Assembly: GCA_017408825.1 (NCBI GenBank) | Contig: JAFQTX010000005.1 | Location: 1-40,252 of the forward strand | Length of the DNA stretch: 40,252 bases | Direction: 5' to 3' | DNA from: Alistipes sp. | Lineage (GTDB): Bacteria > Bacteroidota > Bacteroidia > Bacteroidales > Rikenellaceae | In this document: one piece after another, positions 1-40,252 of the stretch | Layout of the letters: every line of letters begins with the position of its first letter | Numbering within the stretch: the first letter of the stretch is position 1 | The notes under the pieces: model-generated | Database searches by the model: none | The model's input: only the letters and a program-made list of their open reading frames with translations | What the model was told of the DNA's origin: nothing | Made by a program: the position numbers and the translations under genes

Positions 1-1
1 A

Positions 2-454
2 GATGAGACCATCGAGCAACTGCAATCCAACATCAAGCAAATGGAGGTGGAACACCAAAAGCAGATACAGGAGGTCAAGCAATCATACGAAGCGGAACAT
101 CGTAAACAATCGGAGTATATCGATAAGATTTTGCGTTACTTCCCGTATGTAGAGAAACTGATGCCGATGATTAAATACCTCAGCGAGAAAATGGGATTCA
201 ATGACAACCTTATTAAAGCATTATGCACTTTTAAGGAAATCCCCGTAAAAGGCAAACTCTATTCAACGATGTTTAACCAATCGTTTTCAGCCGATGGTGC
301 GGTCTGCTCCCTCAAAGAAGATAAGGAGGGAAGATTTGATCTTAAAATCGATGGCGTATCGCATCACTCTTGGTTCAGACGCAAGAAAGATGAGTTTATG
401 GAAGCGTTAGGATTGCCGACAAGTAGAAGACAAAATCGAGGGTTGAAACTCTAA
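2..454 (+). CDS. C-terminal part of a probable MobV/Pre-type mobilisation relaxase (5' end outside window)
   Basis: The frame is open from base 2, so the gene begins before the window; the ATG at 41 is internal. The visible 150 residues start with a charged, Gln/Glu/Lys-rich coiled-coil stretch, followed by a globular tail ending in basic residues (RRQNRGLKL). This layout, a long coiled coil, then a short domain with a W-F-R/K pattern near a basic C-terminus, resembles the C-terminal end of Bacteroidetes plasmid-recombination (MobV) relaxases. The catalytic N-terminal domain is not visible, so the call rests on resemblance only. If right, it marks the preceding DNA as a mobilisable element. 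A strong terminator follows 10 bases after the stop. Any other coiled-coil protein remains possible. Confidence 0.45.
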   Translation, partial: DETIEQLQSNIKQMEVEHQKQIQEVKQSYEAEHRKQSEYIDKILRYFPYVEKLMPMIKYLSEKMGFNDNLIKALCTFKEIPVKGKLYSTMFNQSFSADGAVCSLKEDKEGRFDLKIDGVSHHSWFRRKKDEFMEALGLPTSRRQNRGLKL

Positions 455-464
455 AATACTCATT

Positions 465-513
465 AAGTCGTAATAATTTGCCTATACAAGGCTTATTATT
501 ACGACTTTTTTGT
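465..513 (+). terminator. Rho-independent terminator after the relaxase-like gene
   Basis: A perfect 13-bp inverted repeat (465-477 with 495-507, AAGTCGTAATAAT / ATTATTACGACTT) encloses a small GCCT/AGGC inner stem and runs into a T-tract at 506-511. Confidence 0.85.
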
Positions 514-581
514 AAATTTGCAGTTGGTTAGGGGCGACTCTATCCAAGACATAAGAGAAAAAGAAGAAGCGTTATGCTTAT

Positions 582-705
582 CTTGTACTTGAAAACGTAG
601 GAAATTTTCAATTAGGATACAAGGATGGCATAGTGGTTCTCACGCTTTAGCGTGGGCTGCTATTGTTACATCTGTATCCGAGGTTTCCTACGACCTTCAA
701 GTAAG
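582..705. repeat. Long imperfect inverted repeat with an inner perfect hairpin
   Basis: Left arm 582-623 and right arm about 668-705 share complementary blocks: TACTTGAA/TTCAAGTA, CGTAGGAAA/TTTCCTACG and GGATACAAG/CTGTATCC. Between them lies a perfect hairpin CACGCT-TT-AGCGTG (641-654). The spacer 455-779 holds no convincing gene; an antisense frame across it overlaps the following lipoprotein gene and looks spurious. The structure could be a small non-autonomous mobile element or the leader of the gene at 780. Confidence 0.6.
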
Positions 706-779
706 AGTGTGGCTTGCAGTTCCACGCTTCTTCGTAGTTGGAAAACTTTGGGGACTGGAGATTAAATGTATTGTAGTGT

Positions 780-1277
780 ATGAACGCAATTAAAAAATGG
801 CTATTCGTTATTTGCACCATTTTATTAGTAAATGGATGTGCTCCACTTAGAACACCTGTAATAGTGAGGAATGCACCTGTTGAGATGTATAAATACGCAT
901 ATATCTCCCCAACAAAGGAATTGACATCAAGCACAGGTGGTACATATGGAGGACAATATGGCATTTATGGTTCTTCTACTACTAAAAGTGTAAATCCAAG
1001 TGATGTGATAGCAGGAATGCTGATAAAAGAGGGATATATCATATTACCCGAACTTAAATCCGAACTTTCAAATGAAACTCTTATTGTCAATTATGGTGAG
1101 AGTGGCAGACGTAATAGAGGTTTGGGGTATACCATAGAAGTTACCATACAATTTATTTCGGCAAAAACGAATGAAATGATATGTTCTTGTACTGCTGAAG
1201 GACAAGGAGAAACAGAAGCAGATGATATTCGTCAAGCTATCAGAAGAGCATTATCAAGTTTATTCCCCGAGAAATAA
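780..1277 (+). CDS. Small lipoprotein of unknown function
   Basis: A 165-residue protein with a basic N-terminus, a hydrophobic core and a lipobox ending LVNGC, giving Cys20 as the lipidation site; it is therefore expected in the envelope. The mature part has a Gly/Tyr/Ser-rich stretch (about residues 52-68), then an alpha/beta-looking segment that ends with a conserved-looking AIRRALSSLF helix. I do not recognise a named family; the length and the late ETEADDIRQAIRRAL segment resemble small Bacteroidetes envelope lipoproteins of the DUF4136 kind, but only loosely. It is the first gene of a run of four with gaps of 35, 27 and 15 bases, ending with the helicase gene, so the four are probably co-transcribed. 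Composition is AT-rich like its neighbours. Confidence 0.75.
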   Translation: MNAIKKWLFVICTILLVNGCAPLRTPVIVRNAPVEMYKYAYISPTKELTSSTGGTYGGQYGIYGSSTTKSVNPSDVIAGMLIKEGYIILPELKSELSNETLIVNYGESGRRNRGLGYTIEVTIQFISAKTNEMICSCTAEGQGETEADDIRQAIRRALSSLFPEK

Positions 1278-1312
1278 AATCCGTTCATCGTTAAATAATA
1301 ATACAACAAATT

Positions 1313-1891
1313 ATGAAGAAGCTAATTGTATCATTCGCATTTGCTTTAATTGCTTTGACATCGTATGCTCAAAGTAGTTCTGGACATCTTACTTTTAAGG
1401 GTATTCCCATTGAGGGAAGTATGACCGAATTTTGTCAGAAGTTAAAAGCTAAAGGATTCACATCTATTGGCAGTGAAAACAATCTTGCTTTGTTTATGGG
1501 AGATTTTACTGGTCGTAATGCAACTATAGGTGTAACAGCTACTGATGATGGAAAAAGTGTATTTGCTGTAGCCGTATTATTTGACCCAAGTGGTGAATGG
1601 AATACTCTTGTTAATACTTATAACTACTATAAAGATTTATACACCCGAAAATATGGCAATCCTACTATATCGAAAGAGAAAAACCCATCCCATTCAGATT
1701 CCAATACCGCTTTAATGGCAGAAGTCCATCAAGGAACGGTTGTATGGGGTAGTGCATGGGAAGTAACAGGTGGAGATATTGAATTATCAATAGAAAAGAC
1801 TTCTGGCGTTTATGAGGGTTTGGTAGTAATTCGTTATCGTGATTCTCAAAATGTAGAAACCAAAATTCAAAAAGATTTAGAGGATATTTAA
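1313..1891 (+). CDS. Secreted protein of unknown function
   Basis: A 192-residue protein with a clear Sec signal peptide (MKK, hydrophobic core, likely cleavage after SYA at residue 19). The mature region starts with a short segment GHLTFKGIPIEGSMTEFCQKL that reads like a periplasmic domain in which a helix follows a beta strand, then alternating strands to the end. No catalytic motif or named family is recognisable. A single Cys is present in the mature part. It lies between a lipoprotein and a small membrane protein in a tight four-gene run, which suggests an envelope-located partner of these, but its role is unknown. Confidence 0.75.
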   Translation: MKKLIVSFAFALIALTSYAQSSSGHLTFKGIPIEGSMTEFCQKLKAKGFTSIGSENNLALFMGDFTGRNATIGVTATDDGKSVFAVAVLFDPSGEWNTLVNTYNYYKDLYTRKYGNPTISKEKNPSHSDSNTALMAEVHQGTVVWGSAWEVTGGDIELSIEKTSGVYEGLVVIRYRDSQNVETKIQKDLEDI

Positions 1892-1918
1892 CATTCATAG
1901 AATAGATAAATCCAAACT

Positions 1919-2152
1919 ATGGCAGAAGAACCCATTTCAATAATAGCGATAATTTTAGCCCTAATAGTTATCTTATGGCTTTATATCTTTCTCCCTGCAA
2001 AAATGGCGAGGAAACGCGGTCGTAGTACCATTGGATGGATTTTGCTCTTTTGGATTATTTCTCCATTATGGGGGATAATTGTTCTACTTGTGTTAGGTGA
2101 TAGTAAGCAGAAAATCCGAGAAGACATTATCGAAGAACTACATCGGAATTAG
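1919..2152 (+). CDS. Small two-helix inner-membrane protein
   Basis: A 77-residue protein with two hydrophobic segments (about 7-27 and 40-60) joined by a basic loop KMARKRGRST, and a charged C-terminal tail DSKQKIREDIIEELHRN. By the positive-inside rule the loop, and perhaps both termini, face opposite sides. It resembles the many short membrane proteins of the superinfection-immunity/phospholipase D-nuclease N-terminal type with an aromatic-rich second helix (GWILLFWIISPLWGI), but this is not a firm assignment. It ends 15 bases before the helicase start, so it is very likely co-translated with it. Confidence 0.7.
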   Translation: MAEEPISIIAIILALIVILWLYIFLPAKMARKRGRSTIGWILLFWIISPLWGIIVLLVLGDSKQKIREDIIEELHRN

Positions 2153-2167
2153 CAATTTTGTTGATAT

Positions 2168-4783
2168 ATGAACCTCTTGGTTGTCATAATTGTGTGCGTC
2201 ATAGCTATTTCAATTGGTGTAATAGCGATGGTACGAACACGCCTAAAAAGCAAATCCAAAGAGCTTGCAGAAAAGCTAAACCATATATCTTCATATAGCG
2301 AAAATTCAAATTATGAGCAAGCAAGAGAGAGATTATCAGCTCTTAATGAGGGAGTGTTTATTGATATTCCCTCAGACTTGAATAATGGCTTTTATGGCAG
2401 GGTAATCTCCGCAACGCAAGAAAAAGATTTCATCAATCATTATAAAGCACATTTTCAAGAGGCATATTCACTTCTGAAGAAGCTTGAAGCCTTTAACATC
2501 ACTCCATCAGAAAACATATCCAAATTCATTAACGACTTTGGAAGAATCAACAAACTTGTAAAACAGCATAATGAGGGTGTTATAACCTTTCTACTTGACA
2601 CTCACAAAGACTTTTTCGACCATTGCTTGAAATATCCATTAGACAAGCAACAAAGACGCTCTATTGTTTCTGAGGAGGATAATTGTTTAGTGGTCAGCAG
2701 TGCAGGTAGTGGTAAAACCTCTTCAATTGTCGGTAAGGTTAAATATCTCACTGAAATCAAAGGTATAGCACCCGAAAGGATTTTACTTATCAGTTATACC
2801 AATAAGGCTGCAGCTGAACTTACCGAAAGAATGGCAACCAATGGATTGAAAGGTTATACATTTCATAAGTTAGCTATTGACATTATCGGCAAAACGACAG
2901 GTACAAAACCATCTATTTGCGACAATACAGATTCATTGTTTGTAGATATATATCACAAATTGTTAGATAAATCGTCTTTCAAGAAAAGTATCGTGGAATA
3001 CTTTATTGATTACCAGACGAATGAAGCAGATTGGGAACAACGCAAAAATGAAAGGCGAGAGCAATTATCAGAGCAAAAGAATGTGCAGCTAAAGGCTATG
3101 TTCCCCGACATGGACGGCAGAGCCATATATGTAAGAAGCGAGCAGGAACAAAAGATATGTTTCGTATTGTCTTCACTTGGTGTGAAGTTCAGATATGAAG
3201 AACCATACGAACATCAATTAGCAGATGAGATGCACTCACAATATCGCCCCGATTTCTCAATATATTTTGAGCAAGAAGGAGTAACCAAACGCATCTATCT
3301 TGAACATTTCGGAGTTGATGAACACGGGCTTGTTCCTGCTTGGTTTGCAAAAGATAAGGGTATAACCTACGAAGAAGCCAATCAGAAATACAATGATGGT
3401 ATAACTTGGAAGAAAACTGCTCACGAGAAATTTGGTACACAACTTTTAGTAACATCAAGTGCAGATTTCCATTATTCTGATATTAGGGATAAACTCCGTA
3501 AACTATTAGATGATGCAGGTGTGCCAATTCAAGAGAAAACTGATGAAGAGTTATACGATTTGGTGTTGCCAAAAGGTAGCAAGCAGGAAAAAGCGTTTAT
3601 TCGTCTTGTAGTTACTTTCGTTACATTGGTGAAATCCAGTTGTAAATCAGTCAAAGATGTTTTAAAGCAAGCCAAAAATGCAGATGATGAACGAAGTGTG
3701 TTTATCATCAAGAATATATTTCAACCTGTGTATGAACGCTACATAAATGCGTTAAGCGATAGTAACCAGATTGATTTTACCGATGCTATTCTTCAAGCCA
3801 CTGAGATATGTCGGACTTCACACCCTGTTGAATACGATTATATCATAGTGGATGAGTTTCAAGATATTTCAGTTGACCGTTACAACTTCTTGAAAGTATT
3901 GCGAGAGGGGAATCCTCCTGCAAAGTTGTATTGTGTGGGTGATGATTGGCAATCTATTTATCGTTTCTCGGGAAGTGATATGGCTCTATTTAATCAATTC
4001 CCCGAATATTTTGGAGCAACGGAGATAAACAAGATTGAAACTACATACAGGTTTGGAGAGCCTTTGGTTTCTTTATCGTCGAACTTTATACAACGCAATA
4101 AAGCCCAAATACAAAAGAATATCCATTCGTTCAGCTCAGAAATGAGAACCGAATTGGAATTCTATGCTTATGATAGACGAGATTACTGCAATACGATAGG
4201 GCAACTTGTTGCTTCTATTCCATCGGATAAATCAATATTCCTATTGGGGCGTTACTCTTTTGATGATTACTACCTCTCCTTTATGTACCAATCAATTAAA
4301 GAGGGTAATAGATTCTACTATGTGATAGGAGGACGAAAAATAGAGTTTTTAACCGTACATAAGTCAAAAGGTCTTGAAGCGGATTATGTAATACTCCTAC
4401 AATGCAATAAAGATACATACGGTTTCCCATCACAGGTGAGTGACGACCCTGTGCTTAACTATGTGCTCACTAAAAGCGACCAATTCCCATACGGAGAAGA
4501 AAGAAGATTATTCTATGTTGCAATAACAAGGGCTAAGATAAAAACGCTTGTATTATACGATAAGCGTTTTCCGTCTGTATTTGTGGATGAGTTCTTGCAC
4601 CCCGAAAAGGTGTCAGAAGAGAGTTATGTAAAGCACCCCAACGCTAACAAAAGATGGACGAGAGGTGCAGACCAATTTCTATTGAAATTACACAGCGAGG
4701 GTAAGAGCATTAAATACATTGCTGCAAAAATGGGCAGAAGCCAAACATCTATCGTTATGCGATTGAATAAGCTTAAACAATAA
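2168..4783 (+). CDS. Membrane-anchored UvrD/helicase IV-like SF1 DNA helicase
   Basis: An 871-residue superfamily 1A helicase. Visible motifs: Walker A AGSGKT around K183, Walker B VDEFQD with D562/E563, GDDWQSIYRFSGSD, TYRF, LTVHKSKGLEADYV and RRLFYVAITRAK near residue 780. Order and wording match helicase IV (HelD) rather than Rep or PcrA. Between motif I and motif II lies an inserted segment with YRPDF (D362) followed by YLEHFG (E379), the PD-(D/E)XK-like module seen in the helicase IV family, without an obvious catalytic Lys. Unusual features are an N-terminal transmembrane helix (about 3-22) and a C-terminal Myb-like/helix-turn-helix segment (about 830-871, W-T...IAAKMGRSQTSI). It is the last gene of the four-gene run. 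ATP-driven 3'-5' unwinding is expected from the family; membrane anchoring is inferred from sequence only. Confidence 0.88.
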   Translation: MNLLVVIIVCVIAISIGVIAMVRTRLKSKSKELAEKLNHISSYSENSNYEQARERLSALNEGVFIDIPSDLNNGFYGRVISATQEKDFINHYKAHFQEAYSLLKKLEAFNITPSENISKFINDFGRINKLVKQHNEGVITFLLDTHKDFFDHCLKYPLDKQQRRSIVSEEDNCLVVSSAGSGKTSSIVGKVKYLTEIKGIAPERILLISYTNKAAAELTERMATNGLKGYTFHKLAIDIIGKTTGTKPSICDNTDSLFVDIYHKLLDKSSFKKSIVEYFIDYQTNEADWEQRKNERREQLSEQKNVQLKAMFPDMDGRAIYVRSEQEQKICFVLSSLGVKFRYEEPYEHQLADEMHSQYRPDFSIYFEQEGVTKRIYLEHFGVDEHGLVPAWFAKDKGITYEEANQKYNDGITWKKTAHEKFGTQLLVTSSADFHYSDIRDKLRKLLDDAGVPIQEKTDEELYDLVLPKGSKQEKAFIRLVVTFVTLVKSSCKSVKDVLKQAKNADDERSVFIIKNIFQPVYERYINALSDSNQIDFTDAILQATEICRTSHPVEYDYIIVDEFQDISVDRYNFLKVLREGNPPAKLYCVGDDWQSIYRFSGSDMALFNQFPEYFGATEINKIETTYRFGEPLVSLSSNFIQRNKAQIQKNIHSFSSEMRTELEFYAYDRRDYCNTIGQLVASIPSDKSIFLLGRYSFDDYYLSFMYQSIKEGNRFYYVIGGRKIEFLTVHKSKGLEADYVILLQCNKDTYGFPSQVSDDPVLNYVLTKSDQFPYGEERRLFYVAITRAKIKTLVLYDKRFPSVFVDEFLHPEKVSEESYVKHPNANKRWTRGADQFLLKLHSEGKSIKYIAAKMGRSQTSIVMRLNKLKQ

Positions 4784-4809
4784 CTACCATCGTTTTTTAT
4801 GGTACGACA

Positions 4810-4840
4810 TTGCTTGTATCGAATAATTCTATTACCTTTG
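4810..4840 (+). promoter_or_regulatory. Bacteroidetes-type promoter downstream of the helicase
   Basis: TTG at 4810-4812, a 20-base spacer and TACCTTTG at 4833-4840 match the Bacteroidetes -33/-7 consensus. It reads into a 25-codon ORF and the 87-bp repeats. Confidence 0.6.
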
Positions 4841-4873
4841 CAGTATCAAGAGTTATCACATTGGAGCATAACA

Positions 4874-4951
4874 ATGAAGAACTCAGAAATACGAACGGTT
4901 GCTATCTCATTACCCAATTTTCAAGCAATCCGACCAACCGATTTATTCTAA
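4874..4951 (+). CDS. 25-residue small ORF or remnant of a truncated gene
   Basis: ATG at 4874 about 27 bases after the expected start of transcription; the frame encodes 25 residues beginning MKNSEIRTVAISLPNF and stops at TAA 4949-4951. No ribosome-binding site is obvious. The composition is protein-like rather than repeat-like, so it could be a genuine small protein or the N-terminus of a gene cut off when the accessory island was rearranged. No function can be assigned. Confidence 0.3.
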   Translation: MKNSEIRTVAISLPNFQAIRPTDLF

Positions 4952-4981
4952 GCGAGTTATCTTTTCTTGCAAAAGTTACAT

Positions 4982-5240
4982 AAAAGTTGTGACTTTTCAT
5001 CACGTGATACCTACTTTGATGTAGAAGGGTGTTGTAGTAGGTGCGTCATTATGACGCCAAAGATAGGAAAAAGTTGTGACTTTTCATCACGAGTGGCCTA
5101 CTTTGGCGCAAAACGCTCATGGAGTAGATGCGTTATTATGACGCCAAAGATAGGAAAAAGTTGTGACTTTTCATCACGTGATACCTACTTTGATGTAGAA
5201 GGATGTTGTAGTAGGAGCATCATTATGATGCCAAAGGTGG
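4982..5240. repeat. Three tandem 87-bp repeats
   Basis: The block starting AAAAGTTGTGAC recurs with an exact 87-bp period (anchor G at 4986, 5073 and 5160). Copies 1 and 3 are nearly identical, while copy 2 differs in its middle. Each copy contains a near-palindrome GCGTCATTATGACGC and a CCTAC...GTAG pairing. Because 87 is divisible by 3, a frame stays open (4967-5248), but its Cys-rich repetitive translation looks like a by-product. The rest of the 4784-5438 spacer holds only two promoters and the small ORF. Confidence 0.85.
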
Positions 5241-5308
5241 GTTTTTGAAGTTATAAATTAGCAATTTCCCATTTCTAATTACTAATTTCTCATTAAATGG
5301 GTAAAATG

Positions 5309-5340
5309 GTTGTTAGTGTGGAAAAAAAGTCGTATCTTCG
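5309..5340 (+). promoter_or_regulatory. Promoter of the nqr operon
   Basis: GTTG at 5309-5312, a 20-base spacer and TATCTTCG at 5333-5340 fit the -33/-7 pattern. The leader is about 90 bases and contains short TAAACA repeats (about 5385-5402). Confidence 0.6.
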
Positions 5341-5438
5341 TGCGCATTTTTATATCTAATCAAGGTATCGATCTGCATGACATAAACATAAACATAAACA
5401 ATATAGTTAATTAACAATTCATCTAACAAACAGTTTTT

Positions 5439-6773
5439 ATGTCGAAAAACATTAAATTACGTAAAGGTCTCGACATCAATCTGGCTGGTAAGGCTGAGGC
5501 TCGCTTGGAGGTAGCTCCTATGGCGAAGTCTTATGCTGTGAGCCCGCTCGATTTCGAGAACGTTACACCAAAGCTGTTGGTTAAGGTTGGCGATAAGGTA
5601 GAGGCAGGTAGCGCCTTGTTCTTCGACAAGAACAATCCACGCATCCTATTCACCTCTCCCGTTAGCGGTGTGGTTTCGGCCATCAACCGTGGCGAGAAGC
5701 GCAAGCTTCTGAGCGTTGCCGTAGAGCCCGACCAGCAGCAGGTGGCTAAGGCTATCAAGGTGGTAGACACCAAGGCCTCACGTGAGGAGATTGTCGAGAT
5801 GTTGCTCGAGTCGGGTCTGTGGACTCGTATCGTGGAGCGTCCTTACGGCATCATCGCTCGCCCCGACGCAAAGCCTAAGGCTATCTTCGTGTCAGCCTTT
5901 GACTCTGCGCCTCTTGCCCCAGACTACAACTTTATCCTTAAGGAGGAGAAGGCTGCTGTCGAGGCAGGTATGGCCCTCTTGGCTCGCCTTACCGAGGGTA
6001 AGGTGCACCTCTCAGCACGAAAGAATGCCGAGGGATTTATGTCTGAGGTTAAGGGCATCGAGTACCACACCTTCGAGGGTAAGCACCCTGTGGGTAACGT
6101 GGGCGTGCAGATCCACCATATCGACCGTATCGCTAAGGGCGATGTAGTGTGGACAGTAAACATCCAGGATGTGGCTATCATCGGCCGTATGGTGTTAAGC
6201 GGTAAGCTTGATATGTCGAAGACTATCGTTGTCACTGGTAGCGAGGCGCAGAAACCATGCTACAAGCGCATCATCGCAGGTGCTGCCGTAGAGTCTATCG
6301 TTGGCAAGGTGTCGGAGAACGTACGTATCATCTCTGGTAATGTGCTCACTGGTCGCACAACAGCTGCCGACGGCTATATTTCGGCAGATGCTAACCAGCT
6401 CACGCTCATTCCAGAGGGTAATGTCTACGAGCTCCTCGGTTGGGCGATGCCACGTTTCCACCGCTTCTCGGTATCACGTGCCTACTTCTCATGGCTCTGC
6501 CCTAAGAAGGAGTACAAGCTCGATACCAACCTCAATGGTGGTGAGCGTCCATTTGTAGTTACTGGCCTCTACGAGAACTACCTCCCTATGGATGTGTATG
6601 TATCGTATCTGTTGAAGGCCTGCTTGGTTAAGGACCTCGACAAGATGGAGAATCTTGGTTTGTACGAGGTGCTTCCCGAGGATTTGGCACTCTGCGAGTT
6701 TGTCGATCCATCGAAGATCGAGATGCAGCAGATCTTGCGTGATGGTATTAACCTAATGATTAAGGAGAGCTAA
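5439..6773 (+). CDS. nqrA: Na+-translocating NADH:quinone reductase subunit A
   Basis: A 444-residue cytoplasmic subunit of the Na+-NQR respiratory complex, close to the family's normal length. The N-terminus (IKLRKGLDINLAGKAE) and the lipoyl-like segment PKLLVKVGDKVEAGSALFFDKN...FTSPVSG match NqrA. The family carries no redox cofactor; the subunit docks on NqrB at the quinone site. It is first in a six-gene operon in the canonical A-B-C-D-E-F order, with only 3 bases before nqrB. Start chosen at ATG 5439 because the family begins with this IKLRKGL segment. Confidence 0.97.
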   Translation: MSKNIKLRKGLDINLAGKAEARLEVAPMAKSYAVSPLDFENVTPKLLVKVGDKVEAGSALFFDKNNPRILFTSPVSGVVSAINRGEKRKLLSVAVEPDQQQVAKAIKVVDTKASREEIVEMLLESGLWTRIVERPYGIIARPDAKPKAIFVSAFDSAPLAPDYNFILKEEKAAVEAGMALLARLTEGKVHLSARKNAEGFMSEVKGIEYHTFEGKHPVGNVGVQIHHIDRIAKGDVVWTVNIQDVAIIGRMVLSGKLDMSKTIVVTGSEAQKPCYKRIIAGAAVESIVGKVSENVRIISGNVLTGRTTAADGYISADANQLTLIPEGNVYELLGWAMPRFHRFSVSRAYFSWLCPKKEYKLDTNLNGGERPFVVTGLYENYLPMDVYVSYLLKACLVKDLDKMENLGLYEVLPEDLALCEFVDPSKIEMQQILRDGINLMIKES

Positions 6774-6776
6774 GCT

Positions 6777-7895
6777 ATGGGATTGCGTAAATTTGTAGAT
6801 AAGATTAAGCCTACCTTCTCAGAGGGCGGTAAGCTCGGTTTCTTGCACTCGACATTCGAGGGCTTCGAGACATTCCTTTATGTTCCTAACACCACCACAA
6901 AGCGTGGCGCTCACGTTCGTGACTGTAACGATATCAAGCGTGTGATGATCGTCGTAGTATTGGCGCTCATCCCTACGATGTTGGTTGGTATGTATAACGT
7001 CGGCTATCAGCACGGCATCACAGCTATTCTTCCTGCCTTCTGGTATGGTTTCGTCGAGACACTACCTACGATCATCGTATCGTACGTAACGGGTCTTGCT
7101 ATCGAGTTCGCCTTTGCTCAGAAGCGCAAGCACGAGATTAACGAGGGCTTCCTCGTAACAGGTCTTCTCATTCCTTTGGTAATGCCTGTGACTGTTCCAT
7201 TGTGGATCGTAGCACTCTCTACAGCTTTTGCCGTGATCATCGGTAAGGAGGTATTTGGTGGTACTGGTATGAACGTCTTCAACCCAGCGTTGTTGGCACG
7301 TGCCTTTGCATTCTTTGCCTACACACCACAGATGTCGGGCGAGGCTGTATGGTATGCCGATGGTAAGACAGGTGCTACAGCTCTTGAGCAGCTTGCATCA
7401 ACTGGTGAGATGCAGTGGAGCGTTATGGATGCCTTCATCGGTCTTATCCCTGGCTCACTCGGTGAGACCTCAACAGCAGCAATCTTGCTCGGTGCTGTTA
7501 TCTTGCTCTTCACAGGTGTAGCCTCATGGCGTATTATGCTCTCAGTATTCCTCGGCGGTTTGGCCTTTGGCTACTTGTTCGAGTTTGTGGGTGTTGCCGA
7601 CACTGCTATCGACGGCATTCCTGCTTACTACCACTTGTTGGTAGGTGGTTTCGCCTTCGGTGCTGTATTTATGGCTACCGACCCTGTTACCTCGGCACAG
7701 ACCAACACTGGTAAGTGGATCTACGGCTTTATGGTAGGTGCTCTTGCTGTGCTCATCCGAGTTATCAACCCAGCATATCCAGAGGGTATGATGCTCTCTA
7801 TTCTGTTTATGAATGCTTTGGCTCCGCTCATCGACTACTTCGTTGTAGAGCGCAACATTGCACGTCGTAAGAAGCTTATTAAGAACGTTAAATAA
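6777..7895 (+). CDS. nqrB: Na+-translocating NADH:quinone reductase subunit B
   Basis: A 372-residue polytopic membrane subunit with about ten hydrophobic segments. It carries covalently bound FMN on a threonine in a SGAT-type motif; here the motif reads KTGATAL with Thr201. It also binds riboflavin and forms part of the Na+ path and quinone site in the family. The N-terminal cytoplasmic region (FVDKIKPTFSEGGKLG) and the GGTGMNVFNPALLARAF segment are typical. It starts 3 bases after nqrA and ends 8 bases before nqrC. Confidence 0.97.
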   Translation: MGLRKFVDKIKPTFSEGGKLGFLHSTFEGFETFLYVPNTTTKRGAHVRDCNDIKRVMIVVVLALIPTMLVGMYNVGYQHGITAILPAFWYGFVETLPTIIVSYVTGLAIEFAFAQKRKHEINEGFLVTGLLIPLVMPVTVPLWIVALSTAFAVIIGKEVFGGTGMNVFNPALLARAFAFFAYTPQMSGEAVWYADGKTGATALEQLASTGEMQWSVMDAFIGLIPGSLGETSTAAILLGAVILLFTGVASWRIMLSVFLGGLAFGYLFEFVGVADTAIDGIPAYYHLLVGGFAFGAVFMATDPVTSAQTNTGKWIYGFMVGALAVLIRVINPAYPEGMMLSILFMNALAPLIDYFVVERNIARRKKLIKNVK

Positions 7896-7903
7896 TCGGA
7901 GCT

Positions 7904-8707
7904 ATGGCAATCAATAAGAATTCAAACGTATATATCATCACCTATACCGTTGTTATGGTGGTGATCGTAGGTGCTTTGCTCGCTACGTTGGCTACTTGGC
8001 TTAAGCCTAAACAGGATGCCAATGTGCTCAACGAGCAGAAGGTATCTATTATGAAGGCCTTCGGTGAGGCAGATGCCAACTTTGATGAGGTTGTTACTAT
8101 GGGTCGTGTCGCAGGTGGCAAGTTTACCACTATAGACAAGAGCAATGCTCAGGATGTACAGGCCGTATTCGACCTTTTGGGCAACCGCAAGGAGCTTGGT
8201 GAGGCTAAGGATAACCTCCCAATCTTTAAGTTCGAGAAGGATGGTGCATCGAAGTATGTGCTCCCTATCGTAGGTAAGGGCCTTTGGGGCGACATCTGGG
8301 GCTATGTATCGCTCTATGTTGTTGATGGTAAGCTCAAGATCTCAGGTATTGTTATGGACCATGCAGGTGAGACTCCTGGCCTTGGTGCCGAGATCACAAC
8401 ACCTGGTGTTCAGGGCGCATTTGCTGATAAGGTGCTCTACGATGCTAAGGGTGAGTTTGCAGTACGTATGCAGAAGGGTGGTGCGCAGAACGAGCATCAG
8501 GTAGACGCTATCACAGGTGGTACAAAGACCTGCGATGGTGTGAACGATATGCTCGAGATCTCGATCACTAAGTATAAGTCATTCCTCGACACCCTCACTG
8601 CAGCTGTTGCAGAGGATACTACCGCTGCTGAGGATGCTGCTACTGTTGAGGAGCAGCCTGCTGCAGAGGAGAATAATAATGTTGAACCAGAAAATAAGGA
8701 GGAGTAA
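7904..8707 (+). CDS. nqrC: Na+-translocating NADH:quinone reductase subunit C
   Basis: A 267-residue subunit with one N-terminal transmembrane helix (about 8-32) and a periplasmic FMN domain. The covalent flavin motif is DAITGGTKT at 201-209, with Thr207 as the expected attachment site; the usual Ala of SGAT is Gly here. ETPGLGAEI (about 156-164) is a second conserved NqrC/RnfG motif. After about residue 232 there is a 35-residue Ala/Glu-rich acidic tail ending PENKEE that is not part of the core domain. GGAG precedes the ATG, and nqrD starts 3 bases after the stop. Confidence 0.96.
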   Translation: MAINKNSNVYIITYTVVMVVIVGALLATLATWLKPKQDANVLNEQKVSIMKAFGEADANFDEVVTMGRVAGGKFTTIDKSNAQDVQAVFDLLGNRKELGEAKDNLPIFKFEKDGASKYVLPIVGKGLWGDIWGYVSLYVVDGKLKISGIVMDHAGETPGLGAEITTPGVQGAFADKVLYDAKGEFAVRMQKGGAQNEHQVDAITGGTKTCDGVNDMLEISITKYKSFLDTLTAAVAEDTTAAEDAATVEEQPAAEENNNVEPENKEE

Positions 8708-8710
8708 GCT

Positions 8711-9313
8711 ATGAAACTAAGCAAGAATTTTACAAATCCTTTGGCAGCTAATAACCCTGTAATCGTACAGATTTTGGGTATCTGCTCGGCTTTGGCCGTA
8801 ACCGTAAAGCTCGAGCCAGCATTGGTTATGGGTCTTTCGGTGACCTTCGTATGTGCATTCTCTAACCTTATCATGTCGTTGTTGCGTAATGGTCTGCCTT
8901 CACGTATCCGTATCATCGTGCAGTTGGTCGTTATCGCAACACTTGTAATCGTCGTCGACCAGGTTCTGCGTGCGTATATGTACGACGTATCTAAGCAGCT
9001 CTCAGTATATGTTGGTCTTATCATCACCAACTGTATCGTGATGGGTCGTGTTGAGGCCTTTGCTCTTGGTAATAAGCCTTGGGACTCGTTCGTTGATGGT
9101 CTGGCTAACGGTCTTGGTTACGCCTTCATCCTTGTGTTGGTGGCCTTCTTCCGTGAGTTGTTTGGTTCGGGTACACTCTTTGGCTTCGACGTGTTGGCAC
9201 GCTTCGGCTACACCAACAATGCGTTGATGTTGTTCCCACCTATGGCCCTTATCATCATCGGCTGTATCATCTGGGTTCATCGTTCTATTAATAAGGATTT
9301 ACAGGAAAAATAG
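8711..9313 (+). CDS. nqrD: Na+-translocating NADH:quinone reductase subunit D
   Basis: A 200-residue membrane protein with six hydrophobic segments, paralogous to NqrE. Cys25 (ILGICSA) and Cys108 (ITNCIVMGR) lie in the two half-helices where NqrD/E share the intramembrane Fe-S centre in known structures. A good Shine-Dalgarno-like AAGGAGGAG overlaps the end of nqrC. It is followed after 11 bases by nqrE. Confidence 0.96.
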
Positions 9314-9324
9314 GAGGGTAGCGT

Positions 9325-9924
9325 ATGTTAAATTTGTTTATTAATTCGGTATTTATCGAAAACATGGTCTTCGCATACTTCTTCGGTATGTGTTCATACA
9401 TCGCCGTATCGAAGAGCGTAAAGACCGCTTTGGGTTTGGGTGCTGCCGTTACCTTCGTTCAGGTTATGACCGTACCTTTGAACTACCTCCTCGACCAGTA
9501 TGTCCTTAAGGATGGTGCCTTGGTAGAGGGCGTAGACCTCAGCTTCTTGTCGTTCATCCTCTTTATCGCTGTTATCGCTGCGTTCGTACAGCTTGTTGAG
9601 ATGATTGTCGAGAAGTTTGCTCCATCGTTGTACAACCAGCTCGGTATCTTCCTGCCACTTATCGCCGTAAACTGCGCCATCATGGGTGGTTCGCTCTTTA
9701 TGCAGCAGATGGTGGGTACTGAGATCAACTCTGTGGGCGACTCTATCGTTTACGGTCTTGGCTCAGGTCTTGGTTGGTGGTTGGCTATCGTGATGATGGC
9801 AGCTATTCGCGAGAAGATCGAGTACTCACACGTTCCAGCAGCTATGAAGGGCCCAGGTATCGCCTTTATCATCACTGGTTTGATGGGTATTGCATTTATG
9901 ATCTTCCAAGGTATTCAGTTGTAA
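9325..9924 (+). CDS. nqrE: Na+-translocating NADH:quinone reductase subunit E
   Basis: A 199-residue six-helix subunit with inverted topology relative to NqrD. Cys23 ([11 protein letters not shown]) and Cys117 (VNCAIMGG) are the expected partners of the NqrD cysteines for the membrane Fe-S centre. The N-terminus [20 protein letters not shown] is strongly conserved in the family. GGAGGGT lies just before the ATG at 9325; nqrF follows 21 bases after the stop. Confidence 0.96.
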
Positions 9925-9945
9925 CCTTTAATAAGAGTAAGGAAT

Positions 9946-11208
9946 ATGAATTTCACAATTATTTTATGGGCAATCGTTGCCTTTCTTGCAGTCACACTCT
10001 TGTTAGTGGTGCTGTTACTCTTTGCAAAGGCAAAACTTACCTCGTCGGGCTCGGTAAAGATCGATATCAACGAGGGTAATAAGGTATTGGAGGTTGAGTC
10101 AGGCTCTACACTGCTCAACACACTCTCGGAGCAGGGTATCTTCCTCCCATCGGCTTGCGGTGGTAAGGGTGCCTGCGGCCAGTGCAAGTGCCAGGTAGTG
10201 TCGGGTGGTGGCGAGATTTTGCCTACCGAGCGAGGCTTCTTCAACCGCCGTCAGATTAACGATGGCTGGCGACTTGGCTGCCAGGTAAAGGTTAAGGAGG
10301 ATATGCAGATTAAGGTTCCTGCATCGGTTCTTAGCATCAAGAAGTGGGAGTGCGAGGTTGTATCGAACAACAACGTGGCTACCTTTATCAAGGAGTTTGT
10401 CGTTAAGCTCCCTGAGGGCGAGCATCTAAACTTCCGTTCGGGTGGTTATATCCAGATCGACGTTCCTGCAATCACCGTAGATTATAAGGATATCGACGTA
10501 GATCCTGAGTACCGTGAGGATTGGGAGAAGATGGGTGTCTTCAACCTCAAGATGGTCAATCCAGAGCCTCAGGTGCGTGCTTACTCTTGCGCAACGTACC
10601 CTGCTGAGGGCGATATCATCAAGCTCAACGTGCGTATCGCAACACCTCCATTTGATCGTGCTAAGGGTGGCTTCATGAATGTTAATCCTGGTGTATGTTC
10701 ATCATACATCTACTCACTCAAGCCAGGCGACAAGATCATCATGTCAGGTCCTTTCGGCGAGTTCTTCTTGCCTGATAACCTTTCAGATGATCAGGAGCTT
10801 GTATTCATCGGTGGTGGTGCAGGTATGGCGCCTATGCGTTCACACATTATGCACCTGTTTAAGACCCTTAAGACCGGCCGTAAGGTTAATTTCTTCTACG
10901 GTGCACGTTCGCTTAAGGAGGCCTTCTATCTCGATGACTACTACCAGATTGAGAAGGAGTTCCCTAACTTCAAGTTCCACCTCGCTTTGGACCGTCCAGA
11001 TCCAGAGGCTGATAAGGCAGGTGTACCTTATGTTGCTGGCTTCGTTCACAATGTTCTCTACGAGACATATCTCAAGCAGCACGATGAGCCAGAGGGCATC
11101 ATCTACCTCATGTGCGGTCCTCCAATGATGGCACAGTCGGTAGTAAACCTCCTCGATGGCCTTGGTGTACCAGCGGAGAACATCCTCTTCGATAACTTCG
11201 GCGCATAA
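9946..11208 (+). CDS. nqrF: Na+-translocating NADH:quinone reductase subunit F
   Basis: A 420-residue NADH-oxidising subunit. One N-terminal transmembrane helix (about 4-27) is followed by a ferredoxin-like [2Fe-2S] domain with Cys71, Cys77, Cys80 and Cys112, an FAD domain with RAYS (211-214) and a ferredoxin-reductase NADH domain with GGGAGMAPMRS (289-299). It passes electrons from NADH via FAD and the Fe-S cluster to the membrane part. It is the last gene of the operon, and the stop is directly followed by two hairpin elements that probably terminate the transcript. Confidence 0.97.
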   Translation: MNFTIILWAIVAFLAVTLLLVVLLLFAKAKLTSSGSVKIDINEGNKVLEVESGSTLLNTLSEQGIFLPSACGGKGACGQCKCQVVSGGGEILPTERGFFNRRQINDGWRLGCQVKVKEDMQIKVPASVLSIKKWECEVVSNNNVATFIKEFVVKLPEGEHLNFRSGGYIQIDVPAITVDYKDIDVDPEYREDWEKMGVFNLKMVNPEPQVRAYSCATYPAEGDIIKLNVRIATPPFDRAKGGFMNVNPGVCSSYIYSLKPGDKIIMSGPFGEFFLPDNLSDDQELVFIGGGAGMAPMRSHIMHLFKTLKTGRKVNFFYGARSLKEAFYLDDYYQIEKEFPNFKFHLALDRPDPEADKAGVPYVAGFVHNVLYETYLKQHDEPEGIIYLMCGPPMMAQSVVNLLDGLGVPAENILFDNFGA

Positions 11209-11336
11209 TTTTCGATTATAAGGCCGCATCTGCGGCACATCCCCAAAAGTAAGAGGTCTCGGGCTGTACGACCAAAGTACTATCCCGAGGCCTCTTCTTT
11301 TGCGATGCACCACATCTGCGACTCTCTAATCAAAAA
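11209..11336 (+). repeat. 3'-end hairpin element, copy 1 (type A)
   Basis: Begins with TTTTCGATTATAAGG directly after the nqrF TAA and ends CTAATCAAAAA. Parts: a left hairpin GCCGC-ATCT-GCGGC (about 11223-11236); a central hairpin 11251-11296 with stem AAGAGGTCTCGGG/CCCGAGGCCTCTT and apex GTACGACCAAAGTAC; and a right arm CACATCTGCGAC. The outer ends are roughly complementary (TTTTCGATTA/TAATCAAAAA). It probably serves as the operon terminator. Confidence 0.85.
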
Positions 11337-11339
11337 TAA

Positions 11340-11465
11340 TTTTCGACCATAAGGCAGACATCTACTGCCTCTAACAAAAAATGCCGTCAATGGGACGTAC
11401 GCTTTAGTACTACCCATCGACGGCATTTTTGCCGAGCGTTGTATCTGCAGCCTTCTACTCAAAAA
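11340..11465 (+). repeat. 3'-end hairpin element, copy 2 (type B)
   Basis: In tandem with copy 1. Left hairpin GGCAG-ACATCTA-CTGCC; central hairpin about 11376-11430 with stem AAAAATGCCGTCAATGGG / CCCATCGACGGCATTTTT and apex GTACGCTTTAGTAC; right arm GTATCTGCAGCCTT. The T-run at the 3' side of the stem makes it a good terminator. Confidence 0.85.
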
Positions 11466-11530
11466 TTAGGTCGGGGAGAGGTTTCAGGGAGGATAGGGAG
11501 CTTAGGAATTATGGGGATTATTAACCTTAA

Positions 11531-11745
11531 ATTCCCCAATTTCCCCAGTATCCCCAGTATCCCCAGCATCCCTTGTTCACAACCGTCTTAATTTTTTTAG
11601 GGCTATTAAGACCATTAAGACCATTACGAGGTCGGGTATCAGCGTTGTCCGCAACCATCTTAATTGTCTTAATCGTCTTATTGGTCTTAATCGTCTTTGA
11701 TTTTTTAAGACCATTAGGACCATTAAGACCATTACGAAGTCGGGT
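11531..11745. repeat. Cluster of 9-bp-period minisatellites
   Basis: Four short arrays with a 9-bp period: CCCCAGTAT units (11531-11574), AAGACCATT units (about 11602-11632), the opposed GTCTTAATC units (11655-11698) and a second AAGACCATT array (11705-11740). The second and fourth end in CATTACGA(G/A)GTCGGGTATCAG. The last two arrays are complementary to each other in the manner of hairpin arms. No gene is visible in 11466-11846. Confidence 0.8.
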
Positions 11746-11846
11746 ATCAGCTGATGTCTCGGCCTTTGGTGCTCTCGGTCGTTGGCGCTCTGCCTATCTC
11801 TCTTTGATACCTCCCTGAAAGCTCTCTAAACTCTTTATGCGCCCCT

Positions 11847-13226
11847 TTAGTTATCCTTGTGTTGGCTATGTACGTAGAGGCCATTGTTACGCTTGAGTAG
11901 GCGACTCCACCCCGTAGCCCTATCAAAGGCACTATCCTCGTAGCCGCCATCGGCATATCCCAGCGACTCGTATTGATCCCTATTTACGAGAGTCACGGTG
12001 TAGTACACCTTATCCACCGCCTCGACGTTTACTGCTCGCTGGTAGTATATAGCCTCCTCCGAGGCCTTGCGTATGCTATCTGCCGCAGCGTATATCTCAG
12101 CGTCGAGGGTAGCCTCGGCAACACGATATACGACGTCTACAACCTCGTGCATAAAGTTCAGGCGATACCACTCAACTTTTTTCATATAATCCTCCGAGAA
12201 TGTTGCCAGCACGGGATAGTATGACGAGCTAAGGGCGTTGTCTATATCCTCAGTCGTAAAGCCATATTGCTCAAGCATAGCCTCACGGCCAATCTCCAGC
12301 TCTGTGTCGTACAGTGCTATAACCTTATCAACAAAGCTACGTGTCGCCTCGTGGATGTTTCCTACCTTGCTACACTCCGTAATAGAGTGTTCTGTGGTGA
12401 GTTCCATATGCATCTTAGGGTCTTCGTAGTAGTCGTAGGTCATATCAACGAGGCTTTTAGCACAATCGGCTATGCTTCTTGCGTCGTACTCCTCCATCTG
12501 CATAAGTGCCTCGGTGATATAGTATAGCTCGCCACCGCTAATTGTTGTTACGTGGCACGATGCAATGTAGTAATCGACGTATGGTGCGAGCTCGCTTGCA
12601 TACTCTATGCAGTTTACCAAGCAGCAGACCATCTCCATAAGGCTAAAGTGAGTGTCGGTCATCTCGCACGCCTGGCATATATCTTGAATGCCAAGGTACG
12701 ATGTTAGTTTGTCGTCGCGTATGATGCCTCGAGTGTCGTTGCGGTCGAATGCTGGGTGATAGCCATTGCCGTGACCCGCAAATATCATGATATACTCATC
12801 GGCAGGTGCCTCCTCTTTGGCCCAGGTGATAAACTGGGCGAGGCTCTCGGTGCAATTCATATGGTACTCGGCATCTGCAAATTTAGAGTATATGTTACGA
12901 TTACTCTTATGGTCATACTTTAGTCGGCTCACACCACCCTTACCATCGGCATACTCCGAGCGGTAGCCCTCGCTCCACTTTATCTGGCCTACGACATTTA
13001 TGTTCTCGGCAATACCTGTGTCCATCTTATGATAGATGTTTATGACCTCCTCATTATATTGATCCAACTCGCCGCCACAGCAGTAAAACATAATGGTAAA
13101 TGTGCGTTTGGTCTCGGTCTCGGGCCCAGGTTCAGGTCCAGGTTGCGATTGTGGGGTAGTATCCTTGCCGCAGGCGCTGATGAGTAGAGTGAGGATGATG
13201 GCTAAGTGGTGTAAACGAATTCTCAT
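11847..13226 (-). CDS. Clostripain-like (peptidase C11) lipoprotein
   Basis: A 459-residue protein with a lipoprotein signal (LISAC, Cys19) and a short Pro/Glu linker, then a peptidase C11 domain. The catalytic His is most likely H152 in IFAGHGNG, and the nucleophile is Cys202 in the MVCCLVNCIEYA segment, which aligns with the family's DACLM-E-A motif although the Asp is replaced by Val. The start is the ATG at 13226, just before the lipobox. The gene is divergent from the BACON lipoprotein gene. A surface or periplasmic cysteine protease role is likely; the substrate is unknown. The gene ends next to the minisatellite cluster. Confidence 0.85.
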   Translation of the reverse strand: MRIRLHHLAIILTLLISACGKDTTPQSQPGPEPGPETETKRTFTIMFYCCGGELDQYNEEVINIYHKMDTGIAENINVVGQIKWSEGYRSEYADGKGGVSRLKYDHKSNRNIYSKFADAEYHMNCTESLAQFITWAKEEAPADEYIMIFAGHGNGYHPAFDRNDTRGIIRDDKLTSYLGIQDICQACEMTDTHFSLMEMVCCLVNCIEYASELAPYVDYYIASCHVTTISGGELYYITEALMQMEEYDARSIADCAKSLVDMTYDYYEDPKMHMELTTEHSITECSKVGNIHEATRSFVDKVIALYDTELEIGREAMLEQYGFTTEDIDNALSSSYYPVLATFSEDYMKKVEWYRLNFMHEVVDVVYRVAEATLDAEIYAAADSIRKASEEAIYYQRAVNVEAVDKVYYTVTLVNRDQYESLGYADGGYEDSAFDRATGWSRLLKRNNGLYVHSQHKDN

Positions 13227-13251
13227 AGTGGTGGGTGTTTTGATGTTTTTA

Positions 13252-13282
13252 CAAATATAGATATTTTATGCCATATAACCAA
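13252..13282 (-). promoter_or_regulatory. Promoter of the C11 peptidase gene
   Basis: On the minus strand TTG (13282-13280), a 20-base spacer and TATATTTG (13259-13252) match the Bacteroidetes consensus, 26 bases before the ATG. Confidence 0.65.
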
Positions 13283-13333
13283 CCCGTAGCATAATATTTC
13301 GCCCAAAGTATACCTATATTATAAAATAATGTG

Positions 13334-13341
13334 TACCTTTG
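13334..13341 (+). promoter_or_regulatory. -7 element for the BACON lipoprotein gene
   Basis: TACCTTTG matches TAnnTTTG. No clear -33 box is present at the expected distance. The leader to the ATG at 13397 is about 48 bases. Confidence 0.5.
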
Positions 13342-13396
13342 TAGTACGCTAACTAAGTAAGAGTCAATAATACTTAACTAAATATTTGATTACACT

Positions 13397-14665
13397 ATGA
13401 AAAAACTATTGTCATTGGCCTTAGTCGCACTATTGGCCTTTGTGGCATGTGAGCCATCATCTGATAATCTTGGGGTGTCTGGCACGATGCAAATTACCAC
13501 AGAGTCTCCTATCAGCTATTCGTTTGTTGGTGGCCCTGGCGAGATTATCTACACACTCGAGGGTGCTAAGAAGGGCGACATGCCATCGGTAGAGTGTGCC
13601 CAGGAGTGGATTACCGACCTTAGCGTTGCTGACAAAATCACCTTCAACGTAGAGCGTAGCAGTGCTCAGGCGGAGCGTACGGCGATTATCATTGTTAAGT
13701 ATGGTGAGCAGGAGGAGCAGGTATTCGTAAAGCAGGGGGCTACATACGAGCCCGCAAAGATTGAGGTTGAAGCTAAGGCTCTCAACGGCGAGTACCTCGG
13801 CCAAACCAGTGCAGGTACCTACAACTACTTCATTATCCTCTCGGAGAATGGTACTACTGGTTGGTTCGACCTCTACGTAGATAATTACTACCGTCTCTCG
13901 CTCTGTTCAGATATTGCCCCAGCGGATCTAACCCCTGAGAGCCCATCTGTACTCCCCGTAGGTGTTTATTACATTGATGAACTCTCTATGGGTAGTGGCG
14001 GAACCTTTAAGCAGAGTTCAAGCTGGTATGTTGAGTGTAGAGCAGATGGTGGCTTCTTTGAGTCTCAGTACTCTAATGGCGTAGTTATCGTTACCGAGAC
14101 CGGTATTGAGGCATTCCTTACCCTTACTGACGGCACCGTACACCACGTAATGTATGAGGGCAGCCTTGATCTTGGATATATACCATTCCCAGAGCCTGAC
14201 TACTATACATCACTTACCGAGGACTATATATTTGAGCATAATGGCTTTGTGTCGCAGATATACTACTATGCCGACATCGATAATGTTGGCTTGGGCAACT
14301 GGGTTATCACTGCTGCAAACTCATACGATGCAAATATGAATGGCGACTACCTCAAGGTGGATGTATATCTCGATAGTCTTGAGTTCAATCCAGAGCTTAT
14401 CTATGGTGAGTATGATGCTGTTGCTACCTATGATGAGCTTAAGGGCGGCAACTTCCTTGGAGGCGTTAAGGGCTCTTGGCTCTATGGTATTGAGGATGGT
14501 TTCATTGTAAATGGCACTATCGCACCACTTGCTACGGGTAAGGTTAAGATCGAGAAGAGTGGTAACGGAGCTATAATCACTGTAGATTGCGTCGATGACC
14601 TTGGTCATAAGGTTCAGGGTACGTTCGATTGCCCTACTGTGGAGTTTTATGATTTGTCTAAGTAG
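13397..14665 (+). CDS. Lipoprotein with an N-terminal BACON-like domain
   Basis: A 422-residue lipoprotein (lipobox AFVAC, Cys18). Residues about 33-113 form a BACON-like Ig fold: ITTESPISYSFVGGPGEI..., a central W-I, then a strand pattern ending QVFVKQ. The remainder (about 120-422) is beta-rich and aromatic-rich, with no family I can name; it contains repeated G(D/E)Y and DLYVD/VDVYLDS segments that suggest a two-part beta-sandwich. BACON domains are typical of Bacteroidetes surface lipoproteins that bind glycans or mucins, so a surface role is likely. The gene is followed directly by a 3'-end hairpin element. Confidence 0.8.
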   Translation: MKKLLSLALVALLAFVACEPSSDNLGVSGTMQITTESPISYSFVGGPGEIIYTLEGAKKGDMPSVECAQEWITDLSVADKITFNVERSSAQAERTAIIIVKYGEQEEQVFVKQGATYEPAKIEVEAKALNGEYLGQTSAGTYNYFIILSENGTTGWFDLYVDNYYRLSLCSDIAPADLTPESPSVLPVGVYYIDELSMGSGGTFKQSSSWYVECRADGGFFESQYSNGVVIVTETGIEAFLTLTDGTVHHVMYEGSLDLGYIPFPEPDYYTSLTEDYIFEHNGFVSQIYYYADIDNVGLGNWVITAANSYDANMNGDYLKVDVYLDSLEFNPELIYGEYDAVATYDELKGGNFLGGVKGSWLYGIEDGFIVNGTIAPLATGKVKIEKSGNGAIITVDCVDDLGHKVQGTFDCPTVEFYDLSK

Positions 14666-14667
14666 AT

Positions 14668-14797
14668 GTAATTTCTTGAGATAAGGCAGCATCTACTTCC
14701 GCTAACAAAAGAAAATGCGAATGAGCAGTACGCTTTAGTACAGCCCATCCGCATTTTTTTTGCCGAGCGTTGTATCTGCTACCTTCTCCCAACAAAT
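14668..14797 (+). repeat. 3'-end hairpin element, copy 3 (type B)
   Basis: Begins 3 bases after the TAG of the BACON gene with AATTTCTTGAGATAAGG. The central hairpin 14712-14757 (AAAATGCGAATGAGC / GCCCATCCGCATTTT, apex GTACGCTTTAGTAC) has two A-C oppositions as read along the gene, which become G-U on the other strand. A T8 run follows. Right arm: GTATCTGCTACCTTCT. Confidence 0.8.
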
Positions 14798-14810
14798 TGG
14801 GTCTGAGCGC

Positions 14811-14900
14811 TTGTTAAGGTTGTGATTAGTGAATTTAGGGAGGTTATTGAAGTTAGGGCGTCAAGTGAAGTTAGGGAATTTAGTGTCTGCTCCCTAATCT
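14811..14900. repeat. Degenerate G/A-rich and opposed C/T-rich repeats
   Basis: Decayed units of the GAATTTAGGGAG / GAAGTTAGGG kind followed by opposed CTCCCTAATCT and a C9 run. It sits in the same place relative to copy 3 as the 9-bp arrays do after other copies. The rest of 14666-15027 holds no gene. Confidence 0.5.
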
Positions 14901-15027
14901 CCATACCCCCCCCCTGAATGTGTAAAAAAGAACAATTTTTTAAGCTACCCAAAGTGAGCATTTTGCGCTATTTCGTAGTGTTAAAAAGATAACAACGAAA
15001 ATTCTATGAATTCTCGTTCAAAATACG

Positions 15028-15035
15028 TACCTTTG
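15028..15035 (+). promoter_or_regulatory. -7 element of the pyruvate oxidoreductase gene
   Basis: TACCTTTG matches TAnnTTTG; the -33 region is weak. It places the transcription start near 15042, leaving a leader of about 145 bases. Confidence 0.55.
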
Positions 15036-15041
15036 CTCCGA

Positions 15042-15185
15042 TTTTTGTTGAAGTGGAGCTATAGTTCATTCCCCGACTATCCCACAATGCCGCAAGGCGC
15101 TGCAACACTTTTACCCCGTAGGGGTATCCTAAACAAGGTGTTGCACCCCCTAAGCAACGAAATTGATATTAAAAAGTAATAAACT
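15042..15185 (+). promoter_or_regulatory. Structured 5' leader of the pyruvate oxidoreductase gene
   Basis: Contains a GCC-GCAA-GGC hairpin with a GNRA-type tetraloop (15089-15098). An 8-bp stem follows, TGCAACAC (15101-15108) with GTGTTGCA (15138-15145), enclosing TACCCC-GTA-GGGGTA (15112-15126). GTTGC 15140-15144 can instead pair with GCAAC 15154-15158, so two exclusive folds are possible. Function unknown; a cis-regulatory RNA is a reasonable reading. Confidence 0.5.
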
Positions 15186-18100
15186 ATGGCAGAAAAGAAA
15201 TTTATTACCTGTGATGGTAACTACGCCGCAGCACATATTGCATATATGTTCTCGGAGGTGGCAGCCATCTATCCTATCACACCATCATCAACCATGGCAG
15301 AGCTTGTTGATGAGTGGTCAGCACAAGGCAAAAAGAACATTTTTGGTGACACCGTAAAGGTTGTCGAGATGCAGTCTGAGGCGGGTGCCGCAGGTGCTGT
15401 GCATGGCTCATTGCAGAGCGGTGCATTGACATCTACTTTTACCGCTTCTCAGGGCTTGCTCCTCATGGTGCCAAACATGTATAAGATCTCTGGCGAGTTG
15501 CTCCCAGGTGTGTTCCACGTATCGGCACGTGCCCTCGCAGCACAGTCACTCTCAATATTTGGTGACCACCAGGATGTGATGGCTGTACGTCAGACAGGCT
15601 TCGCTATGCTCGCTACATCATCTGTTCAGGAGGTTATGGACCTTGCAGGTGTTGCCCACATCGTAGCACTCAAGTCACGTATTCCATTCGTACACTTCTT
15701 CGATGGCTTCCGCACATCACACGAGATTCAGAAGATCGAGCTTATCGACGAGGCATCGCTCTCGGCAATGTTCGATCGTGAGGCACTCCGCGAGTTCCGC
15801 CGTCGTGCGCTCAACCCTGAGCGTCCTGTGACACGTGGTACTGCGCAGAACCCCGACATCTACTTCCAGACACGTGAGGCATCAAACAAGTTCTACAACG
15901 CTGTGCCTGATATGGTGGCTGAGGCTATGGCCAAGATTTCGGATATCACAGGCCGTGAGTACAAGCCATTCACATACTATGGCGATCCCGAGGCTGAGAA
16001 CATCATCATCGCCATGGGCTCTGTTACCGAGACTATCAAGGAGTGCGTAGACTACCTCCGTACGCAGGGCAAGAAGGTGGGTGTTATCACCGTGCACCTC
16101 TACCGTCCATTCTCGGCAAAGTATCTATTCAACGTGCTTCCTAAGAGCGTTAAGCGTATCTGCGTGCTTGACCGTACAAAGGAGCCAGGATCTAACGGCG
16201 AGCCACTATTGCTCGACATTCGTGATGCATTCTACGAGTGCGACGCACGTCCTATGATTATTGGTGGCCGCTATGGTCTATCATCTAAGGATACCACTCC
16301 AGCGCAGATGTTGGCAGTATTTGCTAATCTCGAGGCTGAGGAGCCTAAGAACCACTTCACCGTGGGTATCAACGATGATGTTACGATGCTATCGTTGCCC
16401 GTAGGCAAGGAGATTTCGATGGCTAAGGAGGGTACCTTCGAGGCGTTGTTCTTCGGCCTTGGTTCTGATGGTACTGTGGGTGCTAATAAGAACTCAATTA
16501 AGATTATCGGTGGCTCTACCAACAAGTATTGCCAGGCATACTTCTCATACGACTCTAAGAAGTCGGGTGGTTACACATCATCGCACCTTCGCTTTGGTGA
16601 TAACCCAATCACATCGCCTTACTTGGTGACTACACCAGACTTCGTGGCTTGCCACGTGCCTTCGTACGTAGACAAGTACGATGTGCTCAAGGGTCTTAAG
16701 CGTGGTGGCTCATTCCTTCTTAACTCGGTAAACGATGCTGAGACAACATGCCGCACGCTCCCAGCACACATGAAGCAGTACATGGCAAAGAAGGGTATTA
16801 ACTTCTACATCATCAACGCTACGAAGATTGCCACCGAGCTTGGCCTTGGCTCACGTACCAATACCATTATGCAGGCAGCATTCTTCAAGATTGCCGACAT
16901 CATTCCTATTGAGAAGGCTGTCGAGGAGATGAAGAAGGCTATCTACAAGTCATATGGTAACAAGGGCGAGGATATCGTGAATATGAACTACGCTGCGGTA
17001 GATGCCGGTTGCGAGGCTGTTGTTAAGGTAGATGTTCCTGCAGAGTGGTCCGACATCGAGGTGTCGGAGGCAGCACACGTTATTGATGAGAGCGTGCCAG
17101 CATTCGTACGTAACGTATGTGAGCCTATCGACGCTCTTAAGGGTGATATGCTACCTGTATCGGCATTCAACGGCCGTGAGGATGGTACTTGGGATAACGG
17201 TACTGCAGCCTACGAGAAGCGTGGTATCGCCACATCAGTGCCTCAGTGGAAGATTGAGAACTGTATCCAGTGTAACCAGTGTGCATATGTATGTCCTCAC
17301 GCTGCCATCCGTCCATTCCTCGCTACCGAGGAGCAGGCTGCTGCTTCGGGCATTGAGTGGAAGCAGGGCTTGGGCGAGACAAAGGCTCTGAAGTTCCGTA
17401 TCCAGCTGTCACCACTCGACTGTACAGGCTGTAGCAACTGTGTGGATGTATGTCCTGCTAAGGATAAGGCTCTTGTGATGCGTCCATTGGCTGAGCAGGT
17501 TGCTGAGGCTAAGAACTGGGACTATATCACCAAGAATATCGGCTACACCGAGTACGTAGACAAGACCAAGTCTGTGAAGAACCTCCAGTTCTCACAGCCA
17601 CTCTTCGAGTTCTCGGGTGCATGTGCTGGTTGCGGTGAGACTCCATATATCAAGGCTATCTCACAGCTCTTTGGCGACCGTATGATGGTGGCTAACGCTA
17701 CTGGCTGTACATCAATCTACTCTGGCTCTGCACCATCTACTCCATACTGCACAAACGCTCAGGGTCAGGGTCCTGCATGGGCCAACTCACTCTTCGAGGA
17801 TAATGCTGAGTTTGGTCTCGGTATGCGCATCGGCGTTGAGAAGCTGCGTCAGGGTCTTGAGGATGTTATGCGCAAGGCTATTGCTGAGTGCAACTGCTGC
17901 TCTGAGGAGCTTAAGGCGACTATGCAGGAGTGGATTGACGCTCGTCACCTTGCTGCAGCATCACGTGAGGTTACGGCACGTCTGCTTCCATTGGTTGAGG
18001 CTTGTGACTGCAGCTACTGCAAGACTATCCTTGAGTATAAGGATTGGTTGGTTAAGAAGTCGCAGTGGATCATCGGTGGTGACGGCTGGGGCTACGACAT

Positions 18101-18704
18101 TGGCTTCGGAGGTGTTGATCACGTACTCGCATCGGGCGAGGATGTAAATATCCTTATCGTTGATACTGAGGTTTACTCAAATACCGGTGGTCAGTCATCT
18201 AAGTCTACACCTGTGGGTGCTGTTGCTAAGTTCGCATCGGCAGGTAAGCGCATCCGTAAGAAGGATATTGGCGCTATCGCAATGACCTATGGATATGTAT
18301 ATGTTGCTCAGGTATCTATCGGCGCATCGCAGCAGCAGCTCTTCAATGTACTTAAGGAGGCTGAGGCTTATCCTGGTCCATCGCTCATCATCGCCTACGC
18401 ACCATGCATCAACCACGGTATCAAGGGTGGTATGACACGCACTCAGACCGTCGGTAAGCAGGCTGTTGAGTGCGGCTACTGGCACCTCTGGCACTACAAC
18501 CCACAGCTCGAGGCTGAGGGCAAGAACCCATTCGTGATGGACTCTAAGGAGCCTGATTGGTCGAAGTTCCGTGACTTCCTTATGAAGGAGGTACGTTATA
18601 CTTCGCTTAAGAAGGCCTTCCCAGCTGAGGCTGAGCAGCTTTTCGAGGCTGCCGAGGAGAATGCTAAGTGGCGTTATAACTCTTATATCAACCGCACGAA
18701 GTAA
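15186..18704 (+). CDS. nifJ: Pyruvate:ferredoxin (flavodoxin) oxidoreductase, single-chain
   Basis: A 1172-residue homodimer-type PFOR, of normal length, that converts pyruvate and CoA to acetyl-CoA, CO2 and reduced ferredoxin. In order: the pyruvate-binding N-terminal domain (AAHIAYMFSEVAAIYPITPSS), the CoA-binding domain, two 4Fe-4S motifs (Cys693/696/699/703 and Cys746/749/752/756), the proximal cluster Cys813 and Cys816 in GACAGCGETPY, and the TPP domain with GDGWGYDIG near 965 and NTGGQSS near 1000. The start is the ATG at 15186, which leads straight into the conserved KKFITCDGN. It is monocistronic, with its own promoter and leader, and is followed by a 3'-end element. Confidence 0.97.
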   Translation: MAEKKFITCDGNYAAAHIAYMFSEVAAIYPITPSSTMAELVDEWSAQGKKNIFGDTVKVVEMQSEAGAAGAVHGSLQSGALTSTFTASQGLLLMVPNMYKISGELLPGVFHVSARALAAQSLSIFGDHQDVMAVRQTGFAMLATSSVQEVMDLAGVAHIVALKSRIPFVHFFDGFRTSHEIQKIELIDEASLSAMFDREALREFRRRALNPERPVTRGTAQNPDIYFQTREASNKFYNAVPDMVAEAMAKISDITGREYKPFTYYGDPEAENIIIAMGSVTETIKECVDYLRTQGKKVGVITVHLYRPFSAKYLFNVLPKSVKRICVLDRTKEPGSNGEPLLLDIRDAFYECDARPMIIGGRYGLSSKDTTPAQMLAVFANLEAEEPKNHFTVGINDDVTMLSLPVGKEISMAKEGTFEALFFGLGSDGTVGANKNSIKIIGGSTNKYCQAYFSYDSKKSGGYTSSHLRFGDNPITSPYLVTTPDFVACHVPSYVDKYDVLKGLKRGGSFLLNSVNDAETTCRTLPAHMKQYMAKKGINFYIINATKIATELGLGSRTNTIMQAAFFKIADIIPIEKAVEEMKKAIYKSYGNKGEDIVNMNYAAVDAGCEAVVKVDVPAEWSDIEVSEAAHVIDESVPAFVRNVCEPIDALKGDMLPVSAFNGREDGTWDNGTAAYEKRGIATSVPQWKIENCIQCNQCAYVCPHAAIRPFLATEEQAAASGIEWKQGLGETKALKFRIQLSPLDCTGCSNCVDVCPAKDKALVMRPLAEQVAEAKNWDYITKNIGYTEYVDKTKSVKNLQFSQPLFEFSGACAGCGETPYIKAISQLFGDRMMVANATGCTSIYSGSAPSTPYCTNAQGQGPAWANSLFEDNAEFGLGMRIGVEKLRQGLEDVMRKAIAECNCCSEELKATMQEWIDARHLAAASREVTARLLPLVEACDCSYCKTILEYKDWLVKKSQWIIGGDGWGYDIGFGGVDHVLASGEDVNILIVDTEVYSNTGGQSSKSTPVGAVAKFASAGKRIRKKDIGAIAMTYGYVYVAQVSIGASQQQLFNVLKEAEAYPGPSLIIAYAPCINHGIKGGMTRTQTVGKQAVECGYWHLWHYNPQLEAEGKNPFVMDSKEPDWSKFRDFLMKEVRYTSLKKAFPAEAEQLFEAAEENAKWRYNSYINRTK

Positions 18705-18831
18705 TTTTCGATTATAAGGTCGCATCTGCGGCACATCTCAAAAAGTAAGAGACCTCGGGCTGTACGCCAAAGTACTATCCCGAGGCCTCTTCTTTTGCGA
18801 TGCACCACATCTACGACCTTCTAATCAAAAA
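18705..18831 (+). repeat. 3'-end hairpin element, copy 4 (type A)
   Basis: Starts directly after the TAA with TTTTCGATTATAAGG. Left arm GTCGCATCTGCGGC; central hairpin 18747-18792 (AAGAGACCTCGGG / CCCGAGGCCTCTT, apex GTACGCCAAAGTAC); right arm CACATCTACGACCTTC, ending CTAATCAAAAA. The outer ends pair: AAGGTCG with CGACCTT, GATTA with TAATC. Confidence 0.85.
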
Positions 18832-18875
18832 TTTTCGACTATAAGGCCGCATCTGAGACCTTCTAATCAAAAATT
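18832..18875 (+). repeat. 3'-end hairpin element, copy 5 (internally deleted)
   Basis: Only 44 bp: the left end TTTTCGACTATAAGG with GCCGCATCTG is joined directly to the right end GACCTTCTAATCAAAAA. The whole central hairpin is missing. The joint lies at the ATCT(G/A) sequence that occurs in both arms of full copies. Confidence 0.75.
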
Positions 18876-18909
18876 GGGTCGGGGAGGGGTTTCAGGGAGG
18901 ATAGGGAAG

Positions 18910-19031
18910 ATGGGGATTATGGGGACTATGGGGACGATGGGGACTATGGGGACTATGGGGATCACTATCCCTAATCTCCTTAAATTCCCCAGCATCCCCA
19001 GCATCCCCAGCATCCCCAATTTCCCCAGTTT
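18910..19031. repeat. Opposed 9-bp-period arrays
   Basis: A left array of GGGGACTAT units (18910-18962, period 9) faces a right array of CCCCAGCAT units (18986-19031, period 9), so the two can form a long imperfect hairpin. A single AAGACCATTACGAGGTCGGG block follows (19039-19060). Frames open across this stretch are repeat artefacts. Confidence 0.8.
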
Positions 19032-19147
19032 GGGACCAATAAGACCATTACGAGGTCGGGTATCGCCGATGTCTTGGCCGTTGGCGCTCTTGTCCGTAAC
19101 CATCTTAATTGTCCTAAATGTCTTAATCTCTTATTATCCTTAAAAAA

Positions 19148-19185
19148 GCAAATGGGCTGTACTCTCAACGGTACAGCCCATTTGC
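19148..19185 (-). terminator. Terminator of the phosphofructokinase gene
   Basis: A perfect 15-bp stem, GCAAATGGGCTGTAC with GTACAGCCCATTTGC, around an 8-base loop, followed on the minus strand by a T-tract (A-run at 19142-19147 on the plus strand). Its apex, GTAC...GTAC, has the same shape as the apex of the 3'-end elements. Confidence 0.9.
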
Positions 19186-19227
19186 TCTCTATAGTTAGGG
19201 TTTCAAATAGACCCTAATCATGCTATA

Positions 19228-20460
19228 TTACCACTCAAGAATCTTCTTGAAGTCGTACTCCTCAGGATTTGGGAGGTATGCCTTAGCTGCCTCGTAGTCG
19301 GCAGGAGTGATATAGTGCATAAGGTTGTCGATAACCTGGTGAATCTTGTCGGCGTTGATATCTACCAGACGTGGTGGAATCTTGCCTGTCACAGGATCCT
19401 GCAAGTCCTTGAGGTAGAGTGGCGATACGTAGCCCTCCTGGCTGATATATACCATACAGCCAGTCTTACCCTCAGAGAAGAGCTTATAGACACCCATACC
19501 GAGCTGTGAGCAGTACACGAGGTCGAAGGCACAAGGTGTCTGGCAGCGTACCTCGTAGCCTATCTCCACTGGACGTGACTTAACCTTAAGACCAAGGGCC
19601 TTGCAACGCTTCTCGAGTAGGGTGTTGAACATCTCAGCCTTAGATACCTTACCGAGCTCTGGGTGGCCGTGGTCGTCGTATGAGAAGTGGATGCCCGACT
19701 TTAGGATCTCCTCCTCGTCGAGAGCGTGGAACACGCCCTCCGACACCATTGCTGCGCCATAGTCCATATTGAGGAGCTTACGCTTAACGATAGCCGACAC
19801 GATGAGGCTTACGATCTTGTCGATAGTGATCTTTGTCTTGTTGAACATCTCTGGGATGATGATCATAGGGTAGTGGCAGGCCGAAGCGATACCGAATGCA
19901 AGGTGGCCTGCAGAGCGACCCATAGCAGCTACTACAAACCAGTTAGCCGATGTGCGAGCGTCGTTATATACTGCACGGCCGATTACCGAGCCAGCGTTCT
20001 TTGCCGACTGGTAACCGAAGGTAGGCATACCTGCTGGCAGAGGAAGGTCGTTGTCGATAGTCTTAGGCACGTGGATATTTGCAATAGGATACTGCTTAGC
20101 CTCGAGGAACTTAGCGATGCGATTAGCTGTTGATGCAGTGTCGTCACCACCCACGGTAACAAGCAACTTGATGTTGTTTGTCTTGAAGAACTCGAGGTTG
20201 AAGTTCTTCTCGAAGTCCTCGTCGGTAGGCTTGAAGCGGCTCATTGTAAGGTATGAACCACCCTGATTGAAGATGTAGTCTACGCGGAACATATCGAGAT
20301 CCTCGTAGCGAGGATTTGGGTTGAAAAGACCCGAGTAGCCGTAGTGTAGACCAATAACACGATAGCCCTTAGCAAGGAAGGTCTTGGCAACAGAGCCGAC
20401 AACAGTGTTCATACCAGGTGCTGGACCACCACCGGTGAGAATTGCAATAGCCTCTTTCAT
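19228..20460 (-). CDS. pfp: 6-phosphofructokinase, pyrophosphate-dependent type
   Basis: A 410-residue phosphofructokinase that phosphorylates fructose 6-phosphate. The donor is predicted to be PPi rather than ATP: the phosphate-donor motif is GGDDT (104-108), with Asp107 where ATP enzymes have Gly, and the catalytic loop is PKTIDND (132-138), with Lys where ATP enzymes have Gly. Both substitutions are the known marks of PPi enzymes. Other motifs: GGGPAPGMN near the N-terminus, and MGRSAGHLA, which contacts the sugar phosphate. The start ATG at 20460 follows a good promoter, and the gene ends at a perfect terminator, so it is monocistronic. Confidence 0.93.
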   Translation of the reverse strand: MKEAIAILTGGGPAPGMNTVVGSVAKTFLAKGYRVIGLHYGYSGLFNPNPRYEDLDMFRVDYIFNQGGSYLTMSRFKPTDEDFEKNFNLEFFKTNNIKLLVTVGGDDTASTANRIAKFLEAKQYPIANIHVPKTIDNDLPLPAGMPTFGYQSAKNAGSVIGRAVYNDARTSANWFVVAAMGRSAGHLAFGIASACHYPMIIIPEMFNKTKITIDKIVSLIVSAIVKRKLLNMDYGAAMVSEGVFHALDEEEILKSGIHFSYDDHGHPELGKVSKAEMFNTLLEKRCKALGLKVKSRPVEIGYEVRCQTPCAFDLVYCSQLGMGVYKLFSEGKTGCMVYISQEGYVSPLYLKDLQDPVTGKIPPRLVDINADKIHQVIDNLMHYITPADYEAAKAYLPNPEEYDFKKILEW

Positions 20461-20503
20461 AATACGTTATATTTAATTGTTAAAGTCGTTTAGTTTTATA
20501 CCA

Positions 20504-20536
20504 CAAAGATAATAAATATTTTTAAGAAATAACAAA
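20504..20536 (-). promoter_or_regulatory. Promoter of the phosphofructokinase gene
   Basis: Minus-strand TTTG (20536-20533), a 21-base spacer and TATCTTTG (20511-20504) match the -33/-7 consensus; the leader is about 37 bases. A weaker TACCTTTA at 20574-20581 on the plus strand may serve the divergent gene. Confidence 0.75.
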
Positions 20537-20612
20537 TTTTATATCACTATTCCCATTTTTAGCAAAATATTATTACCTTTACAACAAGTAACCTATCTAA
20601 AACCGTACTACG

Positions 20613-21290
20613 ATGAGAAAGATATTTACTCTTTTAATAGCATTTTTTGTGGCCACACCACTCTTTGCTCAGAGCCCATTCAATGGCCGCATCAGAAACA
20701 ATGAGGGTAAAGGCGTGCGTGCTCGCATCGTCGTTGAGGGTAGTGGCAAAATGACATATTCGGATGGCAAGGGGCGCTTCGGCCTTACTGACGTAAAGGA
20801 GGATGACACGCTCCTCGTGATATATAAGCGTGACACTCTGCGTGTTGCTGTTGATGGCCGTCGTAGCATAGATATTGGCCTCAATCTTAGTAACTTTACA
20901 TACGAGGCCGCAGAGTCTGAGGAGCTGATGAGCTACGGCTTTGGCTATGTCAAGCGCCGTGAATCGACCGATTACTCATCGGGTATTTCGGGCGATAGAC
21001 TACGTGCTACGGGTGCTAAGGGGCTTATCGAGGCGATACAAATGTGCTACCCGGGACTTCGCTATATCAATGGCGAGCTATGCCTGCTCACGCAGAACTC
21101 TATAAATAGCACTTCTGGTGTACTTATCCTATGCGACGGTATGGAGACACGTCCCGAGCTTATTAGCCTCTACGATGTAAAGTCAGTGGAGATTATCAAG
21201 GGCTCGAATATGTATGGCTTCAGAGGAGTGAATGGCGTAGTCCTTATTACTACGATGACGGCGGAGGATGCTATTAATCGCCAACGCTAA
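20613..21290 (+). CDS. Short secreted protein: carboxypeptidase-regulatory-like domain plus TonB-receptor plug, no barrel
   Basis: 225 residues with a signal peptide (cleavage expected after LFA, residue 19). Residues about 22-90 resemble the carboxypeptidase-D regulatory-like domain found at the front of SusC-type receptors (GRIRNNEGKGVRARI...YSDGKGRF). Residues about 125-217 match the TonB-dependent receptor plug (SGVLILCDGMETRPELISLYDVKSVEIIKGSNMYGFRGVNGVVLITT). The protein then stops; no beta-barrel follows in any frame and the downstream DNA is a 3'-end element, so this is a complete plug-only protein rather than a truncated one. It may bind a partner receptor or TonB. It has no SusD gene nearby. 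Confidence 0.8.
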   Translation: MRKIFTLLIAFFVATPLFAQSPFNGRIRNNEGKGVRARIVVEGSGKMTYSDGKGRFGLTDVKEDDTLLVIYKRDTLRVAVDGRRSIDIGLNLSNFTYEAAESEELMSYGFGYVKRRESTDYSSGISGDRLRATGAKGLIEAIQMCYPGLRYINGELCLLTQNSINSTSGVLILCDGMETRPELISLYDVKSVEIIKGSNMYGFRGVNGVVLITTMTAEDAINRQR

Positions 21291-21415
21291 TCTCTTGTGA
21301 TAAGGGGTCGATTGCGTCCCCTAACAAAAAATGCCACCAATGGGACGTACGCCAAGTACTACCCATCGGTGGCATTTTTGCCGAGTGTAGCACTCGGCAC
21401 CCTTCTGACAAGAAA
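21291..21415 (+). repeat. 3'-end hairpin element, copy 6 (type B)
   Basis: Directly follows the TAA. Left hairpin AGGGG...CCCCT (21303-21322); central hairpin 21325-21378 (AAAAATGCCACCAATGGG / CCCATCGGTGGCATTTTT, apex GTACGCCAAGTAC); right hairpin GCCGAGTG-TAG-CACTCGGC. Stem sequences differ from the other copies, but pairing is kept. Confidence 0.85.
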
Positions 21416-21442
21416 TTAGGCTTTGGTGCTAATCAAGGTTAT

Positions 21443-21537
21443 CGTTAGGGAGTCTAAGGAATTTAGAGAACTTAGGGAGATTAACGACCTGCGCTAAACT
21501 CCCTAAATTCACTAAATTCACTAAATTCCCTACCTCT
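21443..21537. repeat. Opposed 9-bp-period arrays
   Basis: A right array of ACTAAATTC units (21499-21531, period 9) faces a looser left array of TTTAGGGAG/GAATTTAGA units (about 21443-21482). The rest of 21416-21548 holds no gene. Confidence 0.7.
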
Positions 21538-21548
21538 TACCCTATCAA

Positions 21549-22730
21549 CTAATCAAATGGATAGGCGGCAACGAAGCAATCTGGTGTGCGTAGCTCCTCC
21601 TGATGTGCCTTGAGGTTGGCAATAGTAACATCGCCCACGATATAGTTATACTCGTCCGAGGTGTACTGCTCGCGAACCTTGAGGAAATTGAGCAGGTTGC
21701 GCTGCTCGGCACTCTTATAGCGGAAGTATACACGGAACGTGTGCTCGGTGGTGTAGCGTGGAAGTACCGAATCGTTACGCTTCTTATACTCGTAGCGGTA
21801 GTTATAGGCGCAAGCTGTAATGTCGCTGAGCACTGCCGAGCCAGTAGGGTGGCCACCAGCACCACGACCAAACATAAACTGCTTATCGTAGAACAGACCC
21901 TTGATAACTACGCCGTTGAACTCATCCTCGACACTATATATATATTTATTGCGTGAGATAAGCTGTGGTATGACGCACATAATTAGGCGGTCGTCAATCT
22001 TCTCGACATGTGCCACAAGCTTTATGCGGCGATCCTTCTCCTCGGCAAAGCGTATATCGGCATCGTTCATCGTAGAGATGCCATAGGTAAATATCTGCTC
22101 GGGAGCTACATATACACCAAAGGCGTGCATCGTGATGATAATGAGCTTATAGAGCGAGTCCCAGCCGTCGATGTCGAGCGTAGGATTACTCTCGGCAAAA
22201 CCTAAATCCTGTGCCAGTTTCAATGCCTCCTTATAGCCCATCTTCTCGTTGAAGATCTTTGATAGGATAAAGTTCGATGAGCCGTTGAGTATACCCTTCA
22301 CGGAGCATAGCAGGTCATTGTCGTAGTACTCCTCGAGGTTGCGTATCACGGGTATCGAGCCACATGCCGAGGCGTCATAGAGCAGGGCGGTGTTATACTG
22401 TTCCTGAAGGTCGATAAGCTCCAGAATATGGTGGCCGAGCATCTTCTTATTGCCCGACACCACGGGGATACGGCTCTTTAGCGCACGCTTTACAATATCG
22501 TATGCTGCCTCAGCATCGTCGATAACCTCGACGACGAGGTTGATGTCTCGGTCGTTGAAGATGTCGTCGGGGTTGTCAGTGAACTCAGCCTTGATGCCAC
22601 GATCCTTCTCGATGTTGCGCACACAGATACGCTTGATGGTTACATTATCAGAGTTGATACGCTTAAGCACATCGTAGAGACCACGCCCCACGTTGCCAAA
22701 TCCAAAGAGTCCGATATTTAGGTGTTTCAT
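21549..22730 (-). CDS. hom: Homoserine dehydrogenase
   Basis: A 393-residue monofunctional enzyme that reduces aspartate semialdehyde to homoserine, feeding the two preceding genes. The N-terminal Rossmann motif is GFGNVG (10-15). GNKK (93-96), the glycine-rich GILNGSSNFIL and the substrate-binding SNPTLDIDGWDSLYKL with Lys195 follow. There is no fused aspartokinase domain; the C-terminal 90 residues form an ACT-like tail. Last gene of the metY-metX-hom operon, 14 bases after metX. Confidence 0.93.
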   Translation of the reverse strand: MKHLNIGLFGFGNVGRGLYDVLKRINSDNVTIKRICVRNIEKDRGIKAEFTDNPDDIFNDRDINLVVEVIDDAEAAYDIVKRALKSRIPVVSGNKKMLGHHILELIDLQEQYNTALLYDASACGSIPVIRNLEEYYDNDLLCSVKGILNGSSNFILSKIFNEKMGYKEALKLAQDLGFAESNPTLDIDGWDSLYKLIIITMHAFGVYVAPEQIFTYGISTMNDADIRFAEEKDRRIKLVAHVEKIDDRLIMCVIPQLISRNKYIYSVEDEFNGVVIKGLFYDKQFMFGRGAGGHPTGSAVLSDITACAYNYRYEYKKRNDSVLPRYTTEHTFRVYFRYKSAEQRNLLNFLKVREQYTSDEYNYIVGDVTIANLKAHQEELRTPDCFVAAYPFD

Positions 22731-22744
22731 AGTTATGTATGTTT

Positions 22745-23761
22745 TTATTTGTTCATAAAATTCTCAATAATAGTGTTTAGTTTCTCATGCTCAACAAGAA
22801 ATCCATCGTGGCCAAACGATGACTCTATGAGGTGATACTCGTTCTGAGCAATATGCTCACGCATAGGGATATGCGCCTCGGGAGGGAAGAGTATGTCGGA
22901 GCTTATTGCCACAATGAGTGTGCGTGCCTCGATGCGACCGAGTGCCTGGGCGATGCTGCCACGCCCACGTGCAATGTTATGCGAATCGACAGCCTCGGAT
23001 AGGCGGTAGTACGACATAGCGTTAAACCTGCGGCGCAGCTTCTCGCCCTGGTAGCGCTGATAGCTGTGCGCACGACGATCGAAGGAGACCTCGGTGGGAT
23101 CTGCCTCCTGCTGTGTGGCATTGTAGGCAGCACCTCCTCGATAGCTTATCAGGGCTATAGAGCGGGCTACGGCCATGCCATCGTTGCCTGCATCGTCACA
23201 CCTCTGTCCCCACGTAGGGTCAAGACGTATGGCCATGCGCTGCGACTCGTTGAAGGCTGCTGCCCACGGCTCCGATGAGCACGTCGTGGCGATGAGGGCA
23301 AGGCGCTCCATAAACTGCGGCTCAAGAATAGCCCACTCCATACATTGAAAGCCTCCTATCGAGCTTCCAATAAGCAGTTTAACTCGCTCAATGCCAAGCT
23401 CTCGAGCAAGCAGTTGATGGCAACGCACCATATCGCGCACGCTGATGCGGGGAAAGTCGTAGTAGTACTTCTCGCCTGTTGCTGGATTTACCGCCAGTGG
23501 CGATGTTGTGCCATAGTGCGAGCCGAGGAAGTTGGCGCAGATGATAAAGTAGCGCTCAGGGTCGAGGAACTTACCACGCTCAACAGTATGTGGCCACCAA
23601 TCTGCCACGTCAGAGTTGGCCGTGAGTGCGTGACAAACCCAGATGACATTGTCTTTAGCCTCGTTAAGCTCTCCAAAGGTGTCGTAGGCGATGTCGAGCT
23701 CCGCAAGTACCTCGCTCGACTCGAGCGTAAAGGGCTTGTTATGATGATATATCTGTGGCAT
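22745..23761 (-). CDS. metX: Homoserine O-acetyltransferase
   Basis: A 338-residue alpha/beta-hydrolase-fold enzyme that makes O-acetylhomoserine from homoserine and acetyl-CoA. Nucleophile Ser134 in GSSIGG, with Asp289 (SSDILF) and His318 (SFGHDGF) completing the triad. HALTANSDVADWW (44-56) is the family's oxyanion-region motif. It starts 2 bases after the metY stop, so the two are translationally coupled. Acyl specificity (acetyl or succinyl) cannot be settled from sequence alone, but pairing with metY favours acetyl. Confidence 0.94.
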   Translation of the reverse strand: MPQIYHHNKPFTLESSEVLAELDIAYDTFGELNEAKDNVIWVCHALTANSDVADWWPHTVERGKFLDPERYFIICANFLGSHYGTTSPLAVNPATGEKYYYDFPRISVRDMVRCHQLLARELGIERVKLLIGSSIGGFQCMEWAILEPQFMERLALIATTCSSEPWAAAFNESQRMAIRLDPTWGQRCDDAGNDGMAVARSIALISYRGGAAYNATQQEADPTEVSFDRRAHSYQRYQGEKLRRRFNAMSYYRLSEAVDSHNIARGRGSIAQALGRIEARTLIVAISSDILFPPEAHIPMREHIAQNEYHLIESSFGHDGFLVEHEKLNTIIENFMNK

Positions 23762-23763
23762 CG

Positions 23764-25047
23764 CTATACGTTTTTGAGCGCCTCCTCGTAGTCGGCAATG
23801 ATATCATCGACATTCTCCAAACCTAACGATATACGTAGTAGGGTAGGTGTGATGCCTGCTGCACGCTTCGCCTCGTCCGAGAGCTGCTTATGTGTGGTCG
23901 AAGCGGGGTGTGTTACCACCGAGATAGAGTCGCCAATCATCGTCATATTGCCCGATAGCTTGAGGCTCTCAACAAAACGTACGGTAGACTCCAAGTCGCC
24001 CTTAAGCTCGATTGTAAGCACGGCTGAAGCGCCATAGCGAAAGTATTTCTTAGCGAGTTTGTGGCTTGGGTGATCCTCGAAGCCTACGAAGCTAACACGC
24101 TCAACCTTAGGATGCTGGCGGCAGAACTCCGCAAGCTTATATGCTGACTCCACCTCGTGCTTAACACGTAGTGATAGGGTCTCAAGGCCGATGAGCATAA
24201 GATATGCGTCGAAGGGCGAAGGCGAGCAGCCAAAATCACGCATGCCATCTACTCGACACTTGACGATAAAGGCTTGAGCGCCAAAAGCATCGTAGAGATT
24301 TAGACCATGGTAGCCCTCCGATGGGCCGTCGATCTGTGGGAATTTGCCCGATGCTCTCCAGTCAAACTTGCCGCCATCAACGATGATGCCTCCCATAGCA
24401 GTGCCGTGGCCATTAATCCACTTTGTCGCCGAGTCGGTGACTATGTCAGCACCCCACTCAAATGGGTTACACAGATAACCACCCGCACCAAACGTGTTAT
24501 CAACGATAAGAGGTATGTTGTTGCGGTGTGCGACATCGGCAAGCGCCTCAATATCAGCTACTCGGCACGTTGGATTGCCCATCGACTCGACAAAGAGAGC
24601 GCGAGTTTTTTCATCCACAAGCGAGGCCATATCCTCGGCCGAGTCGCTCGCTGCTAGGCGGCACTCTACGCCAAGGTTGCGCAGCGAGATTACAAACTGG
24701 TTGTGTGTGCCACCGTATAGGTATGGTGAAGCCACAATATTCTCGCCGTGCTTGGCAAGGGCTGTTACGGTAAGTAGTATTGCCGACATACCCGACGAGG
24801 TGGCCAGCGCACCAACGCCGCCATAGAGTGCTGCTATACGCTCTTCGTACGACGCAGTGGTGGGGTTGTGCAGGCGAGTGTAGATATAGCCTGGTTCGCT
24901 GAGTGTGAATAGGTTAGCTGCATACTCGCACGTGGGAAAGTGGTAGGCTGCCGTAGGGTGGATGGCAATGCCTCGTGACTGTGACGCATCCACGTGGTAG
25001 CCTCCGTGTATCTGAAGTGTCTCAAATTTAAGTTTTCTATCGCTCAT
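23764..25047 (-). CDS. metY: O-acetylhomoserine sulfhydrylase (PLP enzyme)
   Basis: A 427-residue Cys/Met-metabolism PLP enzyme that makes homocysteine directly from O-acetylhomoserine and sulfide. PLP lysine Lys209 in VTDSATKWINGHG; phosphate-binding YTR (56-58) and SSGMSAI (84-90) are present. Length and the HGGYHVD...SRGIAIHPTAAYHF opening are typical of MetY rather than MetB/MetC. First gene of the operon, preceded by a 240-base leader with a Met-rich short peptide, which suggests control by methionine supply. Confidence 0.95.
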   Translation of the reverse strand: MSDRKLKFETLQIHGGYHVDASQSRGIAIHPTAAYHFPTCEYAANLFTLSEPGYIYTRLHNPTTASYEERIAALYGGVGALATSSGMSAILLTVTALAKHGENIVASPYLYGGTHNQFVISLRNLGVECRLAASDSAEDMASLVDEKTRALFVESMGNPTCRVADIEALADVAHRNNIPLIVDNTFGAGGYLCNPFEWGADIVTDSATKWINGHGTAMGGIIVDGGKFDWRASGKFPQIDGPSEGYHGLNLYDAFGAQAFIVKCRVDGMRDFGCSPSPFDAYLMLIGLETLSLRVKHEVESAYKLAEFCRQHPKVERVSFVGFEDHPSHKLAKKYFRYGASAVLTIELKGDLESTVRFVESLKLSGNMTMIGDSISVVTHPASTTHKQLSDEAKRAAGITPTLLRISLGLENVDDIIADYEEALKNV

Positions 25048-25088
25048 AGTATATGATGTTTGTCGTTTTCAATTAATACATTAGTCAC

Positions 25089-25192
25089 ACCACAACGAGT
25101 GTGGTAGCGACATTAATCGGGGTGTATAGGTTGGATTGTTTGGGGTGCACCTCACGTGGTGTGCACAGAGTAAGAGTAGTGCCTAACGGCAC
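25089..25192 (-). promoter_or_regulatory. Possible attenuator hairpins in the metY leader
   Basis: In transcript order: GTGCC-GTTA-GGCAC (25192-25179), which spans the stop codon of the leader peptide; GTGCAC...GTGCAC (25166-25145); and ACCACA-CTCGT-TGTGGT (25105-25089), extendable by GTC/GAC. No long U-tract follows the last hairpin, so terminator function is not proven. I see no S-box consensus. Confidence 0.5.
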
Positions 25193-25239
25193 ATTCGCAT
25201 AGACATAATGGCAGACTGAAGCTCGAGTCTCGAGCTCAT
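25183..25239 (-). CDS. Met-rich leader peptide of the methionine operon
   Basis: ATG at 25239 to TAG at 25183, encoding MSSRLELQSAIMSMRMCR. Three of the last seven residues are Met and one is Cys, and the ORF ends inside a perfect hairpin, as expected for a ribosome-sensing leader. It begins about 48 bases after the predicted transcription start. Nothing like a strong Shine-Dalgarno is present, which is normal in this phylum. The link to the metY operon is position plus codon content; translation is unproven. Confidence 0.55.
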   Translation of the reverse strand: MSSRLELQSAIMSMRMCR

Positions 25240-25293
25240 TGCTGAAAGTCCTATGTTACTATTTGCTCTCACGGTTAGGTCGTAGTTGTTATG

Positions 25294-25325
25294 CAAAATT
25301 AAATAATTTATTTTAATTATGCAAA
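25294..25325 (-). promoter_or_regulatory. Promoter of the metY-metX-hom operon
   Basis: Minus-strand TTTG (25325-25322), exactly 20 bases, TAATTTTG (25301-25294): a full match to the Bacteroidetes consensus. Transcription should start near 25287, giving a leader of about 240 bases. Confidence 0.8.
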
Positions 25326-25415
25326 TTTTTTCGAAACTATATATTCAAAGTTGTCTATATTGCTCCTAATATCACTATTTCGAAGAATTGGTTTTCGTTT
25401 TTGGTATTAATTTAT

Positions 25416-25423
25416 TATCTTTG
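25416..25423 (+). promoter_or_regulatory. -7 element that sets the start of the DUF4834 gene
   Basis: TATCTTTG at 25416-25423, with TTCG about 18 bases upstream. Because it lies downstream of the first in-frame start at 25388, translation must begin later, at 25463. Confidence 0.6.
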
Positions 25424-25462
25424 CCACGTACTATTTATATAAGGATAGTGCACTTTGTGAAG

Positions 25463-25924
25463 ATGGTATATTTGAAGATTATATTCTACGGTATATTGGC
25501 ATTTGTCGAGCGTCATCCCCTATTCACGACGTTCCTTGTGCTCACAGCTATCTTTGCGCCAATAGTGTGGAAGGCCATAGGCTGGGTAGTACTCGGTATA
25601 ATCATCCTGCTACTTCTTGTCGTGGGTGGTATGGCACTACGTGTCCACTCTATGCGCCGCAAGATGGAGGAGCAGATGCGCAGTGGTGGTGCAGGATTCT
25701 CGGGCTTCGATGCTGGTGGTTTTAACGCTGGTGGCTTTAGTGCCGGTGGTTTCAATGCTCAGGGTATGACCCTCGAGGAGCTGGTGCGCCGTATGCAGGA
25801 GCAGGCTGATGCTCAGCGTAGAGCACAGGGTGGAACGACCACGACCACAACCTCGTCTACAAAACAGCCAAAGCGTGTAAACGATAAGGTGGGTGACTAC
25901 GTAGACTTCGAGGAGGTAGAGTAG
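25463..25924 (+). CDS. DUF4834 family membrane protein
   Basis: 153 residues from the ATG at 25463, preceded by GTGAAG; the longer frame from 25388 would overlap the promoter. Two hydrophobic segments (about 5-14 and 22-58) anchor it. A short set of GGF(N/S)A repeats and a Gln/Arg-rich coiled coil follow, then a Thr/Ser linker and the C-terminal signature VGDYVDFEEVE. That ending is the mark of the Bacteroidetes DUF4834 family, whose function is unknown. It lies 36 bases before the Mla-type permease gene, so it may belong to the same transcript. Confidence 0.8.
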   Translation: MVYLKIIFYGILAFVERHPLFTTFLVLTAIFAPIVWKAIGWVVLGIIILLLLVVGGMALRVHSMRRKMEEQMRSGGAGFSGFDAGGFNAGGFSAGGFNAQGMTLEELVRRMQEQADAQRRAQGGTTTTTTSSTKQPKRVNDKVGDYVDFEEVE

Positions 25925-25960
25925 TGTGAATTAACTCTTAAGTGGATAACGATTATAGCG

Positions 25961-26704
25961 ATGATAAAACTCTTTGAAAATATAGGTCGATACTTCCAGC
26001 TACTGGGCAAGGTCTTCTCACGCCCCGAGAAGATGGGTATCTACATTCGTCGTGTGTCGTTCGAGATTGAGGCGCTCGGCTTTAACTCAATATCGCTCAC
26101 GGCAATCATCTCAGCATTTATCGGTGCGGTAGTGGCGCTCCAGATGGCCATCACGCTCGAGTCGCCATTCATCCCACAGTTTATGATTGGATATGCTACG
26201 CGTGAGGTTATGGTGCTCGAGTTCTCATCTACCGTTGTGGCACTCATCCTTGCGGGTAAGGTGGGCTCAAATATCGCCTCGGAGATTGGTACTATGCGTA
26301 TCACCGAGCAGATTGATGCCCTCGAGATTATGGGCGTAAACTCAGCCTCGTATCTCATCCTGCCCAAGATCATTGCCACGGTGGTGTTCTTCCCAATTCT
26401 CACGCTCTTTAGCATCATCGTTGGTATCGTCGGCGGATATGCCATCGCCTTTCTTACGGGCATTATGCTTACGGGCGACTATATCGAGGGCTTGTTCTAC
26501 TGCTTCGAGCCCTTCTCGTTCACCTATGCCCTGGTTAAGGGTGCTGTATTTGCCTTTATTATCACCTCTATCTCGGCCTACTGCGGCTACTACGCCAAGG
26601 GCAACTCGCTTGAGGTGGGACGTGCCTCGACAATGGCCGTTGTGGCAAGCTCGGTGACAATTATGATTTTTGACCTTATCCTAACACAAATTATGCGTGT
26701 ATGA
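25961..26704 (+). CDS. mlaE: MlaE-type ABC transporter permease
   Basis: 247 residues with five or six hydrophobic segments and the MlaE/YrbE family core: QMAITLESPFIPQFMIG, then EFSSTVVALILAGKVGSNIASEIGTMRITEQIDALEIMGVN. The family moves phospholipids between outer and inner membranes as part of the Mla system. The stop overlaps the next start as ATGA (26701-26704), so it is coupled to the ATPase. No mlaD (MCE) gene follows in this window, so the periplasmic partner must lie elsewhere. Confidence 0.92.
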   Translation: MIKLFENIGRYFQLLGKVFSRPEKMGIYIRRVSFEIEALGFNSISLTAIISAFIGAVVALQMAITLESPFIPQFMIGYATREVMVLEFSSTVVALILAGKVGSNIASEIGTMRITEQIDALEIMGVNSASYLILPKIIATVVFFPILTLFSIIVGIVGGYAIAFLTGIMLTGDYIEGLFYCFEPFSFTYALVKGAVFAFIITSISAYCGYYAKGNSLEVGRASTMAVVASSVTIMIFDLILTQIMRV

Positions 26705-27456
26705 TACGTGCAGACCATATATCAAAGACCTTCGAGGGGCGTAAGGTGCTCGACGATATCACCATAGAGTTCGAGACAGGCAAGACCAACCTTATCATCG
26801 GCCGCAGTGGCTCGGGAAAGACCGTGCTACTTAAGAGCCTTGTGGGCCTGCACGATGTCGATACAGGCAGGATATTCTACGACGATGTGTGCTATACCGA
26901 CCTTAAGTTCAAGGAGCGCAAGAGGATACGTAAGGATATAGGTATGATCTTTCAGGGCGGTGCACTGCTCGACTCATCAACCGTGCGTGAAAACGTACGC
27001 CTCCCCCTTGACCTCTTCACCGAGTTCTCGGATGCTGAGAAGCGTGAGAGAGTGGACTTCTGCCTTGAACGTGTACGATTGGTCGGCGCCGACCACCTAT
27101 ACCCCTCGGAGCTGAGTGGTGGTATGATCAAGCGTGTGGCCATAGCACGTGCAATAGTGCTCAACCCCCGCTACCTCTTTTGCGACGAGCCCAACTCGGG
27201 TCTCGACCCTCAGACATCTGTTGTCATCGACAACCTTATCCAAGATATCACCAAGGAGTTTAACATCACCACAATCATCAATACTCACGATATGAACTCG
27301 GTGATGGAGATTGGCGAGAAAATTGTCTACATCCACGAAGGCCACAAATGGTGGGAGGGTACTAAGGATGATATTCTCCAGGCTGAAAACCCTGAACTCA
27401 ACGACTTTGTGTTCGCCTCTGCAATGGCTAAACGAGCTAAGAGTGTGACCAAGTAG
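26701..27456 (+). CDS. mlaF: MlaF-type ABC transporter ATP-binding protein
   Basis: 251 residues. Walker A GRSGSGKT (Lys40), Q-loop in GMIFQGGALLDSS, signature LSGGMIKRVAIARAI, Walker B YLFCDEPNSGLDP and switch His in NTHDMNS. The FQGGALLDSSTVRENVRLPL wording and the short C-terminal extension (WWEGTKDDIL...NDFVFASAM) are specific for the MlaF/Ttg2A group. Translationally coupled to the permease gene. It powers lipid transport with the MlaE dimer. Confidence 0.93.
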   Translation: MIRADHISKTFEGRKVLDDITIEFETGKTNLIIGRSGSGKTVLLKSLVGLHDVDTGRIFYDDVCYTDLKFKERKRIRKDIGMIFQGGALLDSSTVRENVRLPLDLFTEFSDAEKRERVDFCLERVRLVGADHLYPSELSGGMIKRVAIARAIVLNPRYLFCDEPNSGLDPQTSVVIDNLIQDITKEFNITTIINTHDMNSVMEIGEKIVYIHEGHKWWEGTKDDILQAENPELNDFVFASAMAKRAKSVTK

Positions 27457-27495
27457 GAGAGATATTAGATTTTATTAAAAAATTTTAATATTTTA

Positions 27496-28597
<1,102 letters not shown>

Positions 28598-28723
28598 TTT
28601 TCGATTTTATTGGGCATCTTTAGCCCATCCCAAAAAGTAGACTACCGCAGGCTGTACGTCAAAGTACTATCCTGCGGTAGTCTCTTTTGCGATAGACTAA
28701 ATCTGCCGCACTAAAATCAAAAA
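28598..28723 (+). repeat. 3'-end hairpin element, copy 7 (type A, divergent stem)
   Basis: Starts directly after the TAA (TTTTCGATTTTATTGGG). Left hairpin TGGGC-ATCTTTA-GCCCA; central hairpin 28639-28683 with a perfect 13-bp stem AGACTACCGCAGG / CCTGCGGTAGTCT and apex GTACGTCAAAGTAC. The stem differs at most positions from copies 1, 4 and 8, yet it pairs fully. Confidence 0.85.
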
Positions 28724-28725
28724 TA

Positions 28726-28852
28726 TTTTCGATTATAAGGCCGCATCTGCGGCACATCCCAGAAAGTAAGAGACCTCGGGCTGTACGCTAAAGTACTATC
28801 CCGAGGCCTCTTCTTTTGCGATGCACCACATCTACGACCTTCTAATCAAAAA
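28726..28852 (+). repeat. 3'-end hairpin element, copy 8 (type A)
   Basis: In tandem with copy 7. Nearly identical to copy 4: left hairpin GCCGC-ATCT-GCGGC, central hairpin 28768-28812 with apex GTACGCTAAAGTAC, end CTAATCAAAAA. Confidence 0.85.
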
Positions 28853-28867
28853 TTGGGTCGGGTGGAT

Positions 28868-28928
28868 TTTTTTAAGACCATTGGGACCATTAAGACCATT
28901 AGGACCATTAAGACCATTACGAGGTCGG
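28868..28928. repeat. 9-bp-period array (AAGACCATT type)
   Basis: Six units of the form (A/G)(A/G)GACCATT with period 9, ending CATTACGAGGTCGGGCATCAG, the same ending as the arrays near 11632, 11745 and 19060. No gene lies in 28853-28957. Confidence 0.8.
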
Positions 28929-28957
28929 GCATCAGGCTGCGCCTCCATAATATTGGG

Positions 28958-29920
28958 CTACGGCTTTGCGTTGCCCCTGTCTCGTTGGTAGTTAGTTCTG
29001 ATATAATCCATTGCCGAGAAGCGAGTGGGGCGGCGCTCACCATCGAGCGTTATGACCGAGGTTGTCGTCTGCTCACGTCTCCCCGCAATGACAAACTCTT
29101 GGATAAACTGCACGATAAGGTCGCACTGCTCAAACAGCGGTGTACCCGCAAGGCGGTGGTCGGCATACTCTACGGAGTAGAACCAGTAGGGTGAGTTGAG
29201 CTTGTCGAGTTGGCGGGTGATATACTCCGAGCCGTAGAAGCCAACGCCAAACAACGAGGCGTGGTCGTAGGGAACGTTGCTATCTGACGTGCCGTGGAAT
29301 AGCAGCATAGGGGCAGGTGAGGTGGCGAACTTAGGCCTTCCGTGGCGTGAGAATATAGCTCCTGCGCACGATACCACGCCCGCATAGCGGAAGCCCTCAG
29401 GGAGTACCTCGGCAAGGCTATCGTCATTAGAGCGTAGCCACTCAGCCTGGAGTGCTGTGATAGCACCGGCACTCGAGCCACTGAGCATAATCTTCGTTGG
29501 GTCTACGCACCACTCTTTGGCATTGGCATACACGAAGTTAGTGGCGCAGTACATATCCTGCACGGCGATTGTAATTGCATTATCGAATATGTCAATCATC
29601 GCTCTTGCGCTATCAATCTTAGGGAGGTTTTTAAGTCCTAAGCGGTAGTCGATAGATACCACTACGATGCCCTCACGTGCGAGGTGCTCGAAGAAGATAC
29701 GGTAGTAGTCTACATCACGTGAGCCCTGCACAAAGCCGCCACCAAAGGCAAAGATCATGCACGGACGAGGTGTATCGCACTGCTCCTCGGCAACATATCT
29801 GTCGAGATATAGCTCCTCCCCGCAGTGTGTAGCGTAGTGGTAGGTATGGCGCACAATCTCTTGTCCATAGAGCGTGGTGCAGCATAGCACACACCATAAT
29901 GTCAATACTATTCGTTGCAT
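28958..29920 (-). CDS. Secreted alpha/beta hydrolase (esterase-like)
   Basis: 320 residues with a signal peptide (cleavage near LYG, residue 19). Oxyanion segment FGGGF (59-63), where many esterases have HGG; nucleophile Ser150 in GSSAG; HGTSDSNVPY and EYADHRL probably supply the Asp and His. The layout is that of the BD-FAE/hormone-sensitive-lipase-like group, so ester cleavage of a small or carbohydrate-linked substrate is likely. Starts 11 bases after the phosphodiesterase stop, so the two are probably co-transcribed. Its 3' end lies next to the minisatellite array. Confidence 0.82.
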   Translation of the reverse strand: MQRIVLTLWCVLCCTTLYGQEIVRHTYHYATHCGEELYLDRYVAEEQCDTPRPCMIFAFGGGFVQGSRDVDYYRIFFEHLAREGIVVVSIDYRLGLKNLPKIDSARAMIDIFDNAITIAVQDMYCATNFVYANAKEWCVDPTKIMLSGSSAGAITALQAEWLRSNDDSLAEVLPEGFRYAGVVSCAGAIFSRHGRPKFATSPAPMLLFHGTSDSNVPYDHASLFGVGFYGSEYITRQLDKLNSPYWFYSVEYADHRLAGTPLFEQCDLIVQFIQEFVIAGRREQTTTSVITLDGERRPTRFSAMDYIRTNYQRDRGNAKP

Positions 29921-29931
29921 AGTCCTATTGT

Positions 29932-30438
29932 TTAGTCGTTATCAGCCAGATGTTTAGGCCATTCGCCGATCTCCATATTCTTAATCTCGCCTTGTTCGAT
30001 GTCGAGACGTATTGCTGTGCGCAGATGGTGGATGCCGTAGTTGCCAGCGGCGCCAGGGTTTACAAATAGCATATCGTAGACCTTGTCGTACTCAACGCGC
30101 AGTATGTGCGAGTGTCCTGCAATAAAGAGTTTTGGACGTGAGGCGTGGATATGTTGTAGGGCTTTAGGCGAATAGCTGCGTGGCTTGCCGCCAATATGTG
30201 TCATCAGTACTCGTACGCCCTCGCACTCAAAGAGCGTAAAGTCGTGATATACACGGCGCATAAGGCCTCCGTCGATATTGCCACATACGGCTCTTAGAGG
30301 GCGAAACTCAGCTATGCGGTCGGCGACCTCGAGCGATCCTATATCACCAGCGTGCCATATCTCTTGACAGGGCGATAGGAACTCCTTGAGGGTGTCGTCG
30401 AAGGTGGTGTGGGTGTCGGATATAATGCCTATTTTCAT
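29932..30438 (-). CDS. YfcE/MJ0936-type metallophosphoesterase
   Basis: 168 residues with the full set of calcineurin-like metal-binding motifs: DTH (8-10), GD (31-32), GN (53-54), His81 and GHSH (108-111). Size and motif spacing match the YfcE/MJ0936 group of small phosphodiesterases. Cytoplasmic, with no signal peptide. Substrate unknown. Its promoter overlaps that of the divergent esterase gene. Confidence 0.9.
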   Translation of the reverse strand: MKIGIISDTHTTFDDTLKEFLSPCQEIWHAGDIGSLEVADRIAEFRPLRAVCGNIDGGLMRRVYHDFTLFECEGVRVLMTHIGGKPRSYSPKALQHIHASRPKLFIAGHSHILRVEYDKVYDMLFVNPGAAGNYGIHHLRTAIRLDIEQGEIKNMEIGEWPKHLADND

Positions 30439-30458
30439 AATATCGGGTTTGAGTGTAG

Positions 30459-30486
30459 CAAATATACGAAAAAAATTGTATCTTTG
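30459..30486. promoter_or_regulatory. Closely packed divergent promoters
   Basis: TATATTTG on the minus strand (30466-30459) and TATCTTTG on the plus strand (30479-30486) are only 12 bases apart. -33 boxes are weak on both sides. The plus-strand leader would be only about 18 bases. Confidence 0.5.
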
Positions 30487-30511
30487 TATTGTACATTAAA
30501 AGGTCGTGACT

Positions 30512-31681
30512 ATGAAACGTTTATCTCTGTTTGCATACATCGTAGGCTTAGTACTTATCTTTGGCCTAACGCCTACCTCGGCACAGCAAAACCTATGGCA
30601 GCGCAAGAGTGTTACTTCGCCCGAGGTACACTCTGATGGTAGCGTTACACTACGTCTATACGCCCCTAACTCCGAGAGTGTGATGCTCTTTGGCGACTTT
30701 GCACACGGCTCGAAGTCGGAGCCTATGACGATGACACGTCTCGAGGATGGCGTGTGGGAGTACACCTCAGAGCCTTTGGCCTCGGAACTATACTACTACT
30801 GGTTTATCGTCGATGGCATAGATCACGTTGCCGATCCCTCGAATAGCTACGTTATGCGTGATGTAGGCTCGCAGATGAACTATTTTATCATCCCTGGCGA
30901 GCGTGGCGACCTCTACTCAGCACAAAACGTGCCACACGGCACTCTATCACGTGTGTGGGCCAAGATATCGGATGGCCGTGAGCGCCGTATGACTATCTAT
31001 ACCCCTGCGGGTTACGAGTCAGGCAAGGGTCGTTATCCGGTGTTGTATCTCCTACACGGCATGGGTGGCGATGAGGAGGCCTGGGTTGCCACGGGACGTG
31101 TTGCCGAGATTATGGATAACCTCATTGCTCAGCGTAGGGCCGAGCCAATGATTGTGGTGATGACAAATGGCTGTACCAAGCATGTGGCAGCGCCTGGATA
31201 CTCGCACGAGGGTATGTGGTCGCCATATATGTCGGGCTCGATGGATGGCTCGTTCGAGCGATTGTTCCCCTCTGTGGTAGAGTGGGTTGATACACACTAC
31301 CGCACACTCTCTAAGGCTGAAGCTCGTGCCATAGCGGGATTATCCATGGGTGGCTTTCACTCGATGCATATATCTAAGGAGTATCCCGCAATGTTCGACT
31401 ATGTGGGCCTATTCTCGGCGGCGGTATTTCGTGGCGAGAAGGGTGTCGATGTCTACGAGAATATTGAGGAAAAACTTGCCAAGCAGTTTGCCGCAGATCC
31501 AAAGCTCTACTGGATAGCTATTGGCAAGGATGACTTCCTCTACGAGGAGAATGTTGAGTATCGCAAACTCCTCGACAAGTGTGGCTATGAGTATACCTTT
31601 CGTGAGACGGGCGATGGCCACATTTGGCGTAACTGGCGAATATACCTCACGGAGTTCGCACAGCTGATCTTCAAAAAGTAA
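30512..31681 (+). CDS. Secreted CE1/esterase D-like esterase with N-terminal E-set domain
   Basis: 389 residues from the ATG at 30512; an in-frame GTG two codons earlier is less likely. Signal peptide to about residue 24 (TSA/QQ). Residues about 35-128 form a CBM48-like E-set domain (VTLRLYAPNSESVMLFGDF...YYYWFIVDG). The catalytic domain has YLLHGMGGDEEAW, nucleophile Ser278 in GLSMGG and His370 in GDGHIWRNW. This arrangement is common in Bacteroidetes feruloyl/acetyl-xylan esterases, so plant or host glycan ester cleavage is likely. 19 bases separate it from the nuclease lipoprotein gene. Confidence 0.88.
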   Translation: MKRLSLFAYIVGLVLIFGLTPTSAQQNLWQRKSVTSPEVHSDGSVTLRLYAPNSESVMLFGDFAHGSKSEPMTMTRLEDGVWEYTSEPLASELYYYWFIVDGIDHVADPSNSYVMRDVGSQMNYFIIPGERGDLYSAQNVPHGTLSRVWAKISDGRERRMTIYTPAGYESGKGRYPVLYLLHGMGGDEEAWVATGRVAEIMDNLIAQRRAEPMIVVMTNGCTKHVAAPGYSHEGMWSPYMSGSMDGSFERLFPSVVEWVDTHYRTLSKAEARAIAGLSMGGFHSMHISKEYPAMFDYVGLFSAAVFRGEKGVDVYENIEEKLAKQFAADPKLYWIAIGKDDFLYEENVEYRKLLDKCGYEYTFRETGDGHIWRNWRIYLTEFAQLIFKK

Positions 31682-31700
31682 AACATAAAATCTTGGAGCC

Positions 31701-33833
31701 ATGAGAAGACTTCGAATAGTATCATACGTGCTACTTGCGCTTGTTGGCGTTGGGTGCTCCTTTACATCCTCTACAACACCCGAAGAGGCTGATAAACTTG
31801 TTATTAAGGTGTCATCGTCGGATGACGCAGAGTGGTGCGAGGGCGATGAGATAGCTGTCATTGAGTGTGGTGCAGCCTACCGCACGTCGCAGTGCATACA
31901 TGTCGAGGAGGGGGGTGATGCTACATTCACCCTCGAAGAGCCTAATGCCGAATGTGAGGAGTTTGGCTATGGAGCAATATTCCCTGCCGATGCTGTTATC
32001 GAGGATGATAGTATTGATCTGAGTAGGGTACGCCTGGTATTGCCATTGGAGCAGTCGCCCGATGGTGCGATGTTCGATATTAGTGCAGACCTGCGTGTAG
32101 CTCCTTATGTTACATACGAGGCTATGCCCCAGCCTCTTAAGTTGGAGTTTCGTAGGGTGACGGCCATGGGTGCGCTCACCATCGAGAACCTTCCAGAGGG
32201 TAGCGTGATAAACAGCGTAAAGCTCTCTGCCGAGGGGGCTACTCCATTTGCCGGTGAGCTTGTTGTAGACCTCAGCTCGGGGGCTGTTACCTATGACAAG
32301 ATGTCGTCAGAGCTAAGGCTCAGTTACAAGCAGGGTGTCTCTTCTGAGCAGATGCTCTACTTTATAACCTCACCCTCGGTTCTTAAGGCTGGTAGTCTGC
32401 TTAAGGTGGATATTGAGTGTGGTGAGCAGCACTATGAACATACACTGACACTCGATACTGATGTAGAGTTCTCCGTTACGGAACTCCCAGAGCTTGTCGT
32501 TACACTTGAGAAGGCTCCAGAGCCCGACGTCTGTACTTTCCGCCGTGTGGATAAGGTTACCTCAGGTAAGGCATATCTTATTGCTGCTGAGCATTGTGTG
32601 GCACAACCTATCGAGTATTCTAAGTATGGCTATCTTAAGAGCGTGGATGGCGATACCGACGACGATGGCGTTATCGTTTTTAGCGACTGCGCCAACGCCT
32701 TTTATATCGAGGCTAAGGATGGAGGCTATACGCTTCGTCAAGTTGTGGACAACCGCTATTTGTATCAATACAAGGATTATAACTCTGTGAATGTAGACGC
32801 AGCACCTACCGAGGGTGATGTGTGGAGTATAACTAAGAGTGGCGATGCGTTCAAAATCACCAATGTATCTAAGGGCAAGTACCTGCAGTACGACCTCTCG
32901 TATAGCTCGTTTGGTAGCTATTCAGATAGCCGTGGCACACTACCTCAGCTCTACGAGCTTGAGGGTGAGGTAATTCTCCCCGAGGAGGGTGATGACGGCG
33001 GCTACGACGGTGGTGACGATGGCAACGAAGATGATGGTGGCGGTAGTGTGGGTGATAGTACCCAGACAATCAAATATGGCCTTGAGCTACCAGCAAAGCC
33101 TGCCGATGGAGCATATCCTAATGCCAAATGGGTTGTTGTGCGATATGAAAATGAGGATAACTATACCCACTACTATGATGTCGATACATACACCTCGCTG
33201 TGGGTGGCATATCCGCTTGCTGCACGCCATATGGGCTCTATTGGTCGCCCCGATGCGTGGGACTGGAATCCATATATTAGCACCTCCGATCAGATAAACC
33301 TATGCTCACGTAGCTATGCTGGCGACTACTCACGAGGTCACCTTATCCCTAATGCCTCGCGTAATGGTATCCGAGGGATGCAGCTACAAACATTCTACGT
33401 TACCAACTCCGTTCCGCAGGTGCAGGAAGGCTTCAATGGCGGCATCTGGCAGAAACTTGAGGCAGCGTTGCAGAATATCGCTGAGAGTGAGACTATATAT
33501 ATCGTTACTGGCGTGGCATTTAATAAAATAGGCGAGAGCCGCACAATAGGCTATACCAAGGCCAAGGATGATACCAAGAGTGTGCCCGTGCCAAACTACT
33601 TCTATAAGGTTGTGCTTAAGATCAAGTGTGACGAGGAGGGTAACGTCTCAGATGCTATGACCGTTGGCTTCTGGTTTGAGAATAAGTATTATGACAACAA
33701 TACATATTCAAACTATGCCGTATCGGTAGATCAAATCGAGGAGTGGACTGGCTTCGACTACTTCCCCGCCATTGGCAATCTTCAGACCGATGCGGAGAGT
33801 AACAAGTCGTGGAGTGAGTTCAAATCATTCTAA
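31701..33833 (+). CDS. Multidomain lipoprotein with a C-terminal DNA/RNA non-specific endonuclease domain
   Basis: 710 residues with lipobox GVGC (Cys19). About 30-270 resembles a fimbrillin-like fold (LVIKVSSSDDAEWCEGDEIAV..., AYVTYE-type strands). About 280-425 is a small beta domain (DKVTSGKAYLIAAE). An Asp/Gly-rich linker follows (about 430-455), then a NUC-family nuclease domain to the end. The NUC active-site motif reads SRGHLIPNASR (Ser544, His547) instead of the usual DRGH; the metal-binding Asn is probably Asn569 in TNSVPQ. It is probably displayed outside the cell to degrade nucleic acids. Co-transcribed with the esterase gene. Activity should be checked because of the Asp-to-Ser change. 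Confidence 0.82.
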   Translation: MRRLRIVSYVLLALVGVGCSFTSSTTPEEADKLVIKVSSSDDAEWCEGDEIAVIECGAAYRTSQCIHVEEGGDATFTLEEPNAECEEFGYGAIFPADAVIEDDSIDLSRVRLVLPLEQSPDGAMFDISADLRVAPYVTYEAMPQPLKLEFRRVTAMGALTIENLPEGSVINSVKLSAEGATPFAGELVVDLSSGAVTYDKMSSELRLSYKQGVSSEQMLYFITSPSVLKAGSLLKVDIECGEQHYEHTLTLDTDVEFSVTELPELVVTLEKAPEPDVCTFRRVDKVTSGKAYLIAAEHCVAQPIEYSKYGYLKSVDGDTDDDGVIVFSDCANAFYIEAKDGGYTLRQVVDNRYLYQYKDYNSVNVDAAPTEGDVWSITKSGDAFKITNVSKGKYLQYDLSYSSFGSYSDSRGTLPQLYELEGEVILPEEGDDGGYDGGDDGNEDDGGGSVGDSTQTIKYGLELPAKPADGAYPNAKWVVVRYENEDNYTHYYDVDTYTSLWVAYPLAARHMGSIGRPDAWDWNPYISTSDQINLCSRSYAGDYSRGHLIPNASRNGIRGMQLQTFYVTNSVPQVQEGFNGGIWQKLEAALQNIAESETIYIVTGVAFNKIGESRTIGYTKAKDDTKSVPVPNYFYKVVLKIKCDEEGNVSDAMTVGFWFENKYYDNNTYSNYAVSVDQIEEWTGFDYFPAIGNLQTDAESNKSWSEFKSF

Positions 33834-33887
33834 TCACCTGTCAGAGTGGCGCTAAGCAGGTCGATTGTCAATAAGCTATAATTTGAT

Positions 33888-34101
33888 GTCAGAAGGTGGT
33901 TAGTTGTGGCCTCGATAAAGCGAAATGGCGGATGGGAGTGTTGTTGCCCAATTTGTCGTCAAAAGTAGTGAGATGTGGTGCTAAATGAAAACTCCCCGGA
34001 TGGGTTGAAATTTAGCGTCAGAGTGGTGCTAATTTGATGCCGATAAAGAGAAAAAACAAAAGAGGAATATTCGACAATTTCTTGTCAGATGTCGGTTGTA
34101 A
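33888..34101. repeat. Decayed tandem units related to the 3'-end element
   Basis: Units beginning GTCA(G/A) at about 33888, 33957, 34017 and 34085 share pieces of GTGG(T)TAG(T/A)TGTGGCCTCGATAAAG and CGGATGGG. The same pieces form the distal arm and stem of element copy 9. No gene is visible in 33834-34213. Confidence 0.5.
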
Positions 34102-34227
34102 GTTTTGCAAAATAAGTGGTTAGATGTGGCCTCGATAAAGAAATTGCCCTGGATGGGTAGTACTTGGCGTACGTCCCATTCAGGGCAATGATTAAGAGGT
34201 TGCAGATGACTGCTTATTTTGCAAAAC
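34102..34227 (-). repeat. 3'-end hairpin element, copy 9 (type B, minus orientation)
   Basis: Serves the minus-strand GGGtGRT gene. Central hairpin 34189-34143 (ATTGCCCTGAATGGG / CCCATCCAGGGCAAT as transcribed, apex GTACGCCAAGTAC); proximal hairpin GCAG-TCAT-CTGC. A perfect outer inverted repeat TTTTGCAAAATAAG / CTTATTTTGCAAAA reaches into the last codons of the gene. Confidence 0.8.
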
Positions 34228-35215
34228 TCTGCTGGATAGCTACTGCAATAGCTACTGTTGCACCCACCATTGGGTTGTTACCCATACCGAGGAAGCCCAT
34301 CATCTCAACGTGTGCTGGTACTGATGAAGAGCCTGCAAACTGTGCGTCAGAGTGCATACGACCCATTGTGTCGGTCATACCGTATGATGCTGGACCTGCA
34401 GCCATGTTATCAGGGTGCAATGTACGGCCAGTACCACCACCTGAAGCTACTGAGAAGTACTTCTTGCCTGCCAACGTACGCTCCTTCTTATAAGTACCTG
34501 CTACAGGGTGCTGGAAGCGTGTTGGGTTTGTAGAGTTACCTGTAATAGATACGTCTACATCCTCCTTCCACATGATAGCCACACCCTCACGAACGTCGTC
34601 AGCGCCGTAGCAACGTACCTTCGAGCGTAGACCGTCAGAGTATGAGATAGTCTCTACCTCCTTAACCTCGCCAGAGTAGTAGTCGAACTCGGTGCGAACA
34701 TATGTAAAGCCGTTGATACGTGAGATAATCTTAGCAGCATCCTTACCCAGACCGTTAAGGATTACGCGCAATGGGTTCTTACGTACACGGTTAGCCATCT
34801 CAGCGATCTTGATAGCACCCTCAGCAGCTGCGAATGACTCGTGACCAGCGAGGAATGCGAAACACTGAGTCTCCTCACGCAAAAGACGTGCTGCGAGGTT
34901 ACCGTGGCCGATACCCACCTTACGATCCTCGGCTACTGAGCCGTTGATACAGAATGCCTGAAGACCCTCACCGATAGCCTCGGCAGCGTCAGCAGCGTTG
35001 GTGCAGCCCTTCTTGATTGCGATAGCGGCGCCTACGACGTAAGCCCACTTAGCGTTCTCGAAGCATATAGGCTGAGTCTCCTCACACATCTTGTAAGGAT
35101 CGATGCCCTTCTCGTCGCAGATAGCCTTAGCCTCCTCTACCGACTTGATACCATATTGTGCAAGCACAGCGTTAATTTTCTCGATTCTGCGCTCGTAGCT
35201 CTCAAATAATGCCAT
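34214..35215 (-). CDS. GGGtGRT protein
   Basis: 333 residues with the family's name-giving motif SGGGTGRTLHPDNMAAGP (GGGTGRT at 259-265). The family is found in Bacteroidetes and anaerobic Firmicutes, nearly always beside a NifU-like scaffold gene, as here. The protein is cytoplasmic with a long helical N-terminal half; its biochemical role is unknown, but a link to Fe-S cluster or metal cofactor handling is suggested by the constant partner. It lies 44 bases after the NifU-like gene in the same transcript and ends inside element copy 9. Confidence 0.9.
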   Translation of the reverse strand: MALFESYERRIEKINAVLAQYGIKSVEEAKAICDEKGIDPYKMCEETQPICFENAKWAYVVGAAIAIKKGCTNAADAAEAIGEGLQAFCINGSVAEDRKVGIGHGNLAARLLREETQCFAFLAGHESFAAAEGAIKIAEMANRVRKNPLRVILNGLGKDAAKIISRINGFTYVRTEFDYYSGEVKEVETISYSDGLRSKVRCYGADDVREGVAIMWKEDVDVSITGNSTNPTRFQHPVAGTYKKERTLAGKKYFSVASGGGTGRTLHPDNMAAGPASYGMTDTMGRMHSDAQFAGSSSVPAHVEMMGFLGMGNNPMVGATVAIAVAIQQSFAK

Positions 35216-35259
35216 AATTTTCCTAAAATTTAATGGTTAATAACTCTCGAACGCCCTCG

Positions 35260-35952
35260 TTACTCGTGACGTGGATCGATATACTTAACAGCATCCTTGA
35301 AGCGGCCATATGAGCCCTTAGCCTTCTCCAATGCCTCTGCTGGCTCAATGCCCTTCTTGATGAAGTCCATCATCTTGCCGAGGTGTACGAACTCGTAGCC
35401 GATAACCTCGTCGTTAGCGTCGAGCGCCATGCGTGTGCAGTAGCCCTCGGCCATCTCGAGGTAGCGAGTACCCTTAGCGTTAGTACCGAACATTGTACCT
35501 ACCTGTGAGCGAAGACCCTTACCGAGGTCCTCGAGTGATGCGCCGATAACGAGGCCACCCTCAGAGAATGCTGACTGTGTACGGCCGTAAACGATCTGCT
35601 TGAAAAGCTCACGCATAGCTGTGTTGATAGCATCGCAAACAAGGTCGGTGTTCAACGCCTCAAGAATGGTCTTGCCTGGGAGGATCTCAGATGCCATAGC
35701 CGCTGAGTGTGTCATGCCTGAGCAGCCGATGGTCTCTACCAAGGCCTCCTCGATGATACCATTCTTCACGTTGAGAGTTAGCTTACAAGCACCCTGCTGA
35801 GGAGCGCACCAGCCAATACCGTGAGTAAGACCAGAGATATCCTTTATCTCCTTGGCACGTACCCATTTGCCCTCCTCTGGGATAGGTGCAGACTCGTGGT
35901 TAGCACCCTTCTTCACGCAGCACATCTGCTGCACTTCGTGTGAGTAAATCAT
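35260..35952 (-). CDS. NifU-like iron-sulfur cluster scaffold protein
   Basis: 230 residues. The N-terminal half resembles NifU/IscU scaffolds: KLTLNVKNGIIEEALVETIGCSGM with Cys77, plus Cys49 and Cys56 (GWCAPQQGAC) as further possible cluster ligands and a Cys11-Cys12 pair near the start. The C-terminal half (FVHLGKMMDFIKKGIEP...) is specific to the subgroup paired with GGGtGRT proteins. First gene of this two-gene operon, with a strong promoter 65 bases upstream. Confidence 0.88.
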   Translation of the reverse strand: MIYSHEVQQMCCVKKGANHESAPIPEEGKWVRAKEIKDISGLTHGIGWCAPQQGACKLTLNVKNGIIEEALVETIGCSGMTHSAAMASEILPGKTILEALNTDLVCDAINTAMRELFKQIVYGRTQSAFSEGGLVIGASLEDLGKGLRSQVGTMFGTNAKGTRYLEMAEGYCTRMALDANDEVIGYEFVHLGKMMDFIKKGIEPAEALEKAKGSYGRFKDAVKYIDPRHE

Positions 35953-36016
35953 AGTCTTAATTGCTTTTTAGTTATTGTATTTTATTATGTTATCTGTTCG
36001 TTAGCACAAATCGTGA

Positions 36017-36048
36017 CAAAGGTACGAAATTAAAACGGATTTGTCAAA
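36017..36048 (-). promoter_or_regulatory. Promoter of the NifU-like/GGGtGRT operon
   Basis: Minus-strand TTTG (36048-36045), exactly 20 bases, TACCTTTG (36024-36017): a full consensus match. Confidence 0.85.
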
Positions 36049-36161
36049 CCTAATTACTAAATTTTTTAATAAACGAGCTATGGCGCATCTGCGTGTATTG
36101 AGATGTGGTTTTGTTGTGTGGTGCTAAAGGGTAGTTGAAAGGGTTGTAGAAAGGGTTGTTC

Positions 36162-36335
36162 GCAAGCTAACGCTTGCTAAAGGGTAGTTCGCAAACAAGT
36201 TTGCTAAAGGGTTTTTAGTGCATTTCCCCTTTAGCCCGCCACGGCGGGCGCACTACTCTTAAGCAAGCGTTAGCTTGCGCTCTACCCTTTAGCTCGCCAA
36301 CGGCGAGCGCACTACTCTTTAGTGCCGACAGGCAC
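36162..36335. repeat. Array of six short hairpins with palindromic spacers
   Basis: Perfect hairpins: GCAAGC-TAAC-GCTTGC (36162-36177), GCAAAC-AA-GTTTGC (36191-36204), GCCCGCC-AC-GGCGGGC (36234-36249), GCAAGC-GTTA-GCTTGC (36263-36278), GCTCGCC-AAC-GGCGAGC (36292-36308) and GTGCC-GACA-GGCAC (36322-36335). The first and fourth are exact reverse complements. Spacers are forms of TAAAGGGTAGTT before the centre and its complement after it. No gene is present in 35953-36423. Confidence 0.9.
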
Positions 36336-36368
36336 AAACTACCCTTCGAACCACCCATAAACAAAAAA

Positions 36369-36394
36369 AGCAGCACCCCGCGAGGAGTGCTGCT
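36369..36394 (-). terminator. Terminator of the large GLUG/beta-helix gene
   Basis: An 8-bp stem AGCAGCAC/GTGCTGCT around a GC-rich loop, followed on the minus strand by T7 (A-run 36363-36369). Confidence 0.85.
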
Positions 36395-36423
36395 TGGTAT
36401 TTCGGCCTAATGACCGAGCGTTA

Positions 36424-39400
36424 TTACTTTATAGTAACCTTTTCAGTGTTAGTTACAAGCTCGGCAATGTTCGCAGCTGTAAGAGCTACACCATCAAGAG
36501 TACAGTTCTCGAATGTAACATCAGCACGTGGATCCAATCTGAAACCAGCCTCAAACTCGCAACCTACGAACTCGGTAGGAGCGTATGGACGGCAGTATGA
36601 GTAGCCATTGCCATAGCCAAAGTAGCAGTCAGTGAACTTAGCATTACCCAATGTAGCGGCGTATGAAGTCCAACCCTTGAATGTAGAGTTAGTTGCCTCA
36701 AGGCCATTATTTGTTCCCTGGTCGCAGCTGATAGTATAAGTAGTGCCATCGATAATCACATTATCAAGGTAAACCTTGCTGCAGTTTTCGCTATTGTGGT
36801 TTATGAAGATGCCTCGGAATGAACCTGTAACAGTGATATTCTTAATCATACCACCCGTAGTGCTAATACCTGAATCCCAAGTGCCACCAGCACCCTTGAT
36901 GTCAAGGATATGACCTCCACCATCAATAGTTTGACCATTCTTAACATTAATACCAGTAGTACCATATGCATTGCTCATGCCAGCGGGTTCTATCTTAACA
37001 TCATCCTCCAAGAGAACGCTCTCGCCATTCTCAAGTGCCTCTACCAAAGCATCAGCTGTGGCCACCGATGTAGGCGTGAAACATACGCCATCCACAAATA
37101 CCTGGTCGCCCTCAGTAGCATGACCAAAGATTGTTGATGACACCTCACCAAGAACTGTGGTGCTCTCAACTGAGCAACCATTGATATATACGGTTAAGCT
37201 ACCGTTATATACAGCTCCAAGAACAGCACCGAACATCTTATCAAAGTCGCCACCAAATGAGCCATTCTTTACGATTGAGCAATTTTTAACTGAGCAATTC
37301 TCGATTGTGCGCTCACCGCTGTTAAGGGCGATACCTGCAATTGCACCAACGGCAGCATAACCCTTGATTGTAGTGCCCTCTACCGAGCAACCGCTAATCT
37401 TACCATTATTAAGTTGACCAACAAGACCACCAATAGTCCAGTTATTACACTCTACTGATGAGCTCTTAACGTGGCAGTTCTCAACAAGACCATCATTCAA
37501 ACGACCAATCAAAGCACCGATAAACTTAGGTGCGCCTGAGATTGATACGTTCTCAACGGTAAGGTTCTTAACAGTACCCTTAACGTTACCGAACAAACCA
37601 TACGATGACTTGTTTTCATCATCACGGTCAGTCTTCTTGGTAATTTTAACATTCTTTACAGTGTACCCCTTACCATCAAATACACCGTGCCACTCTGTGC
37701 GCTGTGATCGGTCATCTCCGATAGGAATCCACTCCTCGTTATTAAGGTCGATATCATTTGATAGCTCAACAACTGCCTCATCAAAGATTGTTGCAGTATA
37801 TGGAGTAGTAGCATTAACTACATCAGCTACCCACTTCAAACCAGCTGCATTAGTGATGTAATATTTATTATTAGCCTCATCGAAGTATGCACCATCATTC
37901 ATCTTCTCGTAGCCAGCATACAATGGGTGGGCGATAGTCTCACCAGCAACTGTAAATGTTACAGCAACACCATTGAACTCACGAGCAGGATCCACAACAC
38001 CGTAACCAACTGGCATTGCGGCAGTGTACTTATCGCGTGAGCCACCATCAGTAGCATTGATAGTAGATGCAGCATCAATAGAACCAGTAAGGGCTGCTGA
38101 GTGATAACCAGTACCGATACCAGCACCATACTGACCACCCTTAACGGTGATGTTAGAGTTAGTAATAACGATGTTGTTTACAGCGTTAGAGTCGTTTGCC
38201 GAGCAGTGAGTGTCGTAACCAGCACCGATACCAGCAGCAAACTGACCACCTACGGCGTTGGTAATAGTAGAGCCCTCGATGTTGATATTGATGTTGTGCT
38301 TGGTAGCGTTGCTTGAGTAGCGTGAACCACCGATAGCAGCCGATGCGTTACCACCAAAGATATCACCAAGAATAGAGTTCTTGATGGTAATATCAGTAGA
38401 CTGCCAGTAGCGGTTACCGATAGCGGCAGCCTTGCTACCACCCTCAGCCTTCTTAATCTCTACGTTTTCAAGAACAATCTTAGCACCACCAATAGCAGAG
38501 TAGCCCTCTGGCTCAGACTTGCCATAGTTAAGATCCTTTATGAACAAAGGCTGAATTGGCCAACCGCAGATATAGTCGATAGTAGTGTTCTTGATGGTCA
38601 CCTCAGCACCGATGCCACCAATACCGAAACCACCATTAGCAACCACATTGAGGTTACCAAACTTATCTGCTGAACGAGTCTCGGCAACACCCTCGATAGT
38701 GAGCTTTGATGAATCAGGAACTGCTATACCAGCAGTCTTACCATTAAGTTTAACGTCACCTGCGACAAAGATTGTCACCTCAGCATCTTCAGCAATAGCG
38801 ATAGCCGCACCACTATCAGTTGTAATATTTACACTCTTAAGATCGTATGTACCGGCCTTAAGTGTTAAGGTATTTGTCAAATTAGCATCAACGAAAGCTA
38901 TCACGTTGTTCTGCTCAATGAAAGTGAACGAAGTAACATCTGTATCAGTCTCGTAGATGTAAAGACCCTGGTCACCAGCCTGGCAGTTAGTGAATGTAGA
39001 GTTCTTAATCTCAATCTTAGTAGCTGCATTTACAGTACCGATAGCCATACCTGGCTTCTTAGAAAGGTTGTTGAACAAACAGTTGTCTACCTCAACCTCA
39101 GTAACCTCTGAACCGTAAGCCTCATGAACCTTGATACCACGGTAACCCTCGAAAGTACACTCATTGAAGTATGCGTTATCGCCTGATACCCATACGTCGT
39201 ACTGGTTAGCATCACCAGAGTTGAACTTACAGCCAGTGAACTTAGCGTTAGCACCAGTATCGTTGTTTGCTGTGCCACCACACATCATAACCGCATTCTT
39301 GAACTCACAGTTGATGAACTCAAGCTCGCCAGCGAACTCCAAGTAACCAAGCTCCCAAGCGCCCTCATTGTATGATACTGACTCATCAACGAATACTACA

Positions 39401-40251
39401 TCCTGGAAGATAAGTTTACCATCGTTAGCCATACGGATAGGACCAACACCCTTACCTGTAGCTGTGAATGTGCGACCATTACCATAGATAGTAAGGCTCT
39501 TAGTCTTTGCATCAGCGCCGATAAGTGGAGTAGAACCATGTGAAGCACCAGTCTCCCACTCTACATCACCTGTAAGCTCAATAGCAGCATACTCCTTCTT
39601 AGCAGCCTCCTCAAGAGCCTTCAAGAATGAAGCCTGGTCAGCAACCTCGTCAGTCTCAATGATGTTCTCACCAGCGAAGTTATCGTCGATGCGAACCTCG
39701 ATCTCGGTAGCAGTAGTAAGCACGTTACCGATAACAGTAGTTAGCTTGTTACGCTCAACAGGAATATCAGTAGTGAAAGCAGTAGTCTTAATCTCGCCAC
39801 CCTTGCCATCGTTCACAGTCATAGTGAAGTGGATAGGAGTCTGAGGATAAGTGCCATCAGTCTGAGCATTCTGGCCAAGGATGTAGTCAGTGAAGAGCGT
39901 GATGTGAGTGTTGCGTACAGTGCCGTTTACAGCAGGAGCAGTCTCAGCATCGTAACCTACGTTGTAGTAGTGGCTACCCATGTTGTCACGAACGTTCTCT
40001 ACGAAAGTTGTAGTGAACTGCTTAACAGTGTACTCACCCTTGATGTCACCAGTTACAGCGTCGAACTTGTTAGGGTTGAATGACTCATACTCAACAACAA
40101 CGCTCTTAGGGTGAACATTTAGGTTAAGCTCAGCAAGGTCAGTAGCAACGACACGAAGCTTACCATAAGGACGCTTCAAGACGATGTCCTGCGCAGCAGA
40201 GTTTGTCACCTTGATGTCCTTAGTAGCGAAGTAAGAGTCCGCTACCTCATC
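36424..40251 (-). CDS. Very large surface protein: fimbrillin/DUF6562-like N-terminus, right-handed beta-helix and GLUG repeats (5' end outside window)
   Basis: 1275 residues are visible; the frame is open to the window edge, so the true start is missing. The first 190 or so residues match the fimbrillin-type DUF6562 domain (LKRPYGKLRVVATDL ... VERNKLTTVIGNVLTT ... EVRIDDNF). A long right-handed beta-helix follows, with many Asn/Cys-containing rungs (FINCEFKN, FTGCKFNSG, IEIKNSTFTNC, NITIKNSILGDIFGG). Residues about 785-1010 carry GLUG-like repeats (YGLFGNVKGTVKNLTVENVSI, IGGLVGQLNNGKISGCSVEG), then another helix region to the end. No sorting domain is seen at the C-terminus. A cell-surface adhesin or carbohydrate-binding role is likely. 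Downstream is a terminator. Confidence 0.82.
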   Translation of the reverse strand, partial: DEVADSYFATKDIKVTNSAAQDIVLKRPYGKLRVVATDLAELNLNVHPKSVVVEYESFNPNKFDAVTGDIKGEYTVKQFTTTFVENVRDNMGSHYYNVGYDAETAPAVNGTVRNTHITLFTDYILGQNAQTDGTYPQTPIHFTMTVNDGKGGEIKTTAFTTDIPVERNKLTTVIGNVLTTATEIEVRIDDNFAGENIIETDEVADQASFLKALEEAAKKEYAAIELTGDVEWETGASHGSTPLIGADAKTKSLTIYGNGRTFTATGKGVGPIRMANDGKLIFQDVVFVDESVSYNEGAWELGYLEFAGELEFINCEFKNAVMMCGGTANNDTGANAKFTGCKFNSGDANQYDVWVSGDNAYFNECTFEGYRGIKVHEAYGSEVTEVEVDNCLFNNLSKKPGMAIGTVNAATKIEIKNSTFTNCQAGDQGLYIYETDTDVTSFTFIEQNNVIAFVDANLTNTLTLKAGTYDLKSVNITTDSGAAIAIAEDAEVTIFVAGDVKLNGKTAGIAVPDSSKLTIEGVAETRSADKFGNLNVVANGGFGIGGIGAEVTIKNTTIDYICGWPIQPLFIKDLNYGKSEPEGYSAIGGAKIVLENVEIKKAEGGSKAAAIGNRYWQSTDITIKNSILGDIFGGNASAAIGGSRYSSNATKHNININIEGSTITNAVGGQFAAGIGAGYDTHCSANDSNAVNNIVITNSNITVKGGQYGAGIGTGYHSAALTGSIDAASTINATDGGSRDKYTAAMPVGYGVVDPAREFNGVAVTFTVAGETIAHPLYAGYEKMNDGAYFDEANNKYYITNAAGLKWVADVVNATTPYTATIFDEAVVELSNDIDLNNEEWIPIGDDRSQRTEWHGVFDGKGYTVKNVKITKKTDRDDENKSSYGLFGNVKGTVKNLTVENVSISGAPKFIGALIGRLNDGLVENCHVKSSSVECNNWTIGGLVGQLNNGKISGCSVEGTTIKGYAAVGAIAGIALNSGERTIENCSVKNCSIVKNGSFGGDFDKMFGAVLGAVYNGSLTVYINGCSVESTTVLGEVSSTIFGHATEGDQVFVDGVCFTPTSVATADALVEALENGESVLLEDDVKIEPAGMSNAYGTTGINVKNGQTIDGGGHILDIKGAGGTWDSGISTTGGMIKNITVTGSFRGIFINHNSENCSKVYLDNVIIDGTTYTISCDQGTNNGLEATNSTFKGWTSYAATLGNAKFTDCYFGYGNGYSYCRPYAPTEFVGCEFEAGFRLDPRADVTFENCTLDGVALTAANIAELVTNTEKVTIK

Positions 40252-40252
40252 G

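Follow-up and report, generated by a model that had tools for sequence, protein, structure and literature searches.

Repeat units in the window

The stretch of DNA analysed here, referred to as the window, comprises positions 1-40,252 (40,252 nucleotides, forward strand) of contig JAFQTX010000005.1 from Alistipes sp. (GCA_017408825.1). It carries nine units of a dispersed repeat family, located as follows.

11207..11338, +: unit 1, type A, apex GGGCTGTACG..AGTACTATCCC; begins at the nqrF stop codon
11338..11467, +: unit 2, type B, apex GGGACGTACG..AGTACTACCC; immediately after unit 1
14670..14798, +: unit behind ORF 13397-14665
18703..18833, +: unit at the stop codon of pyruvate:ferredoxin oxidoreductase (PFOR, 15186-18704)
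18830..18875, +: remnant of a second unit, read from the sequence as two outer arms with the centre deleted
21289..21417, +: unit lying at the stop codon that closes ORF 20613-21290
28596..28725, +: unit at the stop codon of GAPDH (27524-28597)
28724..28854, +: second unit, of a different subtype, abutting the preceding one
34101..34228, -: unit at the stop codon of a GGGtGRT-family gene (34214-35215, -)

The preliminary description had counted nine copies, and all nine were recovered, each oriented with its gene. It had also placed them directly behind stop codons. This holds for six, while the other three lie directly behind another unit. Regarding the host genes, nqrF is identified by a TIGR01941 match above its cut-off, ORF 20613-21290 has a weak SusC-like match under the cut-off of that family, and ORF 13397-14665 is without a family match at E 1e-10. 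Carriers of the family include central metabolic genes: nqrF, PFOR, GAPDH, purH, purB, and ileS.

Architecture of the unit

The units are ~126 nt long, with full units spanning 117-134 nt, and they stack head to tail. A single long, imperfect stem can form from the entire unit, its two ends pairing together; the left hairpin and the right arm, previously thought to flank a central hairpin, are not separate. The differing stems reported below the apex are present. The apex itself, proposed to be constant, also occurs in a compensated form in which GTAC...GTAC is replaced by ATAC...GTAT, and the outermost apex pair is A-T in 13 of 70 units. Similar internal mismatches are kept in many units.

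The outermost pair of the unit takes in the third base of the host gene's stop codon and tracks its identity: with TAA the pair is A-T in 131/178 cases, and with TAG it is G-C in 16/23. The unit ends are sharp. Across 47 near-identical pairs from the window's own genome, identity is 0.79-1.0 up to the ends and drops to ~0.2-0.5 outside them, with a short shoulder (≤0.72) just past each end. Behind the inner stem, a T-rich tract (at least 5 T of 9) is present on the gene strand in 53/70 units and on the opposite strand in 33/70. The window's own genome also has a copy that forms an almost perfect palindrome of ~130 nt, its left arm apparently rewritten from the right. A kink-turn (box C/D-like GTGATA/CTGAC), weighed by eye, was discarded, as the bulge is a single base and is absent in type A.

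Copy number and placement

The apex pattern GTACGN{1,6}AGTACTA has 36 matches in the window's own genome and none when reversed as a control. Two other genomes of the genus have 63 and 100 exact matches, and copy number in some Alistipes runs from tens to about a hundred per genome. Counts from model matches (132, at least 147, and at least 150) include, or may include, palindromes read a second time on the other strand. Rare relatives of the unit occur in three other Bacteroidales families. One of 21 loci inspected was dropped as a plain terminator at a gene end whose gene strand is the stronger. By eye, a GA/GA motif close to the apex can be read on the opposite strand of at least four relatives from outside the genus.

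Random placement relative to genes would have undermined the claim of a gene-end family. Among 118 units in contiguous DNA, 79 lie at a same-strand stop codon and 25 directly behind another unit (together 104/118), and none lies inside an ORF. The stop codon is TAA at 64 of the 79 unit-bearing ends, compared with 519 of 919 ORFs (p 1.4e-5). Replication strand, assigned by GC skew, is also strongly biased: the leading:lagging ratio is 111:7 for units and 513:406 for ORFs (p 1.2e-18). In a 400-kb stretch of one contig, all 35 units are on the leading strand. The earlier proposal is supported as to a real family specific to gene ends; its units are discretely copied and carry a terminator-like inner hairpin.

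Covariation and the identity of the folding strand

Strong covariation had been claimed, with the proviso that it might vanish once all copies were aligned; it stands far above the controls. In 70 diverse units, 78.7% of cells are paired, compared with 63.4% after shuffling and at most 41.6% in slid versions, over which the counted structures are favoured by being derived from the same sequences. Two-sided changes are found in 44 of 52 pairs. The diverse set held 72 of 275 full units; alignment A3 leaves out two of these (one shortened, one almost perfect palindrome) and alignment A4 leaves out five. RNAalifold returned only 6 pairs on alignment A2, probably because the stems of the subtypes are misaligned. 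Model R1 was therefore nearly a sequence model, and A3, A4, and R2 took its place. The covariation is genuine, yet a selected RNA is just one possible cause, since template switching can also restore pairing. It is a warning that strong covariation at the end of a gene is not by itself a sign of mRNA structure.

The strand that folds best is the one opposite the gene. The covariation score is 0.473 on the opposite strand and 0.336 on the gene strand, and 94.0% of cells in the outer helix are paired on the opposite strand. When 275 units, which include close copies and hence are not independent, were folded, the gene strand folded more stably in only 24, with means of -68.6 kcal/mol for the opposite strand and -55.2 kcal/mol for the gene strand. 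It is the gene-sense strand that carries the A.C mismatches, 371 A.C cells against 131 G.U cells, with 144 of the 371 in five column pairs.

A replication-strand mutation bias was rejected as the source of this excess: all seven lagging-strand units share the preference for the opposite strand, and the gene strand folds more stably in 0/7. The unit at 34101..34228 (-), the only one in the window that GC skew assigns to the lagging strand, folds at -60.0 kcal/mol on the antisense strand and -37.8 kcal/mol on the gene strand. The strand preference follows the gene, not the fork. A structured 3'-UTR RNA, as put forward in the preliminary description, is unlikely because the foldable strand is opposite the mRNA and the A.C mismatches sit on the gene-sense strand.

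Turnover and the search for a mover

In the 30 best-matching genomes, the window's own included, the nqrF end is occupied in 23 and the PFOR end in 19. At these ends the other units are 0.09-0.70 identical to those of the window, and coding sequence identity is 0.78-0.94; units at orthologous gene ends diverge far more than their genes. Some orthologous ends without a unit have, by eye, an ordinary hairpin and T-tract instead. No clean empty site was seen. Over 345 ends (k 2-8, five offsets) no target-site duplication was detected, values being near those of shuffled sequence with small excesses at k 2-3 only.

The suggestion of a mobile REP-like sequence served by a RAYT/IS200-like transposase is not borne out. 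The Y1 (HUH) transposase PF01797 occurs in 2 of 151 genus genomes, neither of them copy-rich or the window's own, and these two have 0 and 1 apex matches. No integron integrase (TIGR02249) scored above cut-off in 101 genus genomes; weaker matches occur in all 101 and likewise in all 14 control genomes. A reverse-transcriptase mover is not supported either: the gene is patchy (34/101 genomes, with one copy in the window's own) and absent from three copy-rich, though incomplete, genomes (G017, G022, G044). Inspection of 61 arrays by eye gave no clear case of chimaeric arms, which attC-like exchange would be expected to leave.

Rfam gave no match at gathering score in the window, and a known RNA family is not supported. 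One unit pair searched at E≤10 gave 10 weak matches, all far under gathering scores, the best (E 0.061) being to an unrelated miRNA family. A simple terminator scan gave no more hits than in shuffled sequence, though it is blind to stems that contain internal loops.

Comparison with known repeat systems

The unit family fits none of the repeat families tested. Integron attC sites are similar in size and end in the R-box pair RYYYAAC ... GTTRRRY. They too are imperfect palindromes behind stop codons, with the bottom strand as the working folded one. Unlike attC sites, which cluster with their cassettes, the units are dispersed and several stand behind central metabolic genes. The box pair is found at the ends of 0 of 356 units; with no IntI above cut-off in the 101 genomes, attC membership was rejected. 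In sedentary chromosomal integrons (SCIs), the attC bottom strand is on the leading-strand template in 25 of 30 SCIs, according to PMC5371416.

REP/BIME sequences with RAYT (TnpA-REP) are likewise dispersed, palindromic, and intergenic. REP elements measure 20-40 bp (PMC3733652), whereas the unit is ~126 nt, locked to the stop codon, and without a Y1 transposase in copy-rich genomes. REP hairpins of 20-40 nt bear GTAG or a similar tag at the foot; GTAG stands near the left end in 13/356 units, and REP/RAYT membership was rejected.

ERIC and Correia elements are MITE-like palindromes, comparable to the unit in size, copy number, and terminal inverted repeats, the last being the feature shared with DDE-type MITEs. 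A 127-bp unit, RU-1, appears in PMC2759123. The present unit differs in its outermost pair, which varies with the stop codon, in its mostly leading-strand placement, and in lacking a target-site duplication, on which account a DDE-type MITE was rejected. DUS/USS inverted pairs are repeats that also serve as terminators at gene ends, as the unit may do; the unit differs in being a covarying ~126-nt stem with no fixed uptake word and tens to ~100 copies.

Interpretation and alternative explanations

Taken together, the data point, at somewhat less than an even chance, to a discretely copied long-stem DNA element that is locked to gene ends and works as a folded single strand. On this best reading, the unit obeys the orientation rule of chromosomal-integron attC sites. 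The working form would be the strand complementary to the mRNA, folded as single-stranded DNA; by analogy with attC bottom strands, it could be a substrate for copying or recombination. The gene would tolerate the element, with stop codons and a T-tract hairpin supplied on the gene-sense strand, and the unit may also end transcription. Against the folded-DNA element stand the distribution of candidate enzymes (no Y1 in copy-rich genomes, no IntI above cut-off, patchy reverse transcriptase), the lack of a target-site duplication or clean empty site, the central metabolic carriers, which are unlike integron cassettes, and the arm chimaeras that were expected and not clearly seen. G.U-rich pairing would also be expected of a structured RNA.

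More tentatively still, the units could constitute a new class of mobile element that targets the stop codon and spreads via a folded single strand, either the leading-strand template or an opposite-strand RNA. If so, the element's terminal pair incorporates the stop codon's final base, and gene ends, mostly on the leading strand, have been colonised in some Bacteroidales with replacement of terminators. Such an element would point to a further way of copying in common gut bacteria, for which no mover was found in the genomes surveyed. In either case this is an abundant, genome-shaping repeat for which no description was found in the open-licence PMC papers searched. It combines three odd rules: an exact stop-codon anchor with a matching far end, a strong leading-strand bias, and pairing kept best opposite the mRNA. 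As a natural test case, it bears on whether the places where palindromes may live are governed by single-strand folding at the replication fork.

The main rival of the folded-DNA element is an opposite-strand RNA, from a family of repeated non-coding RNAs with the 3' end lying against the neighbouring gene's stop codon. The G.U-rich pairing of that strand and the GA/GA motif near the apex are in its favour. A common promoter outside the unit is impossible because the flanks are unrelated, none was recognised by eye inside it, Rfam is silent at gathering score for the window, and both the leading-strand bias and the stop-codon lock are left unexplained; we consider this RNA rather unlikely. A terminator or structured 3'-UTR of the gene, with outer arms that protect or regulate the mRNA, would account for the T-rich tract on the gene strand and for the ordinary hairpins at some unit-less orthologous ends. 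It is improbable as the primary role, as the gene-sense strand is the poorer folder with its A.C mismatches, and terminators must serve genes on either replication strand, yet leading-strand units number 111 of 118. Termination is likely a side function of the unit.

That the unit belongs to the integron attC or REP families proper, served by a diverged enzyme, is barely credible. Size, imperfect palindrome, post-stop position, opposite-strand folding, and orientation do resemble attC (PMC5371416, PMC11023631); the missing box pair, the absence of IntI above cut-off, and the lack of Y1 in copy-rich genomes speak against it. Passive palindromes, in which template switching copies arm onto arm with no structural selection, are scarcely more plausible. 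Stems can arise and persist through template switching (PMC8794818), and the almost perfect own-genome palindrome is consistent with such copying. Arm copying, however, yields Watson-Crick pairs and no excess of A.C over G.U, and does not account for similar internal mismatches in many units. The passive reading is largely refuted by the strand asymmetry, which in 7 of 7 lagging units is tied to the gene and not to the fork.

Structure of the unit

All nine copies listed for the window in the preliminary description were found; the window comes from a 1.89-Mb genome, 83% complete, of which it forms a single contig. The unit measures about 126 nt (range 117-134 nt, 146 full-length units). Its outermost part is an outer stem of freely variable sequence, which encloses a conserved GTGATAAG/CTTCTGAC (or ATTATAAGG/CCTTCTAAT) region containing mismatches; further inward lie inner helices with CATCT motifs, then a GC-rich stem and, at the tip, a 4-bp apex stem, RTAC/GTAY. 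The left hairpin and right arm described as separate parts are two halves of one stem, although local hairpins do win in some gene-strand folds. Units can also follow one another head to tail, nearly without spacer, and do so in 61 distinct arrays among the loci examined.

The structure of the unit is real. Among 70 diverse units read on the gene strand, 78.7% of cells are paired, as against 63.4% after shuffling and at most 41.6% after sliding. Here, 44 of 52 pairs changed on both sides, and none of 500 shuffles attains any of five structure measures, bearing out the strong covariation proposed for the stems. For the opposite strand (67 units), pairing is 84.1% versus 66.6% in shuffles and at most 44.2% when slid, with both-side changes in 44 of 53 pairs and a covariation score of 0.473 versus 0.188.

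The strand that folds better

The gene-sense strand, which has the sense of the preceding gene's mRNA, contains 371 A.C mismatches versus 131 G.U pairs (41 versus 18 at the 21 positions with the best pairing; 181 versus 82 at 22 intermediate positions). Because of this excess, it is the opposite strand that carries the G.U pairs. Of 275 units, only 24 have the more stable fold on the gene strand when RNA parameters are used, and 6 under DNA parameters. An additional 21 loci were inspected, five in a second genome of the genus (G070) and 16 in three other families; one of the 21 (L392), a plain terminator, was left out. The gene-sense strand is weaker in all 16 with an assignable gene end (5 in G070, 11 outside the genus).

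Mutation bias as the source of this preference is contradicted by two observations. The strand bearing units is G- and T-rich overall, so that such a bias would produce the opposite strand preference, and the observed preference is kept in 7 of 7 lagging-strand units.

Placement at stop codons and replication strand

Placement was surveyed for 118 full units in contiguous stretches of 17 genomes. The own genome contributed the window, 378 kb from two contigs and a 20-kb stretch picked for its unit; G003 contributed 400 kb, and 15 genomes the surroundings of the nqrF end. The gene-end position, oriented with the gene, held: 79 units sit at the stop codon of an ORF (minimum 100 aa) on their own strand, 55 of them no more than 1 base from its end; 25 directly follow another unit, 13 are placed elsewhere, one is at an opposite-strand stop only and none falls inside an ORF.

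TAA occurs at 64 of the 79 unit-bearing stops versus 519 of 919 ORFs (p 1.4e-5). Pairing between the third base of the stop codon and the far end was scored in 206 phylogenetically non-independent first units: it is A-T in 131/178 TAA, G-C in 16/23 TAG and A-T in 3/5 TGA. The first base is paired in only 42/206; the stem therefore starts within the stop codon. With the strand of positive GC skew presumed to be leading (skew is near zero in G017 and G107), 111 units are leading and 7 lagging, versus 513 and 406 ORFs (p 1.2e-18). All 35 units in 400 kb of one contig lie on one strand.

Copying and turnover

In 47 near-identical pairs of own-genome copies, identity is high up to sharp ends with little beyond, indicating that what passes by copying from one gene end to another, unrelated one is a defined unit. 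Another own-genome unit (L047, 4475-4606; G000:C16:84475) is an almost perfect palindrome of about 130 nt, as expected if a recent template switch had rewritten the left arm from the right.

Among the 30 best-matching genomes, own genome counted, the profile places a unit at the nqrF end in 23 and at the PFOR (pyruvate:ferredoxin oxidoreductase) end in 19. Two loci scored empty (L191, L196), yet a diverged unit is visible by eye; several genomes without a unit have, by eye, an ordinary terminator at the same place. Units at these ends in other genomes are 9-70% identical to those of the window (the lowest values being truncated units), and the coding sequences 78-94%. A scan of 20 of 42 further carriers included purH, purB, lipoamide dehydrogenase, PFOR and ileS; methylmalonyl-CoA mutase is a carrier in both genomes, and 7 of the 20 gave no family at E 1e-30.

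Around these genes, window 19228-21290 keeps its orientation in G120 and G098. In G022, G075, G067, G017, G099 and G107 it is flipped with respect to the adjacent PFOR gene, and the breakpoints fall close to gene ends that bear units. For the two genes flanked by units at 11468-14669, G120, G022 and G075 show no aligned counterpart in the interval from nqrF to PFOR and carry other sequence there.

Distribution

Of 151 genomes of the genus, 110 contain the apex pattern (GTACGN{1,6}AGTACTA), with a maximum of 100 copies. Its reversed control reaches 6 in one such genome, making single apex matches uninformative; 16 genomes of other families give 0-3 matches versus 0-8 for the control. Among 80 named matches listed for the type-B apex, 78 bear the title Alistipes or Rikenellaceae; the other two, both from a single contig, are titled 'Bacteroidales bacterium'. 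The same pattern had no match in viral contigs. The unit model R2, whose counts may include both-strand readings of one palindrome, matches 147 times in G003, at least 150 in G072, 16 in G070 and 0 in G001. Across 247 Bacteroidales genomes under strict filters, R2 matches outside the genus fall in four genomes, which represent three families; a second genus from the family of Alistipes itself, with two genomes, gave none. By eye, 15 of 16 inspected loci in these four genomes keep the architecture.

Known families and proposed working

No Y1 transposase was found in the copy-rich genomes, which leaves the suggestion of a REP-like sequence with a RAYT/IS200-like transposase without its enzyme there. 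Integron membership fails, as no IntI exceeded the cut-off in the genomes searched and the units lack attC boxes. Reverse transcriptase is patchy (34/101 genomes), no target-site duplication was found at units, and the window has no Rfam match at gathering score.

Taken together, the unit shows a covarying stem, opposite-strand preference, stop-codon anchoring, leading-strand bias and discrete copying. We infer that the opposite strand works as a folded single strand, with DNA as the simplest form; the main alternative is that the folded molecule is an antisense RNA. As DNA, the unit may work like a folded-strand substrate, without belonging to the integrons. Raised cassette excision is described for the cholerae array (PMC5371416, PMC11023631). 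The same pressure, acting on the units, would keep most of them behind genes of the leading strand. To the gene side, the unit supplies stop codons and a T-tract hairpin, and insertion at a gene end would therefore cost little.

Other repeats

Arrays of 9-bp period (GGGGACTAT.., TAGGGAATT..), themselves long imperfect inverted repeats, lie directly behind units at window 11478-11580, 18913-19025, about 21440-21540 and 28866-28920; comparable arrays also come after units in other genomes. Window 36150-36290 is a palindrome of another kind (GCAAGCTAACGCTTGC / CTTTAGC..), and similar sequence is borne by gene ends in G120. A tandem repeat of three copies with an 87-bp period (4969-5241) lies upstream of the ORF at 5439.
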